Shown here: in pieces, positions 1 through 64,000 of the stretch | Position numbering within the stretch: position 1 is the stretch's first letter | Layout: every line of letters starts with the position of its first letter | IMG/VR virus record: IMGVR_UViG_3300042472_000301 | Coordinates: 1-64,000 of that record | DNA length: 64,000 nt | Direction: 5' to 3' (one strand) | Source: a virus | Notes under the pieces: generated by a model | What the model saw: the letters and a program-made list of their open reading frames with translations, nothing else | Told to the model about the DNA's origin: nothing | Databases searched by the model: none | Position numbers and translations under genes: made by a program

Positions 1-635
1 AACGAGCGCCAGTAAAACGGGTTGCAAAACCTGCGCCTGTTAGGAACCCAGACTTTACAGACAAGGTTGTTGATCTTATCAAGTGGGTAGACAGTCCGTT
101 CAAGCTGATCTCGGTGGTGCTGATTGCGTTTGTTGCGTTTGCTGGATACTTTGCTTGGGACTCACGGCAGGTCATTCTTGGTGCTATCAGTAGCAAAAAG
201 ACGGAGCTAAAAGAGCCGTTGTTGGTTGAGGCTATTGCCAAGTCTTTGATTTACGACCTAAGCGCAGATGTGGTGATTGTGAATTCAGTCAATCTTCAAT
301 CAAACAGCCGCACAACCATCTTGGCAATGAGTAATCAGGGTCGAGAGAAGTCGCTTGAAGGTGCGGTCAATGCCTTGTTTACAAGCACACCTGAACACAA
401 TCGTGCAGTCATCACAATGTTTCAAGGCGAAGTAGCTTGCGATCCGTTTGTGCCAAGCTCAAAGCTCGGTGAGTACGCTGTCAAGCATGGCGTGACGTAT
501 ATGTGCCGTGGTTCCGTGCCGCCCGAACAAGGCAGGTTTGTAGGCTACATAGCGGTGGGTTTTAAGATACCGCCCAAAGACATTTCACAAGCGAAGACTC
601 GCATTAACTTAGCAAGCACGGAGATGAGTAAATGA
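1..635 (+). CDS. Membrane-anchored lysis-cassette protein (5' end cut by window edge)
   Basis: The frame is open from base 3 and has no start inside the window; the nearly identical copy at 37899 shows that only about 28 bases of the gene are missing. It has one hydrophobic segment close to the N-terminus (VVLIAFVAFAGYFAWDS) followed by about 150 residues of probable periplasmic domain. By eye it is about 94% identical to the copy at 37899-38561. It overlaps the endolysin start by 4 bases (ATGA). Its place between holin and endolysin suggests a role in lysis, such as a spanin or lysis regulator, but I do not recognise the family and no lipobox is visible. Confidence 0.8.
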   Translation, partial: RAPVKRVAKPAPVRNPDFTDKVVDLIKWVDSPFKLISVVLIAFVAFAGYFAWDSRQVILGAISSKKTELKEPLLVEAIAKSLIYDLSADVVIVNSVNLQSNSRTTILAMSNQGREKSLEGAVNALFTSTPEHNRAVITMFQGEVACDPFVPSSKLGEYAVKHGVTYMCRGSVPPEQGRFVGYIAVGFKIPPKDISQAKTRINLASTEMSK

Positions 636-1168
636 TTAGCAATTGGGATCAAGCGTTTAAGCAGATGCTCGCCTCAGAGGGCGGCTTCACAGACGATGAG
701 CGTGATAACGGAAACAAGCTACCAGATGGGCGTAAAGGCTCAACCATGCTTGGCGTGACTCAGTTCAACTGGGAGCAACACGTTGGGCATCAAGTGTCGC
801 ACGACGATATGCGCGCGTTAACCCCCGCCAACGTGGAACCTTTGTACAAGAAAAAATATTGGGATGTTGTTCGCGCGGACGAATTGCCTAGCGGTATTGA
901 TTACATGGTGTTTGACATGGGCGTGAACGCAGGCCCTGGGCGCGCTATCAAACTATTGCAAACTGCGGTAGGCGTGACGCCTGATGGTGGCTTCGGCCCG
1001 ATGACAATGGCAGCTGTGCAAGCGATCGATCCTGTTGAACTGATTGAAAAGTTCAGCCAAGCCAAGGAAGACTTTTACCGCTCCCTTGGCACCTTTGCAA
1101 CTTTTGGCAAAGGCTGGCTAAACCGCGTGGCTGACGTTAAAGTCAAAGCCAATTCAATGCTCGCATAA
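632..1168 (+). CDS. Endolysin, glycoside hydrolase family 108 type
   Basis: A 178-residue muramidase-type endolysin that would cleave the glycan strands of peptidoglycan at the end of infection. The N-terminal SEGGFTDDERDNGNK motif carries the likely catalytic glutamate (E16), as in GH108 enzymes, and PDGGFGPMTMAA in the C-terminal half looks like the PG_binding_3 region found in this family. There is no signal peptide, so export would depend on the holin at 37483. It starts by ATGA overlap with the upstream membrane protein. A second copy, about 83% identical by eye, lies at 38558. Confidence 0.93.
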   Translation: MISNWDQAFKQMLASEGGFTDDERDNGNKLPDGRKGSTMLGVTQFNWEQHVGHQVSHDDMRALTPANVEPLYKKKYWDVVRADELPSGIDYMVFDMGVNAGPGRAIKLLQTAVGVTPDGGFGPMTMAAVQAIDPVELIEKFSQAKEDFYRSLGTFATFGKGWLNRVADVKVKANSMLA

Positions 1169-1170
1169 GC

Positions 1171-1262
1171 AACCGACGCCACAAGGGGATGTACGGTCGA
1201 ACGTACCGCCCCGTGTGGATTGAACGCGCGATGCGCCCTGTCCAGTTGGCGTCAGTACGGTT
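1171..1262. ncRNA. Candidate three-way-junction structured RNA
   Basis: The gap between two convergent genes can fold almost completely. The closing stem is ACGCCA (1176-1181) with TGGCGT (1247-1252), extendable through AACCG (1171-1175) with CGGTT (1258-1262). One arm is GGGG (1185-1188) with CCCC (1209-1212), topped by GTACG-GTCGAA-CGTAC (1191-1206). The other arm is GCGC-GAT-GCGC (1226-1236). There is no T-run on either strand, so it is not a standard terminator. The transcribed strand is unknown, and the matching position after the phage B endolysin lacks it. Confidence 0.45.
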
Positions 1263-1449
1263 AATATTTCTTGATGCAGTATTCACAATACCCTCCTAAA
1301 AGATCACTACAGACTTGACCACAGCCGTCGCAGATTAACTCGGGCGGAAATGTTGGTGGGGGCTTCTCACGGGTGTTGAACAGCCACAGTAATGCCGCTA
1401 TCATCAACGCCATAGAGGCGTAAAACCACATTATGATGTCGTAGAGCAT
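1261..1449 (-). CDS. Small membrane protein with two CxxC pairs
   Basis: A 62-residue protein, last gene of the leftward early operon. The first 25 residues form one membrane segment (FYASMALMIAALLWLF). After a proline-rich hinge, the C-terminus has CDGC and CEYC pairs spaced like a small zinc ribbon. It overlaps the 3' end of the gene before it by 19 bases. The function is unknown. Confidence 0.65.
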   Translation of the reverse strand: MLYDIIMWFYASMALMIAALLWLFNTREKPPPTFPPELICDGCGQVCSDLLGGYCEYCIKKY

Positions 1450-1580
1450 TTGCGCTTGTCCAGTAAAATTTGAATGTCTACGCGTAGCATCAGATGCTCT
1501 TGACGCAACCGCGCAATGTCATCATCAATCTGTGCCAACCGATCAACGATTTGTTTGTACACTTGGCTTTCTGTAATCAT
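1431..1580 (-). CDS. Small helical protein of the early operon
   Basis: A 49-residue frame starting at ATG 1580, preceded by a strong ribosome-binding site (GGGAGGTG, 5 bases before the start). It overlaps the upstream gene by 4 bases (ATGA) and the downstream gene by 19 bases. The sequence is charged and heptad-like (RLAQIDDDIARLRQEHLML), so a short coiled coil is likely. I do not recognise the family. Confidence 0.6.
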   Translation of the reverse strand: MITESQVYKQIVDRLAQIDDDIARLRQEHLMLRVDIQILLDKRKCSTTS

Positions 1581-1795
1581 GTTTCACCTCCCGCACCACC
1601 ACCACCTTCTGTTGTTGGCTTGATGTTGTTGGTCGCAATGTACTGCGGCAAATGTTCAGGTGACATGGGCAGCGTAGGCTTGGCTAACTCTAATTTCAAT
1701 TCAATCGCATACGCTAACGCCTCTTGATTTAGCGCAGACCAAACCGAGTTCTGTGCAACCGATAGCGCGTCGATGATTACATCAATCTTGTTCAT
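1577..1795 (-). CDS. Hypothetical early protein (MNKIDVIIDAL family)
   Basis: A 72-residue protein with an N-terminal helix MNKIDVIIDALSVAQNS and a glycine-rich tail. The same N-terminal motif occurs as a 14-codon stub in phage B at 53602-53646, so this is a family shared by both phages. It is coupled to both neighbours by 4-base overlaps. No function can be assigned. Confidence 0.65.
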   Translation of the reverse strand: MNKIDVIIDALSVAQNSVWSALNQEALAYAIELKLELAKPTLPMSPEHLPQYIATNNIKPTTEGGGGAGGET

Positions 1796-1983
1796 GGTCG
1801 TAACCCCTCTTTCAACAGTTCAATACGCTCTCGCGCCACACGCAGAGAGTTCGCGCGCTGATGCAAGCGCAACAGCATTTTCACCCGACGCTCATGGGTG
1901 CGTTCGTACTCAAGCATGGCCATGATTTCGTCTTCAGACAGCGTGGCCATCGTTTCATTTAGTTTTCGCCATGTGATTTTCAT
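1792..1983 (-). CDS. Small basic helical protein
   Basis: A 63-residue, arginine-rich and probably all-helical protein (RVARERIELLKEG near the end). The ribosome-binding site is TTGGAGGAACGGT just before the ATG. It overlaps the upstream small gene by 29 bases in another frame and the downstream gene by 4 bases. No known family is recognised. Confidence 0.6.
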   Translation of the reverse strand: MKITWRKLNETMATLSEDEIMAMLEYERTHERRVKMLLRLHQRANSLRVARERIELLKEGLRP

Positions 1984-2116
1984 ACCGTTCCTCCAATTTT
2001 TTAACAGTTACAAAAACACGGTTGTAGGCCCGTGTTGCTTCGTTCATTAGCTTCTGCCGGTGGCGCAGCGTATCCTTGGCCGTGGCCAGTTGCGCGCGTA
2101 GTAGATCAATTTTCAC
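1955..2116 (-). CDS. Small coiled-coil protein, GTG start
   Basis: A 53-residue frame from GTG 2116, with AAAGGA six bases upstream. It overlaps the end of the previous gene and the start of the next, as throughout this operon. The sequence is lysine- and arginine-rich and predicted helical (LLRAQLATAKDTLRHRQ). It fills what would otherwise be the only gap in the operon. Confidence 0.55.
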   Translation of the reverse strand: MKIDLLRAQLATAKDTLRHRQKLMNEATRAYNRVFVTVKKLEERYENHMAKTK

Positions 2117-2306
2117 GTCTTTCCTTTTGTAATGAAACTAATTCGCGGCGCAGCATAAAAATCTGATTGCCAAATTCAATTAGACCTTGACGCAGCGTTT
2201 CGTTTGACTGCTGTAAATTGCGGATGTACTCCGCCGTTTCAATCTGCTCTTCAAGTTTCATAACGTACCCGTGTTCTAGGTAACGCAAGATGTTGTCAGG
2301 TGTCAT
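2106..2306 (-). CDS. Small coiled-coil protein
   Basis: A 66-residue protein with heptad-like spacing of leucines and isoleucines across most of its length (LEEQIETAEYIRNLQQSNETL), so probably an oligomerising helix. It is coupled by a 4-base overlap to the winged-helix gene upstream. The function is unknown. Confidence 0.6.
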   Translation of the reverse strand: MTPDNILRYLEHGYVMKLEEQIETAEYIRNLQQSNETLRQGLIEFGNQIFMLRRELVSLQKERREN

Positions 2307-2548
2307 GCTCTCAGTCCAAAAGGGTTATGGGCGTGTTTAATAACTAGGTTTTCAAAATGCTCAACGACCGTAGGCGTAGACACTATGTAAGTGGCGGGCT
2401 CGGTATCAACACGCTTGACTAGCCCTTTCATTTGCAAGCGTCCTAGCGCGCTGTAGATGCTGCTGCGCTGTATCTTGCAATGGTCGGAAATCTCTTGCGC
2501 CGTATGCGGCTTAGTACAAAACGCAATTATCTTGTCAGGTGTTCTCAT
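2303..2548 (-). CDS. Winged-helix transcription regulator
   Basis: An 81-residue protein with a clear helix-turn-helix: HTAQEISDHCKIQRSSIYSA (about residues 15-34), then ALGRLQMKGLVKRV as recognition helix plus wing strand. The layout is MarR/IclR-like. It is the only evident DNA-binding regulator in this operon, so it may control early gene expression of phage A. Its target is not known. Confidence 0.7.
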   Translation of the reverse strand: MRTPDKIIAFCTKPHTAQEISDHCKIQRSSIYSALGRLQMKGLVKRVDTEPATYIVSTPTVVEHFENLVIKHAHNPFGLRA

Positions 2549-2748
2549 TTCTCGCCCCTTGCTCTGATTTCATCTGCGGCATAAGTAACGTAAGGTTGTC
2601 GTTCAGTTGGCTCATATTTAAGAGCAATCTTCGCACAAGCCTCACGTTCATCAGCGCGCACAAGTTCGGCAAAGCGTTCAATCCTAGTGTCATATTCAGC
2701 ATGATGTTTATCAAACCCCGCCTGTTCAGCCAATTCTTTATGTTTCAT
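2545..2748 (-). CDS. Hypothetical protein with DEREACA motif, shared with phage B
   Basis: A 67-residue protein with ELVRADEREACAKIALKYEP, followed by a conserved tail ending ADEIRARGEK. The same tail occurs in phage B at 53633-53950, and 99 bases of DNA (2555-2653 against 53652-53750) differ at only three positions. Small proteins with this motif are common in phages, but their function is unknown. Confidence 0.7.
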   Translation of the reverse strand: MKHKELAEQAGFDKHHAEYDTRIERFAELVRADEREACAKIALKYEPTERQPYVTYAADEIRARGEK

Positions 2749-4067
2749 TTCAAAGCCTCTAAAGCTATATCAGACACGGCGCGCTTGTCATGCAACGCCG
2801 CCCAAATTTTTTCATCAACGGTATTGTTAGTGAGCAACACATAGACCCACACGTCATTCTTCTGACCCGACCGATGGATACGCCCTACGGTTTGCTCAAA
2901 AAGTTCAAGGCTCCAAGGCAATGACAGAAAGACCATCCGGCAACCGCCGTGTTGCAGGTTAAGCCCGTGCCCTGCTGACTTGGGGTGGACAAGTAGCAAC
3001 TCCACTTTTCCCGCATTCCAGCGGTCAATGGCGTCTTTGTCGTCGAGAGTGACGGCGTGGGGGTACTGGCGCTTGAGTTCGGCAAGTTCTTCTCGGTAGG
3101 TGTAGGCGATGATGGTGTTAGCACGTTGGTTCTCCTCTAGTAAATCGTCAAGCAAATCAAACTTGTGACGGCTTAACCAAATGGCGGTCTGTAAAGTATC
3201 AAACTTACCTGAGCGCATACTTGCTGTTGTGCTAGTGTGATAGATAAAACCTGACGCCATCTGTTGCAGTTTGCCCGTCACAACCGCCGCGTTGATTGCC
3301 TCAATGTGTGTATCGCCAAACAACAACACAAAGTCTTGTTTCATTTTCTTATAACTCACCATGTCCATGTCACAGCGCATCTCAACGGTGTGGCAAGGCG
3401 GCAGCTTGTCGGCGTACTCACCTGCCTCAAGCAGATAGGTCGCGGGCTTGATACGCTCCATCACCGATTGCAACGCCTTGGGGCGTGGCGCCCATTCGCC
3501 GTACTCTTTGTTCATCAGCACAAAGTACGTTTGCATAAACGCGCCTTTGCTGCGCCCAAGCAACGATTGGTCAACGATCTTGCATTGCCCAAACACGTCT
3601 TCTAAACCGTTACTTGTGAACGATCCGGTCAGGCCCCAGCGCACGGTCATAGGTTCAATGACTTTAAGCAACGCTTTGAAGCGCGCGCCCGAGGGGTTCT
3701 TGAGCCGTGTCAGTTCGTCAAACACAATGCCGTCAAAGTCCAACTCTTGCTCGGCTAACCATTGCAGATTGTCGTAGTTGGTCACAACGACGTTAGCGTT
3801 AGATTGAAGCGCAGCTAAACGCCGTGCGGGTGTGCCACCGGCAAACGCCACACTAAGTTTGAACCCCCACTTGACAGCCTCGGCTGGCCATACGCTCATG
3901 GCAACCCGTTTGGGTGCTAGGACAAGCCAACGGCGCACCGGTGAGGCTTGCATAGCGGTCAACGTAATCGCCGTCTTACCGGCGCCCACAGGGGCCAACA
4001 CCATAGCGCGGTCGTGTGTGCCGAGAAAAGCGGCGGCTTCAGTTTGATAAGGTCTTAATGTAAGCAT
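2745..4067 (-). CDS. SNF2/DEAD-type helicase
   Basis: A 440-residue superfamily 2 helicase or translocase. Motif I is APVGAGKTA (residues 25-33), motif II is the variant FDEL near residue 116, motif III is GLTGSF near 146, and motif VI is QTVGRIHRSGQ near 400, which is typical of phage SNF2-like proteins. It probably acts in replication or recombination together with the VRR-NUC nuclease encoded just upstream, whose frame it overlaps by 29 bases. Phage B has the same nuclease-helicase pair at 62968-64000 on the other strand. Confidence 0.9.
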   Translation of the reverse strand: MLTLRPYQTEAAAFLGTHDRAMVLAPVGAGKTAITLTAMQASPVRRWLVLAPKRVAMSVWPAEAVKWGFKLSVAFAGGTPARRLAALQSNANVVVTNYDNLQWLAEQELDFDGIVFDELTRLKNPSGARFKALLKVIEPMTVRWGLTGSFTSNGLEDVFGQCKIVDQSLLGRSKGAFMQTYFVLMNKEYGEWAPRPKALQSVMERIKPATYLLEAGEYADKLPPCHTVEMRCDMDMVSYKKMKQDFVLLFGDTHIEAINAAVVTGKLQQMASGFIYHTSTTASMRSGKFDTLQTAIWLSRHKFDLLDDLLEENQRANTIIAYTYREELAELKRQYPHAVTLDDKDAIDRWNAGKVELLLVHPKSAGHGLNLQHGGCRMVFLSLPWSLELFEQTVGRIHRSGQKNDVWVYVLLTNNTVDEKIWAALHDKRAVSDIALEALK

Positions 4068-4317
4068 CTACTTGTTCCTTAGTCCATAGTGTTGTGTAGT
4101 TTTGATTTAATCTCGCCATGTCGGCGGCAAAAATTTTTTGTAATTCTGACAATCGACCCCCTTTAGTCTTGAGCTCTACAAACCATGTCGCCCCGTCAGG
4201 GAAACACGCTATACGATCGGCAACGCCACGGTGGCTAGGTGACGTAAACTTATACGTCTTGCCGCCCGCGCGTTCGACTGCCCATTTAAAATAATTTTCG
4301 ATTTCTGATTCTTTCAT
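4039..4317 (-). CDS. VRR-NUC domain nuclease
   Basis: A 92-residue single-domain PD-(D/E)XK nuclease. The core is GVADRIACFPD, then FVELKTKGGRLSELQK with the E-x-K catalytic pair, giving the VRR-NUC pattern. The family includes structure-specific nucleases that process replication or recombination intermediates. It is the first gene of the leftward operon, transcribed from 4318-4381, and pairs with the helicase downstream. Confidence 0.88.
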   Translation of the reverse strand: MKESEIENYFKWAVERAGGKTYKFTSPSHRGVADRIACFPDGATWFVELKTKGGRLSELQKIFAADMARLNQNYTTLWTKEQVDAYIKTLSN

Positions 4318-4381
4318 GTAAAAAAGTATAGCACAGGCAAAAAATCGTGTACAATTAAATTTCTAAACAGGAGATTACACT
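4318..4381. promoter_or_regulatory. Divergent promoter region
   Basis: This 64-bp AT-rich spacer lies between two divergent operons. Rightward, TACAAT at 4350-4355 is a plausible -10 element, with AGGAG (4369-4373) as ribosome-binding site of the DUF2800 gene. Leftward, TATACT (complement of 4325-4330) is a plausible -10. No convincing -35 is visible for either, so phage or host activators may be needed. Confidence 0.5.
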
Positions 4382-5470
4382 ATGCTTCACTCAACTATCG
4401 TAGGTGGCTCGACCGCCAAACGCGTTATCGCTTGCCCAGCCTCAATCGACTTGGTTGCTAAGATGCCGCCAAAGCCCTCTAGCAAGTACGCTGACGAAGG
4501 CACACTCTTACACGACGCCATTAGCCAAATCCTTGACTGCAAGGCGACACCCGAGTCTGTGATCGGTATGGTTCACGAAGGCATTACGCTTACACAGGAG
4601 TTATACGATGACAAGATTGCTGTGGCGTTGTCGGCGTTGGATGAAATTGATCCCGATAAGCAGATGGAATTTGCTGTGGAAAGCAGCGTCAACTTTGGTG
4701 ATCTTTTGCCTGGCGTGTTTGGAAGTGCTGATCTACTTGGCCGGATCGGCAAAAAGGCAATTGTTTTGGATTGGAAATTCGGCAATGGCGTGGCTGTCGA
4801 GGCAACTGAGAACGAACAGGGTATGTTCTACGCTGCTGCTGCCATGCGTACGCCGGAAACTCAATGGGTGTTTGAGGATGTTGAAGAAATTGAAATCATT
4901 ATTGTTCAACCGCCGATGGTGAAGCGTTGGGTGACAACGCCCGAGCGTATCGCTAAGTTTGAGTTTGACCTGATAGCTGCGGTCAACGGCCCACGCACTA
5001 AGCTAGAGTCCGGTGAGCATTGCCGGTGGTGTGCAGCCAAGCCCACTTGCCCGTTGGTTACGGGTGCTGTTGACCGTGCGCTCAAGACCGCGCTTGTGCG
5101 CCTTGACGCTGACAAGATAAGTGAGTACCTCACCCAAGCCGATGAACTCGAATCGTGGATCGACGCCGTGCGCGTACTGGCCTACGATATGTTAGAGAAC
5201 AACGTGCGTGTGCCAGGATACAAACTGGTCGCCAAGCGCGGCACACGTCAATGGGTGAACGATGAAGCGCCGGTAAAATTATTAGGTGACAAAGCGTATG
5301 AGAGTAAGTTAATCTCTGTAGCCCAAGCCGAAAAAATTATTGGCAAAAAGAACTTTCCGTCTGACGTAGCAGTAAGCGTTAGCTCGGGCAGTACGTTGGC
5401 AGCGGAATCTGATCCACGGCCAGCGGTGATCGACCTAGGTAAGCAACTCGCTAACCTAAAACTACTCTAA
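4382..5470 (+). CDS. DUF2800 PD-(D/E)XK nuclease with Fe-S-type cysteines
   Basis: A 362-residue Cas4/RecB-like nuclease. The catalytic core is GSADLLGR (about residue 115) followed by VLDWKFGNG (about 128-136) and the helix motif NEQGMFYA (about 142). Cysteines in CRWCAAKPTC (about 213-222) are spaced as in Fe-S cluster members of this superfamily. Homologues sit in phage replication modules beside ssDNA-binding proteins and polymerases, as here. Phage B has a diverged homologue at 58529-59626. Confidence 0.88.
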   Translation: MLHSTIVGGSTAKRVIACPASIDLVAKMPPKPSSKYADEGTLLHDAISQILDCKATPESVIGMVHEGITLTQELYDDKIAVALSALDEIDPDKQMEFAVESSVNFGDLLPGVFGSADLLGRIGKKAIVLDWKFGNGVAVEATENEQGMFYAAAAMRTPETQWVFEDVEEIEIIIVQPPMVKRWVTTPERIAKFEFDLIAAVNGPRTKLESGEHCRWCAAKPTCPLVTGAVDRALKTALVRLDADKISEYLTQADELESWIDAVRVLAYDMLENNVRVPGYKLVAKRGTRQWVNDEAPVKLLGDKAYESKLISVAQAEKIIGKKNFPSDVAVSVSSGSTLAAESDPRPAVIDLGKQLANLKLL

Positions 5471-5482
5471 AAGGTACTCTAA

Positions 5483-6109
5483 ATGTTTAACTTAGCTAAT
5501 CTACCGCAAGTAAAATCTCTCTCTACAGCCCTGCGTACTATCCAAGCAGAAGTTGGCCCAACTGGCGTTGTTATCATCAAGATGGACAAGACCGGTCATT
5601 GGGTTTTTGGTGCTGACCAAACCGAAGTCGAAGCTGACTCAACTTGGGCGGTCAATCCTTTTTCGTTTGTCCACGGCTACATTGCGTGGGGTGACGGTGA
5701 AGTATTGGCTGAGAAAATGGTGTCGGTATCTGAGCCATTGCCTGAGATGGATGACGCACCACCAAGCGCCAAACGTGGTTGGGAAGTGCAGGTCGGCATG
5801 AGCATAAAGTGTTTGACCGGCGAAGACAAAGGTTTGGAAGCGCGTTACACCACCACATCAGCGGGTGGCAAGCGTGGTGTACAGACCTTGGCTGTTGCGA
5901 TTGCTGAACAAGTTGATAAAGATCAGTCTAAACCTGTGCCTGTCGTGTTGCTCAAAAAGGAACACTATCAGCACAAGTCGTATGGCCGCATCTTTACACC
6001 TCTGTTTGACATTCAGTCGTGGGTCGGCATGGACGGTGAAGAGCCAGTTGTTGAGGCAGAAGAAGTTGCCGAGGCAGCACCCGCACGTCGTCGTAGGAGC
6101 GCAACATGA
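5483..6109 (+). CDS. Hypothetical replication-module protein, possible ssDNA-binding protein
   Basis: A 208-residue protein with an acidic C-terminal region that ends in a basic ARRRRS tail. It lies directly after the DUF2800 nuclease, the place taken in phage B by DUF2815 (57944-58507), a family with an ssDNA-binding role. The sequences are not visibly similar. An analogous ssDNA-binding function is therefore an inference from gene order only. Confidence 0.65.
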   Translation: MFNLANLPQVKSLSTALRTIQAEVGPTGVVIIKMDKTGHWVFGADQTEVEADSTWAVNPFSFVHGYIAWGDGEVLAEKMVSVSEPLPEMDDAPPSAKRGWEVQVGMSIKCLTGEDKGLEARYTTTSAGGKRGVQTLAVAIAEQVDKDQSKPVPVVLLKKEHYQHKSYGRIFTPLFDIQSWVGMDGEEPVVEAEEVAEAAPARRRRSAT

Positions 6110-6279
6110 AACTTGACCTCTCATTAGACGAGATCAATAAAATCTTGGGTGTACTTGGGCGTCAGCCTTACCAAGAAGTTGAGCAATTAATTGCCAAGGT
6201 TCGTCGTCAAGCGTTACCGCAGTTGCAAGAGCCTGAAGCAGAAGAAGGTGTTGTTTACTATCCAAAAGTAGCCGAGTAA
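6106..6279 (+). CDS. Small hypothetical protein
   Basis: A 57-residue frame starting at ATG 6106, overlapping the stop of the gene before it by 4 bases. The N-terminal part is helical (LSLDEINKILGVLGRQPYQE) and the C-terminus is acidic. Codon use and coupling match its neighbours, so I regard it as real. No function is known, though similar short helical proteins often accompany phage nucleases. Confidence 0.65.
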   Translation: MKLDLSLDEINKILGVLGRQPYQEVEQLIAKVRRQALPQLQEPEAEEGVVYYPKVAE

Positions 6280-6285
6280 GGTTCA

Positions 6286-6377
6286 GGGGGCGGTTAGGCA
6301 AGCATTTGAGGATGTCGTAAGTGCGTGTTTTTCTTGCCTTCCAACGCGTATGCAGTAACGGCCAAATCAACGCCCCC
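6286..6377 (+). ncRNA. Candidate extended stem-loop RNA
   Basis: Three helices nest inside one another in a 122-bp gap. GGGGGCG (6286-6292) pairs with CGCCCCC (6371-6377). Inside it, AGGCAAG (6296-6302) pairs with CTTGCCT (6333-6339). Inside that, GCATTT (6302-6307) pairs with AAGTGC (6319-6324) with one G-U pair. It ends about 25 bases before the AT-rich gene at 6402 and could be its leader or a separate small RNA. The strand is inferred from the neighbouring genes. Confidence 0.4.
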
Positions 6378-6401
6378 ACCTATAAATTAAGGTAGAGTCA
6401 A

Positions 6402-7181
6402 ATGGAACCATTAAATTTTTGTCGTCAGATTAAAAAATCGTACGCCGAATCGTGGCGACTTGATTATATTAAAAAAGAACTACCAAAAATGCCTGTAGAT
6501 GTATTAATAAAAGGTTTAGATTCAGCGGTTAAATTTACTTTGCCTAACGACGGTAAAATTATAGAAGATTCAAAATTAAAAGGTCTTATTGACATTACTG
6601 AGTTACGTTTGCCGTATAAAGATATTGTTTTAGAATTTGTTTTAGTTGGTTCAAGATTAAAAAAAATAGTTATCCATGCGATTGAAGATGAATCGCGTAT
6701 AGTGATATGTGTTTGGGGAGGAACAGATAATGCGTGGTTGCCTTTTGTGCTTGCAAGCATACCTAAAATAAATTTTATACGGGTTAACGCAGACAATAGT
6801 TTAAGTTTTGCCGTTCAAAGGCATTTGATAGAAGAAAAATATAAAACAGAAATGAATTTATTGTCGGGTTTGGGCGCTGACACGTTGCTTAGTTTTCTTA
6901 ACGCGTTAGCTTGTAGTAATGTTCATACCGAAAAGTTACCTACCCGTAAGCCTAGCAAAACTCTTGGTGCGTTGCCCTTTGATGAATACCATGTGCTGAC
7001 CATCGACCGTCCAGCGGGCACCGGCAACGGCCACGCGGGAGGTAGTCACCGCAGCCCCCGCGAACACTTGCGTCGGGGCCACATAAGACGTTTGCCAACT
7101 GGCAGCAAAATATGGGTTAACGCAGCGGTCATTAACGCAGGGGCGGGTGGCAAAATCCGTAAGCAATATGCTATGGGTTGA
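6402..7181 (+). CDS. AT-rich accessory protein with GC-rich C-terminal tail
   Basis: A 259-residue protein of unknown function. About the first 185 codons are strikingly AT-rich compared with all neighbours, whereas the last 70 codons have the local GC-rich style, suggesting a fusion of foreign and resident DNA. The tail reads HRSPREHLRRGHIRRL, then KIWVNAAVINAG; from memory, tails of this type end several unrelated phage proteins. It overlaps the polymerase frame by 35 bases. The N-terminal part has mixed alpha/beta character and no catalytic motif I can name. Confidence 0.7.
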   Translation: MEPLNFCRQIKKSYAESWRLDYIKKELPKMPVDVLIKGLDSAVKFTLPNDGKIIEDSKLKGLIDITELRLPYKDIVLEFVLVGSRLKKIVIHAIEDESRIVICVWGGTDNAWLPFVLASIPKINFIRVNADNSLSFAVQRHLIEEKYKTEMNLLSGLGADTLLSFLNALACSNVHTEKLPTRKPSKTLGALPFDEYHVLTIDRPAGTGNGHAGGSHRSPREHLRRGHIRRLPTGSKIWVNAAVINAGAGGKIRKQYAMG

Positions 7182-9063
7182 CTTTGAAACCCGTAGCCAC
7201 TGTGACCTTAAACGTCACGGTGTCTACAACTACGCCCAAGACGGTACAACTGAAGTGCTGTGTATGTCCTACGCGTTCGATGACGAAGACGTGGCCACTT
7301 GGACGTCCGGCCCATTCCCCCAACGTGTACGCGATCATAAGGGTTTGATCTACGCCCACAACGCAGCCTTTGAGCGCTTAATCTTTTGGTACGTCTTACA
7401 GATCAATTTCAAATTAGAGCAGTTCTATTGCACCGCAACACAAGCGCGCGCAAACTGTGCACCAGGGAGCCTTGAAGATGTGGGCCGGTTCGCCGGTGCA
7501 AGCATGAAGAAGGATTACCGTGGCGCACAGCTTATCCGTGCGCTATGTGTACCGCCGTTTAAAGACGACCCTGCGCTGATGCTTGAAATGGTGCAATACT
7601 GTGAGCAAGACGTGCGCGCCATGCGCGCGGTTAGCCAAAGCCTACGCCCCTTATCTAATGAGGAGTTATTTGATTATCATGTCAACGAAAAAATCAACGA
7701 CCGAGGTGTACTGGTGGACGTGCCTCTTGCCAGCGCAGCCATCTCTTACGCGGCCATTGAACTCGCGGACATACAGTCCATTGTCAGAACCGTCACCAAT
7801 GGCGCGATCACGTCAGTCCGCTCGCCGAAGATGCGCGAATGGGTTAAAGAAAGACTAAGCCCCGAACAACTTAAACTAATGGAAGTGGAAGATGGAAAAT
7901 ATTCAATCGACAAGCGCGTACGCGCAAACTTACTTGCGGTCGAAGACCTACCGCCCGACGTTGCCGAGGTTATCCAATGTGCCGATGATCTCTGGGCGTC
8001 GTCGGTCGCAAAGTTCTCACGCTTACGCGACTTGGCAGATGTGGAGGACAATCGCGTCCGTGGAGCCTTTGTGTTCGCCGGAGGATCGGCTACTGGTCGT
8101 GCGTCTAGCTATGGCGCGCAAGTACACAACTTCACACGCAAGTGCGCCAAAGCGCCCGAGTCTGTTAGAGAGAGCATGGTTCTCAGACAGCCCATCGTTC
8201 CCCGTTTTGGCAAAAGAGTTACTGACGTTCTAAAGGGTATGTTACGCCCCGCGATCATACCCGCCAAGGGTAAGTCCTTGGTGGTCGCCGACTGGAGTCA
8301 GATCGAAGCGCGGATGACCCCGTGGTTGTCAGGGCGCGGCGATGACGTGCTAGACGTGTTCCGGTCGGGCCGCGATATTTATGTGCGTGAGGCGGCGGCG
8401 ATGTACAAGATACCCGAGTCCGAAGTCACCCTTGACCAAAGGCAGATCGGTAAGGTCGCAATCCTCGCTTGCGGGTTCGGTGGTGGCATTGGCGCGTTCT
8501 CTGCGATGGGTCGCGCCTACGGATTGACCATGACCGAGTCGGACGCGCAGCGTACCGTTGATGCCTGGCGCCGTGCAAACCAATGGGCCGTCAGGTATTG
8601 GCAAGAGTTGGAAACTGGTTACATGATTGCTATGCGTAACAAGGGCAAAGAAATCGTGGCGGGTAGGGTAACCTACCTGTATGACGGGCAGCATCTATGG
8701 TACGCTTTACCCTCGGGTCGCATCCTCTGTTACCCCTACGCCAAACTTGAAGAAGATGGAATTTCATACGCCAAAGCAGCATGGAAGCCCGCCGCCGACG
8801 CTAAAGAGTGGCCGCGCGCGCGATTATGGCGTGGCTTGGCCTGTGAGAACATCACCCAAGCCTGTGCGAACGACGTACTACGTTACGCTCTCCGAGCCCT
8901 TGACGACGTTGTACTCCACGTTCACGACGAAATTGTTATTGAAACCGATCAGCCCGAAACCGTCACCGAGCGGTTAAGGCAAGTTATGTGTACGCCGCCC
9001 CCGTGGGCGCAAGGTCTGCCACTAGACGCCGAGATTCAAACAATGACTCGGTACGGCAAGTAA
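7147..9063 (+). CDS. DNA polymerase, family A (Pol I type)
   Basis: A 638-residue replicative polymerase. The 3'-5' exonuclease has MLWVDFETRS (Exo I, near residue 10), AHNAAFE (Exo II) and YCEQDVRAM (Exo III). Polymerase motif A is VADWSQIEARM (about 379-389), motif B is RQIGKVAILACGFGG (about 430), and motif C is LHVHDEIVIE (about 589-598). No 5' nuclease domain is present. I use GTG at 7147 because AGGGG lies just upstream; ATG at 7168 would also start right at the exonuclease domain. Confidence 0.95.
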   Translation: MAKSVSNMLWVDFETRSHCDLKRHGVYNYAQDGTTEVLCMSYAFDDEDVATWTSGPFPQRVRDHKGLIYAHNAAFERLIFWYVLQINFKLEQFYCTATQARANCAPGSLEDVGRFAGASMKKDYRGAQLIRALCVPPFKDDPALMLEMVQYCEQDVRAMRAVSQSLRPLSNEELFDYHVNEKINDRGVLVDVPLASAAISYAAIELADIQSIVRTVTNGAITSVRSPKMREWVKERLSPEQLKLMEVEDGKYSIDKRVRANLLAVEDLPPDVAEVIQCADDLWASSVAKFSRLRDLADVEDNRVRGAFVFAGGSATGRASSYGAQVHNFTRKCAKAPESVRESMVLRQPIVPRFGKRVTDVLKGMLRPAIIPAKGKSLVVADWSQIEARMTPWLSGRGDDVLDVFRSGRDIYVREAAAMYKIPESEVTLDQRQIGKVAILACGFGGGIGAFSAMGRAYGLTMTESDAQRTVDAWRRANQWAVRYWQELETGYMIAMRNKGKEIVAGRVTYLYDGQHLWYALPSGRILCYPYAKLEEDGISYAKAAWKPAADAKEWPRARLWRGLACENITQACANDVLRYALRALDDVVLHVHDEIVIETDQPETVTERLRQVMCTPPPWAQGLPLDAEIQTMTRYGK

Positions 9064-9068
9064 AAAAA

Positions 9069-9090
9069 AAGCCACCGGCTAGGGTGGCTT
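9069..9090 (-). terminator. Rho-independent terminator on the antisense strand
   Basis: AAGCCACC and GGTGGCTT form a perfect 8-bp stem with a 6-base loop, directly after the polymerase stop codon. The run of A on the left becomes a U-run only for transcripts reading leftward. It therefore fits an antisense terminator better than one for the polymerase mRNA. On the plus strand it would still be a stable 3' hairpin. Confidence 0.6.
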
Positions 9091-9113
9091 AAAAACAACT
9101 AAGGAGTATTGCA

Positions 9114-11426
9114 TTGGACTTCGTCGATTATATTTCAAAAGTCGCCCCTGAGGGTGAAACTTGTCTATTAGTCAAGCAAAAGCCTGTTGGAAAAGAACAA
9201 CACGCCGATGGTACGATTAAGGCGACATGGCCAGCTTTTTACCCCCATGAGTACAAAGAGGGCGGCGCATGGTACGCCAACACAGCCTCATTTGTTGTTG
9301 ATCGCTTTAAGAGTAAACCGAGCGCGTCGATCCACAATTGCGACCATGTTGCCTTTCTTGTGCTTGATGACGTGGGCACTAAATCGAAAGCGCCCCCGCT
9401 CGAGCCCACTTGGAAAATCGAAACTTCCCCCGATAACTTTCAATGGGGTTATACGTTTGCCCTAGACGATCAACCCACGCACCAAGTTTTTAGCGCAGCT
9501 ATCAAAGCGATAGCCGAGGCGGGTTACACCGACAAAGGCGCGTGCAACGCCGTACGCAACTTTAGGATACCAGGGAGCGTTAACCTCAAGCCCGAGCGTA
9601 ACGGGTTCAAGTCGGTGTTAACCGAATTTCACCCCGAGCGTGAGTTTAGTTTGCCGCAAATTATGGGCGCGTTCGGGGTGACTTCCGGCCCCGTCGAATC
9701 CAACGCGTACCGGCCGATCAAGATAGACGACGACGGCACCGATAACATCTTTGCGTGGTTGGCTGAGAATAGTTTAGTCATTAGTCGCCCGAACTCGGAG
9801 GGCTGGGCGGGCGTGGTGTGCCCCAATGCACACGAACACACAGACGGCAACCCGCAAGGGCGTTATAACCCGTCTATGCGCGCCTATTGCTGCTTGCATT
9901 CGCATTGCTTACAACTCGATAGCCATATCTTCCTTGAATGGGTGGAAGGCCAAGGCGGGCCGAGCGCGGCGCCTGGTTTACGCGATGAACTGTTAGCCAA
10001 GACAATGGCCAAGGCATATGAAATTATCGCCCCCACGGCCGCTTTTCCTGATGATGTTAAAAAGCGTCAAACCGAGATTGAAAACCGAGAGCTCGGGCGC
10101 GTACAAAAGCGCGAGTGGTTCGGGCGGTTCGCTTACATTCAGTCCGACGATAGCTATTTTGACTTGCAAGACCGACGCGAGATTAGCCGAGGCACGTTTA
10201 ACGCACTGTTTCGCCACGTCATTTGCAAGTCAATCCGCACCGGTCGCCATATTGAGGCCTCAGTCTGTTTTGATGAACTGCGCCAAGAGAACGGCGCCCC
10301 CGCGTTGGTGGGGATAACGTACGCGGCCGGCGATACCGTCTTGGTTAGCCGAGGCGGTGACGTGTACGGCAATAGGTGGCGCGACGCTCGGCCCGTAGCG
10401 GTGCCTGGCGACATTACCCCGTGGCTTGAGCATTGTAGGCACCTAGTGCCCGACGCGGATACGCTTGAGCATTGTTTTAACGTCATGGCCTATAAGCTGC
10501 AACACCCGCAAACCAAGATCAACCACGCGGTGCTACATACCGGCGTACAGGGTTCGGGCAAAGACACCATGTGGCACCCGTTTATATGGGCCGTATGTGG
10601 CGATAACGCCGTGAACCGTGGCCTGTTGGACTCCGACACTATGTCGTCACAGTTTAATTACGCGCTTGAGAGCGAGATACTGATACTCAACGAATTACGC
10701 GAGCCCGACGCCAAAGACAGGCGCGCCCTGGCGAACAAATTAAAGCCCATCATCGCCGCGCCCCCCGAGTACCTGTCGATCAATCGTAAGGGCCTGAAAC
10801 CGTACGATATGGTGAACAGGTGTATGGTACTGGCGTTTAGTAATGACGCGGTGCCCATTACCCTTGATAGTCAGGATCGGCGCTGGTTTGCCCTTAAATC
10901 AAACGCCCCCCGCATGGCCCCCGAGGTGAGCGCCAAAATATGGGCATGGTTTGCCCGTGGTGGCGTGGCCGCGTGCGCGGCGTGGCTTGCGGCCCGTGAT
11001 GTTTCGGCGTTTAACCCGTCGGCCGCGCCTCCCGTGACTGAATTTAAGTTAACCCTAATCGAACAGGGTATGAGCGCAAATGAGTCGTACCTAGTCGATA
11101 TGATCCGCGAGCGCCGAGGGGTGTTCGCCGGTGGCGTCATAGCGAGCCCCTTTCACGTTATTTGTGACACGTTATCTCTCAACGCACCAGGCACCTATAA
11201 GGTTAGCCAGGGCGCCCTATTGCACGCGTTACTCGAGTGCAGTTGGTTCGACTGTGGCCGGTTAGCCACGCGTGAGCTCACCACCAAAAAACAGGTTTAT
11301 TGTGCGCCTGATATGGTGGGATATAAAAAATCAGAGCTGCGCGTAATGGCCGAAGGCTTGGTAGTGCGGGCCGGTACACCGCTCGCGGCCGTAACACATC
11401 TAAAGCCCGTAAAAAACGCCCCGTAG
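9114..11426 (+). CDS. Primase-helicase (AEP-like primase plus D5/VapE-type ATPase)
   Basis: A 770-residue replication protein. The N-terminal part has HVAFLVLDDVGTK (about 78-90), resembling the acidic catalytic strand of archaeo-eukaryotic primases. A Cys/His-rich segment follows (CPNAHEHTDG to CLHSHC, about 237-265). The C-terminal ATPase has Walker A HTGVQGSGKDT (about 475-485), an acidic ILILNELREPD strand and the SNDAVPI to DRRWF sensor region near 585-605, as in phage superfamily 3-like helicases. It starts at TTG 9114, with AAGGAG seven bases upstream. Phage B has a distant counterpart at 60230. Confidence 0.88.
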   Translation: MDFVDYISKVAPEGETCLLVKQKPVGKEQHADGTIKATWPAFYPHEYKEGGAWYANTASFVVDRFKSKPSASIHNCDHVAFLVLDDVGTKSKAPPLEPTWKIETSPDNFQWGYTFALDDQPTHQVFSAAIKAIAEAGYTDKGACNAVRNFRIPGSVNLKPERNGFKSVLTEFHPEREFSLPQIMGAFGVTSGPVESNAYRPIKIDDDGTDNIFAWLAENSLVISRPNSEGWAGVVCPNAHEHTDGNPQGRYNPSMRAYCCLHSHCLQLDSHIFLEWVEGQGGPSAAPGLRDELLAKTMAKAYEIIAPTAAFPDDVKKRQTEIENRELGRVQKREWFGRFAYIQSDDSYFDLQDRREISRGTFNALFRHVICKSIRTGRHIEASVCFDELRQENGAPALVGITYAAGDTVLVSRGGDVYGNRWRDARPVAVPGDITPWLEHCRHLVPDADTLEHCFNVMAYKLQHPQTKINHAVLHTGVQGSGKDTMWHPFIWAVCGDNAVNRGLLDSDTMSSQFNYALESEILILNELREPDAKDRRALANKLKPIIAAPPEYLSINRKGLKPYDMVNRCMVLAFSNDAVPITLDSQDRRWFALKSNAPRMAPEVSAKIWAWFARGGVAACAAWLAARDVSAFNPSAAPPVTEFKLTLIEQGMSANESYLVDMIRERRGVFAGGVIASPFHVICDTLSLNAPGTYKVSQGALLHALLECSWFDCGRLATRELTTKKQVYCAPDMVGYKKSELRVMAEGLVVRAGTPLAAVTHLKPVKNAP

Positions 11427-11432
11427 GGCGTT
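11411..11432 (-). terminator. Rho-independent terminator of the leftward small-gene operon
   Basis: Read leftward, AACGCCC-TACG-GGGCGTT is a 7-bp stem capped by a UNCG-type tetraloop, followed by six U. It lies just below the last gene of the leftward operon (11450) and overlaps the stop codon of the convergent primase-helicase gene. Confidence 0.8.
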
Positions 11433-11449
11433 GTGTGGTGTGAGATGGT

Positions 11450-11512
11450 TTATAAGTCAAAGACTAGAATCATTAGAATGACGATAGCGGCCGCAATAAG
11501 TGAGATTGTCAT
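11450..11512 (-). CDS. Tiny single-pass membrane peptide
   Basis: A 20-residue frame, MTISLIAAAIVILMILVFDL, almost entirely one hydrophobic helix. It starts by ATGA overlap with the gene upstream and ends just before the operon terminator. Coupling and position support translation, but length alone makes this tentative. Confidence 0.4.
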   Translation of the reverse strand: MTISLIAAAIVILMILVFDL

Positions 11513-11712
11513 AACGGCATTAGCCCCGCGAATAAAGGGCTTAGGCGCGGGATATAAGCGCCGATATCGGCCGGAAAAACCCGTTTGATATACCCACGCT
11601 CGCACATTGAGCGCAGGGTTACGGTGTCGCCTATTGAGTAGACTGTATAGGCACGGTTGCGAACGTGCACAACGTCGCCCACGTCGACCGGCTGGCCTGT
11701 TTTATATTTCAT
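11509..11712 (-). CDS. Small hypothetical protein, beta-rich
   Basis: A 67-residue protein that begins MKYKTGQPVDVGDVVHVRNR and alternates short strands, suggesting a small SH3-like barrel. It is coupled by 4-base overlaps on both sides. The function is unknown. Confidence 0.65.
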   Translation of the reverse strand: MKYKTGQPVDVGDVVHVRNRAYTVYSIGDTVTLRSMCERGYIKRVFPADIGAYIPRLSPLFAGLMPL

Positions 11713-11927
11713 AATGTTAGCCCCTCGGTGTAATAATTATTTAAAGCATCAGCAAGGCCGGTGCCGTGTTCGCATTGATACACCCAAACAACGTCACAAT
11801 CAGGGTAAGCGTTTAGGCATTGTTCCTCGGCGTGCTCGGTATCCTCGGCCCATGCCTGAAAGGAAAACGGCGCGTTTAATGGGCTTTGTATGCTTTCAAT
11901 GCGATATAAAATTACATAGTTTTTCAT
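11709..11927 (-). CDS. Small hypothetical protein
   Basis: A 72-residue protein beginning MKNYVILYRIESIQSPLNAP. The central stretch AEDTEHAEEQCLNAYPDCDV resembles small phage proteins with a ferredoxin-like fold, but I cannot name the family. It is coupled by 4-base overlaps to both neighbours. Confidence 0.65.
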   Translation of the reverse strand: MKNYVILYRIESIQSPLNAPFSFQAWAEDTEHAEEQCLNAYPDCDVVWVYQCEHGTGLADALNNYYTEGLTL

Positions 11928-12112
11928 GTTGTGGCCTTATCGTTGATTAACTGGTACATATTCCAGCCAATGGTTAACACTTGCTCGCCGTTATCAATCA
12001 TAAAGTTATAGGCCCACCGGTCGGCGTCGTGCCATTCAGGACAACTAATAGGCGCCGTTTTAATGTGGTGCCAACCGTGGTTGTCGTTTTTAGCGTGATA
12101 GGCTAATTTCAT
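11924..12112 (-). CDS. Small hypothetical protein
   Basis: A 62-residue protein rich in His and Trp (KNDNHGWHHIKTAPISCPEW). It sits in a strict chain of 4-base overlaps. No family is recognised. Confidence 0.6.
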   Translation of the reverse strand: MKLAYHAKNDNHGWHHIKTAPISCPEWHDADRWAYNFMIDNGEQVLTIGWNMYQLINDKATT

Positions 12113-12360
12113 GGCGCCACCTCAATGGGGAAATATTGCCGAACCGTAATACAGTTAGCGTGCAAGCCGCTTATTTCATCGCGGGCAAAATAACCTTCGT
12201 CGTCGCCTTCGATATCCCAATGACCTTGAGGTTTATGGTTTTCTGCTAACCACTCGGTTAACTGTTTTTCTTCCGCATCATCTAGGCCCGTGTAATCGGC
12301 GTTGATAATGGCGCTGGCCCAATGGTCAGCCAGGGTATAGGTGTAATGGTCGAATTTCAT
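12109..12360 (-). CDS. Small acidic hypothetical protein
   Basis: An 83-residue acidic protein (DDAEEKQLTEWLAENHKPQG). The overall pattern resembles small phage proteins listed as domains of unknown function. It is coupled by 4-base overlaps to both neighbours. Confidence 0.65.
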   Translation of the reverse strand: MKFDHYTYTLADHWASAIINADYTGLDDAEEKQLTEWLAENHKPQGHWDIEGDDEGYFARDEISGLHANCITVRQYFPIEVAP

Positions 12361-12623
12361 AATGTCACCTCCAGGCCTTTAATAAACGCTTGCATAGCGT
12401 TGTAAAGCTCGCGCTTTGTGCTGTGGCCATTACTTAACGGGCAAGTAATGCCACCGCCTTCGTTAACGTGGCGATGCAAGCAAACGCCACCGTACGCGTG
12501 CGAGATATGATAATTGCCCACGTTGGCGCGGCCATTGGCCCAGGGCGCCGTTGGGCTTTTTGTAATAGTGTTGAGATACTCACAAAGTGAGTCTAATTGT
12601 TTATCAGTAATACGTTGTGTCAT
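12357..12623 (-). CDS. Small hypothetical protein
   Basis: An 88-residue protein containing NYHISHAYGGVCLHRHVNEG, with several His and Cys residues. Its ribosome-binding site (CTAAGG) lies in a leader that also holds the hairpin at 12649-12666. No function is known. Confidence 0.65.
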   Translation of the reverse strand: MTQRITDKQLDSLCEYLNTITKSPTAPWANGRANVGNYHISHAYGGVCLHRHVNEGGGITCPLSNGHSTKRELYNAMQAFIKGLEVTL

Positions 12624-12648
12624 TTTTATCTACCTTAGTGAAGTTTAT

Positions 12649-12666
12649 GGCCCGCTTGCGCGGGCC
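12649..12666 (-). other. Intercistronic GNRA-loop hairpin
   Basis: GGCCCGC-TTGC-GCGGGCC is a perfect 7-bp stem; on the transcribed strand the loop is GCAA, a GNRA tetraloop. No U-run follows. It could shield mRNA ends or mark a processing site between the clamp-like gene and the genes below. A sister hairpin is at 13611-13626. Confidence 0.55.
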
Positions 12667-12675
12667 CGAGTGGTG

Positions 12676-13260
12676 CTACATGAAATCGCGGTTAAAGCCA
12701 GCGTACGGCGCCTCATGGCCGGCTCGCATGGGCATTACAACCACTAAACAAGTATTAACGCCGGCGTGCATTACGGCGCTATCAGAGCCGCGCTGAATGA
12801 AATTAAACGTGTCTTTGGGCTTAACACCGAGATACAGCGACAGGGCCGCGCGACCGCGCACCAATAAATCAGGGTTATAAGTGCCTGGCGCTTGCTCGGT
12901 GTTATGGTCAATATCGGGGATAACGCGACCAATATCAGGATAACGGCCGTCGACGGGCACAAAGCGCGCGCCACCTAAAAGATAATTTTGGCCGTCGAAC
13001 TCGAGATCTGTAAACTCGGCTTTTTTGTCTAAGCGTTTAACCGCATCTGTGGGGATAATGAGATTGAGCGTTGGTGGGCAATAGTCGCCCTCATAAGGCA
13101 ATTGGCCCGCAAAAAGTATATGACCATCGGTACCGTAAACCATTCCCACGCCTATTTTCTTGATCTGAATATTGATACCTTGCAAGTAATACCGAATATC
13201 TTTTTTGGCCGCGCACTCGAGCGCAGCAAATAGGGGTAATGTTTTAACTGTGATTTTCAT
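12676..13260 (-). CDS. DNA sliding-clamp-like protein (DnaN-like, short)
   Basis: A 194-residue protein. YGTDGHILFAG (about residues 42-52) and FVPVDGRYPDIGRVIP (about 101-116) match the way beta-clamp domains begin and end (the VDGxYPDxxRVIP motif). It is about half the length of a cellular beta subunit, so it may form a different oligomer or be a degenerate clamp. A role as processivity factor for the family A polymerase is inferred. Its ribosome-binding site is CTAAGG. Confidence 0.6.
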   Translation of the reverse strand: MKITVKTLPLFAALECAAKKDIRYYLQGINIQIKKIGVGMVYGTDGHILFAGQLPYEGDYCPPTLNLIIPTDAVKRLDKKAEFTDLEFDGQNYLLGGARFVPVDGRYPDIGRVIPDIDHNTEQAPGTYNPDLLVRGRAALSLYLGVKPKDTFNFIQRGSDSAVMHAGVNTCLVVVMPMRAGHEAPYAGFNRDFM

Positions 13261-13284
13261 TTTTTAACCTTAGTGAAGTGAAGT

Positions 13285-13356
13285 TTAGATAAAGCAAGCC
13301 AGCAACAAAGCCAGGCACATAAGTAAAGCTGCGACGATATCGGAAAATTTAGACAT
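13285..13356 (-). CDS. Tiny membrane peptide
   Basis: A 23-residue frame (MSKFSDIVAALLMCLALLLA, then CFI) that is one hydrophobic helix. AAGGTG precedes the ATG by six bases. It sits immediately after the upstream stop codon. Its existence is supported mainly by the good ribosome-binding site. Confidence 0.45.
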   Translation of the reverse strand: MSKFSDIVAALLMCLALLLACFI

Positions 13357-13357
13357 A

Positions 13358-13591
13358 TTAGGCACCTTTTAAGTTAGCGGCAGCGGAAAAGGGCTCGGCA
13401 GCCGGCGCGCATTCGCGGCAAATACAGGGCACAACATCAGTTTTAACGGCTGCGCGAATCTCGGCCACGGTATCAAACCCGCGAACGTGCACAATATCGT
13501 CGCACCAACGCCAACCACACGGCAGGAAAACCATATAGCCATCTTCGCATTCGTCGACGTCAGTTTTAAAATTAAGTTTGAATTTAGACAT
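13358..13591 (-). CDS. Small Cys-rich hypothetical protein
   Basis: A 77-residue protein. The centre (FLPCGWRWCDDIVHV) and C-terminus (VVPCICRECAP) contain cysteines that could bind a metal. Its leader contains the hairpin at 13611-13626 and a TAAGGG ribosome-binding site. The function is unknown. Confidence 0.6.
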   Translation of the reverse strand: MSKFKLNFKTDVDECEDGYMVFLPCGWRWCDDIVHVRGFDTVAEIRAAVKTDVVPCICRECAPAAEPFSAAANLKGA

Positions 13592-13610
13592 ATTGAACCC
13601 TTAGAGTAAT

Positions 13611-13626
13611 GGCCGCTTGCGCGGCC
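13611..13626 (-). other. Intercistronic GNRA-loop hairpin
   Basis: GGCCGC-TTGC-GCGGCC is a perfect 6-bp stem with a GCAA loop on the transcribed strand. It is nearly the same as the hairpin at 12649-12666 and also lies just after a stop codon. No U-run follows it. Confidence 0.55.
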
Positions 13627-13634
13627 GGTTGTAT

Positions 13635-13823
13635 TTAGCAAATAAAATCGGGATGGTTAGTCACGCCAAACTGCGCGGCCAACGTGCGCAGCTCGGCCTG
13701 TTCAGTTTTACGTAATGATGCGCGAATCATAAATGACAGGCCGCGCGCGATGGCGCCGGTGTTACCAAGTGCCTGGCTTTGTTTTAGGATTACTAATTGT
13801 TTTAGGTTTGCTTTGGTTAACAT
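13635..13823 (-). CDS. Small basic protein, first gene of the leftward operon
   Basis: A 62-residue, helical, lysine- and arginine-rich protein (LTKANLKQLVILKQSQALGN). It starts at ATG 13823 behind a TAAGGG ribosome-binding site and is the first gene after the promoter at 13855-13883. It could bind nucleic acid, but no family is recognised. Confidence 0.65.
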   Translation of the reverse strand: MLTKANLKQLVILKQSQALGNTGAIARGLSFMIRASLRKTEQAELRTLAAQFGVTNHPDFIC

Positions 13824-13854
13824 TTTGTGCCCTTAGTTGTTTAACTGAGATTCT

Positions 13855-13883
13855 ATTGTACATGAATTTATAGCTTTGTACAA
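13855..13883 (-). promoter_or_regulatory. Sigma-70-type promoter, leftward
   Basis: Read leftward, TTGTAC (complement of 13878-13883) and TACAAT (complement of 13855-13860) are separated by exactly 17 bases. Transcription would start about 25 bases before the first gene of the operon (13823). TTTATAG and GCTCACAAAA direct repeats upstream could be operator sites. Confidence 0.65.
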
Positions 13884-14061
13884 CTATTTATAGCATAAAG
13901 CTCACAAAAGCTCACAAAATGTAGGGCACTTCAGGGTAATGAAAGGGCAACGCAAAAGGGCGCGAAGTGCTTTCAGAAAATGCCTTATAAATTATCGGTT
14001 TATGTGCTTTGTAGGGTAATGAGGGTTATTTATTAGATTAGATAGTAAGATTTTAAATATA

Positions 14062-14077
14062 CTGTATATACGTACAG
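14062..14077. promoter_or_regulatory. LexA-like SOS box
   Basis: CTGTATATACGTACAG matches the CTGT-N8-ACAG consensus of the LexA operator in enterobacteria and betaproteobacteria, including the flanking TA on the left. The overlapping TATACT (14058-14063) could be the -10 element of a rightward promoter, so binding of host LexA could repress it. No LexA or repressor gene is seen in the window. Confidence 0.5.
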
Positions 14078-14138
14078 CAGTATATATGTCGGCGCAGTTG
14101 GCACGCGCACAACGTAGCAGGCCACTGGACTTTGTGGG

Positions 14139-14165
14139 CATTGCCTACATTGCCTACATTGCCTA
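14139..14165. repeat. Triple 9-bp direct repeat
   Basis: Three head-to-tail copies of CATTGCCTA, with a related ATTGCCTAC at 14423-14431 immediately before the terminase start codon. It may be a protein-binding site, for example for the small terminase subunit. Confidence 0.6.
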
Positions 14166-14192
14166 CAAGTTAAACTTAGTATGCACATAATC

Positions 14193-14310
14193 CTAAGACT
14201 TAGTGAGTACCAGGTGCTAAGATTTAGTGAGTATTTGGCACTAAGACTTAGTGAGCTTGACTAAGACTTAGTGAGCTTGTTGGTTGTCCAACAACCTAAG
14301 ACTTAGTGAG
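14193..14310. repeat. Five iterons CTAAGACTTAGTGAG
   Basis: The 15-bp unit occurs at 14193, 14217 (one mismatch), 14241, 14261 and 14296, at intervals of 24, 24, 20 and 35 bp. Each unit contains the odd palindrome CTAAG-A-CTTAG. A small hairpin GTTGG-TTGT-CCAAC lies between units 4 and 5 (14279-14292). Iterons of this kind mark replication origins or packaging-initiation sites; the small terminase gene begins 120 bp downstream. Confidence 0.8.
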
Positions 14311-14431
14311 CCCAGGCCTTGTGGCATTAAGCATTTTTGAGTGCATGGGGGTAGGGGGGGAGGGCCCTGCGAGGAGCCCTAGCTAGCGGAGGTTATGCCA
14401 ACAAAATTTTTTTATATAATAAATTGCCTAC

Positions 14432-14917
14432 ATGACCTACAATCGCAAAATGCTATCTCTACACTTCACACCCCGCGAAGTCCGCGCCACCGAGTCGCGT
14501 TTGTTGCGCGTCTACGAAGCCGCGAAGTTAGGCCTGTCCAACGACGCCCTAGCATTAAGGGCTGGCATGATGCCCGAGGAGTTTCGTAAACTCTGCCAGC
14601 TAGACCCTGTTGTCGAACTTGCCGCCATGCAAGGCCGCGCGGAAGCGGAAGCGACTATGTCGCAAGTCGTGTATGACGCAGCCGTTGGCGGCGACGCTAA
14701 GATGGCGCTAGAGTTTCTGAAACACAAGCACGATTGGGTCGCCAAGCAGCAAGTGCAAGTCGATGTGACGCAACAGATCAGCATCATCACCGCGCTTGAG
14801 CAAGCCGAACAACGGTTAACTATAGATATGGAACCCACGGATGCAGACGACACAATACAGCGCCGCCGAAGAGATGCGCCTAATGTCGGCGCTTTGGTCA
14901 CCCAAGATCAAGGATGA
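14432..14917 (+). CDS. Terminase small subunit
   Basis: A 161-residue protein with an N-terminal helix-turn-helix-like region (YEAAKLGLSNDALALRAGMM), as expected of the DNA-recognition subunit of the packaging motor, and a C-terminal helix rich in Glu and Gln. It directly precedes and overlaps the large terminase gene. There is no clear ribosome-binding site; a second ATG at 14450 is an alternative start. Confidence 0.75.
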   Translation: MTYNRKMLSLHFTPREVRATESRLLRVYEAAKLGLSNDALALRAGMMPEEFRKLCQLDPVVELAAMQGRAEAEATMSQVVYDAAVGGDAKMALEFLKHKHDWVAKQQVQVDVTQQISIITALEQAEQRLTIDMEPTDADDTIQRRRRDAPNVGALVTQDQG

Positions 14918-16361
14918 CCCACTAGCGTTTGTACTTTATGCGTTCCCCTGGGGTCAAAAGGGTACGCCCTTAGAAAACTTCTCCGGCCCACGCCGTTGGC
15001 AACGCGAAGTACTGCAAGACCTGACCGCGCACATTAAGCAAAACAACGGCAAGGTTGACTTTGACACGTTCAGGATGGCGACATCATCCGGTCGCGGTAT
15101 TGGCAAGTCAGCGTTGGTCAGTTGGCTCACCTTATGGATGCTTTCTACACGGATTGGCTCTACCACCATTATTTCGGCAAACTCTGAGTCACAGTTACGA
15201 TCGGTTACCTGGGCAGAGATTACAAAGTGGCTCGCCATGTCACTCAACTCACATTGGTTTGAAGTTAGCGCAACGCGGCTCATGCCCGCTAAATGGATTA
15301 CCGAGTTGGTTGAGCGTGACCTAAAGAAAGGCACACGTTATTGGTCGGTGGAAGGACGGCTTTGGTCAAGCGAGAACCCTGACGCTTATGCGGGGGTTCA
15401 CAACTACGACGGCGTGATGGTGATCTTTGATGAGGCAAGCGGTATTGATGACGCTATTTGGGCGGTGACTGCGGGCTTCTTTACTGAGAACACGCCTAAC
15501 CGCTTTTGGTTGGCGTTCTCCAACCCGCGCCGCAACACCGGCTACTTCTACGAATGCCACAACTCCAAGCGTGACTTTTGGAACACCAAAATTGTGGACG
15601 CAAGAACGGTTGAGGGTACGGACAAAGCCGTCTATCAGCAGATCATCGACGAATATGGCGCCGATTCATCACAAGCGGCGGTTGAGGTCTACGGTGACTT
15701 TCCGTCTGCGGGTGATGATCAGTTTATTTCATCCTCTATTGTGGACGAAGCCATGCGAAGAGCTCGACTTAAAGACCTATCCGCCCCTATTATTGTGGGC
15801 GTTGACCCTGCACGGTTCGGTTCTGACTCGACCGTGATCGCCATACGCCAAGGGCGTGACATTATCGGCATCAAACGCTTCAAGGGCGACGATACGATGA
15901 CGGTGGTGGGCCATGTAATCGAAACAATCGAAGAATATAAGCCCGCGCTGGTAGTAATTGACGAAGGCGGCGTTGGTGGTGGGGTCGTTGACCGGCTAAA
16001 AGAGCAACGCTACAAGATTCGGGGCGTGAATTTTGGAAATAAATCAAAAAACCCGCTTATGTATGGTAATTTAAGGGCTCAGATGTGGGGCGATATGCGA
16101 AATTGGTTGAAAACCGCGTCAATTCCTAGTGACAGGATACTTAAAACTGATTTAATATCACCTGTAATGAAACCCGACTCTAAAGGTACGATCTTTTTAG
16201 AGTCTAAGAAGGACATGAAAGCGCGGGGCTTAGCCTCGCCTGATGCAGCAGATGCTATATGCGTGACGTTTGCATTTCCCGTCGCGCACCGAGAGTACGC
16301 AGAACCAAAGCGCCGTAGTCAATCAACTAATAGTTTACAAACTTCTTGGATGGGAGCTTGA
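14841..16361 (+). CDS. Terminase large subunit
   Basis: A 506-residue packaging ATPase-nuclease. Walker A is SSGRGIGKSA (about residues 81-90), Walker B is VMVIFDEAS (about 191-199), and the C-terminal RNase H-like nuclease shows GVDPARFGSDSTVIA (about 318-332) and PDAADAICV near the end. It overlaps the small subunit gene by 77 bases in another frame; ATG 14872 inside the overlap is an alternative start. It powers filling of the procapsid through the portal encoded at 17063. Confidence 0.93.
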   Translation: MQTTQYSAAEEMRLMSALWSPKIKDDPLAFVLYAFPWGQKGTPLENFSGPRRWQREVLQDLTAHIKQNNGKVDFDTFRMATSSGRGIGKSALVSWLTLWMLSTRIGSTTIISANSESQLRSVTWAEITKWLAMSLNSHWFEVSATRLMPAKWITELVERDLKKGTRYWSVEGRLWSSENPDAYAGVHNYDGVMVIFDEASGIDDAIWAVTAGFFTENTPNRFWLAFSNPRRNTGYFYECHNSKRDFWNTKIVDARTVEGTDKAVYQQIIDEYGADSSQAAVEVYGDFPSAGDDQFISSSIVDEAMRRARLKDLSAPIIVGVDPARFGSDSTVIAIRQGRDIIGIKRFKGDDTMTVVGHVIETIEEYKPALVVIDEGGVGGGVVDRLKEQRYKIRGVNFGNKSKNPLMYGNLRAQMWGDMRNWLKTASIPSDRILKTDLISPVMKPDSKGTIFLESKKDMKARGLASPDAADAICVTFAFPVAHREYAEPKRRSQSTNSLQTSWMGA

Positions 16362-16362
16362 A

Positions 16363-16821
16363 ATGCCTAATACACAAGCAATCGGTGTCGCGTATAGCGA
16401 TCAAATTATCTCTGGTGGTACCGTTGACAATTCGCCTATTGGCTTAGCAACACCTAGCACAATCGAAGGTACAACTGTTTACGCAGACACAGAGATTGGT
16501 TATGGAGCTCCGGCACAAGGTGCGGTCACTCAGCTTACAAGCAAATCTACCGGTGTGACGCTTAATACGTCAGCCGGTCAGATTACGATGAACGCAGCCT
16601 CACTAGCTACCGTTACCAACGTAACTTTTACACTGACCAACAGCGTGTTGTCAGCCAAAGACGTATTAATTCTTAACGTCACCAATGGCACGTCTGCTGC
16701 GTACAACTGCTGGGTATCTAGCATGGCGGCGGGCTCGGCTACCATTACGCTGCGTAACATTAGCGGTGGCTCATTAGCTGAAGCCGTTGTCCTTAACTTT
16801 GCAATCATTCATTGTGCATAA
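16363..16821 (+). CDS. Beta-rich structural protein, possible head decoration
   Basis: A 152-residue protein rich in Thr, Ser, Ala and Val, without charged clusters, typical of phage surface beta-sandwiches (TSKSTGVTLNTSAGQITM). I start it at ATG 16363, which follows GGGAG; the open frame extends further upstream into the terminase gene. It resembles in style the proteins at 19593, 26245 and 29926. A decoration or fibre-like role is inferred from position between terminase and portal. Confidence 0.65.
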   Translation: MPNTQAIGVAYSDQIISGGTVDNSPIGLATPSTIEGTTVYADTEIGYGAPAQGAVTQLTSKSTGVTLNTSAGQITMNAASLATVTNVTFTLTNSVLSAKDVLILNVTNGTSAAYNCWVSSMAAGSATITLRNISGGSLAEAVVLNFAIIHCA

Positions 16822-17066
16822 TGCTTAGACCACTACACGACAACATTGCGGTACGCCCTGACCCGTTTGTGCAAAGCGGGCTGATTATTATGCCCGAGGA
16901 AGACACCCGCACAGGCGTGGTTGTGGCAGTTGGGCCTGGTAAGAAAGATTCAAAACGCCCGCTTATGGTGAGCGTAGGTGATCATGTCATGTACAGCGGT
17001 ACAATTGACCGCAAATACGAAGATTTGATCCTGATGAAAGACAAGGACGTAATTGGGCTTGTATGA
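16821..17066 (+). CDS. GroES-like co-chaperonin
   Basis: An 81-residue protein with the GroES pattern: MLRPLHDNIAVRPDPF at the N-terminus, a mobile-loop equivalent SGLIIMPEEDTRTG, then VVVAVGPGKK and VGDHVMYSG. It would dock on host GroEL and change the folding chamber for phage substrates, as gp31 does in T4. It starts by TAATG overlap with the gene upstream and overlaps the portal start by 4 bases, so it is expressed with head genes. No GroEL is encoded here. Confidence 0.85.
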   Translation: MLRPLHDNIAVRPDPFVQSGLIIMPEEDTRTGVVVAVGPGKKDSKRPLMVSVGDHVMYSGTIDRKYEDLILMKDKDVIGLV

Positions 17067-19225
17067 AAGACAAAGACATCATAGAAACCGCATTGCATCG
17101 CATGACAATGGCGATCGCCGCCTATTCTGATAGCCGTGAGGATGAACTTGATGACCTTCGATTCTACGCAGCAAGCCCTGACAACCAGTTCCAATGGCCA
17201 GCCGACGTGTTGGCTACTCGGGGCTCAGTCCAAGGGCAAACCATTAACGCGCGCCCCTGCCTTACCATTAACAAGCTCCCCCAGCACGTTCGCCAAGTCA
17301 CCAACGACCAACGCCAAAATCGACCAAGCGGAAAAGTAATCCCTGCGGATGACAAGGCGGATGTTGAAGTGGCTGAGATTTTCAACGGCATGGTGCGTCA
17401 CATTGAGTATATGTCTGACGCAGATGTCGCATATGACACCGCTTGTGAGAACCAAGTGGCGTATGGGGAAGGCTATATCCGGTTGCTAACCGAGTACGAG
17501 AGTGCCAATTCGTTTGATCAAAACATCAAGATCGGGCGTATTCGTAACTCCTTTTCAGTCTACATGGATCCAACGATCCAAGACCCGTGCGGCTCGGACG
17601 CCCAATGGTGTTTTGTGACCGAAGACTTAATGCTCGAAGACTTTGAGCGTATGTTTCCTGACGCCCAACCTGTGTCATCGTTGCAGGCGCAAAGCGTGGG
17701 TAACGAATCTTACGCACCGTGGTTAAGCGTAGACACCATTCGGATTGCTGACTATTACTATGTAGAGCATGAAAAAGCTACGCTAAACCTGTACTACGGT
17801 AATGTTAGTGCGATGAAAGGCTCACCTGAAGACCAGCAAATGGTTCAGATAGGCATGAAGCCAATTAAAAGCCGTATTGTGGATGTCAAGAAGGTCAAGC
17901 ATTGCAAGATTAATGGTTTTGAAGTGCTAGAGTCTAACGATTGGGCAGGTGATTGGATTCCGGTTGTGCGAGTGGTTGGTAACGAATTTGAGATTGACGG
18001 ACGCATCCATGTGTCGGGCATTGTTCGCAATGCCAAGGATGCACAGCGTATGTACAACTACTGGGTAAGCCAAGAGGCAGAGATGTTGGCTTTGGCGCCC
18101 AAAGCACCGTTTATCGGCTACGGTGGTCAGTTTGAGGGCTACGAACAAAACTGGAAAACAGCCAACACGACCAACTGGCCATACCTTGAAGTTAACCCTG
18201 ATGTGACTGACGGTGCGGGCGGGCCATTACCGCTCCCGCAACGCGCGCAGCCCCCTATGGCGTCAAGCGGCTTGCTGCAAGCCAAAGCGGGTGCTAGCGA
18301 CGATATTAAATCAACGACAGGGCAATATGACTCTAGCCTTGGTGCGACCTCTAACGAGCGTTCAGGCAAGGCTATCATGGCGCGCGAGCGTCAGACTGAC
18401 ACCGGCACATACCATTACGTTGACAACTTAGCGAGAGCGGTACGCCACATCACGCGCCAAATCATTGGCTTAGTGCCTAAGATTTACGACACGCAGCGCG
18501 TGGCGCGCATCATGGGCGAGGACGGCGAGCCTGACTCAGCTAAGATCGACCCCATGCAGCAAGAACCGGTCAAACGAATTGTTGACCAAAACGGTATTGA
18601 GATCGATAAGATTTACAACCCTGGTGTCGGAACGTACGACGTGATGGTCACCACCGGCCCAAGCTACATGACCAAACGCCAAGAAGCGTTGGAGTCAATG
18701 GGTCAATTGCTGCAAGGCAACCCCCAACTGTGGGCGGTTGCGGGCGATCTGTTTATCAAGAACATGGATTGGCCTGGCGCGCAAGAGATGGCTAAACGTT
18801 TTGCCAAGACCATTGATCCTAAGTTGATGGATGACGGTGACAAAGACCCAGCCTTGCAAGCCGCCGAGCAGCAGATGCAAGCAATGGCTAAAGAGATGGA
18901 GAATATGCACTCCATGCTGCAAAACGTGTCTAAGTCTATGGAAGCACAGGACATTGAGCGCAAGAATTATGAGGCGCAGATCAAAGCCTTTGATGCTGAA
19001 ACCAAGCGTATCTCAGCCGTTCAAGCGGGCATGACCTTTGAGCAGATTCAAGACATTGTGATGGGTACGGTTGCAGCCGCAATGGATACGGGTGACCTAA
19101 TCGGTGGCGCACCACAACGCCAGCAATTTGAGATGCCACCTATGGAACAAGACATGATGCCGCCTGACCAAGGCATGATGCCGCCCGATCAAATGCAACC
19201 ACCAATGATGGAACCACAACAATGA
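17063..19225 (+). CDS. Portal protein, P22 type
   Basis: A 720-residue protein of the P22 gp1-like portal family: it opens with helices, then has CLTINKLPQHVRQVTNDQRQ (about 68-87), and a long helical C-terminus rich in Gln and Met that ends in PPDQ/PPMME repeats. It forms the dodecameric channel for DNA packaging and ejection. The gene follows the co-chaperonin by 4-base overlap. Confidence 0.9.
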   Translation: MKDKDIIETALHRMTMAIAAYSDSREDELDDLRFYAASPDNQFQWPADVLATRGSVQGQTINARPCLTINKLPQHVRQVTNDQRQNRPSGKVIPADDKADVEVAEIFNGMVRHIEYMSDADVAYDTACENQVAYGEGYIRLLTEYESANSFDQNIKIGRIRNSFSVYMDPTIQDPCGSDAQWCFVTEDLMLEDFERMFPDAQPVSSLQAQSVGNESYAPWLSVDTIRIADYYYVEHEKATLNLYYGNVSAMKGSPEDQQMVQIGMKPIKSRIVDVKKVKHCKINGFEVLESNDWAGDWIPVVRVVGNEFEIDGRIHVSGIVRNAKDAQRMYNYWVSQEAEMLALAPKAPFIGYGGQFEGYEQNWKTANTTNWPYLEVNPDVTDGAGGPLPLPQRAQPPMASSGLLQAKAGASDDIKSTTGQYDSSLGATSNERSGKAIMARERQTDTGTYHYVDNLARAVRHITRQIIGLVPKIYDTQRVARIMGEDGEPDSAKIDPMQQEPVKRIVDQNGIEIDKIYNPGVGTYDVMVTTGPSYMTKRQEALESMGQLLQGNPQLWAVAGDLFIKNMDWPGAQEMAKRFAKTIDPKLMDDGDKDPALQAAEQQMQAMAKEMENMHSMLQNVSKSMEAQDIERKNYEAQIKAFDAETKRISAVQAGMTFEQIQDIVMGTVAAAMDTGDLIGGAPQRQQFEMPPMEQDMMPPDQGMMPPDQMQPPMMEPQQ

Positions 19226-19584
19226 AAGTTGCAGATTTCGTAGGAATGTTTTTCTTAGCGCGCGATGTCACGCATAGCGTACATCTAAACACACGCAGCT
19301 ATTCCAAGCACAAAGCGTTGCAAAAGTTCTATGAGAATATCATCGACTTGGCTGACAATTTTGCCGAGGCCTATCAAGGGCGCCACGGCATGATTGGTGC
19401 AATCACTTTGCAGTCTTCTAAGAAGACGGCTAATGTCACCGAGTTCTTGGAAGACCAGCTTGAAGACATTGAAAAATATCGCTACGACATTTGCGACAAA
19501 ACAGATTCAGCTTTACAGAATTTGATTGACGAAATCATTACTCTTTATCTTTCCACGCTTTATCGACTCAAATTCCTTTCGTAA
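19222..19584 (+). CDS. Ferritin-like helical protein (DUF5856-like)
   Basis: A 120-residue helical protein. ARDVTHSVHLNTRSYSKHKA, then FYENIIDLADNFAEAYQG resembles the DUF5856/Dps-like proteins of cyanophages and other environmental phages. The spaced His, Glu and Asp residues recall ferritin-fold helices, but metal binding is unproven. It starts by ATGA overlap with the portal gene. Confidence 0.65.
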   Translation: MKVADFVGMFFLARDVTHSVHLNTRSYSKHKALQKFYENIIDLADNFAEAYQGRHGMIGAITLQSSKKTANVTEFLEDQLEDIEKYRYDICDKTDSALQNLIDEIITLYLSTLYRLKFLS

Positions 19585-19592
19585 GGCATATC

Positions 19593-19859
19593 ATGGCAAA
19601 TTACACCTACATCACAGCGTCTAAACAGATCAAAGTTGGTCAAGGCAAGCTCAAAGGCATCTTTGTAAGCGCTGCTTCCGGTACGCCTACGATCACCATT
19701 TATGACGTGCAATCAGGCACCACCACCACAATGGTTGGTGTGTTTACGCCAGTTGCGGCTACCTTCTACCCTTTTGGTCAGTACGACGGAGCCTTTTTTA
19801 ACCAAGGGCTAAACGTGGTGCTTGGTGGTACGGTTGCTGCAACTGTCATTTACGAATAA
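19593..19859 (+). CDS. Small beta-rich virion protein
   Basis: An 88-residue, Thr/Gly/Val-rich protein without charged clusters (SAASGTPTITIYDVQSGTTT). The pattern fits a small decoration or fibre-associated protein. It is translated from the late operon ahead of the fibre genes. Confidence 0.6.
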   Translation: MANYTYITASKQIKVGQGKLKGIFVSAASGTPTITIYDVQSGTTTTMVGVFTPVAATFYPFGQYDGAFFNQGLNVVLGGTVAATVIYE

Positions 19860-19868
19860 AGGGTTGCC

Positions 19869-21281
19869 ATGAGCCGCTTAATTTTTAATGCCGATACATT
19901 AGGCGGCACAACCACCTTATCTTCTGCTGATGCAGTCGGTAACTTTACGCTTACCGTACCTGCTGTTAACGGCACGTTATCGGTCAAAGACGCATCAAAC
20001 GATGCGACCTTTCGTAACATTACGCTGACCGGTGCGGTGCTTGCCGGTGCGTGGAATGGCTCAACCATTGCCGTAGCATACGGTGGTACAGGTGCCACAA
20101 CGCTTTCGGGCTTGGTTTTTGGCAACGGCACGTCTGCTATGACAGCGGCTACTGCGGCACAAGTTGTATCGGTGATCGGTGCTACTTTTGTTACAAACGC
20201 AACGAACGCAACGAATGCTGTAAGCGCAACAACTGCAACGAACATTGCGGGCGGATTGTCAGGGTCGATACCCTATCAAACTGGTGCTGGCGCAACTGCG
20301 CTATTGCCTAGCGGCACAAACGGGCAAGTTTTAACACTTACTGCTGGGCTTCCCGCTTGGGTGTCTGTGTCGGGTACTGGTACAGTCACAAGCGTTGATG
20401 GCTCGGGCGGCACAACTGGTCTGACCTTGACCGGTGGGCCAATTACTTCAAGCGGTACGCTGACTTTGGGTGGCACACTTGCTGTAGCCAATGGCGGCAC
20501 GGGTGCGGCAACGCTCACGGGTTACGTTAAGGGCAGCGGTACAGGGGTTATGACGGCATCAGCCACAATCCCCAATACCGACATTACTGGTCTTGGCACA
20601 ATGTCTACGCAAGCAGCTAGTAGCGTTGCCATTACCGGCGGTTCAATTAACGGTACAAGCCTTGGCGCTACGACCGCAGGGTCAGCCAAAGTCACAACAT
20701 TAGACATTGCATCAGGCTTAACTTTAGCGACCTTGGCGGGTACTTCCGGCCAAGTGTTAACGTCAGCCGGTGCGGGTTTCGTACCCACATGGACAACAGC
20801 GGCTACAGGTACGGTGACCTCTGTCGCCGGTACAGGCACAGTCAACGGCTTGACCTTGACCGGTACGGTGACATCGTCGGGCAGCTTGACCCTTGGTGGC
20901 ACGTTAAGTTTGGTGTCACCGCCACCTATCGGTACAACAACCCCCGCAGAAGTTAAAGTGACCGTCGGTTGGGCAGCTAACACCGCTTTAACTGATGCAG
21001 CTACGATTGCGTGGGATACGGTCAACCAGGTTGCCACCTTTACTTTCGTATCGACCAACCGCACCTTTGGCGCACCGACTAACTTGAGAGACGGTGCGTT
21101 CTACGCACTTGCTGTCATCCAAAACGGTGGGTCAAACACAATCACTTGGAACTCGGTGTTCAAGTGGGCGGCGGGCACAGCACCTACATTGTCCACAGCA
21201 GCTTCGGCAAAAGACTACTTCACTTTTCGCTCTGATGGCACAAACCTTTATCAACAAGGTATCTCACAGGCGGTGGCTTAA
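19869..21281 (+). CDS. Repetitive tail-fibre protein
   Basis: A 470-residue fibre-like protein made largely of variants of LTLTGTVTSSGSLTLGGTL and VAYGGTGATTLSGLVFGNGT, which are typical of trimeric phage fibre shafts. The C-terminus has a globular-looking end (DAATIAWDTVNQVATFTFVS to AKDYFTFRSDGTNLYQQG), probably a beta-sandwich tip. It overlaps the next fibre gene start by one base. Confidence 0.8.
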   Translation: MSRLIFNADTLGGTTTLSSADAVGNFTLTVPAVNGTLSVKDASNDATFRNITLTGAVLAGAWNGSTIAVAYGGTGATTLSGLVFGNGTSAMTAATAAQVVSVIGATFVTNATNATNAVSATTATNIAGGLSGSIPYQTGAGATALLPSGTNGQVLTLTAGLPAWVSVSGTGTVTSVDGSGGTTGLTLTGGPITSSGTLTLGGTLAVANGGTGAATLTGYVKGSGTGVMTASATIPNTDITGLGTMSTQAASSVAITGGSINGTSLGATTAGSAKVTTLDIASGLTLATLAGTSGQVLTSAGAGFVPTWTTAATGTVTSVAGTGTVNGLTLTGTVTSSGSLTLGGTLSLVSPPPIGTTTPAEVKVTVGWAANTALTDAATIAWDTVNQVATFTFVSTNRTFGAPTNLRDGAFYALAVIQNGGSNTITWNSVFKWAAGTAPTLSTAASAKDYFTFRSDGTNLYQQGISQAVA

Positions 21282-23641
21282 TGTTTCCTGTATTCGCTGG
21301 TAACTCTGCATCCACAGGCTACAACCTCACACGCTCGCTGCGGTTTAGGACGAGTGCTAGTGGGTATTTGAATCGGACTCCATCTGTTCAAGGAAGTTTA
21401 ACCACTTGGACATATTCTTTATGGGTAAAAAGAGGTGCGTTAAGTATAGATAGTAATTTATTAATGACAAGAAATGCTGGTGGAAACTACACCGGTATAT
21501 ATTTTGATAGTTCTAACAGACTTGTGTTGGATTGGTGGGTTAGTGGTACAAATAAGGCTACTCTTACAACAACACAAGTTTTTCGTGACCCATCTGCTTG
21601 GTATCATATTGTTGTAACTATTGACAGCACTAACGCTACTGCGGCAAGTAGGGTACGGATTTATGTAAACGGAACGCAAGTAACAGCTTTTGGAACCGCT
21701 ACTTATCCACCACAAAACGAACAAACTATTGTTAACCAAACAATAGCAACTTGGATTTCTTCTGACCCAGCTTACCCTGCTCAAGGGTATTTCGACGGCT
21801 ACCTAACCGAAGTCAACTTCATTGACGGTCAAGCCCTAACCCCATCATCCTTCGGCTCAACCAACGCTCTCACAGGCGTATGGCAACCCGCAGCATACAC
21901 AGGCACATACGGTACAAACGGTTTCTATTTACCCTTCACAGACAACTCTGCGCTGACCACAAGCAGCAACGTAGGCTTGGGCAAAGACTTCTCAGGCAAT
22001 GGCAATTACTGGACTACGAATAACATCAGTATCACGGCTGGTGTAACGTATGACAGCATGACGGATGTGCCTACGTTGACAAGTGCTACGGCGGCTAACT
22101 TTGCTGTGTTGAATCCGTTGGATCGAGGAAATTTAGTAACTATTACCAATGGCAATTTGTCTTGTGCTTACAACGCAAACAATGCTTTTAGCCGAGCAAC
22201 AATGTCAATGCCATCGGGCAAATGGTATTGGGAAGCTGTTATTACTGGTGGCACTTCTCCGTATTCTTCTTCACTTGGTATTGCAAAATCAACCGATAGC
22301 GGAGCAGCGGGAAATAGTGCAACTGCGTATGTTTATCAATACACAGGCAATAAAAATAATAATAGTTCTTCAGTCGCTTATGGGTCTAGCTACACTTTAG
22401 GGGACGTTATCGGTGTTGCTTTTGATGCTGCGGCAGGAACATTGGTATTTTATAAAAACAACACTTCCCAAGGCACGGCGTATTCAAGTTTAACGTCACT
22501 CGACTTTTTTCCTATTGTTGGAACAAATGATGGAACGTGGGCTATCAACTTCGGTCAACGCCCCTTCACCTACACACCCCCCACAGGCTATGTAGCCCTG
22601 AACACATACAACTTGCCGACAAGCACCATCGTCAAGGGCAACACGGTGATGGATGCGACTTTGTACACGGGTACGCTGCTGTCTAACGCCATCACCAATG
22701 CTGCATCGTTTAAGCCTGACCTTGTGTGGGTCAAATCACGCTCGGCGGCTACTGATAACAAACTGACAGACTCGGTGCGTGGTGTGACTAAAGGTTTAAT
22801 TTCAAACACCACGGGTGCTGAAACAACTGATACGCAAGGTTTGACCGCATTTGGTAGCGCAGGGTTTACCGTTGGCACAAACACCGTCTACAACAACTTG
22901 GCAGCAACGTACGTTGCTTGGCAATGGCAAGCAGGGCAAGGCACATCATCCTCCAACACCAACGGCACAATCACATCGACTGTGAGCGTTAATGCGTCTG
23001 CTGGGTTTAGTGTGGTGACGTACACGGGTACGGGTGCTAATGCAACTGTTGGGCATGGGTTGGGTGTTGCGCCTAGTTGGATTATTGCTAAAAACCGTCC
23101 GTCATCAGCAGATGCGTGGTGCATATACCACGTTGGTTTAACTAGCGCAGCGTTTTTCATTAAATTAAACGCAACTGACGCTCAAGCAAGCGGAGTAGGC
23201 GTTTGGAACAGCACGGCTCCAACATCGTCTGTGTTTTCAATTGGTTCATCTTCAGGTTCAAACGGAAGTACAAACGCAATGGTTGCCTACTGCTGGACAC
23301 CCATAGCCGGATTCAGCGCGTTTGGTAGCTACACGGGTAATGGTTCGACTGATGGCCCGTTTGTGTACACAGGTTTTAGACCACGTTGGGTTCTAATAAA
23401 AAGTTCAAGCGCAGCTTCACAATGGATACTGCACGATACCGCTAGAGATACATACAACACAACTAGCGCAACGCTATTTCCTAATTTATCAAACGCTGAA
23501 GCGGCAAACAATTCTTTTGATATATTATCTAACGGTTTTAAAATTAGAGTTGGGTCAGGCGAATCTACTAACGATAGTGGTCAAACATACATCTACATGG
23601 CATTTGCCGAAAACCCATTCAAAAATAGTTTAGCGAGGTAG
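21281..23641 (+). CDS. LamG-SPRY tail fibre with C-terminal DUF7483-like domain
   Basis: A 786-residue receptor-binding candidate. Residues about 10-210 form a concanavalin/LamG-like lectin domain (WTYSLWVKRG, VTIDSTNATAASRVRIYVNG). About 280-430 look like a SPRY domain (PSGKWYWEAVI, GDVIGVAFDAAAGTLVFYKN). The C-terminal part carries the GFSVVTYTGTGANATVGHGL to APSWIIAKNR motif of DUF7483-type phage proteins. Base composition alternates between GC-richer and AT-richer blocks, suggesting past exchange of segments. Confidence 0.8.
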   Translation: MFPVFAGNSASTGYNLTRSLRFRTSASGYLNRTPSVQGSLTTWTYSLWVKRGALSIDSNLLMTRNAGGNYTGIYFDSSNRLVLDWWVSGTNKATLTTTQVFRDPSAWYHIVVTIDSTNATAASRVRIYVNGTQVTAFGTATYPPQNEQTIVNQTIATWISSDPAYPAQGYFDGYLTEVNFIDGQALTPSSFGSTNALTGVWQPAAYTGTYGTNGFYLPFTDNSALTTSSNVGLGKDFSGNGNYWTTNNISITAGVTYDSMTDVPTLTSATAANFAVLNPLDRGNLVTITNGNLSCAYNANNAFSRATMSMPSGKWYWEAVITGGTSPYSSSLGIAKSTDSGAAGNSATAYVYQYTGNKNNNSSSVAYGSSYTLGDVIGVAFDAAAGTLVFYKNNTSQGTAYSSLTSLDFFPIVGTNDGTWAINFGQRPFTYTPPTGYVALNTYNLPTSTIVKGNTVMDATLYTGTLLSNAITNAASFKPDLVWVKSRSAATDNKLTDSVRGVTKGLISNTTGAETTDTQGLTAFGSAGFTVGTNTVYNNLAATYVAWQWQAGQGTSSSNTNGTITSTVSVNASAGFSVVTYTGTGANATVGHGLGVAPSWIIAKNRPSSADAWCIYHVGLTSAAFFIKLNATDAQASGVGVWNSTAPTSSVFSIGSSSGSNGSTNAMVAYCWTPIAGFSAFGSYTGNGSTDGPFVYTGFRPRWVLIKSSSAASQWILHDTARDTYNTTSATLFPNLSNAEAANNSFDILSNGFKIRVGSGESTNDSGQTYIYMAFAENPFKNSLAR

Positions 23642-23643
23642 TT

Positions 23644-24162
23644 ATGTTTGCAATCATTTCCAACGGCTTGATCGCCCTCCTAGTACCCGCTGGCACAGCC
23701 TTTGAGTGGGATAATATTTCTTATCCGGCAAACTGGTGCAACTTGTCTAGCCCCGAAGAAAAAGCGGCTATCGGCATGGTTGATGTGGTGTACGGTCAGT
23801 ATCCTTCAGATGTCTATTACTGGATATCACAAGACGCACCTGTCTACACCGGCACGGTCGTTGAGATTAACTACACCGCTACGCCTAAAGACTTGTTTGA
23901 GTGTCAAATGCAAGCGGTCAACGCCGTGCAAGCGCAAGCGTATTCAATCTTGCTGCCCTCCGATTGGCGTGTGGTCAAGGGCTACGAAACCAAGTCCGCC
24001 ATTCCAATGGATTGGAATACATGGCGCCAAGACATCCGTACCCAATGCGATGCTCAGATTATTGCCATTAACGGCTGCACAACGGTTGACCAGTTAGCTG
24101 CCCTGCCCCCTGTCGATTGGGCGCATGATCCAAATTATGTTGCACCCGCAGAATCTAAGTAA
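23644..24162 (+). CDS. Fibre-associated protein, possible assembly chaperone
   Basis: A 172-residue protein directly after the lectin-like fibre. The N-terminal half is beta-rich and the C-terminal half helical (KDLFECQMQAVNAVQAQAYS; DWNTWRQDIRTQCDAQIIAI). The size, position and helical C-terminus recall fibre-assembly (Tfa-like) proteins, but no diagnostic motif is seen. Confidence 0.6.
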   Translation: MFAIISNGLIALLVPAGTAFEWDNISYPANWCNLSSPEEKAAIGMVDVVYGQYPSDVYYWISQDAPVYTGTVVEINYTATPKDLFECQMQAVNAVQAQAYSILLPSDWRVVKGYETKSAIPMDWNTWRQDIRTQCDAQIIAINGCTTVDQLAALPPVDWAHDPNYVAPAESK

Positions 24163-24168
24163 TATACT
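24140..24168 (+). promoter_or_regulatory. Sigma-70-type promoter for the capsid genes
   Basis: TTGCAC (24140-24145) and TATACT (24163-24168) are separated by exactly 17 bases and span the stop codon of the gene before. Transcription would begin near 24175, at the foot of the hairpin at 24176-24192. It would give separate high expression of scaffold and coat. Confidence 0.6.
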
Positions 24169-24175
24169 AATCGTA

Positions 24176-24192
24176 CTGGTGCGATCCACCAG
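24176..24192 (+). promoter_or_regulatory. 5'-terminal hairpin of the capsid mRNA leader
   Basis: CTGGTG-CGATC-CACCAG is a 6-bp stem starting where the promoter at 24140-24168 is expected to initiate. A second small palindrome, ACTCC-TCG-GGAGT, follows and includes the ribosome-binding site GGAG. Such 5' hairpins protect mRNA from decay, and the second could tune translation. Confidence 0.5.
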
Positions 24193-24210
24193 GACTCCTC
24201 GGAGTTACAA

Positions 24211-24966
24211 ATGTCAGACGAAGTAAGCCCAGCGGAAGTACCCGCGCCGACACCGGAAGTTACGGCAGAACCGGTTGTTGAAGTATCTGCGCCGGAAGTA
24301 CCCGAAGCAGCACCTAAGACCTTTTCACAAGAGGAATTAGACGCAGCCATCGGTAAACGGCTCGCACGCGAGCAGCGAAAGTGGGAAAGGGAAAGAGCGG
24401 TTCAACCTGTTGCGCCTCAAGCACCGGTCACGCCCGAGCAGTTTGCTTCAAACGAAGATTATGTCGAAGCCTTGGCAGAACAACGTGCGGAGCAAAAACT
24501 AGCGGAGCGCGAGCAGCGCAAGCAGCAAGCTGAAATACTCGAAACCTATCACGACAAGGAAGAGGAAGTTCGTGCGAAGTATGAGGACTTTGAACAAGTC
24601 GCATACAACCCGAATCTGCCAATTACTACCGTGATGGCCCAATCCATTCAGGCCTCGGACAACGGCCCCGAAGTGGCTTACCACTTAGGTGCAAACCCCC
24701 GAGAAGCGGAACGGATTTCACGTCTTTCGCCTATCATGCAAGCCAAAGAAATCGGAAAGATTGAGGCTCAGTTAGCCGCAAACCCACCGGTCAAAAAGAC
24801 TTCAAACGCACCAGCGCCTATTTCACCTGTTTCAGCCCGTACGACCGGCTCACCGGCATACGATACGACTGATCCACGCTCTATCAAGTCAATGTCCACG
24901 TCAGACTGGATTGAGGCCGAAAGATTGCGACAGATAAAGAAGCACGAAGCGCGTACCCTCCGCTAA
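24211..24966 (+). CDS. Scaffolding protein
   Basis: A 251-residue, highly charged, mostly helical protein. The N-terminus is acidic and proline-rich (repeats of EVPAPTPEV type), the middle is a coiled coil (EQRAEQKLAEREQRKQQAEI), and the C-terminus is basic (KKHEARTLR), as in scaffolds that bind coat protein through a basic helix. It lies directly ahead of the coat gene. Confidence 0.85.
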   Translation: MSDEVSPAEVPAPTPEVTAEPVVEVSAPEVPEAAPKTFSQEELDAAIGKRLAREQRKWERERAVQPVAPQAPVTPEQFASNEDYVEALAEQRAEQKLAEREQRKQQAEILETYHDKEEEVRAKYEDFEQVAYNPNLPITTVMAQSIQASDNGPEVAYHLGANPREAERISRLSPIMQAKEIGKIEAQLAANPPVKKTSNAPAPISPVSARTTGSPAYDTTDPRSIKSMSTSDWIEAERLRQIKKHEARTLR

Positions 24967-24984
24967 CTTATTTTAGGAATTATC

Positions 24985-26193
24985 ATGGCAAATAGCATTC
25001 TTACCATTGACATGATCACCCGTAAATCCCTCGAAATCCTCGAGAACAACTTGGTGATCAGTCGCAACGTCAATCGTCAGTACGACGATTCATTCGCCGT
25101 TGAAGGCGCAAAAATTGGTTCAACCCTGCGTATTCGCTTACCCGACCGCGCCTTAGTTACTGACGGTGCTGCCTTGCAAGTGCAAGACGACAACGAACAG
25201 TTCACAACTTTGACTGTTTCAACCCAAAAGCACATTGGCGTGAACTTCACGTCTGCCGAACTCACCATGCAATTGGATGACTTCGCAGAACGCGTTCTTA
25301 AGCCCCGTGTGTCGCAATTGGCATCAAGCGTTGACGCTGACGTGGCAACTGCCTACAAAGGTATTTACAACTCAGTAGGCACTCCTGGCTCGACTCCTTC
25401 GACTTCTGCTGTTCTGCTTGCAGCACAACAGAAACTCAACGAGTTTGCCACCCCCATGAGCCCACGTTATGCGACTGTTAACCCAGCCGCCAACGCCGGT
25501 TTGGTCGAGGGCTTGAAAGGTCTGTTTAACCCAACTGGTACTATCAGCCGTCAGTTCAAGAACGGTATGATGGGCGAAGGCGTATTGGGCTTAGACGAGA
25601 TCAATATGTCGCAGTCGATTGTTCAGCACACAACCGGTGTTACACCAACTGCCCCAATCGTGGCAACTGCTGTGACTACCCAAGGTGCAACATCGCTTGA
25701 CATCAGCTTCACAAGCGGCTCACCCACGTTCAAGATTGGTGACGTGTTCACTATCGCTGGCGTGTTTGCAGTCAACCCACAAACCCGTCAAACAACTGGT
25801 TCGCTGCAACAGTTTGTCGTAACTGCTGACGTAACTGTTTCGTCAACAACTACCGCAACTCTGTCAGTTCAACCACCTATGTTTACCTCGGCTAACGCCT
25901 TGGCTACCATCAGCGCGTTCCCAGCAGCTAGCGCTGTGCTGACGTTCTTGGGTGGATCGGCTACAGCGTACCCGCAAAACTTGATCTATCACAAAGATGC
26001 GATCACGTTGGCGACTGCTGACTTGCTGTTGCCACAGGGGGTTGACATGGCTTCACGTCAAGTGCATAACGGTATTTCGTTGCGTATCGTACGTCAGTAC
26101 GACATCAACAACGACCGTATGCCTTGCCGTATTGACGTGTTGTACGGCTTTAACGCGGTTCGTCCGGTCACCGCCGTTCGTCTGTGGGGCTAA
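24985..26193 (+). CDS. Major capsid (coat) protein, P22 type
   Basis: A 402-residue coat protein. The start, LTIDMITRKSLEILENNLVI, and the strand region GSTLRIRLPDRALVTDGA match the P22 gp5-like coat family of the HK97 fold. Residues about 220-310 are a Thr-rich beta segment, perhaps the inserted domain of this family. It follows the scaffold gene and is closed by a strong terminator at 26200-26220. Confidence 0.92.
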   Translation: MANSILTIDMITRKSLEILENNLVISRNVNRQYDDSFAVEGAKIGSTLRIRLPDRALVTDGAALQVQDDNEQFTTLTVSTQKHIGVNFTSAELTMQLDDFAERVLKPRVSQLASSVDADVATAYKGIYNSVGTPGSTPSTSAVLLAAQQKLNEFATPMSPRYATVNPAANAGLVEGLKGLFNPTGTISRQFKNGMMGEGVLGLDEINMSQSIVQHTTGVTPTAPIVATAVTTQGATSLDISFTSGSPTFKIGDVFTIAGVFAVNPQTRQTTGSLQQFVVTADVTVSSTTTATLSVQPPMFTSANALATISAFPAASAVLTFLGGSATAYPQNLIYHKDAITLATADLLLPQGVDMASRQVHNGISLRIVRQYDINNDRMPCRIDVLYGFNAVRPVTAVRLWG

Positions 26194-26199
26194 ACAGAG

Positions 26200-26220
26200 T
26201 GGGGCTTCGGCCCCATTTTC
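26200..26220 (+). terminator. Rho-independent terminator after the coat gene
   Basis: TGGGGC-TTCG-GCCCCA is a 6-bp stem with a UUCG tetraloop, followed by TTTTCT. It lies seven bases after the coat stop codon, so it can limit read-through and keep coat mRNA in excess over downstream tail genes. Confidence 0.85.
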
Positions 26221-26244
26221 TAAACTTTTCAAAGGAATTTCATC

Positions 26245-26643
26245 ATGCCAACTCTTCCAAATGGCGCAGGCGGATATCAATTCGGTGACGGTAACGAAGC
26301 CGAAATCAACATGGTCACGCAAGTGACTCCTACAGCTAAAACAGCCGCAGCTACTTTGACTGCTGCTGAATTGGCAACCGGCATCATCACTTATAACGGT
26401 GCTGCTGCTGCATTAACAATGCCTTTGGGTACAGCTCTAGAAGCTGCTTTCCCAAGCATGAAAGTCAATAGCTGTTTTGACTTTTTCATTATCAACATTG
26501 GTGGCACAAACGCTGCTACGGTCACGGCTAACACCGGCGTGACTTTGGTTGGTACTGCTGCTGTTTCGGCAAACACTTCTTGCAATTGGCGTGTTCGCAA
26601 GACCGCTGAGAATACCTATGTCGCCTTGCGCGTCGCAGGTTAA
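26245..26643 (+). CDS. Beta-rich capsid-associated protein
   Basis: A 132-residue protein rich in Ala, Thr and Val (TLTAAELATGIITYNGAAAA). The position directly after the coat gene suggests a decoration protein. No catalytic motif is present. The ribosome-binding site AAAGGAAT precedes the ATG. Confidence 0.65.
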   Translation: MPTLPNGAGGYQFGDGNEAEINMVTQVTPTAKTAAATLTAAELATGIITYNGAAAALTMPLGTALEAAFPSMKVNSCFDFFIINIGGTNAATVTANTGVTLVGTAAVSANTSCNWRVRKTAENTYVALRVAG

Positions 26644-26649
26644 TGCAAA

Positions 26650-26674
26650 GAGGGGCGGGTGATCCTCGCCCCTC
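26650..26674 (+). other. Intercistronic GC-rich hairpin
   Basis: GAGGGGCG and CGCCCCTC form a perfect 8-bp stem with a 9-base loop, just after the stop codon of the gene before. No T-run follows, so it is more likely an mRNA-stability or rho-assisted element than an intrinsic terminator. Confidence 0.6.
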
Positions 26675-26689
26675 GCACAAGGATTCTGA

Positions 26690-26854
26690 ATGCACATTTA
26701 CCTCAAGCACCCCGTACACGGCAACAAAGTGGCAATTTCCGATGTGGAAGCCGAAGAGGACGTCAAAAACGGGTGGGAAGTATATAATTTAGACGCGCCT
26801 AAAGTAGAGGCTGCGCCTGTGAATGAGCTAAAACGACGTCGTAAAACGGAGTAG
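26690..26854 (+). CDS. Small hypothetical protein
   Basis: A 54-residue frame starting at ATG 26690 behind AAGGATT. It begins MHIYLKHPVHGNKVAISDVE, is acidic in the middle and ends in a basic stretch (LKRRRKTE). It fills the space between the decoration-like gene and the tail factor. Such short proteins near head completion genes are common in P22-like phages. Confidence 0.65.
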   Translation: MHIYLKHPVHGNKVAISDVEAEEDVKNGWEVYNLDAPKVEAAPVNELKRRRKTE

Positions 26855-26856
26855 GT

Positions 26857-27573
26857 ATGACTACAACCACAGCCGGTGATCAAATCAATGGGGCGCTACG
26901 CCTAATCGGTCAACTGGCTGAAGGTGAAGAACCGTCGGCTGCGACCGCTACCGACGCGTTAGCCGCACTCAATCAGATGATTGACTCATGGAACACCGAG
27001 CGTTTGTCGGTGTTTTCTACCCAAGATCAAGTCTTCTCTTGGTTGCCAAACTTTGCCACGCGCACGCTTGGCCCCACGGGCGACTTTGTAGGCAACCGCC
27101 CTATTCTGATAGATGACTCGACTTACTTTCGTGACCCGTCATCTAACATTTCGTTTGGCATTAAGCTAGTCAATCAGCAGCAATACAACGGCATTGCGGT
27201 CAAGACCGTGACGTCTACTTATCCTCAAGTCATGTTTGTTAACATGACTTACCCCGACATTACGATGACCGTCTATCCGGTGCCCACCAAGGTATTGGAA
27301 TGGCACATTGTGTCGGTGCAAGAACTAACTACCCCCGCGTTGTTGTCTACGCCTTTAGCGTTCCCGCCAGGCTATCTTCGCGCATTCCGCTACAACTTGG
27401 CGTGTGAACTAGCACCCGAGTTTGGTGTAGAACCGTCGCCTCAAGTGTCGCGCATTGCCATGTACTCCAAGCGCAACTTGAAACGCATCAACAACCCTGA
27501 CGATATTATGTCGTTGCCCTATTCGATTGTTGCAACGCGTCAGCGCTTCAACATCTTTGCCGGTAATTATTGA
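26857..27573 (+). CDS. Head-completion / tail accessory factor, P22 gp4-like
   Basis: A 238-residue protein with ALRLIGQLAEGEEPSAATAT, then ALAALNQMIDSWNTERL near the N-terminus, the pattern of gp4-type adaptor proteins that extend the portal ring. It overlaps the start of the gp10-like gene by 4 bases, the same order as in P22 (gp4, gp10). Confidence 0.85.
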   Translation: MTTTTAGDQINGALRLIGQLAEGEEPSAATATDALAALNQMIDSWNTERLSVFSTQDQVFSWLPNFATRTLGPTGDFVGNRPILIDDSTYFRDPSSNISFGIKLVNQQQYNGIAVKTVTSTYPQVMFVNMTYPDITMTVYPVPTKVLEWHIVSVQELTTPALLSTPLAFPPGYLRAFRYNLACELAPEFGVEPSPQVSRIAMYSKRNLKRINNPDDIMSLPYSIVATRQRFNIFAGNY

Positions 27574-29102
27574 TGAAGTCGCCTATCCTCGGCTCCGCCT
27601 ATACGGCTCGCAGCGTCAACGCTGCTGCCAACCGTATGGTCAATTTGTTTCCCGAGGTAATTCCCGAAGGCGGGCAAGAACCCGCGTTTCTGAACAGGGC
27701 TCCAGGGCTGCGTTTGGTCACGTCTGTTGGCACCGGCCCCGTGCGGGGGCTATGGACGTTTGACAACAATATGTACGTCGTGTCGGGCAATACGCTGTAC
27801 AAGGTAGACACCGAGTACACCATTACAGCGCTTGGCACGGTTGCCAATGACGGCCCTGTGTCAATGACCGACGATGGCATTCATTTGATGGTAGCGTGTA
27901 ACGGGCCAAGTTTTGTCTACAACGCTGACACAGACGAGTTTGGGCAGATTACTGATCCAGACTTCCCTGGCGCGCTAACCGTGTCGTATCTTGCAGGCTA
28001 CTTTGTTTTCATAGAACCCTCTAGCCAGCGCGTATGGACGTCTACGCTCTTAGACCCACTCTCTATCGACCCACTTGATTTTGCAAGCGCAGAGGGCGAC
28101 CCTGACCATTTGGTGTCATCTATCACCGACCATTCTGAGATTTGGTTGTTTGGTGGCAACTCGGTCGAGGTTTGGTACAACGCTGCCGCAGCGGGTGCGG
28201 GTTTTCCCTTACAGCGAATCCAAGGCGCGTTTAACGAAATTGGTTGCGCTGCAACATTTTCCGTTGCCAAATTGGATAATGGGGTGTTTTGGTTAGGCGC
28301 GGACGACCGTGGCCGAGGCATTGTCTACCGTTCACAAGGCTACACCGGTGTGCGAATTAGCACCCACGCAGTCGAGTGGCAAATTCAGCAATACGGTGAC
28401 ATTTCTGATGCCATTGCCTACACCTACCAACAAGACGGTCATGCGTTTTACGTCTTGACATTCCCCACCGCGCAAGCGACTTGGGTGTTTGATGTTGCCT
28501 CACAAGCGTGGCATGAGCGGGCAAGTTTTACCAATGGCGACTTTAGCCGTCATCGCAGCAATTGCCAAGTGTCGTTTAACCAAGAGATTATCGTAGGCGA
28601 TTTTCAAAACGGCAATTTGTATGCTTATGATTTAAACGTCTACGCTGACGGCCCCCGCATTCAGAAATGGTTGCGTTCATGGCGCGCGCTGCCCACCGGC
28701 ACTAATAACTTTAAACGTACTGCCCAGCATTCGTTGCAACTGGATTGCGAAACCGGTGTGGGTCTGCCAGGCGTGACCGAGGTGCCAGGGCGCATTTACT
28801 TGAGCCCCTTGGTAATATCAGGCTCGCTTGGTATTGTCGATCAGATCGAAATTATTAACGCCGTAGATGATTTTGTGCAACCTCAAGTCATGCTGCGCTG
28901 GTCAGATGACGGCGGTCACACTTGGTCAAACGAGCATTGGAAATCAATGGGCGGCGTAGGCGAGTACGGCACCCGCGTCATTTGGCGCCGCCTTGGTATG
29001 ACTTTAAAACTGCGTGATCGGGTTTATGAGCTTTCAGGCACCGATCCGGTCAAGATTGCCATTATGGCGGCAGAACTTGACGTTGAGGCAACCAAAGCAT
29101 GA
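27570..29102 (+). CDS. Packaged-DNA stabilisation protein, P22 gp10-like
   Basis: A 510-residue beta-propeller-like protein. The start SPILGSAYTARSVNAAANRM, then VNLFPEVIPEGGQEPAF is characteristic of the gp10 family, and several blades with GNSVEVWYN and VFWLGADDRG signatures follow. It plugs the portal-adaptor channel and connects it to tail spikes or needle. Confidence 0.87.
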   Translation: MMKSPILGSAYTARSVNAAANRMVNLFPEVIPEGGQEPAFLNRAPGLRLVTSVGTGPVRGLWTFDNNMYVVSGNTLYKVDTEYTITALGTVANDGPVSMTDDGIHLMVACNGPSFVYNADTDEFGQITDPDFPGALTVSYLAGYFVFIEPSSQRVWTSTLLDPLSIDPLDFASAEGDPDHLVSSITDHSEIWLFGGNSVEVWYNAAAAGAGFPLQRIQGAFNEIGCAATFSVAKLDNGVFWLGADDRGRGIVYRSQGYTGVRISTHAVEWQIQQYGDISDAIAYTYQQDGHAFYVLTFPTAQATWVFDVASQAWHERASFTNGDFSRHRSNCQVSFNQEIIVGDFQNGNLYAYDLNVYADGPRIQKWLRSWRALPTGTNNFKRTAQHSLQLDCETGVGLPGVTEVPGRIYLSPLVISGSLGIVDQIEIINAVDDFVQPQVMLRWSDDGGHTWSNEHWKSMGGVGEYGTRVIWRRLGMTLKLRDRVYELSGTDPVKIAIMAAELDVEATKA

Positions 29103-29299
29103 ACCCTACCCAAATCACCGCGCCACGCGTTCCGCTTGTAGACCCTAGAACGGGGCTAATCTCGCGCGAGTGGTTTAGGTTTCTTAACGCAATATACGAA
29201 CAACTAGGCGGGGGCACGGGTGCTGCGTCCGGTACGTTTACCACAGCCGATTCTAAAACCGTGACGGTCGTCAACGGCATCATTACAGGGATAGTCTAA
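29099..29299 (+). CDS. Small tail-associated protein
   Basis: A 66-residue protein with PLVDPRTGLISREWFRFLNA, a motif often seen in short proteins beside podovirus tail genes. The second half is a beta strand pair. It is coupled to both neighbours by a 4-base and a 1-base overlap. It may be a linker between tail tube and fibres. Confidence 0.7.
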   Translation: MNPTQITAPRVPLVDPRTGLISREWFRFLNAIYEQLGGGTGAASGTFTTADSKTVTVVNGIITGIV

Positions 29300-29922
29300 T
29301 GTCGATCAATCTTTCAGCCTTTGCCGGTGCGGGCGCTCAATTCCTAGACGCCAATGGCGCACCGCTCACGGGCGGCTTGCTGTACAGCTACCTGTCGGGC
29401 ACAACTACGCCAGCTACAACCTACACTTCGCGTGATGGTGGAACTAACAACACCAACCCGATTGTGTTGGATGCAGCAGGGCGCACACCGGCTGAGATTT
29501 GGTTAGACGGCGGGGTGCTGTACAAGTTTGTGTTGACCTCTTCGACTTACGCACAAATTGGCACCTATGACAGTATCCCTGCAATTAACGACACCACAAG
29601 CATTAGCAACCTCATTACGGTTTCCGGTACAAATGCGCTGACAGGCTTGGCTACGCCTACGTTGGGCGGTTATGCTGCGGGCGCACAATACAGCTTTATT
29701 GCACAAAACACCAACACCGGCGCGGTCACAATTGACATCGACACGTTGGGTGTCAAGTCAATTACCAAGTTTGGCACTACACCTTTAGCGGCGGGCGATA
29801 TTACTGCCGGTGCGTTGACGTTGATTGAGTATGACGGTACGCGATTTCAACTACTTAATGTTAATACACTTAGCAAAACTACCGCTCTCTCAATTGCTTT
29901 CTCAATTATTTTTGGACTATAA
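29299..29922 (+). CDS. Tail protein with phage head-binding-like N-terminus
   Basis: A 207-residue protein. YLSGTTTPATTYTSRDGGTN, then NPIVLDAAGRTPAEIWLDGG resembles the N-terminal head-binding domain of P22-like tail spikes. The remainder is a short beta domain, far shorter than an enzymatic spike, so it may serve as the anchor for other fibre proteins. Confidence 0.75.
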   Translation: MSINLSAFAGAGAQFLDANGAPLTGGLLYSYLSGTTTPATTYTSRDGGTNNTNPIVLDAAGRTPAEIWLDGGVLYKFVLTSSTYAQIGTYDSIPAINDTTSISNLITVSGTNALTGLATPTLGGYAAGAQYSFIAQNTNTGAVTIDIDTLGVKSITKFGTTPLAAGDITAGALTLIEYDGTRFQLLNVNTLSKTTALSIAFSIIFGL

Positions 29923-29925
29923 ATC

Positions 29926-30300
29926 ATGGCTGCTCCTAATATTGTTAACGTCACAGCAATTTATGGCAAAGTCGTAACCGCCGATTTAACGACAACTTCG
30001 GCAACTTCAGTTTTAAGCAACGCTGCGTCAAGCGGCAAAGTGTTTAAACTTGATTCGCTTGTGGTCGCCAATATTGATACTGTAAACGCCGTGACGGTTA
30101 CGGTTAATCACTATTCTGCTGCGGCGCTTGGCGGCACAGCTACGGCAATGGCGTCTACTGTTTCAATTCCGGCTGCGTCAACTTTGGTGGTCATTAGTAA
30201 ACTCAATATGATTTATCTTGAGGAGAATATGTCGATTGGTGCGGTTGCAGGCACAGCGTCAAAACTGAAAGTTGTTTGCAGCTATGAGGACATATCGTGA
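29926..30300 (+). CDS. Beta-rich virion protein
   Basis: A 124-residue protein with alternating Val/Thr strands (AVTVTVNHYSAAALGGTATA). It lies between the head-binding-like protein and the polyglycine adhesin, overlapping the latter by 4 bases. It may be a fibre adaptor; no family is recognised. Confidence 0.65.
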   Translation: MAAPNIVNVTAIYGKVVTADLTTTSATSVLSNAASSGKVFKLDSLVVANIDTVNAVTVTVNHYSAAALGGTATAMASTVSIPAASTLVVISKLNMIYLEENMSIGAVAGTASKLKVVCSYEDIS

Positions 30301-31118
30301 GCAATGGCGGCGTAATCGGCACATCCCTTGCACCCAACCAATCGGGCATTTGGACGCTTGAGGATTATCAATTAGCTAAATCTTATCCATTTATTACCGC
30401 TGCAATTTTAGCTATCGGCGGCGGTGGCAATGGCGGAAGTAACGCAAGCACAGCCGGTGGCGGGGGTGGTGGCGGAGGATTTATTGCTGCGTCTAATTTT
30501 GCTCTTCAAAAAGGTGTAACTTACACCGTAACGGTAGGGTCAGGCGGTGGTAATGCTTCATCTCTTGGCGGATTTATTGGATCAATTGGTGGTGGTACTG
30601 GTGGCAATGTAACCGCTACTGGCGGTTCAGGTGCTTCAGGTGGTGGCGGTGGTGGTGGCGCTGGGGGCACATCTCCTAGCGGTGGTGGTGCAATTACCTA
30701 TGGTGTTTCTTTAGGTAGCAACGGCGGCACCGGCGGCAACCTTGCAGGCGGCGGCGGCGGTGGTGCTGGCGCAGCGGGCTCTACAGGAGGAAATACTACC
30801 GGCGGCGCAGGAGGTGCTGGTTCTAGTTCATCTATTACCGGATCATCCGTTACTTATAGTGGCGGTGGTGGTGGAGCAGGACAAGACGCAGGTGGTGCAG
30901 GTGGGTCAGGCGGCGGCGGCAGCGGAAACGGCGGGAACGGCACAGCCAACACCGGCGGCGGCGGAGGAGGAGGCAATGGATTGGGCGGATCAGGCGTTGT
31001 AATCCTTTTAGTTCCAACTTTCTTTTACACCGGCACGGTAACCGGCTCGCCAACTGTTACGACTAGCGGCGCAAATACAATTATCAAGTTCACTTCTTCA
31101 GGGACTTATAAAGCATGA
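30297..31118 (+). CDS. Polyglycine-sandwich adhesin-like protein
   Basis: A 273-residue protein. After about 45 ordinary residues (WTLEDYQLAKSYPFITAAIL), about 170 residues consist mostly of Gly runs split by short Ser/Thr/Ala loops, and the last 40 return to beta strands (GVVILLVPTFFYTGTV). This is the layout of gp38-type adhesins of T-even phages such as S16, where polyglycine II helices carry variable receptor-binding loops. A host-recognition role is inferred from this. Confidence 0.75.
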   Translation: MSNGGVIGTSLAPNQSGIWTLEDYQLAKSYPFITAAILAIGGGGNGGSNASTAGGGGGGGGFIAASNFALQKGVTYTVTVGSGGGNASSLGGFIGSIGGGTGGNVTATGGSGASGGGGGGGAGGTSPSGGGAITYGVSLGSNGGTGGNLAGGGGGGAGAAGSTGGNTTGGAGGAGSSSSITGSSVTYSGGGGGAGQDAGGAGGSGGGGSGNGGNGTANTGGGGGGGNGLGGSGVVILLVPTFFYTGTVTGSPTVTTSGANTIIKFTSSGTYKA

Positions 31119-31519
31119 GTAATTTTGCACACGTTCCGGTTATGGAAAGCGGAAAAGGTATTGTTCAATCCGTCATTGTCATTGACCAAGAGGTAATAGA
31201 TACAGGCGCGTTTGGCGATCCGTCAACGTATTGGCAGACGTCATATAACACCCGTGGCGGCATTTATTATCTGCCCGACTCAAATACACCTGACCCTGAC
31301 CAATCAAAAGAACTGAGAGCCAACTACGCGCTTCCAGGCTACACTTTGGACACAACGGTAATTGAGAATGGCGTGGTCGGGGTGTTCTACGCACCACAGC
31401 CTTTCCCGTCGTGGACAATCAGCGCACCGACTTGGCTTTGGCAACCGCCAGTACCATACCCAACTGACGGCAATAATTATGTTTGGAATGAAACAACACT
31501 ATCTTGGGTGCTTGTGTGA
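31115..31519 (+). CDS. Fibre-region protein of cyanophage-like type
   Basis: A 134-residue protein with GIVQSVIVIDQEVIDTGAFG, then TYWQTSYNTRGGIYY, a pattern known from short proteins beside tail fibres in environmental phages. It ends with a Trp-rich tail (LWQPPVPYPTDGNNYVWNE). The function is unknown; structural or fibre attachment is likely. Confidence 0.7.
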   Translation: MSNFAHVPVMESGKGIVQSVIVIDQEVIDTGAFGDPSTYWQTSYNTRGGIYYLPDSNTPDPDQSKELRANYALPGYTLDTTVIENGVVGVFYAPQPFPSWTISAPTWLWQPPVPYPTDGNNYVWNETTLSWVLV

Positions 31520-31989
31520 AAGTAACCTTTAACCTTGACTTTCTAAAGCCTACCTTGCAGCAGAAGATTGACGTGTTGCAAGACGAACTTTTGAAAATGC
31601 CACAGGCCGACATCGTTACAACGCACGTTTTTAAAGACGGGCAATACATTCGCACGATGATTGTGCCGCCCAACACGGTCATCGTGGGCGCGGCGCATAA
31701 ATCACCCTATAAAGTTAGACTTGAAAAAGGTACAATTTCAGTCAACTTAGGTGATGAACTGCACACCCTAACCGCACCGCTAGAATTAGATGCGCCAGCG
31801 GGTACGCGCCGAGTGGGTTGGGTGGGTAACGAAGAACTTGTATGGGTTGACATCTACGACAACCCTAGTGGCTGCACCGACATAGACGAAATAGAAGAAT
31901 TACTTTATGTCATTCCTGAATGTGGAATGTTAGATAAAAGATTGGCGTTAGCAAACAATAATGCTAGGCTAGTCTTAACGGAGAATTAA
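31516..31989 (+). CDS. Cupin-like hypothetical virion-region protein
   Basis: A 157-residue protein from GTG 31516, which overlaps the stop of the gene upstream (GTGA). The middle, VVPPNTVIVGAAHKSPYKVRL-type strands and LEKGTISVNLGDELHTL, resembles one cupin barrel with PPNT and GDE turns. Metal-binding histidines are not obviously complete. Its position suggests a virion or host-surface related role. Confidence 0.65.
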   Translation: MKVTFNLDFLKPTLQQKIDVLQDELLKMPQADIVTTHVFKDGQYIRTMIVPPNTVIVGAAHKSPYKVRLEKGTISVNLGDELHTLTAPLELDAPAGTRRVGWVGNEELVWVDIYDNPSGCTDIDEIEELLYVIPECGMLDKRLALANNNARLVLTEN

Positions 31990-31990
31990 C

Positions 31991-33070
31991 ATGGCTGGAA
32001 TTATTACTGGTGCGGTAATTAGCGCGGGCGCGGGTCTAATCGGCAGCGCAAACAGCGCCAAAGCGTCAAGACAAGCCTCCGAAGCGCAAAGAGAAGCCGC
32101 CGAACAAGCCAATGTTATTGCCGCAAATGCAGCGGAGAATCAAATTGCAACGTTGCGCGACGGGCTTAACCGTGGCATTTTGACGCAACAGCAATACCTT
32201 GATAAGCAAAATGAAATCATCGGCGGTATTTCTGAAGAGCAGAAAACTCTTCTTGCTGATCGTCTGAAATTTGCAGAAGGCATCTATACCCAACAGCGCA
32301 GCGATTATCAGCCTTACCGCGAATCGGGCGTTGCAGCCACCAATCAACTTAATACGTTGTTGGGTATTGGGGGTAACACGGGCGCTGCCGATTATGGCAG
32401 ATATTCAAGCGCTGAGTTTACCCCCGCTGACTTTGCTGCGGGTAAAGACCCAGGCTACGGTTTCCGTATGTCCGAGGGTTTAAAAGCCGTGGATCGCCAA
32501 GCTGCTGCGCGTGGCGGGCTAATCTCCGGCAATGCTCTCAAAGCCTCACAAGCGTTTGGTCAAGAAGCAGCCTCGCAAGAATATCAAAACGCGTTTAATC
32601 GTTTTCAGACTATGCGCGGTAACACGTTATCACCTTTTGCCTCGCTGTCGGGTCAAGGTCTAAACGCAGCATCGCTTACTGGTCAAGCAGGGGCGCAGTA
32701 CGGCGCGGCAGGGCAGCAAGCCTATGGTGACTATGGCACTTCACTAAACAATCGCCAAGCATCTGCTTTGGGTGCTACTGGCGCAGCTTCCCAAGGCATT
32801 TCAGGTATGTACGGCAACTACGGCAATGCAAGCGCAACAGCCTATGGCAATTACGCTACCAACGCCACCAATGCGCTGACCGGCGGGGCCAACGCTCAAG
32901 CGGCGGGTATCATTGGTGGGGCGAACGCGTTTAACCAAGGGGTAAGCGGCATCAGCAATCTTGCCAACACTTATTACCTTAATAAACTGCTTCAGGGTAG
33001 AAATACTCAAACAGCCGGTTTAACAGGATCAGACCTTACGTCGGGAATTGATTTTACTTACCGAGGTTAA
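31991..33070 (+). CDS. Internal virion / DNA ejection protein
   Basis: A 359-residue, Ala/Gly/Gln-rich protein. The N-terminus is a hydrophobic glycine zipper (ITGAVISAGAGLIGSANSAK) followed by a helical coiled coil (QASEAQREAAEQANVIAANA). The C-terminal half has Gly-Asn-Tyr-rich repeats (YGNYGNASATAYGNYATN). This fits the first of three ejection proteins in P22-like phages, which form a channel across the cell envelope. Confidence 0.75.
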   Translation: MAGIITGAVISAGAGLIGSANSAKASRQASEAQREAAEQANVIAANAAENQIATLRDGLNRGILTQQQYLDKQNEIIGGISEEQKTLLADRLKFAEGIYTQQRSDYQPYRESGVAATNQLNTLLGIGGNTGAADYGRYSSAEFTPADFAAGKDPGYGFRMSEGLKAVDRQAAARGGLISGNALKASQAFGQEAASQEYQNAFNRFQTMRGNTLSPFASLSGQGLNAASLTGQAGAQYGAAGQQAYGDYGTSLNNRQASALGATGAASQGISGMYGNYGNASATAYGNYATNATNALTGGANAQAAGIIGGANAFNQGVSGISNLANTYYLNKLLQGRNTQTAGLTGSDLTSGIDFTYRG

Positions 33071-33084
33071 TAAAGGATTAAGTC

Positions 33085-34857
33085 ATGGCACTCGACACTA
33101 ACATTGCGCTAGGCATTAAGCCCGTAGAGCAGCCCAATATGCTTGCCCAAATGGGGCAGATGATGCAAATTCGGCAAGCGCAGCAAGGCTTTGAAAGCGA
33201 AAACGCTTTGCGTGATTTTTACGCGCAAGGCGGGGATCCGTCAAGCGCCGAAGGTAGGCGCCAATTGTTGTCGCGCAACCCCTCAGCGGGTATGAAAATT
33301 ATTGGGCAGCTAAGTGAAAACTCTGCGCGCGATATAAACACGGCGGAGAAGTCTTTAGGTTTGTATAAAGATCAAGTGGGCTTTATTAAATCGCCTGACG
33401 ACGCAGCAAGGTGGTTGAGTAATTTTTATGCAAACCCTCTTACCCGTCCTTACGTTGAATCGGTTGCGCCGATGGATGTTGCATTGGCAGCAATCCCTAA
33501 AAATGACCCTGCCGCATTTCAAAACTGGTTAAAAAATGCGTCGTTAAAAGCCGAAAAATTGTTTGTTGACGCTAATACAGAAGCGACAAACAAAACGCGT
33601 ATTCAAGCAGCCGGTATTAGCGCGGCAGCGGGCAACCGCCAAGCGACAATTGCTGAACAACGCTATGCTCAAGATTTAGCTGATCGGGCCGAGGCCGACA
33701 GATTGGCGGGCAGACCTTCTACGCCGCCGTTTGTTGCGCCTACAACCGGCGGTGGTGGTGGCGGTGGGGCGCCTTTTACTTTGCCTATGACTAGCGGCGG
33801 TACAGCGCCCGCAGTTACTAACGCGTTACCTGCAATAGTGGGCGCGGCCCCCGCCGCACCGGCGTCGACCAATATGCTAGTGCCTGGCGCGCAAGCACCG
33901 GCAACGGCGCCTGTTACTCCTGTTGCACCAACGGCGGCGCCTGTTACTCCGGTTGCACCTGTTACCGCTGCTGCACCAGTAAGAGATGCAAACACGCGGA
34001 TACAAGATATTAGCGCTGAAATTGAACGCCTTAGACCGTATATGGGCAATCCTAAAGTTGCGTTGAATGTTCAGCAACTTGCTACCGAACGTACTCAATT
34101 GATAGCGGCGGCTAAACAAGAAGCGCCTACATTAACTAGAATTGACGACCCAACTACACCAGGCCAAAGGCTAGAGATTAACGCGCGCGAATACAAAGGC
34201 GGCGGGTTAGGCTCACCAGGCGTGTTGGGCGTTGCGCGTACGGATAAATTGACGCCACAACAAACGGTTAAATTAAAAGCCGAAATAGGCAAAGATTTTA
34301 AAGCCGTTGAAAGAACTATTGCTGAAACTGACGCGCTGCTTGAGTCTATTGACGCAGTTAGAAACAGCAACCTAGAACGTGTGGCGGGCCCAATTGATGC
34401 GCGTACGTTCACAATGACTAACGAAGGAAAACTTGCTGAAACAAGGTTTGAAAACCTTAAGGGCAAAGTCACCGCAATTGCTAAAACGGCGGCTACTATG
34501 ACCGGCGCAATTGGCTCTATTGCTAACCAAGAATGGCAAATTTTGGCCAATCAAATTGCGGTGCTTGACCTCAAAAATGGTAAAGAACCTAGCCTTGAGC
34601 AAATTGACCAGTTAGAGCGTCAAGCAATGAGTATTGCTAATCGTATGCGCGATGGGTTTAGTCGTCAGTACGGCGAGTATTTGGACGAACTCGGGCCACA
34701 GTACAGAGAAATACCAAACGTGACATACACGCCAGGCTCGGCAGGGTACACCCCAACAGGTAAGAAAACTCCCGCTCGAAACAGCGCAACACCGGCCAAT
34801 ACAGGTAACATAGCTACCAATCCGACCATTGACGCATTGCTTAACAAGTACAAATAA
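33085..34857 (+). CDS. Internal virion / DNA ejection protein
   Basis: A 590-residue protein, mostly helical, with a proline/alanine-rich linker about 210-300 (PVTPVAPTAAPVTPVAP) between two helical regions. The size and order match the second ejection protein of podoviruses. No lytic enzyme motif is visible. Confidence 0.72.
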   Translation: MALDTNIALGIKPVEQPNMLAQMGQMMQIRQAQQGFESENALRDFYAQGGDPSSAEGRRQLLSRNPSAGMKIIGQLSENSARDINTAEKSLGLYKDQVGFIKSPDDAARWLSNFYANPLTRPYVESVAPMDVALAAIPKNDPAAFQNWLKNASLKAEKLFVDANTEATNKTRIQAAGISAAAGNRQATIAEQRYAQDLADRAEADRLAGRPSTPPFVAPTTGGGGGGGAPFTLPMTSGGTAPAVTNALPAIVGAAPAAPASTNMLVPGAQAPATAPVTPVAPTAAPVTPVAPVTAAAPVRDANTRIQDISAEIERLRPYMGNPKVALNVQQLATERTQLIAAAKQEAPTLTRIDDPTTPGQRLEINAREYKGGGLGSPGVLGVARTDKLTPQQTVKLKAEIGKDFKAVERTIAETDALLESIDAVRNSNLERVAGPIDARTFTMTNEGKLAETRFENLKGKVTAIAKTAATMTGAIGSIANQEWQILANQIAVLDLKNGKEPSLEQIDQLERQAMSIANRMRDGFSRQYGEYLDELGPQYREIPNVTYTPGSAGYTPTGKKTPARNSATPANTGNIATNPTIDALLNKYK

Positions 34858-34859
34858 TC

Positions 34860-37229
34860 ATGGCGACTATTGAAGAACTTAGTTCAGCGTTGGTTAAGGC
34901 AGACGCGGCGGGTAATACTGCGGATGCTAAAGCATTTGCGGATGCCATTCGCAATATGCGATCTAGCGAAGGTATGCCTAAAGAGCGAACCGTAATGCAA
35001 GAGGTCATGCAAATACCCGCTGGTATTTACAAAGGCTTTAAAAACGTAACAGATACGTTGATTAAAGGCGGCGCAAGCGCGTTAGATTATGCGGCAGGCA
35101 CTAACACCCGCGCAACAGTTGACGAAGCATCTAAGCGCGCAAACGAAGAATACAACCAAGTATATGGGGCTAGCACATTAGGTAAGTCAGGTGAGATTTT
35201 AGGTGAGATCGGCGCAACAATGCTGCCTATTGCGGGCTTGTCTAAAATCGTTGCCAAGGGTGCTGAGTTAGCCCCCTCGCTTGCCAAATTTCTAACCCCT
35301 GTTTCCAAGTCTATTGCCTCGGGCGGGTTTAATACCGGCTTGGCGGGCGGTGCGGTAAACACAGGCGTCAGAGCGCTAGGCGGTGCAGCGGGCGGCGCAA
35401 TTGGTGCGGGGCTAGTCAACCCTGAAAATGCTGGTGTTGGTGCTGCTTTTGGCGCGGCTGTACCTGCATTGGCGTTGCCAGCGGCTAAATTTGTTGTCGA
35501 GCAAGGGCGTAAGATGTTTAGCCCTGGCACCGCAGCAATTAACCAAGCTGTTGGCGACAAGGGCGGTCAAATCATAAACGCGTTACGCGACCCTAACGCC
35601 GTGATTGTGCCTGGTTCCTCGCCCACCGCCGGTCAAGTGGCGGCGCCTGTGGGCAGTACGGGGTTCTCAGGGTTTACCAAAGACCTTGCAGCTAACCCCA
35701 AAGTAGCGCAACTTTACGCCGACAAAGCCGCGCAAACTAGTGAGGCTCAGTTAGCGCAACAAGCGCGTGTGGACACGCGTCTTCAAGGTGTGGTTGACCG
35801 CGTTACAAAAAAGATTGACGACAACCTTGCTACGGTCACACCATCTGAAACAGGTAACAGCCTTCGCGTCATTGGTGAAGCGGCTAAACAAAAGTTTAAA
35901 GACGACACACTTAAGCCTGGGTACGCCGCCGCGTTTAATTTAGCGGGCGACGGCAAGATTAACATTTCAAATGTAGTGACTAAAGCCGAAGAAATTTTAG
36001 GGCAAAAGTTGTCTACGTTTGCGCCTGAAACTGCGCCTACTACCGTCAAAAAACTATTGTCGTTTCAGCCTAAAGTGCCTGAAGCCAAACCTTTGGGCGG
36101 CGGCTTAGTGTCGTCAAAAGTTAAAACTGCACCGGCGGCACCTGAAGGGTTTGCTTCTGCTACGCTTGAAGAATTAGATGGTGTGCGTAAGGCTATTAAC
36201 GCAGATATTCAATCGGCCATAACGGGCAACAGGCCTACTGACCCCGCTACGTTGCGTAATTTGATGCAATTGCACAAAGAGATTGATGACGCAATTGGCA
36301 AGTCTACGGCAATCCCCGACGCAGCCAAAACCGCTTACGCTGACATTGTTAAGACGTACCGCACCGAGTATGTGCCTCGTTTTAAAGAAGGCGCTAACGC
36401 TAATTTGTTTAAACAAACTGCGTCTAACGAACTCAAAACTAGACCTGAAGATGTCATTACTAAATACTTTAACCCTGGTGGTGAGTCGGAGGCCAAGCAG
36501 TTTGTAAACCTGTTTGGCAGCGACCCCAACGCGTTAAAGATTGCCGGTAAAGGCATCGAAGATTTGTTCCGTCAAAAAGTGACGGACGCATCTACGGGCT
36601 TGGTTAAACCCGCAGCCCTTGCCAAATTTTTAAAAGATTACGCGCAACCCATTAAGATTATGGACGACGCGGGTATGGGGTTAAGTCAACGCTTTGCAAC
36701 CATTAGCAAAGATGTGCAGCGTTTGCAACGCGTAGAAGGTATGCAAACCACAAACGCCGCTAATCGGCTAGCGCCCGCCATCCCTGCTGGCCCCAACGCG
36801 CTTGCAGTCGAACAACGCATCAATCAATTAACCCAAGGGTTAACACCCAAGCAATTAAGCGCGGTCAACGCCGTGCGTGATGACTTGGCGCGTATGGCCG
36901 AGTACGAAAGGTTAGCGCAAGCGGGTAGCACTGGCACAGCGGGTAAGATTGCAACTGAAGCGGGTAAAGGGATTGGAATGCAATTTCCAAGCCTATTGAA
37001 CACTTCAGTTACCGCAGTCAATTTTGTTCTTAAACGCTTGGTTGGTAAAATGGATGATAAATTAGCGATTGCTTTAGCTACCGAATTAGCCAACCCCGCG
37101 TCTGCTGCAAACGCTATTCAACGCGCTATGGTTAAACGTGGTAGTCAGGAAATCAATAATCAGTTTGCTCGCAACGCCCTTCGCCCCGTCACAATGGGTG
37201 GCATCAACGCTTTAGCTGGACAAGAATAA
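34860..37229 (+). CDS. Large internal virion / DNA ejection protein
   Basis: A 789-residue, predominantly helical protein with a glycine-zipper-like segment (GGAAGGAIGAGLVNPENAGV, about 175-195) that could enter the membrane, flanked by amphipathic helices. It is the third and longest of the ejection-protein set. The C-terminal half is charged and helical (KFLKDYAQPIKIMDDAGMGL). It overlaps the next gene start by one base. Confidence 0.72.
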   Translation: MATIEELSSALVKADAAGNTADAKAFADAIRNMRSSEGMPKERTVMQEVMQIPAGIYKGFKNVTDTLIKGGASALDYAAGTNTRATVDEASKRANEEYNQVYGASTLGKSGEILGEIGATMLPIAGLSKIVAKGAELAPSLAKFLTPVSKSIASGGFNTGLAGGAVNTGVRALGGAAGGAIGAGLVNPENAGVGAAFGAAVPALALPAAKFVVEQGRKMFSPGTAAINQAVGDKGGQIINALRDPNAVIVPGSSPTAGQVAAPVGSTGFSGFTKDLAANPKVAQLYADKAAQTSEAQLAQQARVDTRLQGVVDRVTKKIDDNLATVTPSETGNSLRVIGEAAKQKFKDDTLKPGYAAAFNLAGDGKINISNVVTKAEEILGQKLSTFAPETAPTTVKKLLSFQPKVPEAKPLGGGLVSSKVKTAPAAPEGFASATLEELDGVRKAINADIQSAITGNRPTDPATLRNLMQLHKEIDDAIGKSTAIPDAAKTAYADIVKTYRTEYVPRFKEGANANLFKQTASNELKTRPEDVITKYFNPGGESEAKQFVNLFGSDPNALKIAGKGIEDLFRQKVTDASTGLVKPAALAKFLKDYAQPIKIMDDAGMGLSQRFATISKDVQRLQRVEGMQTTNAANRLAPAIPAGPNALAVEQRINQLTQGLTPKQLSAVNAVRDDLARMAEYERLAQAGSTGTAGKIATEAGKGIGMQFPSLLNTSVTAVNFVLKRLVGKMDDKLAIALATELANPASAANAIQRAMVKRGSQEINNQFARNALRPVTMGGINALAGQE

Positions 37230-37483
37230 TGGATTGGCAAAACTTCATCAACTTAGGTGCCGGTGGTCTACTCGCGGTGGGTGGATGGTTTTGTCGTCAG
37301 TTATGGGATTCTGTTAAAGAGCTCAAGACTGACATTGCTAATCTCAAGCTGCACGTCAGCGATTCGTATGTCAAAAAATCCGAGATTGACACAATTAAGT
37401 CCGAGATGGACAAACGCTTTGACCGCGTCGAGATGTTGCTTGACCGCTTGTTCGATAAACTTGAAGCCAAGGCAGACAAATAA
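37229..37483 (+). CDS. Small membrane-anchored coiled-coil protein of the lysis cassette
   Basis: An 84-residue protein: one short hydrophobic segment (LGAGGLLAVGGWFCRQLW) followed by a coiled coil (IDTIKSEMDKRFDRVEMLLD). The layout, a membrane anchor then a periplasmic-type coiled coil, is that of an i-spanin or holin accessory protein. It overlaps the holin gene start by one base. Confidence 0.7.
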   Translation: MDWQNFINLGAGGLLAVGGWFCRQLWDSVKELKTDIANLKLHVSDSYVKKSEIDTIKSEMDKRFDRVEMLLDRLFDKLEAKADK

Positions 37484-37899
37484 TGTTCCCTATCATGGAT
37501 GTGCTTGGCGTTGGCATGAAGATTTTGGATAAGTTTTTTCCTGATCCCGAACAAAAGGCCAAAGCGCAACTTGAGTTAATGCAGATGCAGCAGAACGGCG
37601 AACTCGCCAAGATGCAAGCCGATATGCAAGAGCAGGGCGAACTCACCAAGCGTCAAGAGAACGACATGAGGTCTGACTCTTGGTTGAGTAAAAACATTCG
37701 TCCTATGACCCTCATAGCCATCCTAGCGGGCTACTTCATCTTCGCCATGATGTCAGCGTTTGATCTTGATACAAACGAGAAGTATGTTGAGTTGCTTGGG
37801 CAATGGGGCATGTTAATAATGAGCTTCTATTTCGGTGGTCGCACCCTTGAAAAGATCATCGACATGAAAAACAAAACGCCCGAAAAGAGCGACAAGTAA
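37483..37899 (+). CDS. Holin, 3TM/GTA type
   Basis: A 138-residue protein. An amphipathic N-terminal half rich in Gln and Met (QLELMQMQQNGELAKMQADM) is followed by the SWLSKNIRPMTLIAILAGYF segment (about 65-85) and a second hydrophobic helix (GMLIMSFYFGGRTLEKI, about 105-121). RPMTLI and FYFGGRTLEK are diagnostic of the GTA/3TM holin family. It would release endolysin through the inner membrane. Confidence 0.88.
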   Translation: MFPIMDVLGVGMKILDKFFPDPEQKAKAQLELMQMQQNGELAKMQADMQEQGELTKRQENDMRSDSWLSKNIRPMTLIAILAGYFIFAMMSAFDLDTNEKYVELLGQWGMLIMSFYFGGRTLEKIIDMKNKTPEKSDK

Positions 37900-38561
37900 T
37901 GGTAACGGCTAAAAAGCCTGCGGTTAAACGAGCGCCAGTAAAACGGGTTGCAAAACCTGCGCCTGTTAGGAACCCAGACTTTACAGACAAGGTTGTTGAT
38001 CTTATCAAGTGGGTAGACAGTCCGTTCAAGCTGATCTCGGTGGTGCTGATTGCCTTTGTTGCGTTTGCTGGGTACTTTGCTTGGGACTCACGGCAAGTCA
38101 TTTTGAATGCAATCAGTAGCAAAAAGACAGAGCTAAAAGAGCCGTTGTTGGTTGAGGCTATTGCCAAGTCTTTGATCTACGATCTAAGCGCGGATGTGGT
38201 GATTGTGAATTCAGTCAATCTTCAATCAAACAGTCGCACAACCATTTTGGCAATGAGCAATCAGGGGCGTGAAAAGTCTCTCGAAGGCGCAATCAACGCT
38301 TTGTTTACCAGTTCGCCTGAACGCAACCGTGCAGTCATCACGATGTTCCAAGGAGAGGTGCATTGCGAGACGTTTGTGCCAAGCTCAAAGATTGGAGAGT
38401 ACGTTGTTAAACATGGCGTGACGTATATGTGTCGTGGCTCTGTACCGCCAGAACAAGGCAGGTTTGTAGGCTACATTGCGGTAGGCTTTAAGATACCGCC
38501 TAAGGATATTATTCAAGCGAAGACTCGCATTAACTTAGCAAGCACGGAGATGAGTAAATGA
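37899..38561 (+). CDS. Membrane-anchored lysis-cassette protein (A/B hybrid at the join)
   Basis: A 220-residue protein: a basic, proline-rich cytoplasmic N-terminus (KKPAVKRAPVKRVAKPAPVR), one membrane helix (about 45-62) and a periplasmic domain. The first 28 bases belong to the phage A circle, the next 127 are identical in A and B, and the rest is the B version. It is therefore probably an artificial but near-natural hybrid. Its 3' end overlaps the B endolysin by ATGA. Confidence 0.8.
   Translation: MVTAKKPAVKRAPVKRVAKPAPVRNPDFTDKVVDLIKWVDSPFKLISVVLIAFVAFAGYFAWDSRQVILNAISSKKTELKEPLLVEAIAKSLIYDLSADVVIVNSVNLQSNSRTTILAMSNQGREKSLEGAINALFTSSPERNRAVITMFQGEVHCETFVPSSKIGEYVVKHGVTYMCRGSVPPEQGRFVGYIAVGFKIPPKDIIQAKTRINLASTEMSK
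37927..38053 (+). repeat. 127-bp exact repeat of window bases 1-127 (assembly junction)
   Basis: Every base of 1-127 matches 37927-38053, and the first mismatch is the 128th base (G in A, C in B). The repeat starts exactly at the first base of the window. This is the form expected when a contig passes twice through one 127-mer graph vertex. A true duplication ending exactly at the contig edge is less likely. Confidence 0.9.
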
Positions 38562-39094
38562 TTGATAACTGGAAACTAGCTTTTGAACAGATGCTCAAAA
38601 GTGAAGGTGGCTTCACAGACGACGAGCGTGATGACGGCAACAAGTTACCAGATGGGCGTAAAGGCTCAACCATGCTTGGCGTGACTCAATTTAATTGGGA
38701 ACAGCACGTTGGGCATCAGGTCACCCACGACGATATGCGTAAGCTCACTCCTGCGGATGTAGAACCCCTGTACAAGAAAAAGTATTGGGACGTTGTGCGG
38801 GCTGACGAATTGCCTTCTGGGATTGATTACCTAGTCTTTGATATGGGTGTGAACGCCGGTCCGGGTCGCTCTATCAAAATCATGCAAACCGCTTTGGGCG
38901 TACCTGCTGACGGTGGTTTTGGTCCGATGACAATGGCTGCTGTCTTAGCTGCTGACCCTGTTGTGTTAATTGAGAAGTTCAGTCAAGAGAAAGAGGCGTT
39001 TTACCGTGGTCTTGAAAAGTTCACTGTATACGGTGAAGGCTGGCTTAATCGTGTTGCAGCAGTTAAGGTCAAGGCAAGCTCGATGCTCGGCTAA
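38558..39094 (+). CDS. Endolysin, glycoside hydrolase family 108 type (phage B copy)
   Basis: A 178-residue homologue of the endolysin at 632, with the same KSEGGFTDDERDDGNK catalytic region (E16) and DGGFGPMTMAA C-terminal motif. Differences gather in the last 50 residues. Divergence from the A copy is larger than in the membrane protein before it, so similarity falls with distance from the shared 127 bp. Confidence 0.93.
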   Translation: MIDNWKLAFEQMLKSEGGFTDDERDDGNKLPDGRKGSTMLGVTQFNWEQHVGHQVTHDDMRKLTPADVEPLYKKKYWDVVRADELPSGIDYLVFDMGVNAGPGRSIKIMQTALGVPADGGFGPMTMAAVLAADPVVLIEKFSQEKEAFYRGLEKFTVYGEGWLNRVAAVKVKASSMLG

Positions 39095-39128
39095 ATTGTG
39101 GTTTTAAATTAGTGCGATAAAGGTTAAA

Positions 39129-39191
39129 ATGTCAAATCAAGCGCTTTGTGATAAAACGCTCTCAAAATTACTTTTGTGGGTGGCGCTATGA
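39129..39191 (+). CDS. Possible 20-codon leader peptide
   Basis: The frame MSNQALCDKTLSKLLLWVAL stops at TGA 39189-39191, which overlaps the ATG of the adaptor gene (ATGA). It is preceded by AAAGG. Its main function may be to bring ribosomes to the start of the adaptor gene. No conservation data are available, so it is tentative. Confidence 0.35.
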   Translation: MSNQALCDKTLSKLLLWVAL

Positions 39192-39817
39192 CCGCGAGCT
39201 TTGTTCTAACTTACGACAACTTAGTCACAACGATCGAGCAGTACCTCGAGCGTAATGACGCCGCCGTTGTCTCTCAGATCCCTGTATTTATCACGCTAGC
39301 TGAGTTTGAGATTGCTCAGCAGATCAAGACGCTCGGTCAGATCGAGGTTGCGCAAGGCGTGATGTCAATCGGCAACCCGATCATTCAGAAGCCCGCTCGT
39401 TGGCGCAAGACCGTGTCAATGTCGGTCACCTCGGGCGGTGAGAAGACGCCCGTTTTCTTACGCAAGTACGAGTACCTGACCAACTACAGCGCGGAGAGCG
39501 CGAACGGTCTGCCCCTGTACTACGCGGATTACAACTACGACAACTGGTTCGTGTCGCCTACGCCCGATCAGGCGTACACGTTTGAGGTGCTTATTTATCA
39601 GCGCCTACAGCCCCTGTCCTCAACAAATCAGACCAACTGGATCACAAACAACGCCCCCAACGCAATGCTCTTCGGGGCGCTCTTGCAGGCTGTGATCTAC
39701 CTAAAAGACGACGCACGTCAGATATTCCAACAGAAGTACGACATGGCAATGCAGGCGCTTAAAGTCGAGGACGTGACCCGCGTGGGTGACCGCTCAGCAA
39801 TCGCTGTGGACTCTTAG
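39188..39817 (+). CDS. Head-tail adaptor / gp4-like protein of phage B
   Basis: A 209-residue protein with FVLTYDNLVTTIEQYLERND, then FITLAEFEIAQQIKTLGQIE, the helical start typical of podovirus adaptor proteins. It would extend the portal ring. It is not similar by eye to the gp4-like protein of phage A at 26857. I choose ATG 39188 because of its ATGA coupling to the small frame upstream; GTG 39176 is the alternative. Confidence 0.75.
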   Translation: MTASFVLTYDNLVTTIEQYLERNDAAVVSQIPVFITLAEFEIAQQIKTLGQIEVAQGVMSIGNPIIQKPARWRKTVSMSVTSGGEKTPVFLRKYEYLTNYSAESANGLPLYYADYNYDNWFVSPTPDQAYTFEVLIYQRLQPLSSTNQTNWITNNAPNAMLFGALLQAVIYLKDDARQIFQQKYDMAMQALKVEDVTRVGDRSAIAVDS

Positions 39818-39825
39818 AGGTAACT

Positions 39826-41052
39826 ATGACCAACACCTACGTCAACCCGATCACGGGACAGACAATCAACCCGAGTCAGATCGGCTACGAAGCACTGACG
39901 ATCTCGGCAGACACGGAGCTCGACTGGCCAATCAACGGCACGACAAGCACAGACGTTGTTGCCGCAATCATTCAGGTCACCGCAACCGTGGGCAGCTTAA
40001 AGCTGTACCTGCCCTCTGCGCTGCAGGTGAGCACGGGTCAGAGCGTGCTGATTCAGAACATTGGCGCAATCACCTTTACGGTCACGGATATCTCAGGCAA
40101 CACAATTGTTTCAATTGCCTCGGGTATCGCTCAGTACATCTTCTTAACTAATAACACAACAAACAACGGCACTTGGTCTACTGTCACGTTTGGAGCTGGC
40201 ACCTCGTCGGCGAACGCTGCGGCTTTAGCAGGGTACGGTCTGACCGCAATTAGCACGACGCTCAATCAGCAATACGCTGAAAGTTCAATTTTCTCAAACC
40301 TCACATTAAACTCAACTTACCGCGCTCAGTTCTTAGTTTGGTCAAGCGGCGTGGGCACGATCACGCTGCCCACAGCGTCTACGGTCGGTAACGGTTGGTT
40401 TGTCATGGTGCGCAACGGCGGCACAGGCATCCTGACGCTTACCCCAAGCGGCACAGACACGATAGACGCAGCAGCTACGCAGCAACTTCAATTGACTGAG
40501 TCGTTGGTCATCGTCTCAAACGGCATTAATGGCTACTCTACGTTTGCCTACGGGCGCTCAAACACGTTCGCTTATACCCAGTTAGCCAAGGTCGTCACGG
40601 GAGGCACCACGACCCTCACGGCTGTTGAGTACGCCAACGTCGTGCAGGGTTACTCAGGGGCTTTGCTTTCAAACCAGATTGTCGTGCTGCCTTCAACCGT
40701 TCAGATTTATTACCTGAACAACCAGACGACTGGCTCGTTCTCGCTCACGTTCAAGACCTCAGCCGTCAGCGCAGCGACGGTTACTGTGCCTCAAGGTCAG
40801 ACCTTGACTGTGGTCTGTGACGGCACAAACGTCTACAACTCGTCGAGCGCCTCTGGCGGCACGGTCACGACGCTCACGATTAACTCAGGCTCGGCTGCTG
40901 CGCCCTCGTTGAACTTTACAGGCAACACGAACACGGGCATGTACCAACCTGCAACGAATCAGGTAGGCTTTGCTCTGAACGGCGCAAACGCACTCACGCT
41001 CACCACGTCCGGTTTGTTCGTGCCTGCAGGTGTTTCGGGAGGCGCGTTTTGA
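39826..41052 (+). CDS. Beta-rich fibre-like protein
   Basis: A 408-residue protein of repeated Thr/Gly/Val strands. The C-terminus has NTNTGMYQPATNQVGFALNG, a motif frequent near the end of phage fibre shafts. The N-terminus (VNPITGQTINPSQIGYEALT) may bind the adaptor. It is probably a fibre or tail knob component, sited between adaptor and stabilisation protein genes. Confidence 0.7.
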   Translation: MTNTYVNPITGQTINPSQIGYEALTISADTELDWPINGTTSTDVVAAIIQVTATVGSLKLYLPSALQVSTGQSVLIQNIGAITFTVTDISGNTIVSIASGIAQYIFLTNNTTNNGTWSTVTFGAGTSSANAAALAGYGLTAISTTLNQQYAESSIFSNLTLNSTYRAQFLVWSSGVGTITLPTASTVGNGWFVMVRNGGTGILTLTPSGTDTIDAAATQQLQLTESLVIVSNGINGYSTFAYGRSNTFAYTQLAKVVTGGTTTLTAVEYANVVQGYSGALLSNQIVVLPSTVQIYYLNNQTTGSFSLTFKTSAVSAATVTVPQGQTLTVVCDGTNVYNSSSASGGTVTTLTINSGSAAAPSLNFTGNTNTGMYQPATNQVGFALNGANALTLTTSGLFVPAGVSGGAF

Positions 41053-43073
41053 CAGCAAAAGTTATCTCGCTCAACATCAAGCCGGGCATCCAGCGCGATG
41101 GCACGCAGTTTGATGCGCCTGTCTATGTGGACGGCAAGTGGGTGCGCTTTCAACGCGGTCGCCCGCGTAAGGTAGGCGGCTACCGAGGGATTTTTCAGAA
41201 CGCCTCAGGCATTAGTCGCGGCATGATCATGAGTTCAGAGGATGGCCTGAACTACGTCTACTCAGGTTGGAGTGGCGGTCTACAAGAGTGGGTCACGGAT
41301 GATGACGACGGCGTGGGCTCGGGTCCGACCAACATTCAATTTTCTGGTGCTATTTTAACGATACCTACTTTGGTGGGTGGTAGTGCATACACAAACGGTA
41401 CTTATTCTGGTGTTTCACTAACTGGAGGCTCAGGCTCTGGTGCTATTGCGGATATCACAGTTGCAGGGGCTGTCGTTACCGTGGTGACGTTGGTTTCAGG
41501 CGGTATTGGTTATTTGGCTGGTGATGTACTCAGTGCTCCTGCAGCAAGCATTGGCGGCACTGGTACTGGATTTTCTGTTACCGTCGCCACTGTTGCTTCA
41601 AGTTTTACCGCAAACGCAAACAATCTCTGGCAGTTTGACATTGGCTTTGACTCAGGTGGCTCGGGCAATCAGACGATTGTGGCGCATCCGGGTCTAAATC
41701 TCGTGCACATTGACAACACGCTCAACACGCCAGTATTGATCGGTAACTTCCCAACAGGCGCGATGAGTCAGGTCGGCGTCTTCACGGCTGCTGGCACGAT
41801 GGTGATCGGTCCGCCTAGCGTGTTCACGATCGCCTCAGTCAACGCACTCATCGCAGTCGGTCAGACGGTGACAGGTACAGGTGTGCCTGCCAACACAACA
41901 GTGAGCATCGTGGCTGTGGGCGCGAGCACCACGACTGTGACGCTCTCAAACACGGTCTCAACGTCAGGCGCTTTGACGTTGACTTTTAACAACAACATCA
42001 GCGTGTCTGGTGGCTGCGTCATGCTGCACCCGTACCTCTTTGTGTACGGCAACAACGGGCTGATTAAGAACTGCTCAGCGGGTAACTTTCAAGACTGGGT
42101 CTCGGCTGACTCAAACGAAAACACTGTCTCTGCGGGCAAGATCGTCAAGGGTTTGCCCGTCAGGGGCGGCACGACTGCGCCATCAGGGCTCTTCTGGTCG
42201 CTTGACTCGCTTATTCGCGTGAGCTACGCGCCTACAACTGTGGGCGCGAGCACGATCTACTGGCGCTACGACATCGTGACGAGCCAGAGCTCAATCCTGT
42301 CGTCATCAAGCGTGATTGAGTACGACGGGCTGTTCTTTTGGTGCGGCGTAGATCGCTTCTTAATGTACAACGGCGTTGTGAGCGAGGTTGCTAACAACAC
42401 GAACATCAACTACTTCTTTGACAACGTCAACTACGCGCAACGTCAGAAAGTCTGGGCGACGAAGATACCCCGTTGGGGCGAAGTCTGGTGGTTTTACCCC
42501 AAGGGTGACGCCACGGAGTGCACGGACGCAATCATCTATAACGTGCGCGACAAGATTTGGTACGACGCGGGCGAGGCTCTAGGCGCTCGTCGCGCTGCAG
42601 GCACGTTTTCTGAGGTGTTTCGTCGCCCGATCTGGGCAGGCACCGAGACTAATGACTCGGGCACCTACACGCTCTGGCAGCACGAGACGGGCACGAACCT
42701 TGTGAATTTGAGTCAGCAAAGCGCGATTCAGAGTTACTTTGAGACGGACAGCATTGGCTGGGTCAACGGTGGTCCAAACCAAAACGACGCTGTGGGTATG
42801 AACAACTACATCAGGCTCGAGCGCGTTGAGCCCGACTTTATACAGTCCGAGGACATGAACCTGTACGTCACAGGCAAGGGCTACGCATCTGACGTGGATC
42901 AGGTGAGCGCGGCTTACGTGTTCTCGCCCACGACGCTCAAGATTGACTTGCGCGAGCAACGCCGAGAGATGCGCTTGCGCTTTGAGAGCAACGTGGTCAA
43001 CGGCAACTACGAGTGCGGTCTGAACCTGCTCTCAGCAGACGTGGGCGACATGCGCAGCACAGGCAACCCGTAA
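41049..43073 (+). CDS. Packaged-DNA stabilisation / tail protein, gp10-like, with inserted fibre modules
   Basis: A 674-residue protein from TTG 41049, overlapping the stop upstream (TTGA). The start (GIQRDGTQFDAPVYVDGKWV, then VRFQRGRPRKVGGY) and the propeller-like remainder fit gp10-type stabilisation proteins. Two modules typical of fibres are inserted: YTNGTYSGVSLTGGSGSGAI to AGDVLSAPAASIGG (about 115-175), which is AT-richer than its surroundings, and FTIASVNALIAVGQTVTGTG (about 258-315). Confidence 0.75.
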   Translation: MTAKVISLNIKPGIQRDGTQFDAPVYVDGKWVRFQRGRPRKVGGYRGIFQNASGISRGMIMSSEDGLNYVYSGWSGGLQEWVTDDDDGVGSGPTNIQFSGAILTIPTLVGGSAYTNGTYSGVSLTGGSGSGAIADITVAGAVVTVVTLVSGGIGYLAGDVLSAPAASIGGTGTGFSVTVATVASSFTANANNLWQFDIGFDSGGSGNQTIVAHPGLNLVHIDNTLNTPVLIGNFPTGAMSQVGVFTAAGTMVIGPPSVFTIASVNALIAVGQTVTGTGVPANTTVSIVAVGASTTTVTLSNTVSTSGALTLTFNNNISVSGGCVMLHPYLFVYGNNGLIKNCSAGNFQDWVSADSNENTVSAGKIVKGLPVRGGTTAPSGLFWSLDSLIRVSYAPTTVGASTIYWRYDIVTSQSSILSSSSVIEYDGLFFWCGVDRFLMYNGVVSEVANNTNINYFFDNVNYAQRQKVWATKIPRWGEVWWFYPKGDATECTDAIIYNVRDKIWYDAGEALGARRAAGTFSEVFRRPIWAGTETNDSGTYTLWQHETGTNLVNLSQQSAIQSYFETDSIGWVNGGPNQNDAVGMNNYIRLERVEPDFIQSEDMNLYVTGKGYASDVDQVSAAYVFSPTTLKIDLREQRREMRLRFESNVVNGNYECGLNLLSADVGDMRSTGNP

Positions 43074-43306
43074 TGGTGACCTATGATCCTCGCGGCCACA
43101 CTTGGGACTCATGGTGCTCGCTCATGAATGAGCTGTTTGCGCCACAACAACTAGGCGTTGTCACCGAGGACAAGTGGCGCGAGTGGGCAGACGGCATGTC
43201 AGGTAACGGTTACTTCATGAGTTCAAACATACCCGACAGCCGCAGCTTTGCTGATTGGCCAGACTGGGCGGCTTCACTTGTTGGCATTATGAGCATACAG
43301 CCATGA
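43073..43306 (+). CDS. Small tail-region protein
   Basis: A 77-residue Trp-rich protein (DPRGHTWDSWCSLMNELFAP). It starts at ATG 43073, overlapping the preceding stop codon by one base, and ends by ATGA overlap with the giant virion gene. Similar short proteins stand before internal virion genes in other environmental podoviruses. The function is unknown. Confidence 0.65.
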   Translation: MVTYDPRGHTWDSWCSLMNELFAPQQLGVVTEDKWREWADGMSGNGYFMSSNIPDSRSFADWPDWAASLVGIMSIQP

Positions 43307-46300
43307 AGTACGCATTAGACAAAATGTTGCCGTTGAGAGCTTTTCAAGGGCGCGGTACGCCTATTGGCGGACGTGGTCTACGGTTATATGGTGATGGCGG
43401 TTACACTTCAGGCAATTACGACCCTAATTGGCTTGACAATACATTTCCAGAACCTGCTCCCTCTTATCAAGCCCCTGCCGACGCTGCGCCTGCGCCTGCT
43501 CCTGCCAATCAGTGGCAGCAAACGGTTAGCGACATCTATCAGCAAGAGTTTGGCAGAGCCCCTGACGCGAGCGGCATGGAGTCATTTAGCGCTGCGTTAA
43601 ATTCGGGCATGACGGGCGAGCAGATGCGTGAGACGCTCAGATCGAGCGCTGAAGGTCAGTCTTACGGTTTGTCACCAGACACGGGCGGTGGCGCGTTACC
43701 GACTGCCCTTACCCCAACCGAAGACTGGCAGTATCAGCCAGAGTCCTACGCCGAGTTCACAAACGCTTACTCTGCACCCTATTATTTGGACGTAAACAGT
43801 GGCGAAAGACAGGACGTAGCGCCTGTTCAGTATTCAGGTATTAACCTAGTTGACCCAAACACCTTGGCGCAGCATTTAGCACCAAACTTTGAAGGCACGC
43901 CAACGCAGTTTTACGACGAGCAAGGCAACTTGAAGGGCGTCCTAGTTGACACGGTTCGTGCGGGGTTGGGTACACGAGAAGGTGAGTTAATTCTTGACCC
44001 AATGTCCCTTGGACTGGCACTTAAACCGAACGAGACAGCATCGCTTGACAGCAAAATTCAGCAGCGCAACGAGCAGGGTCAGTTGTTGTTTGTTGACCCT
44101 TTGACGGGTGGCACAACAATCTATAACACTGGTGTGCCTGCTGAAACTGGCAGCACGGTTAAAGATCTGCTGTACATAAACGAAAGAAAGTACGGCGGCC
44201 AGATTCCTGCCGATATGGCGCAAGGTGCGTTACTACTTGCCGCTACGATGGCCACAGGCGGCGTTGGTGGCGCGTTGATGAACGCCGCAGGATTTGGTGC
44301 AGGGGCGGGTCTAACTGCAGCAGAAGCAGCTACTTTAATGGGCGGCACTCTTTCTGAAGCAGGCGCTGCAGCAACTATGGGCGGTCAACTCGCCTCTCAA
44401 GGCATCAACTGGGGCGCTGCTGCAACGCAGGCCGCAAAGACCGCTGCAATCAACGCCGCAGTTACCGCTGCACAAGGCGGCAACGTTGGCGACGTGCTAA
44501 AGGCAGGCGCTTTGGGTGCCGTTGCAGGTGGCGCAGGCGTTGCAGGCGCTGACTTGTTAGGCGGTGGCACACTTGCTCAGATTGGCACCCAGACTGCGAT
44601 TGCAACGGCAATTGCTGCCGCAAGGGGTCAAGATCCGCTCCAAGCAGCGCTGAGCGGTGCCATCACGGCAACGCTTTCAACCGTTATCCCTGCAGGCACA
44701 TCAGACGTATTGAACGGTGCGGGCATTACAGACCCTAGCATTCAGAAAGCAATTAACTCGGCGATTTCTAGCTCTGTTGTTGCGGCCGTCAGAGGCGGCG
44801 ATATTGGCACGGCTGCAATCATGGGCGCGGTCAACTCAGCGTTGACAAGCGTTGCGGGCATGATCGGCAACAGCCAAGTCGTGCAGGACATTAAAGCCAA
44901 CATCACAAACGCACTCACATCAACCATTGACTCAGTCAAGTACGAGATAGGCGCAACAAACGCTCAGGCGCTGCCTATTGAGGGGTCAAACAGGTCGCCC
45001 GTTGGCACTGAATTAGACACAGCGCCTTATGATGCAGATGCAGAGCTTGATAGAGTTATTCAGAACCTGCCTAGCAGCGCCTCGGGCGTTGAGTACATAT
45101 CTGCTGCGCCCCCTTTAGTGCAACAGGCAATCAATCAGAACACAAGCAATCCAGAGGATTTAAATCAGTTCTTTGCTAACTACACACCTAACGTTGGTGC
45201 GCCCTTAGGCACTTATGCCGGCGCTGTGACGAGTGATGTAAACCCGCCTGCCTTATCCTCTGGCGATGACTACATATATTACCGAGATGCTCAAGGCAAC
45301 GAGGTGTACGGACCAAGGAGCATGGCTCCTAGCACCGATACCACCGCGGGCAGCTTCTTAGGCGAGTACGGTGACTTAGCGCCGGCACAGAGTAGATTGG
45401 CGACTTTTGGCCAAGGCGTTGCCTCGGCTTTAGACAACACAGTGGGCGCTATCATACCTAGCGTTGCCCAGATGGCGTCTTACCTTGGTCTGCGAACGGG
45501 CGACCAAATAGCCCAACTGACTGCGTCTATGATTGGCAAGGACTACCAAGCCAACCCAGAGCTGATGCGTGAAATATCGAACAGGGTAGCCGAGGCGCTT
45601 AGTAACCCGTTTGGTAAGGCGTTTGGCGTAACTAACACCTCGGGCTACACGAGCGAGGCAAGCGGTCAAGCCCTACGTTTTATCAGCGAGAACTTAGATA
45701 AGGGCGCTGATTATTTGGCTGAGAAGACAGGCTTGCCCGCGGGCGATATCCGGTTAATAACAGACTCTATTTTGATGCGCCCCGGTACCGCCCTATCTAC
45801 GGTTAGAGAGGCCGGTGCGGCCGTCAAAGACGTTGGTCGTGGCTACGCTGATGCAGCCACAGGCGTTGTGAACGAAAGCCCCACAGGCGCTTACAACTTA
45901 GGCGCTACCGTTGCTGACTTGACTCGAGCGCCAGACACTAGCTTGATGCGTGGTGATCCCCCTACAAGAAACATCAACCTCGGTGAGATCATTGACGAGG
46001 CACCATCTTATGTAAGCCCTGAGAGGTTGTCAGCACCTGCGCCTGCTTTGGGTTATACACCAGCCGAAGTGGTTGCACCGTCTAGAGACGTTGCAAGCAT
46101 TTTTAATGACGCATTTGATGCGGCTGATCGTATTCCGACTTACGACGTACCTGAGGTATCAAGAGCCGCGCCTGTCACGCAGCTTGCGCCTGAGTCTCGT
46201 GGTGCGTTACCTACAACGCTTGCAGAGCCCACAGTTAGTCCAATAAACTTAGGCCCACGGCTCGATGCAAACTCGTTGGCAACCATCACCGAGCTCAAGA

Positions 46301-47784
46301 GCGTTATTGATCAAAGCAGAGACGGTCGCGCTGAGCCGCAACGGCAGGCTGAGAAGTCGTTGATTGACACTACGGTTAAGACTTACGCGCCAGAGGGCGT
46401 TAAGCCGTCTGTTATAGATTTTTGGAATAAAACGTTTACTGAGGGTGCGTACTCTGACGACGTTATTGACGGTATTAAAAACACCTTTGATAATAAAGCC
46501 GCCCCACCAGAGGTCATCTTAAAGCAGGTTGATAAAGCTACTGACCCGCTTAGCGCTGACGAGAAACTACCCGCTAAGCTAGAGATGCTCAGTAACGCAT
46601 CCAAGCTCGGTATCACGCCCGCTGAGGCGATTAAGCTTGGGTTGCTAAATAACAACGGCACAAAGACTGAGCTAGGCGAGATGGTTTCGCCTACGCCTAA
46701 ACCGCAGCCTAAGCCACAACCTAAACCTCAACCAGAGTCTGTGGCACCGCTCAGGCCAGTCAGGCCAGTGCTGCCAGTTAAGCCTGTTCTGCCGCCTAAC
46801 CCACCGCCGCCAGCTGTCTATCCACCGCCGAGCGTCAACCCGCCTATACCAACACCGCCAAGCGTCATCCCACCGATTGACGTAGTACCCCCAATCAATA
46901 TAAACCCACCTATCCCAACCCCACCACCCTTGGTTCAGGCAGCGATCACGCCACCTACGGTTGCGCCTAAAGCATCAGCACAGGGCGCTGCGATGACTCC
47001 ATCGTATATGTACGCAGGTGCTCAAGGCTCGGGTCCGGGGGCGTTGCCCGGTAACTTACAAAGTACATTCTTGCAAGGTGTGAACGTGAACGAATACAAC
47101 CCATTTGAGAACTACAACGTCTATCAGCAACTAGGCTCACCAGCGCCTGTACGCGCCGCTGAGGGTGGTAGCCCGCTACAGCTTGCGCAGATGCAACAAA
47201 GCGTCTCTGGGGTTGATCCAAGACTCTACAGCGTGCTGCAAAAACGCCAAGCACCTAACTACTTCACCTACGGTCAAGATGCGTCTGGCGGCAATCCTAC
47301 GACGTTTGCGGGTAGCCAATTGATGGGCAAGCCAACACCCGGCATCCCAGTGATCCCCACGGGTCAAAAAGCAGCAGCCGACTGGCTCTACCAAGGCTCG
47401 GGCACCAACCCTCTTGCAATGGCTGGTACAGGAATTGCCAACCTACCCACTGGCATGATGGCAGAGGGTGGGCAGGCTCATGGCGGCGAGGACGAGCATA
47501 TTCCTGAGTTCATCACGGGTGCGACTGGGCACTACGTCAGGGGGCGCGGCGACGGGCAGTCAGACGACATCCCCGCAATGTTGGCAGACGGCGAGTACGT
47601 CTTTGACGCATCGACCGTGTCAACGCTTGGCAATGGCTCATCTGACGCAGGCGCTAAGCTCCTAGACGCGTTTCGCGAGTCGCTCAGAGATCACACGAGG
47701 TCAGCACCCGCTGATAAAATACCACCAAAAGCGTCGCCTCTTGAGTACATGAAAGAAGCGCTACAAAACGTAGGAAGGAAATAA
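43303..47784 (+). CDS. Giant virion protein with DUF4214, proline-rich region and DGEYV motif
   Basis: A 1,493-residue protein, the largest in the window. About residues 65-110 are a DUF4214-like helical domain (DIYQQEFGRAPDASGMESFS). About 300-530 are glycine/alanine-rich with possible membrane-active helices. About 1130-1210 are almost all proline, lysine and valine repeats. The C-terminus has DDIPAMLADGEYVFDASTVS, a motif common near the ends of long phage virion or tape-measure proteins. It is probably ejected with the DNA. I start it at ATG 43303 (ATGA overlap). Confidence 0.75.
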   Translation: MKYALDKMLPLRAFQGRGTPIGGRGLRLYGDGGYTSGNYDPNWLDNTFPEPAPSYQAPADAAPAPAPANQWQQTVSDIYQQEFGRAPDASGMESFSAALNSGMTGEQMRETLRSSAEGQSYGLSPDTGGGALPTALTPTEDWQYQPESYAEFTNAYSAPYYLDVNSGERQDVAPVQYSGINLVDPNTLAQHLAPNFEGTPTQFYDEQGNLKGVLVDTVRAGLGTREGELILDPMSLGLALKPNETASLDSKIQQRNEQGQLLFVDPLTGGTTIYNTGVPAETGSTVKDLLYINERKYGGQIPADMAQGALLLAATMATGGVGGALMNAAGFGAGAGLTAAEAATLMGGTLSEAGAAATMGGQLASQGINWGAAATQAAKTAAINAAVTAAQGGNVGDVLKAGALGAVAGGAGVAGADLLGGGTLAQIGTQTAIATAIAAARGQDPLQAALSGAITATLSTVIPAGTSDVLNGAGITDPSIQKAINSAISSSVVAAVRGGDIGTAAIMGAVNSALTSVAGMIGNSQVVQDIKANITNALTSTIDSVKYEIGATNAQALPIEGSNRSPVGTELDTAPYDADAELDRVIQNLPSSASGVEYISAAPPLVQQAINQNTSNPEDLNQFFANYTPNVGAPLGTYAGAVTSDVNPPALSSGDDYIYYRDAQGNEVYGPRSMAPSTDTTAGSFLGEYGDLAPAQSRLATFGQGVASALDNTVGAIIPSVAQMASYLGLRTGDQIAQLTASMIGKDYQANPELMREISNRVAEALSNPFGKAFGVTNTSGYTSEASGQALRFISENLDKGADYLAEKTGLPAGDIRLITDSILMRPGTALSTVREAGAAVKDVGRGYADAATGVVNESPTGAYNLGATVADLTRAPDTSLMRGDPPTRNINLGEIIDEAPSYVSPERLSAPAPALGYTPAEVVAPSRDVASIFNDAFDAADRIPTYDVPEVSRAAPVTQLAPESRGALPTTLAEPTVSPINLGPRLDANSLATITELKSVIDQSRDGRAEPQRQAEKSLIDTTVKTYAPEGVKPSVIDFWNKTFTEGAYSDDVIDGIKNTFDNKAAPPEVILKQVDKATDPLSADEKLPAKLEMLSNASKLGITPAEAIKLGLLNNNGTKTELGEMVSPTPKPQPKPQPKPQPESVAPLRPVRPVLPVKPVLPPNPPPPAVYPPPSVNPPIPTPPSVIPPIDVVPPININPPIPTPPPLVQAAITPPTVAPKASAQGAAMTPSYMYAGAQGSGPGALPGNLQSTFLQGVNVNEYNPFENYNVYQQLGSPAPVRAAEGGSPLQLAQMQQSVSGVDPRLYSVLQKRQAPNYFTYGQDASGGNPTTFAGSQLMGKPTPGIPVIPTGQKAAADWLYQGSGTNPLAMAGTGIANLPTGMMAEGGQAHGGEDEHIPEFITGATGHYVRGRGDGQSDDIPAMLADGEYVFDASTVSTLGNGSSDAGAKLLDAFRESLRDHTRSAPADKIPPKASPLEYMKEALQNVGRK

Positions 47785-47786
47785 TC

Positions 47787-48941
47787 ATGGCTGACATTGA
47801 TCTGACAACTTTTGACCCGACGTCTGTGCCAGTCTCCCCACTGACTGCCGCGGCGGCTACTCCTGCGGCACCCACACCGGGCGCAACGTTCAACGCCGCG
47901 ACGGGTCCGAACCTGACCGCTGCGCCGTCAAACTATGTGACCCCGCCTCAGTTGGGCACACCCTCTACGCCATCAAGCGGATCGTTCACGCAGGGTGCGG
48001 CGCTTCCTAGCATCACGACTACGCAGCAGCAGGCTACAGCGGCTCCTGCGTGGTACATGGACTACCTAAACAACTTAGCCGGCACGAGCACCCAAGCTGG
48101 TGCAAACGCTCAGTACATTGGTGCGCAGCCCCTGCAGCAGCAGGCGTTTAATCAGACGGCTGCAAACGTGGGTAACTACCAGCCTAATCTAGCCTCTGCC
48201 AACGCGCTCACGATGAACGCCGCGACGACGGGTGCGCCTGACTTAGCTCAAGGCTACATGAACCCGTACATGCGAAACGTCGTTGATGAGGCAGGTCGCT
48301 TAGGTTTACAAAACATTCGCAACACGATCTCGCCTCAGGCAACTGCTGGTGCGGTGGGTAGCGGTCAGTTTGGCTCGACTCGTGGTGCTAACGTGCTCGG
48401 TCAGAACGTCACTAACGCTCTGCAGACGCTCGGCGGTCAGCAGCAGGGCTTGCTCGCGAGCGGTTACCAGAACGCGCTGACCGCAGCGCAGGCTGATCTG
48501 CAGCGTCAGATGATGGGCGGCTCTCAGATGGGTGCCTTAGGCACCACGACGCAGAACTTGGGCATGGGTGACGTGAACGCGCTCAGCACGATGGGCGGTC
48601 AGCAGCAGCAGATGGCTCAGAACCAGCAGCTGTTCCCGTTGCAGGTTGCAGCGCAGCAAGCAGCTCTGATGAAAGGTTTCACGATTCCGACGTCTGTGTC
48701 GTCTACGTACACAGGTCCAATACCGGGCGCGTATCAGACCTCGCCGCTCATGCAGCTCGGCTCGTTGGGTACAGGCGTTGCTGGCTTGTTTCAGACGCCT
48801 TCAGGCGGTGGTAAAAACACTATTAGCAACATTGGCGATTGGCTGAGCAAGACTTTTGGTAGCAGCGGTGGAGGTGGCGGTAGCGGGTCGTTTGACCCAA
48901 GTACAGCCACAGACATTGGTCAGATATCACCCGGCGATTAA
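47787..48941 (+). CDS. Internal virion protein
   Basis: A 384-residue protein rich in Gln, Ala and Thr. Residues about 150-220 (QGYMNPYMRNVVDEAGRLGL, then NIRNTISPQATAGAVGSGQF) and a poly-Gln helical part (MGGQQQQMAQNQQLFPLQVA) are typical of podovirus DNA-transfer proteins. It has a glycine-rich end. In role it corresponds to the phage A gene at 31991. Confidence 0.68.
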   Translation: MADIDLTTFDPTSVPVSPLTAAAATPAAPTPGATFNAATGPNLTAAPSNYVTPPQLGTPSTPSSGSFTQGAALPSITTTQQQATAAPAWYMDYLNNLAGTSTQAGANAQYIGAQPLQQQAFNQTAANVGNYQPNLASANALTMNAATTGAPDLAQGYMNPYMRNVVDEAGRLGLQNIRNTISPQATAGAVGSGQFGSTRGANVLGQNVTNALQTLGGQQQGLLASGYQNALTAAQADLQRQMMGGSQMGALGTTTQNLGMGDVNALSTMGGQQQQMAQNQQLFPLQVAAQQAALMKGFTIPTSVSSTYTGPIPGAYQTSPLMQLGSLGTGVAGLFQTPSGGGKNTISNIGDWLSKTFGSSGGGGGSGSFDPSTATDIGQISPGD

Positions 48942-48957
48942 ATTGAAGGAATAAATC

Positions 48958-50586
48958 ATGGCTCTCCCAACAACAGCACTACCCGCCGCGCCAACAGGCA
49001 TGAGCTTGGCTGATCCTGACATTCAGAAGCAGTACTCCGAGTCGGTTGACAAGGTGCTCGCTGCGCTTGAAAACAGGGGCAGCTCTATACCTTGGTTCAA
49101 GATCTCTGCAGCCTTGGCAGACCCCGGTCGCACAGGCTCGGCTGCTGAGGGCTTTGGTCGCGCAATGGGCGTTCTTGGTCAGCAGCGCGAAGTGGAAGAA
49201 CAACAAGCCCTGCCAATCGCCCAGATGCGTGCGCAGTTGGTTGGCCAGAAGTACGAGATGGGTAAGGAGGCGCAAGCCCTTAACGCGTTTGCTAAGGTGC
49301 TCGGCACGACCCCGCAAGACATTCAGTCAGGCATCTCTCAGGCACGGACCAACCCCGCCATGATGCAGCGCCTGAACGCCGCGATGCCGTTGTTTTACGG
49401 TTCGCCCAAGATTACGGAACTAGCCAAGACCATGTTCGGCCAGTACAAGGACATGGCAAACACGCTGCTTGAAGAGTTCAAGGCGGGCATGACGCAGGCC
49501 GACTTGATTGCTAAGTATGGTCCTGAGATCGTTCCGATGATCCGTGGCATGGGCGGCATTCAACCGAGCGGGGCTGGGCAACCACGGGCAACCCCTGCAG
49601 GTGGCGGCACTGCCGAACCCGCGCCCACTGGCAACGGTATGATGGGCGAACCTCCCCCAAGAGCAGCAGGCGAAGAGGCTGACTTTCATGGCACTGAACA
49701 AAACAATAGACCTGCCGCACCTGCCGCAGCACCAACTCCCGCGGCTACTACTGGCACAGTCAGAACGGCCACCGAGGCTCTTGGTCCGATTAGGGTTGAA
49801 GGTAACCGCATCATTGCCCCGGATGGGGAAGTGCTGGCCGAGCGGGGGTCAACAACGCTTGCCACTTGGCAAGACACAATAAAAACGACCCGTGCAGAAT
49901 ACGATAAGCGCAGGGCTGAGACTATTAAGTTTGAGCGCGATCAGATTGCGAACGCCAGTAAAGAACGCGGAGAGAGTTTTGCGCCAAGAATCAAGGAGGT
50001 CGGCACGATCAACCCCGACGACATCATGCGCACACAGGGTCTGTATGACTCGCTTGATAACCTCGTCAACAGTGACCCCGACATGAAGAAGGCGCTCGGC
50101 TTGATGTTCAAGCAGGGTGCTGGTGCTGCGATGTATGAGCTGGCAAAGAGCGGGGTCAAGGTCAACAACTTTGGCATCGGTGTCGACGCCTATCCTGCGT
50201 TTGTAAAACAATTGCCACCCGAAAAGCAGGAGAAGCTGCGTCAGATGGATATGATTCTGTCAACCATCTTTATACAGAAGGCTAAGGACGGCAAGTCGGC
50301 GTTCGGCCCGGCCATCAGTAACTTTGACGTGCTCACGCAGAAAGAGCAGATGGCATCGATTCGCGACACGGCCAAGATCATCAACAGCTGGTTGGCTCAG
50401 GAGCGCGCGTTGGCCGACCAGAGGCTTGAAATTGCCGGCGCGTTTGGCGACTACGTGACGTCCACCGAGGGCACGAACAAGAAGCCGTACCAGTTCTTTA
50501 CCTCGCAGGAGTACAAGGATATTGCCAAGAAGTACGGCCAGCTTTATCGTGACCTAGCAATCACCACATACGGAGCGCCCAAATAA
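48958..50586 (+). CDS. Internal virion protein
   Basis: A 542-residue, largely helical protein with a Pro/Ala-rich linker (about 210-265) between two helical halves, the same architecture as the phage A protein at 33085 without evident sequence identity. It is likely an ejection protein. It overlaps the next gene start by one base. Confidence 0.68.
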   Translation: MALPTTALPAAPTGMSLADPDIQKQYSESVDKVLAALENRGSSIPWFKISAALADPGRTGSAAEGFGRAMGVLGQQREVEEQQALPIAQMRAQLVGQKYEMGKEAQALNAFAKVLGTTPQDIQSGISQARTNPAMMQRLNAAMPLFYGSPKITELAKTMFGQYKDMANTLLEEFKAGMTQADLIAKYGPEIVPMIRGMGGIQPSGAGQPRATPAGGGTAEPAPTGNGMMGEPPPRAAGEEADFHGTEQNNRPAAPAAAPTPAATTGTVRTATEALGPIRVEGNRIIAPDGEVLAERGSTTLATWQDTIKTTRAEYDKRRAETIKFERDQIANASKERGESFAPRIKEVGTINPDDIMRTQGLYDSLDNLVNSDPDMKKALGLMFKQGAGAAMYELAKSGVKVNNFGIGVDAYPAFVKQLPPEKQEKLRQMDMILSTIFIQKAKDGKSAFGPAISNFDVLTQKEQMASIRDTAKIINSWLAQERALADQRLEIAGAFGDYVTSTEGTNKKPYQFFTSQEYKDIAKKYGQLYRDLAITTYGAPK

Positions 50587-51413
50587 TGGCTGACGAAAAA
50601 AAGTCCCCCTACGAGGAGGCCGCCGAGCGCCTGCGCGGCATGGGCGGCCACTACGCGACCCACGTTGACCGCATGGAGGAGTCGTTCAAGGAACCCACCA
50701 CCGGATCCGACATCGACGCCAACTTGGTGCCCGCAGGCATCGGTGCTGTAATGGGTGCCCCTGTGGCGGCCTACAGGGCGCTTCGACCAACACCTGCACC
50801 CACGGCCTCAGTGGCCGACATCGCACGCACTGTGGCCGCCGAGGGCGCCCCTGCGGCCGCTGGCGCGCCCGGCGCTATGCCCAGAGCCACGGGACGTGGT
50901 GCCGCGGTCATCAACTACGCAAACCAAGTGACCCCCGCAATTACTAACCTTGAGGCCTCCCGAGCTGGTAACTACGGCGCAGTGTGGGACGAGGCTCGCA
51001 GGGCGCAGGCGCTTGCTAGCCAGACGCGGGGCTTCGTGCCCGGTGAGAACCTGATGCTGCCGCGTGAAATTCAAGAGCAGCAGGCCGCGCGTCAGGCGGT
51101 CGAGGCACGCAGGGCGGCTAATCCATCGGCAAGTCAGACCATTAGAAACGTTATAGGCGGTGCTGGCGACATTTTGGCAAAGAGCAAGGTGATGCCGATT
51201 GTGGGTGGCGCGGCCTCGGGCTACGACATTGCAAGCGCAATTGACGAATACAACCAAGGTGACTACGCTAACGCGGCCATATCAGGATTAGGCGGCGCAG
51301 GCGGGCTCATGATGATGTCGCGCAATCCACTGCGCATCGGCGCGGGTGCGTTGATGCAGGCACCTGCGCTCGCTCGCGCTGGCTACAGGTACCTCACAAA
51401 GCCTAAGGAGTAG
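50586..51413 (+). CDS. Putative internal virion protein
   Basis: A 275-residue protein with a charged helical N-terminus (SPYEEAAERLRGMGGHYATH), an Ala-rich centre and glycine-zipper-like hydrophobic stretches (AAISGLGGAGGLMMMSRNPL). It is the last gene of the rightward block of phage B and ends convergently with the leftward operon, overlapping its last gene by 11 bases. Confidence 0.65.
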   Translation: MADEKKSPYEEAAERLRGMGGHYATHVDRMEESFKEPTTGSDIDANLVPAGIGAVMGAPVAAYRALRPTPAPTASVADIARTVAAEGAPAAAGAPGAMPRATGRGAAVINYANQVTPAITNLEASRAGNYGAVWDEARRAQALASQTRGFVPGENLMLPREIQEQQAARQAVEARRAANPSASQTIRNVIGGAGDILAKSKVMPIVGGAASGYDIASAIDEYNQGDYANAAISGLGGAGGLMMMSRNPLRIGAGALMQAPALARAGYRYLTKPKE

Positions 51414-51546
51414 GTTTTTCCTGTGTAATGCGCGCCTGCTCCCACGCCTCTAGCCAGATGTTGTAGGGGTCCTCGAGCAGGTCGCGTGCGTTGGCGTCGT
51501 CGAGCAGTTTGAGCCAGTCTTGGTATGCCTGTTCACATTCGTTCAA
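51403..51546 (-). CDS. Small acidic protein, TTG start
   Basis: A 47-residue frame from TTG 51546, with GGAG seven bases upstream, overlapping the end of the HTH gene. The sequence is Trp-rich and helical (NECEQAYQDWLKLLDDANAR; LEAWEQARITQ). It is the final gene of the leftward early operon of phage B. The function is unknown. Confidence 0.5.
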   Translation of the reverse strand: MNECEQAYQDWLKLLDDANARDLLEDPYNIWLEAWEQARITQEKPTP

Positions 51547-51754
51547 GGTATTTCTCCAGTTTGGTAAATTTATCAGCGCTTGGCTCGTACTTGCCCAAGA
51601 ACCACGCGTACACCGCGGTGCGTGACACCTCTAGGTGATCGGCAATATCCACAATGCTCACGTCAAGCTCGATGGCCTTCATGGCCAAGCGTGTGAAGGG
51701 CGTGAAGGGCGTGTCGTTGATCTGCTTGATCAGTGATAGCGAGTAGCCGGCCAC
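51533..51754 (-). CDS. Helix-turn-helix protein
   Basis: A 73-residue protein from GTG 51754, which overlaps the stop of the upstream gene (TAGTG) and follows AGGGGAG. IVDIADHLEVSRTAVYAWFL (about 35-54) is a clear helix-turn-helix of the Cro/repressor class. It may be a regulator of late or early genes. Confidence 0.7.
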   Translation of the reverse strand: MAGYSLSLIKQINDTPFTPFTRLAMKAIELDVSIVDIADHLEVSRTAVYAWFLGKYEPSADKFTKLEKYLERM

Positions 51755-51897
51755 TACGAGCTCCCCTGCTCGGCAATCATCTTTTGCGCCATCTCGTTGG
51801 CCAAGTGCGGGATTAAATCCCAAGGCACCTTGGCGGCCGTTATCAGGGCCTGCATCGCCATGCCGGCGTACAGTTTGAACAGCTCGTCGTCATTCAT
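51754..51897 (-). CDS. Small helical protein
   Basis: A 47-residue frame starting at ATG 51897, coupled through overlap to both neighbours. The sequence (MNDDELFKLYAGMAMQALIT) is amphipathic helical. Short proteins of this type are common beside DUF3310 genes in phages, but no function is known. Confidence 0.6.
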   Translation of the reverse strand: MNDDELFKLYAGMAMQALITAAKVPWDLIPHLANEMAQKMIAEQGSS

Positions 51898-52114
51898 CGT
51901 GATTCCAAAAAATAATAGGGGTGGCTTCACCGTGGTAACCGCCCTCGATGTTGAAGTCGCAGTACTCGCGTGCCTCACCCTGCGGCATGTCTCGCATGAG
52001 CAGCTTGATGATCTTCTCGCCGTCGTAGACTGCCCGGGTGACACGGTTACCGTCCGGTTGCCAAACTTCGGCTGTGCCAACTAGGGCGCTTTCAAGCCCG
52101 TCAAATGTTTTCAT
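51890..52114 (-). CDS. Small hypothetical protein
   Basis: A 74-residue, beta-rich, acidic protein (GTAEVWQPDGNRVTRAVYDG). It overlaps the DUF3310 gene by 14 bases and the gene below by 8. The family is not recognised. Confidence 0.62.
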   Translation of the reverse strand: MKTFDGLESALVGTAEVWQPDGNRVTRAVYDGEKIIKLLMRDMPQGEAREYCDFNIEGGYHGEATPIIFWNHDE

Positions 52115-52364
52115 CGCTCACCTCAATAAGTTTCTGTAGGTAGTGCTGCGCCTTCTTCAGGTCCTCAACGCCGCCCTTGTCCTTCCACCTACTAACGTAC
52201 TTCACTACGTTGCCCTCTAGATAGCCCAAGTTGTTGGCGATGATGTAATCCCACGGCTGTATGGCCTTGACTGCGTAGTGTGCGCCACCTACTTGTTGCG
52301 CGTTGGCGCGTATTGCTGCGCCTATTTGCGCAATACCTTTTAACTCTTGCTCGTTCAGTTCCAT
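52101..52364 (-). CDS. DUF3310 protein
   Basis: An 87-residue protein with AIQPWDYIIANNLGYLEGNV, then KYVSRWKDKGGVEDLKKAQH, the signature of DUF3310, a widespread small phage family, some members of which are nucleotide-metabolism-associated. I prefer ATG 52364, preceded by AAGGGG; an upstream ATG at 52382 is also in frame. Confidence 0.85.
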   Translation of the reverse strand: MELNEQELKGIAQIGAAIRANAQQVGGAHYAVKAIQPWDYIIANNLGYLEGNVVKYVSRWKDKGGVEDLKKAQHYLQKLIEVSDENI

Positions 52365-52374
52365 GTCGGACCCC

Positions 52375-52668
52375 TTAACCATGCCGCTGCTTCGTTAGCC
52401 TATCGCGGATCTGCGTTGCGAGCTGCTCGAGCGCCACGTCCAGCACCATCGGCACGTCCACACCATCGAGCCCCTTGCGCATCGCGTCAACGAGCTTGGC
52501 GCATTCGTCGCGCTCGATTGAAATCGCGGTCTTGGTCGTGTTGATCGCGATCTGCATGATCTCGGCCCGGGCAATTGCAAGGGACTGATCAAACTCCTCC
52601 TGCGTGAACAGCGTGGCACCTGTGCCGCGGGCAAAGAACTTCTTTTGAAAATCGGTTAGTTCTTTCAT
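52375..52668 (-). CDS. Hypothetical protein
   Basis: A 97-residue protein, helical with an acidic centre (AISIERDECAKLVDAMRKGL). The RDECA helix pattern recalls the DEREACA-type small phage proteins at 2545 and 53633. It overlaps the tiny membrane gene upstream by 4 bases. Confidence 0.62.
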   Translation of the reverse strand: MKELTDFQKKFFARGTGATLFTQEEFDQSLAIARAEIMQIAINTTKTAISIERDECAKLVDAMRKGLDGVDVPMVLDVALEQLATQIRDRLTKQRHG

Positions 52669-52757
52669 TTAAACCACCATTTAAAAAATAATATCAGTGC
52701 GCACCATGCGCCGTAAAACCACATCATCCATATTGGCAGGTCAGCGGGGATGTTCAT
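52665..52757 (-). CDS. Tiny membrane peptide
   Basis: A 30-residue frame (MNIPADLPIWMMWFYGAWCA, then LILFFKWWFK), one hydrophobic, Trp-rich helix with a basic end. It overlaps the genes on both sides. GAAAGAAAG upstream is only a weak ribosome-binding site, but the coupling is typical of this operon. Confidence 0.45.
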   Translation of the reverse strand: MNIPADLPIWMMWFYGAWCALILFFKWWFK

Positions 52758-53046
52758 CTTTCTTCCTCTGCTCTGTATACATCCCTGCGCGATAGCCGAT
52801 CTCATACGCCTTGCGTAGCGTCATCATGCCCAGTTCGATTGCGTCACTCTCCGATATGAAGTGCAACGCACTCTCTTGTGCTGCGCGGCGTATGCTGTCC
52901 TCGACCCGCTGCTGTTGGGCGCGTTCAATTGCGTCAAAGGCTTCGTCTTCTTCAGTCATCGTTTTTGTCCTTGCTTTAATCACTTGTATGTGGTCAAACA
53001 TCTTTTTGCCAAGGTCGTAAAACTCCTTGTCCTTGTTATCTTTCAT
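52741..53046 (-). CDS. Hypothetical helical protein
   Basis: A 101-residue, highly charged helical protein (EDEAFDAIERAQQQRVEDSI) with LRKAYEIGYRAGM near the end. It is coupled by 4-base overlap to the gene upstream. The function is unknown. Confidence 0.62.
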   Translation of the reverse strand: MKDNKDKEFYDLGKKMFDHIQVIKARTKTMTEEDEAFDAIERAQQQRVEDSIRRAAQESALHFISESDAIELGMMTLRKAYEIGYRAGMYTEQRKKDEHPR

Positions 53047-53258
53047 TCTTCCACCCCATCAATCCATTGATCCAGTTTGTCGTGCATCTCTTTGCGGCGA
53101 GCCTGCGCAATCGTCATGTCTTGACCGCCGACAATGACTTCTATGGTGTTTGCCATTTCATTTTCAAACTGCTCACCTTTTTTGAACATAATTTCTTGAG
53201 AAGTTGTGCCAACTGTAAAAACAATACCCTGCAAGTTAATTGCTGATTGGACTTTCAT
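53043..53258 (-). CDS. Small hypothetical protein
   Basis: A 71-residue protein from ATG 53258, overlapping the stop of the gene before (ATGA). It begins MKVQSAINLQGIVFTVGTTS and ends in a charged helix. No family is recognised. Confidence 0.6.
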   Translation of the reverse strand: MKVQSAINLQGIVFTVGTTSQEIMFKKGEQFENEMANTIEVIVGGQDMTIAQARRKEMHDKLDQWIDGVEE

Positions 53259-53578
53259 GTGTTTAATTCCTTTAGTTTGGCTTCGATAGCAAGACACATT
53301 CGTTCGGGGTATCCAACATTTGCTGCAAAGATATGATTTATTTCTGTTCCGGTCAGCCCGACCCATTCACGCTTAGGCGCACGAACCTTTACAGTTAGTT
53401 CTTTGATTGCCTCGTCATAGCCATAACCAATCACTTGCGTTGCTACCTCATTGACTACATCTTCCATTTGTACAGCTAAACGTTTTTTGAGTTCCTCTCG
53501 CATTTGCCATTCGAGTGATGGTATTAAAATTGACAGCAGATCATCTGCCTTTGACTTACCTGATTTAAACAGACCCAT
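53255..53578 (-). CDS. Hypothetical protein
   Basis: A 107-residue protein with a helical N-terminus (SLEWQMREELKKRLAVQMED) and a strand-rich centre (ELTVKVRAPKREWVGLTGTE). Its last codons are nearly repeated in the leader just upstream of its own start (53587-53612), which contains its ribosome-binding site AAAGGAG. The function is unknown. Confidence 0.62.
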   Translation of the reverse strand: MGLFKSGKSKADDLLSILIPSLEWQMREELKKRLAVQMEDVVNEVATQVIGYGYDEAIKELTVKVRAPKREWVGLTGTEINHIFAANVGYPERMCLAIEAKLKELNT

Positions 53579-53601
53579 AATTCTTCTCCTTTAGTTTGGC
53601 T

Positions 53602-53646
53602 TCAATAGCACGATAGCGCATCAATAATTAAGTCAATCTTGCTCAT
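53602..53646 (-). pseudogene. 14-codon stub of an MSKIDLIIDAL gene
   Basis: The frame MSKIDLIIDALSCY matches the N-terminus of the 72-residue phage A protein at 1577-1795, then stops where the sequence changes to a copy of the 3' end and ribosome-binding site of another gene. It looks like the leftover 5' end of a gene removed by recombination between short boundary sequences. It may still aid translational coupling. Confidence 0.5.
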
Positions 53647-53950
53647 GATTACCCCTTGCTCTGATTTCATCTGCGGCATAAGTAACGTAAGGCTGTCGTT
53701 CAGTTGGCTCATATTTAAGAGCAATCTTCGCACAAAGCTCACGTTCATCAAGCCTTGCAGCCTCAACCGCATCACAGCAATCTTGCAGGTAGTCGGCAGC
53801 ACAAGCCTCACGCTCGTCTTGGCGCACAAGGTCGGCAAAGTGTTCAAGGTGTTCGGCTCGTACATCAGGGTGATTTAATGAGCACCAGTCGCCATCACCA
53901 AGCTCTTCCAACCCCGCTTGTTCAGCCAACTCTTTTAATCGTTCGTTCAT
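53633..53950 (-). CDS. Hypothetical protein with DEREACA motif, shared with phage A
   Basis: A 105-residue protein with two DERE motifs (RQDEREACAADY and RLDERELCAKIA) and the tail ADEIRARG found in the phage A protein at 2545. The extra internal segment makes it 38 residues longer than the A version. The shared 3' part is about 97% identical in DNA over 99 bases. The function is unknown. Confidence 0.68.
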   Translation of the reverse strand: MNERLKELAEQAGLEELGDGDWCSLNHPDVRAEHLEHFADLVRQDEREACAADYLQDCCDAVEAARLDERELCAKIALKYEPTERQPYVTYAADEIRARGNHEQD

Positions 53951-54111
53951 GCGTCATCTCCCATTGGCATAGCAAACATCTGACCTGAGAAGGCGTTCAG
54001 GATCGCAGCCTTAGCCTCCTCACGCTCGTCTTCAGGGTAGTCAGCAACAACATCGTCAAGTATCTTCAAGATGTGCGCTGCAAGTTGTTTTGATGTGATT
54101 GGTGTGGTCAT
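53947..54111 (-). CDS. Small acidic protein
   Basis: A 54-residue frame from ATG 54111 to TGA 53947, overlapping both neighbours by 4 bases or similar. It is helical and acidic (HILKILDDVVADYPEDEREE). It fills the gap between two accepted genes of the operon. No family is recognised. Confidence 0.6.
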   Translation of the reverse strand: MTTPITSKQLAAHILKILDDVVADYPEDEREEAKAAILNAFSGQMFAMPMGDDA

Positions 54112-54302
54112 AGCTTGCCCCTTGTTTCAGCAATTTCGTCACAATCTTTAATGCATTGCAACACTTGCTCTTGCATTCCATAACTCATAACAAACGAAAG
54201 ATTTACTTTATTTAACAAAAACCCCGCCACCATACAAACCGTTTCCAAATGCTTAATGCGTTTAATACAATCTTCATGGTTGTCAGTAATTTTGATTGTC
54301 AT
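54108..54302 (-). CDS. Small hypothetical protein
   Basis: A 64-residue protein starting at ATG 54302 behind GAGGTG, overlapping the upstream stop (ATGA). It begins MTIKITDNHEDCIKRIKHLE and has a short hydrophobic middle. The function is unknown. Confidence 0.6.
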   Translation of the reverse strand: MTIKITDNHEDCIKRIKHLETVCMVAGFLLNKVNLSFVMSYGMQEQVLQCIKDCDEIAETRGKL

Positions 54303-54550
54303 ACTGCCCACCTCGGTGTCATAAATGATGCGTGTTGTCGAGCCTTAGCCCTGCGTGTTGCCTTGCGCTGTTTAAACGGCATCAAGTGCTTCTTGTGCTT
54401 GCCGTGCATCACAAAGATAGCCTTGCGTAACCACTTGCGCGGCACAATCAACTTTGTTGGACGTACTGTAATACGCTCACCTGACTCATCAATTGCGTTC
54501 CACAAAGACAAAAGGGCTTGCTCAAGTGCGTTAGAGGTTAGGTCTATCAC
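54299..54550 (-). CDS. Small basic protein with capsid-like motif
   Basis: An 83-residue protein. ESGERITVRPTKLIVPRKW (about 21-39) resembles the loop-strand motif seen in HK97-fold major capsid proteins, where a PTxLVVPP segment is common. It is followed by a strongly basic C-terminus (KHKKHLMPFKQRKATRRAKA). It is far too short to be a capsid protein and lies among early genes. A nucleic-acid-binding role is possible. Confidence 0.6.
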   Translation of the reverse strand: MIDLTSNALEQALLSLWNAIDESGERITVRPTKLIVPRKWLRKAIFVMHGKHKKHLMPFKQRKATRRAKARQHASFMTPRWAV

Positions 54551-54822
54551 GGCATCACCTCCGCTGATTTCAACCTGCCCTTGCCATCAATAACAATCTT
54601 GATACACTCATGCCCGACTTGGTCGTCAACCTCTACCCACGACTTCAGACCACAGATTAGATACTTCACTACATCAGGCTTTGGTTCAGGCTTGATGCGA
54701 TATTGCCAACTTTTATCCCAAGACGGGTGTCTTAAATCGCGCCATTCCACATACTCACTTTTACCTTGAATCTTCGCACCATCCGCCCAAGCGTGGATAA
54801 GGTCTGCGTGTTTGTGTTTCAT
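54547..54822 (-). CDS. Hypothetical protein, RIKPEPKPDVV type
   Basis: A 91-residue protein with SWDKSWQYRIKPEPKPDVVK near the centre, a motif I associate with small early proteins of many phages. It ends in a short beta domain. Its function is unknown. It overlaps both neighbours by 4 bases. Confidence 0.68.
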   Translation of the reverse strand: MKHKHADLIHAWADGAKIQGKSEYVEWRDLRHPSWDKSWQYRIKPEPKPDVVKYLICGLKSWVEVDDQVGHECIKIVIDGKGRLKSAEVMP

Positions 54823-55028
54823 TTCACCTTCTCCTTCACATACCCAAACTTTTTAGCAAGCGTTTTAAATTGCACCTCATTGATGAAGTACCAATCTTTC
54901 TGTACGCTCTTGTATACAGGAGTTGATTGAATCAACTCATCGTCAAGCTCAATTGCATGTTCTGTCAGCATCACGGACCGTGGTGCGCCGTTGATGAATA
55001 CAACATGTGCTACGGGTTCCTTGTTCAT
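54819..55028 (-). CDS. Small hypothetical protein
   Basis: A 69-residue protein beginning NKEPVAHVVFINGAPRSVML, a type frequent in early regions of phages of Gram-negative bacteria. The C-terminus is a basic helix. It overlaps neighbours by 4 bases. Confidence 0.65.
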   Translation of the reverse strand: MNKEPVAHVVFINGAPRSVMLTEHAIELDDELIQSTPVYKSVQKDWYFINEVQFKTLAKKFGYVKEKVK

Positions 55029-55267
55029 TTCACACCCCCCGCCATAGCACGATCAACCTCGTCGTTCATCTGCTGCTCGGTCACCATGAACAACTGGCTG
55101 GTGTACTTGTTCAGCCAGCGGTAGCGTGCCGCATCAGCCGCCAGACCGCGGTGTATCCTAGTCGTTCGATCAAGCGTCGCGCTTAAGAAGTCAATCCTAT
55201 CTGACTGCGCCTTAATATGAGCGTTGAGCTCGTCGACGTGCGTCTGCATTTCGCGTTGTTCTTTCAT
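55025..55267 (-). CDS. Small coiled-coil protein
   Basis: An 80-residue helical protein (HVDELNAHIKAQSDRIDFLS) with RGLAADAARYRWLNKY near the centre, a motif known from short phage proteins. It likely forms a coiled coil. The function is unknown. Confidence 0.65.
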   Translation of the reverse strand: MKEQREMQTHVDELNAHIKAQSDRIDFLSATLDRTTRIHRGLAADAARYRWLNKYTSQLFMVTEQQMNDEVDRAMAGGVK

Positions 55268-55626
55268 TGCAGCCTCATGAACTCGATGACGTTGTTTTTA
55301 ATGGTGCTTATGACCGAGCCGTTGCCCCACAGCTTGCACCCACGCGACACGGCCGCCGATCGCAACGACTCGGCGTCAAACTCGCCGGGTTCAAGTAAAA
55401 ACACGTCACTGGGTTGCATTTTGTCAAAGTCTTTGCCGGTTAAAAAGGTGCTGTACGTGCCGTAGGGTACCGTCATCTGACGCCTCTTACGCTCGCGCGG
55501 TGCGACCACCTCAAGCGAGCCCTCGTTGATGATTGGCTCATCCGGTATCTGGATGACGTACTCGGCCTTGATGGCCTTTAATAAAACAATGGCTTTGTTC
55601 AATGCGATCTGTGTAATTTGTTCCAC
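55264..55626 (-). CDS. Hypothetical protein
   Basis: A 120-residue protein with a helical start (QIALNKAIVLLKAIKAEYVI), a basic middle (PRERKRRQMTVPYG) and a strand-rich C-terminus. It may bind nucleic acid. No family is recognised. Confidence 0.62.
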   Translation of the reverse strand: MEQITQIALNKAIVLLKAIKAEYVIQIPDEPIINEGSLEVVAPRERKRRQMTVPYGTYSTFLTGKDFDKMQPSDVFLLEPGEFDAESLRSAAVSRGCKLWGNGSVISTIKNNVIEFMRLQ

Positions 55627-55629
55627 GGT

Positions 55630-55809
55630 TTAATCCTTTTTAATGTGTAGGGCGGTTTCTGATAACAACGAGAGACTCTTGTAGTAGTCCCACTTGGCAA
55701 TGGTTTCTGAATCTTTTGAGGGTGGGGTCCAGCCGTATTTTTTCCAAGTGCGTTGCACGTTGGTGGCCGAGGCTGGGGCGTAGGGTAAGTGCTCTGGTTT
55801 GAGTTCCAT
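55630..55809 (-). CDS. Small hypothetical protein
   Basis: A 59-residue protein (MELKPEHLPYAPASATNVQR, then TWKKYGWTPPSKDS). ATG 55809 and the upstream GTG 55815 are both possible starts; the latter would overlap the stop of the tiny membrane gene. The function is unknown. Confidence 0.6.
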   Translation of the reverse strand: MELKPEHLPYAPASATNVQRTWKKYGWTPPSKDSETIAKWDYYKSLSLLSETALHIKKD

Positions 55810-55811
55810 GA

Positions 55812-55904
55812 TCACATCCCGTAAGAAATAACAAAGTACAGGATGAAGATGGAATACAGAATTACTGAGGCCTTAACTACAAAAGCAAGATATCGTGTGA
55901 GCAT
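55812..55904 (-). CDS. Tiny membrane peptide
   Basis: A 30-residue frame (MLTRYLAFVVKASVILYSIF, then ILYFVISYGM), one hydrophobic helix. GGAG lies six bases before the ATG, within a leader CACGGAGAAACAC that recurs before the gene at 59963. It is the first gene after the promoter at 55927-55955. Confidence 0.55.
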   Translation of the reverse strand: MLTRYLAFVVKASVILYSIFILYFVISYGM

Positions 55905-55926
55905 GTGTTTCTCCGTGTGAATTGAC

Positions 55927-55955
55927 AATGTAAAGCTTTTTTTTAACTGAGTCAA
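55927..55955 (-). promoter_or_regulatory. Promoter and operator of the leftward small-gene operon
   Basis: Read leftward, TTGACT (complement of 55950-55955) and TACATT (complement of 55927-55932) are spaced by exactly 17 bases. The site TTAACTGAGTCAA (55943-55955) covers the -35 element and matches 11 of 13 bases of the palindrome at 60007-60019 beside the Cro-like gene. The promoter begins inside the polymerase stop region and drives the operon from 55904 down. Confidence 0.62.
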
Positions 55956-57700
55956 TAAAGTTTATGAAGACCTACGTCTATCAGAATCTTAATCGCCTCG
56001 CTCATGTACCACTGGTAGTCGATATCAGTGGGTAAAACTTCTGGCAGCTCCATGATTGGCACCGCGTTGTCTGACTTGGGTACCTTGTTGCCGTTCTTCT
56101 TGTAGCGTATGAAGTCACCCTCAGTAGCGCGGTACCAGCGCACCACCTTGCCCAAGTACCTGCCCCTGTAGATCGCACCTGTGCGCACCGCACGCACCGT
56201 GGCAAAGAGCGTGATGTCCTCGCAGCCGTAGATGGTCTGCCTGATCGGTGTGCCCTCTGCCAAGTACTTCACGGCCGCGATCGAGCATATCTCGTTAGCC
56301 GGGCTCTTTGAGAGCGTGGTGGCAGCATACGCACCCTTGAGCTTGACGCGGCCGTCTGGCTTGATGGCCACGTAGCTGTTCACGTCACGCGAGTGCAGCG
56401 CGCGGTAGGCGGCCTCCTCGGTCACAAAGCCCGTGCACTTCTCCCACTTAACCACAGCCTCCTGCACGGCCACGTAGCGCGTCTTCTTGCCCCGTATCAC
56501 GATGCCGTCGGTGTTTGCACTCACCACCTGCGCGCCCGCGCCCTCTACCATCGCGATCAGGTCAAGTAGTGCTAACTGGCCGGTGAGCGTGACCTGCACG
56601 AGCAGGCCCGGTGAGTACAGGCAGCTATACCTGCTGCCAAGCTTACCGAAGGTGCCGTTAAGCGCAATCTTGAGCGTGTCCGAGGTCACCTTGTCACCCG
56701 CGGCCTTGGCGGCCAGCCTGCGCTCGTAGATGGTCGTGTACACGTCAAGGAAGGCCTCGCCCATCGTCTCTGGGTACAGGCCGCACTGCAGGATGATCGA
56801 GGGGTAGTAGGACGCCACGTCGCGCTCGATTAAGAACTCGTCCTCGGCCACGATGTGCGTGATCGCGCTCTCGGTGCTGTGCAGGCCGCCGATCCCCATG
56901 CGGTAGTTGCCAGCGCGGTAGTTGCCAGCGCGGTAGTTGTCTAGCGCCTCGCACTTGGGTGAGCCTGTGTCGGCGATCACGAAGTCGCACGCGCGCACGA
57001 AATCAAGCGCTTCGCTCTCTTGGATGAATGGGGGTGCCTTGTACTTAAACACCTTGCCGATCGTCACACGGGGCTTGCCAACGGGCTTACCGGTCACGTT
57101 GTGCACCTCGGCCTTGATCACGGCCTCTGCAATCTGCGCGTCGGACTTGCTGCGCAGGTCTTGGCCGTACTGGTCGCCTAACTTCTCACGCAACGCGATC
57201 TGGGGCTGCAGGCGCTCGTAGAGCATGAGGGTCACATTTAGGTCGTTCTCGCAGTACTCGCGCAGCGCCACGCGGTCGGTAGGCGTGATGCTTGCCGATG
57301 GCTCGATGGGTAAATCCTGCATCTTGGGTGCGCCCATACGCCCGGCGTAGTTCTTAAGCCCTGTGAGCCCCGGTGCGACCTCGATTAAGTCGATGTGGTT
57401 CACACCCTTGGGCGCGCGCAGGTCAAGCTCCCACGGCCGTGTGTCGTGCACGATGATGTTGTCTGAGTGATCTTTAAGCTCTTGGCAGCTCGCGCCCTCG
57501 AGCGCGGCGTTCAAGAGCGGCATGTCGTAGCCGTTGCCGTTAAACGTCACCACGCAGACCTTGCTCAGCACGCTGCGCAGTGCGTCGCGGTTCAGGTCGT
57601 GGCCTTCGTACATCTCGTAGTACATCGTCTTTTGCTGGTCTTTCAGCATGACGAGGAAGTAATCCTTGTAGACCTCAATATCTAGTGCGACCGTTTTCAT
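55952..57700 (-). CDS. DNA polymerase, family B
   Basis: A 582-residue polymerase. The exonuclease has LDIEV (Exo I, D7 and E9), FNGNGYDMPLL (Exo II) and YCENDLNVT (Exo III). Polymerase motif A is DVASYYPSIIL (about 290), motif B is KIALNGTFGKLGSRYS (about 345-360), and motif C is ANTDGIVI (about 393-400), in which the first of the usual two Asp is replaced by Asn. A 15-bp tandem repeat adds NYRAG units near residue 260. ATG 57700 follows CGGAG. Confidence 0.92.
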   Translation of the reverse strand: MKTVALDIEVYKDYFLVMLKDQQKTMYYEMYEGHDLNRDALRSVLSKVCVVTFNGNGYDMPLLNAALEGASCQELKDHSDNIIVHDTRPWELDLRAPKGVNHIDLIEVAPGLTGLKNYAGRMGAPKMQDLPIEPSASITPTDRVALREYCENDLNVTLMLYERLQPQIALREKLGDQYGQDLRSKSDAQIAEAVIKAEVHNVTGKPVGKPRVTIGKVFKYKAPPFIQESEALDFVRACDFVIADTGSPKCEALDNYRAGNYRAGNYRMGIGGLHSTESAITHIVAEDEFLIERDVASYYPSIILQCGLYPETMGEAFLDVYTTIYERRLAAKAAGDKVTSDTLKIALNGTFGKLGSRYSCLYSPGLLVQVTLTGQLALLDLIAMVEGAGAQVVSANTDGIVIRGKKTRYVAVQEAVVKWEKCTGFVTEEAAYRALHSRDVNSYVAIKPDGRVKLKGAYAATTLSKSPANEICSIAAVKYLAEGTPIRQTIYGCEDITLFATVRAVRTGAIYRGRYLGKVVRWYRATEGDFIRYKKNGNKVPKSDNAVPIMELPEVLPTDIDYQWYMSEAIKILIDVGLHKLY

Positions 57701-57749
57701 CGTGTTCTCCGTTTTAGTTGTTGGCATACTACTCGCTGCACCGTGGCAA

Positions 57750-57929
57750 GCTGTTCTCAGCGACTATCTAGAATGGCTGCTGGGCGCTACCCATCACCAC
57801 AGCATCTGCTTTCACATACCAACACGGCTGAGGACTGCTATTCGGGCATAGGGTCTTACGACTTGCTGCTCTGTGGTTACGGCAATCCCCATGCGTGTTG
57901 GTGCCGGGCTTTGGGTTCAGGTGCCCGGC
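57750..57929. ncRNA. Candidate multi-helix structured RNA upstream of the polymerase gene
   Basis: The 243-bp gap between two leftward genes is the only large one within this operon. It contains GCTG-TTCT-CAGC (57750-57761), TGGG-CGCTA-CCCA (57781-57793) closed by GCTG/CAGC, a 9-bp long-range stem ACCAACACG/CGTGTTGGT (57818-57826 with 57894-57902) enclosing CTAT-TCGGGC-ATAG (57838-57851) extended by AGGAC/GTCTT, and directly after it GCCGGGC/GCCCGGC (57903-57909 with 57923-57929). It does not fit a tRNA. The likely sense is leftward, as polB leader or a separate RNA. Confidence 0.45.
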
Positions 57930-57943
57930 GACCTGTAATGACT

Positions 57944-58507
57944 TTACCAGTCCTCGCCTGATGCCTCGTAGGCACCGAGCTCGTTGACCGCGTCGGTCAT
58001 GGCCTTGGCTGCGCCACCGAACGGTGTGCCGTCGGCGACCTTCTGCACGACGTTGAGCTCGAGCGTCACGCCACCCTTTTGTGAGGTGCCGTAGGCCTTG
58101 GCGTTCAGGCTGGCGCGCACGTAGCAGCCACCGTAGACCTCGAGCTCGTCAAGAATCTCGGCGCTGTTGGCGTCCACGATGCGCGGGCGCTGCTTGTTGC
58201 TCGCCTTGATGACCCAGTTGCCCTTGGCCGCAGGGTCGTCGACCTCGTCGCCGTCGGTGATACCCCAGCGCTCAAAGTTCGTGGGCACCTTGGTCGGGTA
58301 GAGCTCCTTCACCGCGGCGTCTTGGGCTGCGCGCAGGTCGTCGATAAACTTCTTCTCGGCCTTGGGCACGAGCAGGCTGATCGAGTACTTCGGGTCACCC
58401 TCGCCTTGGAAGGCTGTGGGCTTGAAGATGTGCGGATAGGACGCACGTGCTTTGGGTGAGTTAACTCGTGAAGAGCGTGTAACTTGGATTTTAGCGGCGG
58501 TTGCCAT
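57944..58507 (-). CDS. DUF2815 single-stranded DNA-binding protein
   Basis: A 187-residue protein with YPHIFKPTAFQGEGDPKYSI near residue 25 and YVRASLNAKAYGTSQKGGVT near 130, the pattern of DUF2815, a phage ssDNA-binding OB-fold family. It ends in an acidic tip (YEASGEDW), as SSBs often do. It neighbours DUF2800 and the polymerase, the usual arrangement. Confidence 0.88.
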   Translation of the reverse strand: MATAAKIQVTRSSRVNSPKARASYPHIFKPTAFQGEGDPKYSISLLVPKAEKKFIDDLRAAQDAAVKELYPTKVPTNFERWGITDGDEVDDPAAKGNWVIKASNKQRPRIVDANSAEILDELEVYGGCYVRASLNAKAYGTSQKGGVTLELNVVQKVADGTPFGGAAKAMTDAVNELGAYEASGEDW

Positions 58508-58528
58508 AGTAGGACCTTTTTAACGTGT

Positions 58529-59626
58529 TTAAGAACGCAGCAACTCGGCGAGCGCTGCATCGTTTGTGCTGAGTTCCGATCGCTTGTCCTCGATCGTTGT
58601 CAGCGTGGGTTTACCGGGCGGCTTGGTAATTAAATCACCAAGTAACTCGGTAAATTTCTTCTTGCCAACGAGGGTTTCGATGGCACCTATTCCAAGCAGC
58701 TTTGTAGCATAAATATGTTCGGACTTGAAGTCGTTTGTTAAAAGCCTGTCTGCAACCTTTGCATCGTCTGACCAACTGCGCACGCTGCGACCTTCGACCA
58801 ACTTCAAACCCGGTAACTTCACGCCAGTCTCTGCACGCTTAAGCGCTTGATCCTGCAAGTCGTTTGCCCACGCGACGATGCCAGCAAGTTTGGGGTAGAT
58901 GGCTGCAAGCTCTGCATCGGCCATCAGCTCGCCTGCGGGTTGGTCAGACACTGTTGCAATCATCATGTCAGCGCGTGCCCGGCACGAGTGACGCGCCTTG
59001 CAGAACCGGCAGTGGTCACCTGCAACAGCCTCGCCCTCGCCCTTAAACGCGATCTCAGCAATTGGCTTGACTGTCTCGCCCCATGCAAGGAGTGCGTCAA
59101 CGTTGGTGGCCCACGAGCTGATGTTATGAATGCGTGGCTGCACGATGTGGAGCACGATGTCAGTGAAGGGCCCGTACACCAAGTCGTACTCGTTAATCGC
59201 ACCCAAGCCGTAGAGCATGGCCTGTGAATTATTCTCAACGTCCACGGCCACACCCTTGCCGTGCTTGTAGTCAAAGACGTGGATGGTCTGGCGATCGATC
59301 AGCACGCAGTCGCTCGTACCAAAGCCTTCGGGCACCCACGGGCTCACGTCAAGCTTAACCTCCACCAGCATGTGCTCGTGCTTGAACGAGCGCACGTAAT
59401 CGAGGTAGATCTGCACCGCGTCGCGCATCTCTTGGCTGTAGTCACCGATAATTTCATCGGCCGGTTTGCCTGTCACCAGCGCGCGCTCACCGAGCTCGTG
59501 CGCCAGACGACCCTCGGCCGCGTATGGGCTCTGCTCGTCGGGGAAGTGCGACTCAAGCCGCACACTCGGTGTGCAATTTAACCACTGGTGGCTCTTGGAG
59601 CATCCGAGGTAGGCGTGCTCACTCAT
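58529..59626 (-). CDS. DUF2800 PD-(D/E)XK nuclease
   Basis: A 365-residue homologue of the phage A protein at 4382. Catalytic elements are GTSDCVLIDRQTIHVFDYKH (about 102-121) and NNSQAMLYG (about 133). The Cys motif CRFCKARHSC (about 208) fits an Fe-S site. It overlaps the gene upstream by 8 bases. Confidence 0.88.
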   Translation of the reverse strand: MSEHAYLGCSKSHQWLNCTPSVRLESHFPDEQSPYAAEGRLAHELGERALVTGKPADEIIGDYSQEMRDAVQIYLDYVRSFKHEHMLVEVKLDVSPWVPEGFGTSDCVLIDRQTIHVFDYKHGKGVAVDVENNSQAMLYGLGAINEYDLVYGPFTDIVLHIVQPRIHNISSWATNVDALLAWGETVKPIAEIAFKGEGEAVAGDHCRFCKARHSCRARADMMIATVSDQPAGELMADAELAAIYPKLAGIVAWANDLQDQALKRAETGVKLPGLKLVEGRSVRSWSDDAKVADRLLTNDFKSEHIYATKLLGIGAIETLVGKKKFTELLGDLITKPPGKPTLTTIEDKRSELSTNDAALAELLRS

Positions 59627-59963
59627 GGCGGTTGCTCAACTTGGCGGCCAGCTCGTCGCGCTGCTCGTCGGTCATGGCCTTGATGCCGCCGGTGCTGTAG
59701 GACGAGATCATCGCCTTGACTGCGGGGCTACCAACCTCCGCGGCCGTGGCCACGCACAGCGCCTGCAGGTCTTCGACACTGATGTGCTCGGGCTCTTTTT
59801 TCTTGCGGGTCTTGGGTGGTGTGACGGGCGTGGCTTCCTCTGCGACTGGTGGCTCGTCGGCCACCATCACCGCGTTGCTAATCGTGGATATCGCGCTACT
59901 TAAATCAGATACCTTGCGGCGTAGCTCTTCAATTGTCTGGGCTTGGATATTGATCGTAAACAT
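59619..59963 (-). CDS. Hypothetical replication-module protein
   Basis: A 114-residue protein: a helical N-terminus (TIEELRRKVSDLSSAISTIS), a Pro/Thr/Lys linker (PVTPPKTRKKKEPEH) and a helical C-terminal domain (LQALCVATAAEVGSPAVKAM). It resembles small proteins encoded beside DUF2800 in other phages. It is the first gene of this operon from the promoter at 60000-60020. Confidence 0.68.
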   Translation of the reverse strand: MFTINIQAQTIEELRRKVSDLSSAISTISNAVMVADEPPVAEEATPVTPPKTRKKKEPEHISVEDLQALCVATAAEVGSPAVKAMISSYSTGGIKAMTDEQRDELAAKLSNRHE

Positions 59964-59993
59964 TTGTGTTTCTCCGTGTTTGTGAAATTAAAT

Positions 59994-60019
59994 AGTAGCA
60001 CGGATTTTAACTGTGTTAA
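59994..60019 (-). promoter_or_regulatory. Palindromic operator over a leftward promoter
   Basis: TTAAC-TGT-GTTAA (60007-60019) is a perfect 5-bp-arm palindrome. Read leftward, TTAACA (complement of 60014-60019) could serve as -35, with ATAGTA at its -10 distance (TACTAT on the leftward strand). The site lies between the Cro-like gene and the replication operon it faces. Confidence 0.58.
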
Positions 60020-60045
60020 TATTTTTGCTCTTTCGGAGGTTTTGT

Positions 60046-60228
60046 ATGTTCAAGTTCAGTAAGTATTATGCCTCGCTGACTGCGCAGCAAAAGCGTGATC
60101 TTGCGCTTGGCGTGCACAGCAGCATGAGCTATCTTGGAATGATCGCGCACGGGAAGCGCAAACCCTCGGAGCGCTTCGCAGCAGCGCTGAGTTTGGCCGC
60201 GGGTAAGAAATTCAACTACAAGGTTTGA
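60046..60228 (+). CDS. Cro-like regulator
   Basis: A 60-residue protein starting at ATG 60046 behind GGAGG. LTAQQKRDLALGVHSSMSYL, then IAHGKRKPSERFAAALSL fits a small helix-turn-helix repressor of the Cro type. The palindrome at 60007-60019 lies just before it and a related one sits at 55943-55955, so it may control both leftward promoters and its own expression. Confidence 0.72.
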   Translation: MFKFSKYYASLTAQQKRDLALGVHSSMSYLGMIAHGKRKPSERFAAALSLAAGKKFNYKV

Positions 60229-60229
60229 T

Positions 60230-62713
60230 ATGACAGACACGATAACGTTGCTTAAAACGATGAACGGTCGCAGGATGACCAAGTTATGGAAACAAGACGG
60301 TACGATCGATGGCTACGAGGACGCCAAGCACTTTAAGATGCGCCGCGAGCAGGTCGCAAGTTTAGACGAGCTCGGCGCGATGCTCAAGAGGATTGAGGGT
60401 AATCCCGACGTGTGCCTGATACGCGGGGCTTACGTGGGTGACGAGCTCGCTGAGAAGTCAGAGTACTCGGGCTACGTGCGTCGTGCTCTGGTTAACTTTA
60501 CTGACCAGCCGCTGCACGCGGTCATGTTTGACGTTGATAACTTCGAGCACGAGGGCGCGCCCGAGGAGGCGATCGACGCGTGGATCGAGACCACGCTGCC
60601 TGCGTTCGCTGGTGTGCGCTACTGGTGGCAGCTCTCGTCGTCTGCAGGGCGCACACCCGGTGTGCTCAAGGCGCACGTGTGGTTCTGGTTGGCCGAGCCT
60701 CGCACGAGCGCTCAGCTACGTGCGTGGGGTATCGGCATCGCAGGCCTTGATCACTCGGTCTTTAACCCAGTGCAGGCGCACTACACGGCCGCGCCTGTGT
60801 TCGAGGCCGGTGTGGCTGACCCGGTCGGTGCTCGCTCAGGCATGTCGTCTGGCTGGTTTGACTCGGTCGCAATCGACGTGTCGGACGTGAAGGTGCCTGA
60901 GTACGAGGGGTCGTACACGATGAGTGACCCTCGCGAGAAGCCCGGCGTGGTGGGCGCGTTCTGTCGCGCGTTTAGCGTGGAGGAGGTGATCGTGCGCTGG
61001 CTCCCGGATAAGTTCCGCTTCCAGATGGATGACAACGAGCGCCGGCTCACCTACAAGGCCGGTGGCGGCTCAGTGGGTGGTGCCTTTATCAGCGACGACC
61101 GTATGCACGTGGTCAACAAGCACGCGACCGACCCGTGTCTGGGGCGCGCGGTTAACGTCTTCGATTTGGTGCGGGTGCACAAGTTCGGGCACCTCGATGA
61201 GGGTGCTGACCCGCTCGATCTGGTGCAGATACAGTCACACCCCTCGCAGCTGGCCATGCTCAAGATGTGCGAGGGTTTGCCAGAAATCGCCGCGGAAAAG
61301 ACAGCGGCCGTCGCCAGTTGGTCGGAGCGCATCGCGGCGGCCGCTTTAACAGATTTGGAGGCGCTCACGGCAGAGATCGGTTTGGACGTTGGGCAGGTTG
61401 AGCAGGCGGCACTCGTGCAGGCGCTTAGGCGTCGCTTTGCGGAGCTGGGGGCGAACATGCCAGTTGCCGACATCCGGCGCATGATGCGCCCACGGCGTGC
61501 GCAGGTGGCGCTGCCTGACATGAACGCCGAGGGCGCGCCCCAGCAGACGATTGAGAACGTGGCAGCGGTCTGCCAGAACGCGGGGATAGTCGTGCGCTAC
61601 AACTGCATCAACAAGCACGACGAGATCCTCGTGCCCGGCGCGGGGTGGACGATGGACAACGCGGCCGAGGCCTCGCTCACGGTGATCCGCTCGATGTGCC
61701 ACAAGTCCGAGATCAGGACGCAGTACCTGAAGAGCATCGTCACGACCATCGCCGACATGAACGTCTACAACCCGGTGGTCGAGTGGGTGAGTAGCAAGCC
61801 GTGGGACGGGATGAGCCGGCTGCAGAGCTGGTACGACACGCTGGTGGAGGTGACCGAGGCCATCGAGCGCGGGCGCAAGGAGCTGCTCATGCGCAAGTGG
61901 GCGCTCTCGGCGATTGCCGCGGCCTACTCGCCCGACGGGGTGATGGCTCGCGGCGTGTTGGTGCTCCAAGGCGCGCAGTACATCGGCAAGACCCGGTGGC
62001 TGACTTCGCTTGTGCCGGCGAACTTGAACCTAGTCAACACCGGCAAGAGCCTGAACGTGCACGACAAGGACTCGCTCATGAACGTGCTCTCGGGCTGGCT
62101 GGCTGAGCTGGGTGAGCTTGATGCGACGTTTAAGAAGAGCGACATCGCGGCGCTCAAGGCGTTCCTCACCCAGACGGTGGACGAGATACGCAGACCCTAT
62201 GCCGCGGCGTCTTCGCGCTACGCCCGGCGCACGGTGTTCGCGGCCTCGGTGAACGACGAGACGTTCTTGGGTGACCCCACGGGCAACAGTCGCTTCTGGG
62301 TGATCCCGGTGAGTGCTGTCGTGCACGACCACTCGATCGACATGCAGCAGCTCTGGGCGGAGGTGCTGGCGCTCTGGAAGGCTGGCGAGGTGCACTACCT
62401 GAGCCAGTCGGAGATGGGCGAGGTGAGCGTGCATAACAACCAGTTTGAGCAGTCCGACCCGATTGTGGAGCTCATAACGGACGGTTTGGCGTGGGCGGAT
62501 TTCAGCGAAACGCGGTGTAAGTGGATGAGCGCCTCAGAGATTCTGAGGTGGCTGGACGTGAGGAGTCCCAGTAAAAGGGACACCAGTTTGGCGGGTGCGG
62601 CGGTGCTGAAGTTGAACGGTGGGCTCAAAAAACGGCTCTCAACGGGCCGTTATCTGGCTGTTCCGCTGAGCAAGGCGATGGGGGTTGTGGACGTTGGGGG
62701 CGAGGTATGGTGA
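60230..62713 (+). CDS. VapE-like primase-helicase
   Basis: An 827-residue protein. The N-terminal AEP-type primase has AVMFDVDNFEHEG (about 97-109, DxD-like) and KAHVWFWL (about 145-152). The VapE/D5-type ATPase has Walker A LQGAQYIGKTRWL (about 580-592), Walker B WLAELGELDA (about 621), and YARRTVFAASVNDETFLG (about 660-677), ending GNSRFWVI. The gene follows the Cro-like gene at one base distance and precedes the iteron cluster, consistent with origin opening. Confidence 0.9.
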   Translation: MTDTITLLKTMNGRRMTKLWKQDGTIDGYEDAKHFKMRREQVASLDELGAMLKRIEGNPDVCLIRGAYVGDELAEKSEYSGYVRRALVNFTDQPLHAVMFDVDNFEHEGAPEEAIDAWIETTLPAFAGVRYWWQLSSSAGRTPGVLKAHVWFWLAEPRTSAQLRAWGIGIAGLDHSVFNPVQAHYTAAPVFEAGVADPVGARSGMSSGWFDSVAIDVSDVKVPEYEGSYTMSDPREKPGVVGAFCRAFSVEEVIVRWLPDKFRFQMDDNERRLTYKAGGGSVGGAFISDDRMHVVNKHATDPCLGRAVNVFDLVRVHKFGHLDEGADPLDLVQIQSHPSQLAMLKMCEGLPEIAAEKTAAVASWSERIAAAALTDLEALTAEIGLDVGQVEQAALVQALRRRFAELGANMPVADIRRMMRPRRAQVALPDMNAEGAPQQTIENVAAVCQNAGIVVRYNCINKHDEILVPGAGWTMDNAAEASLTVIRSMCHKSEIRTQYLKSIVTTIADMNVYNPVVEWVSSKPWDGMSRLQSWYDTLVEVTEAIERGRKELLMRKWALSAIAAAYSPDGVMARGVLVLQGAQYIGKTRWLTSLVPANLNLVNTGKSLNVHDKDSLMNVLSGWLAELGELDATFKKSDIAALKAFLTQTVDEIRRPYAAASSRYARRTVFAASVNDETFLGDPTGNSRFWVIPVSAVVHDHSIDMQQLWAEVLALWKAGEVHYLSQSEMGEVSVHNNQFEQSDPIVELITDGLAWADFSETRCKWMSASEILRWLDVRSPSKRDTSLAGAAVLKLNGGLKKRLSTGRYLAVPLSKAMGVVDVGGEVW

Positions 62714-62978
62714 CATGGCTAAAAACTGTTGGCGTATGTCACCGTATGGGTGACATGGTGACATGCGGTGTAAAAAGTAGGCAAAAAAGGGCTTTCATGT
62801 CACTATACGGTGACATGAAAGGGGGGTAGTGACATTAGGTGTCATCATAGGGAACATGTCACCTATGTCACTATATTTATATATATTTTATATAGGGTAA
62901 CTGTGATGGTAGGTGGTAACACACTACATACTTCCTATATAGAGTTAGCAAAGCTGGTCATAGTGTCATGGGTGACAT
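62710..62978. repeat. Iteron cluster GTGACAT/ATGTCAC with AT-rich block, probable origin
   Basis: The 7-mer GTGACAT occurs at 62710, 62750, 62758, 62810, 62829 and 62972, and its inverse ATGTCAC at 62736, 62797, 62856 and 62865: ten exact copies in 269 bp. Two sets form palindromes (62736-62756 and 62797-62816). A/T-only sequence lies at 62870-62898 (TATATTTATATATATTTTAT). Such iterons beside an unwinding element next to a primase-helicase gene indicate a replication origin; a repressor-binding array is the alternative. Confidence 0.8.
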
Positions 62979-63372
62979 GGAAAAGGACGTAGAAAAGCGT
63001 TTAGTGGGGGGTATAAAGCGGCTTGGTGGGCAGGCGGTGAAGTTCGTCAGCCCGGCCTCGGCGGGGTGGCCTGATCGCTTGGTTTTGATGCCGGGCGGGC
63101 GGGTGACGTTCATCGAGTTGAAGACAGGCACAGGAAAACTTAGTGAGTTGCAAAAGTACCGGCTGAAGGTTTTGGGTGACTTGGGGTTTGATGCCCGGGT
63201 CCTGTATGGGCACGATGAGGTTAAAGGATTCTTAGATGAAACTGCACGATTATCAGTTGAGGATGGCCGAGCACATGGTGGAGCACCGCGGGGCGATGTG
63301 TTGGTCGGAGGTGGGGCTGGGCAAGACCGCAGCGACCCTGCAGGCGCTTCGGATGATGAAGGCAAGGGGTGA
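62968..63372 (+). CDS. VRR-NUC nuclease with overprinted C-terminal tail
   Basis: A 134-residue frame. The first 90 residues are a VRR-NUC domain (SPASAGWPDRLVLMPGGRVT, FIELKTGTGKLSELQKYRLK), like the phage A protein at 4039. The last 45 residues, rich in Gly, Arg, Asp and Ala, lie over the start of the helicase gene in another frame and have no nuclease character. ATG 62977 is an alternative start. Confidence 0.8.
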   Translation: MGDMEKDVEKRLVGGIKRLGGQAVKFVSPASAGWPDRLVLMPGGRVTFIELKTGTGKLSELQKYRLKVLGDLGFDARVLYGHDEVKGFLDETARLSVEDGRAHGGAPRGDVLVGGGAGQDRSDPAGASDDEGKG

Positions 63373-64000
63373 GCCTATCCAAGTGCTGATCGTGGCTCCT
63401 AAGCGTGTTTCTGAGCACGTGTGGGAGGCTGAGCGCGATCTTTGGGCACCCAAGATGCCGATGCTGGTGATTAAGGGCAACCAAGCGCAGCGACGACGTG
63501 CGCTCAGGACACCGTGCGCGGTCAAGGTGATCGGGCGAGACAACGTGAAGTGGCTGGTGGACGAGCTCAAGGATCGTTGGCCGTTCAATGTTTTGGTGGT
63601 GGACGAGAGCCAAGGGTTCAAGAGCCCGTCCACGGCGCGTTTTAAGGCCCTTAGGCGCGTTAAGTTTGACCGGGTGATACTCCTGAGTGCCACACCGGCC
63701 TCAGAGGGCTTGCTGGGGCTCTGGAGCCAGTGCTACTTGGCTGACAGGGGCGAGAGGCTGGGCAGGACCTACACGGGCTACATCAACGCGTTCTTTGTGG
63801 GCGATTACATGGGCTGGAACCTCGCACCGCGGCCCAACGCAGAGAAGGAGATACACGCAAGGGTTAAGGACATCACGGTGGCCATGCGGGCTGAGGACTA
63901 CCTCGACCTGCCTGAGCGCATCAACAGCAACACGGTGGTCGAGATGCTGCCCGGTGAGCTCAAGGTCTACGAGCAGCTCAGACGCGACGCGCTGTTGCCC
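63236..64000 (+). CDS. SNF2/DEAD-type helicase, 3' end beyond the window
   Basis: The frame from ATG 63236 is open to the window edge (255 codons). Motif I is WSEVGLGKTAATL (about 22-34), motif Ia VLIVAPKRVSEHVW, motif II VLVVDESQGFK (about 119-129) and motif III LLSATPASEG (about 146-155). Motifs V and VI lie outside. AAAGGA precedes the ATG. It overlaps the VRR-NUC frame by 137 bases, far more than the 29-base overlap of the pair in phage A. Confidence 0.88.
   Translation, partial: MKLHDYQLRMAEHMVEHRGAMCWSEVGLGKTAATLQALRMMKARGEPIQVLIVAPKRVSEHVWEAERDLWAPKMPMLVIKGNQAQRRRALRTPCAVKVIGRDNVKWLVDELKDRWPFNVLVVDESQGFKSPSTARFKALRRVKFDRVILLSATPASEGLLGLWSQCYLADRGERLGRTYTGYINAFFVGDYMGWNLAPRPNAEKEIHARVKDITVAMRAEDYLDLPERINSNTVVEMLPGELKVYEQLRRDALLP

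Follow-up and report, generated by a model that had tools for sequence, protein, structure and literature searches.

Does IMGVR_UViG_3300042472_000301, a 92,900-base record of the IMG/VR collection, describe one viral genome, or two genomes that were joined? The window analyzed here is the first 64,000 bases of this record. A preliminary description had proposed that two phages (here phages A and B) are joined in it at an exact 127-bp repeat, and that it should not be read as one genome. That proposal is well supported: A closes on itself in another contig, B occurs elsewhere without the genome of A, and relatives resembling B carry B-type genes on both sides of the gene at the join in seven of seven cases. 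As judged from the sequences, the record is very probably an assembly chimera of two co-sampled phages, joined at 127 bp that they share.

The exact repeat lies within a longer homologous lysis module

Direct comparison established that bases 1–127 of the window (plus strand; also the first 127 bases of the record) are identical to bases 37927–38053 (plus strand; the probable false junction between A and B). Among the other exact direct repeats of the window the longest measures 50 bp, and inverted repeats of at least 30 bp were not found. The 127-bp repeat is absent from the end of the record (base 92,900), so there is no terminal repeat at that end. The copies had been said to diverge at the next base. 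Base 128 does differ, but the wording is misleading, because bases 1–1163 and 37927–39089 (both plus strand) stay in register and are 83.7% identical over 1,163 bp, with 190 mismatches. This homologous stretch is a lysis module that comprises the 3' part of a gene for a 220-residue holin-like protein and the endolysin gene that follows it (632–1168, plus strand, phrog_315, in A; 38558–39094, plus strand, with Glyco_hydro_108 and PG_binding_3 domains, in B). Beside the 220-aa gene, in addition to the endolysin gene, lies a gene of A for a holin with three transmembrane segments (37483–37899, plus strand; PF11351, phrog_3427). When the 190 mismatch positions were shuffled over the 1,163 positions, a clean run of 127 bases arose in none of 20,000 shuffles, the longest run being 82; 127 identical bases are thus not expected in a module that differs to this extent.

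Counterparts of the 127-mer with at most 50 mismatches were present in 37 of 80 loci, where mismatches numbered 0 to 33, and seven loci among the best 80 of 320 relatives carry it exactly (L009, L017, L019, L025, L026, L043, and L050); of these, L026 is phage A and L025 is phage B. The module is thus found in phages that are otherwise unlike. (Note that the sets of loci are the best 80 of 320 relatives and, in the other search, the best 80 of at least 598.) We considered and rejected the idea that the 127 bp are an ultra-conserved DNA element: across 28 distinct close homologues synonymous conservation is fairly flat along the gene, at 0.61–0.84 in blocks of 10 codons (excluding the final block of one codon) and 0.82–0.83 in the first 20 codons. 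A second likeness between A and B, of 99 bp at 97% identity, links bases 2555–2653 with 53652–53750 in small reverse-strand genes, and similar copies occur in phage MW202520 (Manatee Spring), in L050, and in contig 3300042393_000544.

Phage A closes on itself in a separate contig

Bases 1–37926 (plus strand) were described earlier as a full phage gene set that would close at 37,926 bp, and a separate contig, 3300042297_000054 (L026/L224), crosses precisely that point. It carries the end of A upstream (6,028 bases, 0 mismatches), then the repeat, and then the start of A, with 3 mismatches in 5,600 bases to A downstream of the repeat as against 190 in 1,160 to B. Because this contig runs from the end of A through the repeat to its start, joining base 37926 to base 1, phage A is a closed unit of 37,926 bp, whether circular, permuted, or terminally redundant. 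The contig probably stems from another assembly than the record, since within their overlap of about 20 kb the two differ at a few bases.

These data also bear on a reading in which A physically ends at the repeat (as a terminal repeat) and B was joined to that end in the library or during assembly. The record does start on the repeat, and a lone contig of A with a direct terminal repeat of 127 bp would have the same appearance. However, in 3300042297_000054 A runs through the point with a single copy, on which ground we rejected the 127 bp as an end of A; in addition, the coding frame of a conserved gene spans this point. We therefore regard a terminal repeat as exceedingly improbable.

Among the genes of A are those for a helicase (2745–4067, minus strand, phrog_62), a DUF2800/exonuclease protein (4382–5470, plus strand), a family A DNA polymerase (7147–9063, plus strand), the terminase large subunit (14841–16361, plus strand), a P22-like portal (17063–19225, plus strand; PF16510, E 1.1e-174), and a P22-like coat protein (24985–26193, plus strand; PF11651, E 2.1e-41), together with tail-fiber and ejection genes. 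A weak Pfam match to VRR-NUC lies at 4039–4317 (E 0.01, below the curated cut-off). In a collection of 50,697 phage records, no near DNA relative of bases 1–20000 was found beyond an 84-base stretch of MW202520. In an A-like contig of 37,641 bp, 3300044951_000407 (G008; L225–L226), the copies of the lysis module at the two ends are only 89% alike, so one end of that contig may come from another phage.

Phage B is found without the genome of A

Phage B begins in the window at 37927–64000 (plus strand) and continues to record base 92,900, where it ends, incomplete, in a tail-fiber-like region; the record holds 54,974 bp of it. The first B-specific gene after the module encodes a virion structural protein (39176–39817, plus strand). 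The polymerase, DUF2800 protein, and helicase ascribed to this part in the preliminary description are all there, namely a DNA polymerase (55952–57727, minus strand; phrog_1252, with only weak Pfam matches below the cut-off), a DUF2800/exonuclease protein (58529–59626, minus strand), so that DUF2800 occurs in both parts, and a primase-helicase with a VapE-like domain (60230–62713, plus strand). A VRR-NUC gene had been listed as well; this assignment is not supported, as 59619–59963 has no Pfam VRR-NUC match at E 0.1 and matches only phrog_408, a family of unknown function. Up to base 92,900 B also encodes virion proteins, a second phrog_62 helicase, a terminase, a portal, and a head protein. 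An open frame of 2,070 codons lies between the terminase and portal genes (record 68900–75112; L003 8900–15112), and it matched nothing in Pfam and a single PHROG weakly. For bases 39100–64000, the only near DNA relative in the phage collection was a 45-base stretch of MW202520.

Contig 3300042393_000544 (98,113 bp; L219–L223) starts on base 1 of the repeat and is 99.96% identical to B over 54,698 bp. With blastn (E 1e-10, at least 100 bp), it matches A only in two copies of the lysis module and over 139 bp in a small gene. Judging by its differences from the record, it too probably comes from another assembly. (Note that the repeat stands at the start of both B records, and that B sequence from just upstream of the repeat was not seen at high identity.) Farther along, this contig has a second lysis module at 57,099–58,710, with 13 mismatches to the 127-mer, and beyond it some 40 kb from a third phage (C), with an open frame of 3,877 codons; the contig may be a second chimera, of phages B and C. 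The two copies of B differ, at record bases 92625–92900 and from base 54699 of 3300042393_000544, by a small extra gene just before the record stops, and strain variation may explain the break at the record's end.

Could A and B nonetheless be one natural molecule of more than 90 kb, as with tandem prophages, a satellite and its helper, or another cointegrate? Their arrangement invites the thought, because the gene set of A is complete, that of B is nearly so, and the two lie head to tail at a short repeat. Set against this are the occurrence of A and B apart in separate contigs and the presence of terminase, portal, and capsid genes in both halves, unlike in a typical satellite. Moreover, no tRNA gene was found in the window, and none of 44 pattern matches to the junction protein in bacterial and archaeal genome contigs was confirmed as a relative (a pattern search for close relatives, not an exhaustive one). 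We give a natural double genome next to no credence.

The gene at the junction is a hybrid

As had been proposed, the 220-aa gene at 37899–38561 (plus strand, phrog_31287) is a hybrid: its first 28 bases belong to A, the next 127 are shared, and the rest belongs to B. The last 28 bases of A, from 37899, followed by base 1 onward also form an open frame of 220 codons, and this gene of A's own is found intact in 3300042297_000054; its product differs from the hybrid protein at 10 of 220 residues.

What might this protein do? Comparison of 35 members with Pfam-A returned no family for it, and no holin family at E 1; a PDB profile search likewise returned no holin at E 5 and nothing meaningful. 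Relatives in the phage collection are 11 records that are 21–53% identical, from phages of Edwardsiella, Vibrio, Cronobacter, and Citrobacter and one uncultured phage. In Edwardsiella phage GF-2 the homologue lies directly 5' of the endolysin and spanin genes, and in Cronobacter phage S13 it adjoins no annotated lysis gene within 10.5 kb. A structural model of A's own protein (mean pLDDT 73.5) has a long helix at residues 42–70 and a C-terminal domain, for which the best match in VIA-align was the periplasmic domain of T4 holin T (Z 14.1). Foldseek matches in the PDB were mostly phytochrome and GAF domains, and the 50 matches listed did not include T4 holin T, which came first only in VIA-align; the viral matches of Foldseek include named T/class III holins (TM 0.45–0.48 of the query). 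Residues Cys 156 and Cys 178 are invariant in 35 homologues. T4 holin T itself has one membrane helix and a disulfide in its periplasmic domain. On the basis of the model, we take the 220-aa protein to be a putative holin-like protein that would work like T4 T.

Flanking genes separate A from B, and the lysis gene itself recombines

We compared the marker genes on either side of the 220-aa gene in its relatives. Markers were present on both sides in 13 of 80 loci, the remaining 67 lacking a marker on one side or both and hence being uninformative. Five of the 13 were A on both sides, seven were B on both sides (including L036, which was scored as such despite A-like tail-spike DNA that accompanies its upstream B-type markers), one was A upstream and C downstream, and none combined A with B in either order. 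The exception is L012 (3300020044_004591, gene at 6001), with A-type markers upstream and a C-type gene downstream; it counts against a clean split and is either a natural mosaic or another chimera. (Note that matches to the B gene at 43255 in L009 and L029, at 41% identity, lie upstream of the module and were not scored as B downstream; that the downstream A marker of L029 and L030 is one small gene at 41–43% identity, backed by DNA matches to A up to base 1577; and that a B-type head gene downstream in L077, at 40%, was not counted.) A 60-mer running from the end of the repeat into B occurs in one other stretch, the separate B record. A 55-mer running from A upstream into the repeat occurs in 13 stretches, of which L231 (from the same contig as L026) alone goes on as A, at 100% identity; in several of the others, some parts of the gene resemble A more and other parts resemble B more.

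A PHI-like test on 140 two-state sites in the 28 distinct homologues gave 0.518, as compared with 0.589 (s.d. 0.009) in permuted data, and none of 1,000 permutations was as low. This is the mark of recombination in the gene, although some of the 28 contigs may themselves be chimeric and add to the signal. The record could represent a real A/B recombinant, formed by homologous recombination in the lysis gene and present as a molecule in the sample. The strong recombination signal, the homology of the two modules over 1,163 bp, and the mixed contexts of L012 (A upstream, C downstream) and L036 (A-like tail-spike upstream, B downstream) speak for it. Yet such a molecule would hold a complete A and the greater part of B, with terminase, portal, coat, and polymerase each present twice, which is an unusual size for a recombinant. 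Moreover, the shared tract has a length of exactly 127 bp, its first base is also that of the record, A closes on itself in a separate contig, and no A/B arrangement occurs in the 13 loci with markers on both sides. We consider a recombinant molecule very unlikely. A homologous, recombining lysis module, which the preliminary description had missed, does explain why A and B share a 127-mer: most likely, as far as the comparisons can tell, the shared 127-mer goes back to a real past exchange of lysis genes, and the join of the whole genomes is the assembler's.

The length of the repeat matches the largest k of published metaSPAdes command lines

The number 127 had been noted as a usual largest k-mer of de Bruijn assemblers. 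This fits the JGI metaSPAdes command lines as published (-k 33,55,77,99,127; PMC11584781; PMC7171226), the largest k of which equals the length of the repeat, and the record was presumably assembled at k = 127. When the circle of A and the path of B were broken into k-mers, a single k-mer branched at k = 127, and at k = 128 there was no branching.

The path that we infer through the assembly graph would be as follows. The homologous lysis modules of A and B, being identical over exactly 127 bp, would place one shared vertex in a k = 127 graph, with A as a loop on it and B as an exit. The assembler would walk the loop once, from vertex to vertex, and then leave along B. The resulting contig would begin on the vertex, repeat it after one genome of A, and continue into B.

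Breaks of contigs at this gene are not confined to the record. In assembly 3300044675, contigs L017 and L020 have a common first base within the 220-aa gene and diverge once exactly 127 bp have been shared. Two contigs found with the 55-mer from A (L229 and L234) stop soon after the repeat. Among 46 close loci, hand-picked at 87% identity or more from the best 80 with 34 omitted, an upstream contig end fell between -277 and +647 of the gene start in 20, as compared with about 4 expected if genes are placed evenly. (L016 and L025 are two rows from one contig.) A downstream end fell inside the gene in only 2 of the 46, a figure to be read with the best-80 cut in mind, which favors contigs that keep most of the gene. 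A plain fork in the graph does not predict this asymmetry. The A-like and B-like shared stretch is also not always 127 bases, since a run of 134 bases is identical between A and L023, a B-like contig (markers at 72–81%) with its start 55 bases upstream of the repeat.

Discussion

The record is most likely an ordinary assembly artifact, to be split between bases 37,926 and 37,927, with the hybrid gene discarded. Catalogued as one 92.9-kb genome, it inflates genome size, doubles the hallmark genes, and introduces an invented hybrid lysis protein. Because contig breakpoints are frequent at the 220-aa gene, it is likely that further records contain a join at this lysis module. Chimeras of the same form could be screened for by asking whether the first k-mer of a contig recurs inside it at exactly the assembler's k. 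A bolder proposal would be that the start of the gene is a natural crossover point at which freshwater-type phages swap lysis modules, that real A/B recombinants form there, and that the false join mirrors a true exchange; we think this improbable.

With regard to known systems, the 220-aa protein would resemble T4 holin T (class III; PDB 6PX4/6PSK) in that its model combines a long N-terminal helix with a C-terminal domain superposable on the periplasmic domain of T (r.m.s.d. 3.0 over 129 residues), and its gene adjoins that of an endolysin. It differs from T in being only 8% identical to it, in matching no Pfam holin family, and in that a GAF-fold protein is nearly as close in VIA-align (Z 13.4). 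Phage A is like the P22-like podophages in its portal (PF16510) and coat protein (PF11651), and unlike them in its early region, which encodes a family A DNA polymerase and a DUF2800 protein; to our knowledge, P22 itself lacks such early genes.

Benchmark papers have described chimeric contigs that arise from co-existing viruses with similar regions (PMC5610896; PMC4247695). A literature search that was not exhaustive found no description of a contig that walks a circle and then exits, thereby resembling a double genome. The record is like these inter-genome virome chimeras in that two co-existing genomes are joined at a similar stretch, and it differs from them in that the whole circle of phage A would have been walked before the exit into B and in that the contig starts on the shared k-mer.

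Follow-up and report, generated by a model that had tools for sequence, protein, structure and literature searches.

A GTGACAT iteron array at the 3' end of vapE as the probable replication origin of a tailed phage, with counterparts in distant VapE phages

Introduction

In Streptococcus thermophilus phage Sfi21 the origin of replication reportedly lies downstream of the primase gene. The Rep protein of SaPIs and the Cch2 protein of SCCmec elements bind, through a C-terminal domain, iterons located directly downstream of their own genes (PMC7581432), and PICI origins, located 3' of rep, consist of two iteron sets with an AT-rich region between them (PMC6092414). The opposite orientation of the SaPI repeats is held to load two hexamers head-to-head (PMC9894130).

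Here we describe a comparable locus in an environmental tailed phage, phage B, contained in a 64-kb window (the whole stretch of 64,000 nucleotides that was analysed) of a 92.9-kb viral record. An earlier note on the window had suggested an origin of this phage between its primase-helicase and nuclease genes, which are vapE on one side and a VRR_NUC gene on the other. That assignment is the best-supported reading of the locus, though not proven, and comparison with relatives has added to it a likely initiator and an inverted-pair geometry.

Genome organization

In the record (G000) phage genomes follow one another as a chain. Its nucleotides 1–1080 are 85.6% identical to 37927–39006, a second record of identical sequence (G004) begins at position 37927 of the first, and a third copy of that region is found near the 57.5-kb position of G004. 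Phage B therefore starts at approximately 37.9 kb and is approximately 57.5 kb long. The repeated segment bears an endolysin gene, and its three 85%-identical copies (window 1–1080 and 37927–39006; 3545–4623 of locus L105) are situated at successive phage genome starts in G000 and G004. The chain could represent tandem prophages, concatemers or a product of assembly. A smaller repeat cluster (TCACTAA, ACTAAGACTTAGTGAG) is present in phage A at window positions 13981–14279, ahead of the gene for the large terminase (14841), and is a candidate for either an origin or a packaging site there.

The genes surrounding the array are listed in Table 1. The product of vapE comprises a primase-like N-terminus, a VapE/SF3-like helicase and a predicted C-terminal winged helix. 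Upstream, the other strand encodes a DNA polymerase together with an Enc34-type ssDNA-binding protein and a DUF2800 exonuclease. Some 4.3 kb downstream of the array is the gene for the large terminase (7279–8889 of locus L003; record 67279), and phage B also possesses virion structural genes and a tail fibre. The small ORF that precedes vapE showed no match in Pfam, PHROG or NCBIfam. For the VRR_NUC gene, the ATG at 62977–62979 is the likelier start, since three relatives (L008, L011 and L012) do not have the upstream ATG at 62968 in frame. Direct DNA matches were absent from cultured phages, and bacterial genomes yielded no close relatives, only helicase matches at 39–43%.

Table 1. Features of the vapE–VRR_NUC region of phage B, in window coordinates
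Feature	Coordinates	Strand	Remarks
Small ORF	60013..60228	+	71 aa; upstream of vapE; regulator-like look; rival binder
vapE, primase-helicase	60230..62713	+	827 aa; proposed initiator; Pfam VapE-like_dom 7e-48; PHROG primase/helicase families
Iteron 1	62710..62716	+	exact GTGACAT; contains vapE stop TGA 62711–62713
Iteron 2	62736..62742	-	exact; left arm of spaced palindrome 1
Iteron 3	62750..62756	+	exact; right arm of spaced palindrome 1
Iteron 4	62758..62764	+	exact; tandem with iteron 3
Iteron 5	62797..62803	-	exact; left arm of 12-bp perfect palindrome (62792–62821)
Iteron 6	62810..62816	+	exact; right arm of 12-bp palindrome
Iteron 7	62829..62835	+	exact
Degenerate iteron GTGTCAT	62841..62847	-	one mismatch
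Proposed origin core	62855..62979	.	inverted repeat with 20-bp arms holding two iterons each, around 85 bp beginning with the A/T run
Iteron 8	62856..62862	-	exact; left core pair, outer member
Iteron 9	62865..62871	-	exact; left core pair, inner member, 9 bp from iteron 8
Pure A/T run	62872..62894	.	23 nt, from sequence; proposed melting site
Degenerate iteron GTGTCAT	62963..62969	+	one mismatch; orientation as iteron 10; outer site, right core arm
Iteron 10	62972..62978	+	exact; overlaps likely VRR_NUC start codon 62977–62979
VRR_NUC nuclease gene	62977..63372	+	Pfam VRR_NUC 2.7e-6; PHROG endonuclease 9e-25
SNF2-type helicase gene	63236..64000 (to 64534 in record)	+	Pfam SNF2-rel_dom 7e-16

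The iteron array

The region 62710–62978 contains, as the earlier note had counted, ten exact copies of GTGACAT in 269 bp, six on the plus and four on the minus strand, a density far beyond chance when compared with shuffled sequence. The window as a whole holds 20 copies versus approximately seven in shuffles (none of 100 reached 20), and half of these are in the array. No other 7-mer cluster in the 92.9-kb record is as dense, the best 360-bp stretch elsewhere having five copies of any 7-mer; outside the array the phage B part of the record has only three isolated copies of GTGACAT, and none occurs from 34727 to 62709, which includes the vapE promoter region near 60 kb. Two degenerate copies (TGTCAT) near 62842 and 62964 bring the array to about 12 sites.

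The two spaced palindromes previously noticed are real, the second having perfect 12-bp arms, and the terminal copies do enter the adjoining genes, the first one containing the stop codon of vapE and the last one reaching into the likely ATG of VRR_NUC. The block of pure A/T, which had been given as 29 bases, is a run of 23. Nine exact sites lie to the left of this run, with one exact and one degenerate site to its right. The arms of the proposed core (62855–62874 and 62960–62979) are inverted and 90% complementary. Inside the core, after the A/T run, there is a conserved long segment capable of forming a hairpin (TATATAGGG ... CCTATATA; window 62887–62947), the conservation of which equals that of the iterons.

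Cumulative GC-skew, which had been suggested as a check, does show a minimum in the phage B part, at nucleotide 59514, approximately 3.2 kb upstream of the array, a distance that speaks against the assignment. As a test this is weak: gene orientation also diverges near 60 kb, where the minimum falls, so coding strand and origin are inseparable in it, and GC-skew was consequently dropped as a means of locating the origin.

Conservation in close relatives

Searches of IMG/VR with VapE recovered 12 loci with 92–100% protein identity (L005–L016), of which one is the same phage (L014) and one ends before the array (L013). All ten remaining, distinct relatives read through the region and retain 8–10 exact copies, so that the array, for which a search near VapE-like genes had been proposed, is conserved in every syntenic close relative. 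In four of them (L010, L011, L012 and L016) the flanks have changed, the protein tail of VapE reading GGDM... versus GGEVW, and the first copy is found elsewhere within the last vapE codons. That the site is kept in spite of a changed position and changed codons points to selection on the site itself. Mean column identity is 0.93 in the motifs versus 0.86 in the other upstream spacer and 0.96 in the segment 62898–62968; this segment equals or exceeds the motifs in conservation, so the iterons do not stand out by that measure alone, and something besides them matters there.

Arrays downstream of vapE in distant relatives

The VapE proteins of these loci, of further viral contigs and of 19 cultured phage or satellite records were clustered at 85% identity, giving 46 clusters. 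The region from -40 to +320 relative to each vapE stop was screened for any repeated 7-mer on either strand, a count being taken as significant when at most two of 200 dinucleotide shuffles reached it. Significant arrays of different motifs were found 3' of vapE in 22 of these 46 non-redundant clusters, the same count being rare or absent elsewhere in the locus, and isolated phages of Enterococcus, Paenibacillus, Corynebacterium and Staphylococcus are among the carriers. Many of these distant arrays begin within about 10 bp of the vapE stop. Their motifs are lineage-specific and include AGGGTAATA, AATGCCC, CAGTGCA, CGTCACC, AGGGTCA and AGGGTAG, as well as GTATCCA (phiFL4A), CTGCAAC (AJG77), GGGACAA (Lederberg), ATGCAAC (Staphylococcus phage 3A), GTAACAA (APSE-6) and AAAACTA (satellite Javan608). 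In phiFL4A, AJG77, Lederberg and 3A, vapE is followed by a gap of 285–340 bp with the array, then by VRR_NUC and a helicase. Locus L090, in which the repeat that satisfied the shuffle test lies within a downstream coding gene, was excluded.

The other 24 clusters (e.g. Mano, Persinger and Jilinvirus ep3) have no significant array at -40 to +320, and VapE is therefore not always accompanied by such an origin. Of the 22 clusters with an array, 14 have a VRR_NUC gene no more than 1.5 kb downstream, versus 5 of the 24 without; Mano, Murka, Persinger, Arya, ep3, Mica and PPpW-3, in which no VRR_NUC follows vapE, have no array there. In Acinetobacter phage Alexa (L089), AGTGCAACC repeats are present at approximately 4470–4560, about 280 bp downstream of vapE and past a small gene, which suggests that an inserted gene can separate the array from vapE. 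Another distant relative (L017) has a 14-copy GGTCTAC/CGTAGAC cluster at approximately 18300, away from vapE and 5.6 kb past it.

The geometry of the 22 arrays was analysed with sites allowed one mismatch. Neighbouring sites of the same orientation peak at a distance of 9 bp, with 27 such pairs versus two in opposite orientation. In 19 of the 22 arrays the two sites on either side of the 30-bp inter-site block with the lowest GC point in opposite directions (P=0.0004 for random orientation), and they are commonly about 90–115 bp apart. A stricter test with exact sites and the largest gap gave a weaker orientation result (16 of 22, P=0.026). The common layout begins with tandem sites, for which 9 bp is a frequent spacing, and continues with an A/T-rich block and then inverted sites approximately 100 bp away. 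CTATATA or GTATATA steps are seen in the A/T blocks of 8–9 of 21 array cores versus about 0.5 expected in shuffles.

VapE as the proposed initiator

The protein scores 163 bits against the VapE-like domain (PF05272; gathering cutoff 25), and its N-terminal part matches phage primase families in PHROG; by eye, FDVDNF and LKAHVWFW in this N-terminus appear to resemble archaeo-eukaryotic primase motifs. An AlphaFold2 model covers residues 408–827 (pLDDT 86). The C-terminal domain is predicted to have the order H-E-H-H-E-E, that of a winged helix (model residues 337–405, pLDDT approximately 78–92). The best Foldseek match is PriRep1 with dsDNA (7pds, TM 0.68–0.71), the SaPI5 primase-helicase (7ola) being lower among the matches. 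VapE is also related to 7pds by sequence (phmmer 1.2e-20, profile 2e-36).

Across 16 array-bearing clusters, motif similarity correlates with identity of the VapE C-terminus (r 0.54), and with helicase-core identity removed the partial Mantel r is 0.34 (p 0.009, n 16), the consensus motifs having been written by hand. These sequence comparisons give modest support to the view that the C-terminus of VapE reads the iterons.

Origin function and alternative explanations

The array is very probably the replication origin of phage B, at which VapE, encoded by the adjoining upstream gene, would bind the sites and load as hexamers. What is read from sequence here comprises the array with its conservation and position, the inverted-pair geometry, the counterparts in other phages with VapE and the predicted fold; VapE binding, double-hexamer loading and origin firing we infer from relatives, and melting with them. 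The C-terminal winged helix of VapE would bind the GTGACAT sites, and the two site sets of opposite orientation flanking the A/T-rich block would lead to the loading of two helicase hexamers face to face. These would melt the A/T block and initiate replication in both directions; primers would be made by the fused primase-like N-terminus, and primase and polymerase together would start the two forks. Protein on the last site would mask the start of VRR_NUC, and occupancy of the origin may as a side effect be coupled to VRR_NUC expression.

The overlap of the last site with the likely VRR_NUC start and of the first with the vapE stop, together with a promoter-like match on the minus strand within the array, would also suit a multi-site operator, controlling the VRR_NUC–helicase operon through a transcription factor which could be the product of the small upstream ORF or VapE acting as autoregulator only. 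As an explanation of the array this is improbable: the vapE promoter region has no copy and the isolated copies elsewhere in phage B number only three, from phage to phage the arrays go with vapE and its C-terminus, an A/T-rich block between inverted site sets is not an operator feature, and twelve sites over 270 bp exceed typical operators. An operator role is, moreover, compatible with origin function, and the two can coexist.

That the palindromes act instead as RNA, in the form of a structured leader, a terminator or a regulatory RNA between the two genes, is very improbable. The RNA of the spacer does fold better than 200 of 200 shuffles (z -7.4), and a terminator-like hairpin is present on the minus strand at 62792–62821, but good folding is built into any array of one motif in both orientations. 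Rfam gave no match, the alignment contains little covariation (a double change in 5 of 97 pairs; covariation term -2.2 of -80.7 kcal/mol), and no hairpin forms from the 9-bp tandems of same orientation, which are the arrangement most often seen in the arrays. Repeat clusters may likewise serve for packaging or partition, and the array could in principle be a site of this kind rather than an origin. With the large terminase gene some 4.3 kb away, and with arrays following vapE both in phages and in a satellite of unlike gene content, we attach the lowest probability of all to such a role.

Beyond the origin of phage B, the chances seem to us evenly balanced that a single portable initiator-origin cassette (9-bp tandems, an A/T block and, at a distance of about 100 bp, inverted tandems, the whole lying 3' of the initiator gene) is distributed across phages of Proteobacteria, Firmicutes and Actinobacteria and also across satellites. 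Winged helix and iteron letters would change together, the C-terminus of VapE would predict the iteron, and satellites could have acquired the cassette from phages. The vapE-carrying tailed phages, some of which are in culture, represent matched initiator-origin pairs with which to ask how a winged helix sets origin specificity, and the same pairs bear on whether satellites took their replicon from phages and on DNA melting by a bacterial self-loading helicase. For unannotated phage genomes a simple rule follows: the origin should be sought at the 3' end of vapE, especially if VRR_NUC is next.

Comparison with known systems

The array in the window shows every sequence feature of a SaPI/PICI-type origin (SaPIbov1, SaPI1, EfCIV583 and EcCICFT073; PMC6092414): it is located directly 3' of the initiator helicase gene, it has two iteron sets of opposite orientation around an AT-rich region, and the helicase is related (7pds, 7ola). 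It differs in that the motif is another one, the array enters both neighbouring genes and is followed by VRR_NUC and an SNF2 helicase, and the carrier, a tailed phage and not a satellite, encodes a polymerase, an ssDNA-binding protein and a terminase of its own. Classification of phage B itself as a PICI was rejected: PICIs are satellites without a full set of structural and packaging genes of their own, and phage B has a large terminase and virion structural genes as well as a tail fibre and a DNA polymerase.

The putative origin of SCCmec Cch2 (PMC7581432) likewise involves a self-loading helicase with a C-terminal domain that binds short repeats directly downstream of the gene, although only three AAGTG iterons are reported, the polymerase-type primase is separate and the element is an integrated island. 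The origin of SV40 T-antigen is similar in principle, inverted recognition repeats directing two head-to-head hexamers (PMC9894130), but the element is unrelated and the DNA-binding domain of T-antigen is on the N-terminal side, as opposed to the predicted C-terminal position in VapE. Also close are the arrays of phiFL4A, AJG77, Lederberg and 3A (L094–L097), which have the gene order, the 9-bp tandems and the inverted brackets of the phage B array and differ in the letters of the motif. In the literature searched we found no publication describing these four arrays as origins, which is no proof that none exists. The origin type is already known; judging from the sequences compared here, a layout once said to be confined to PICI replicons is common in VapE phages.
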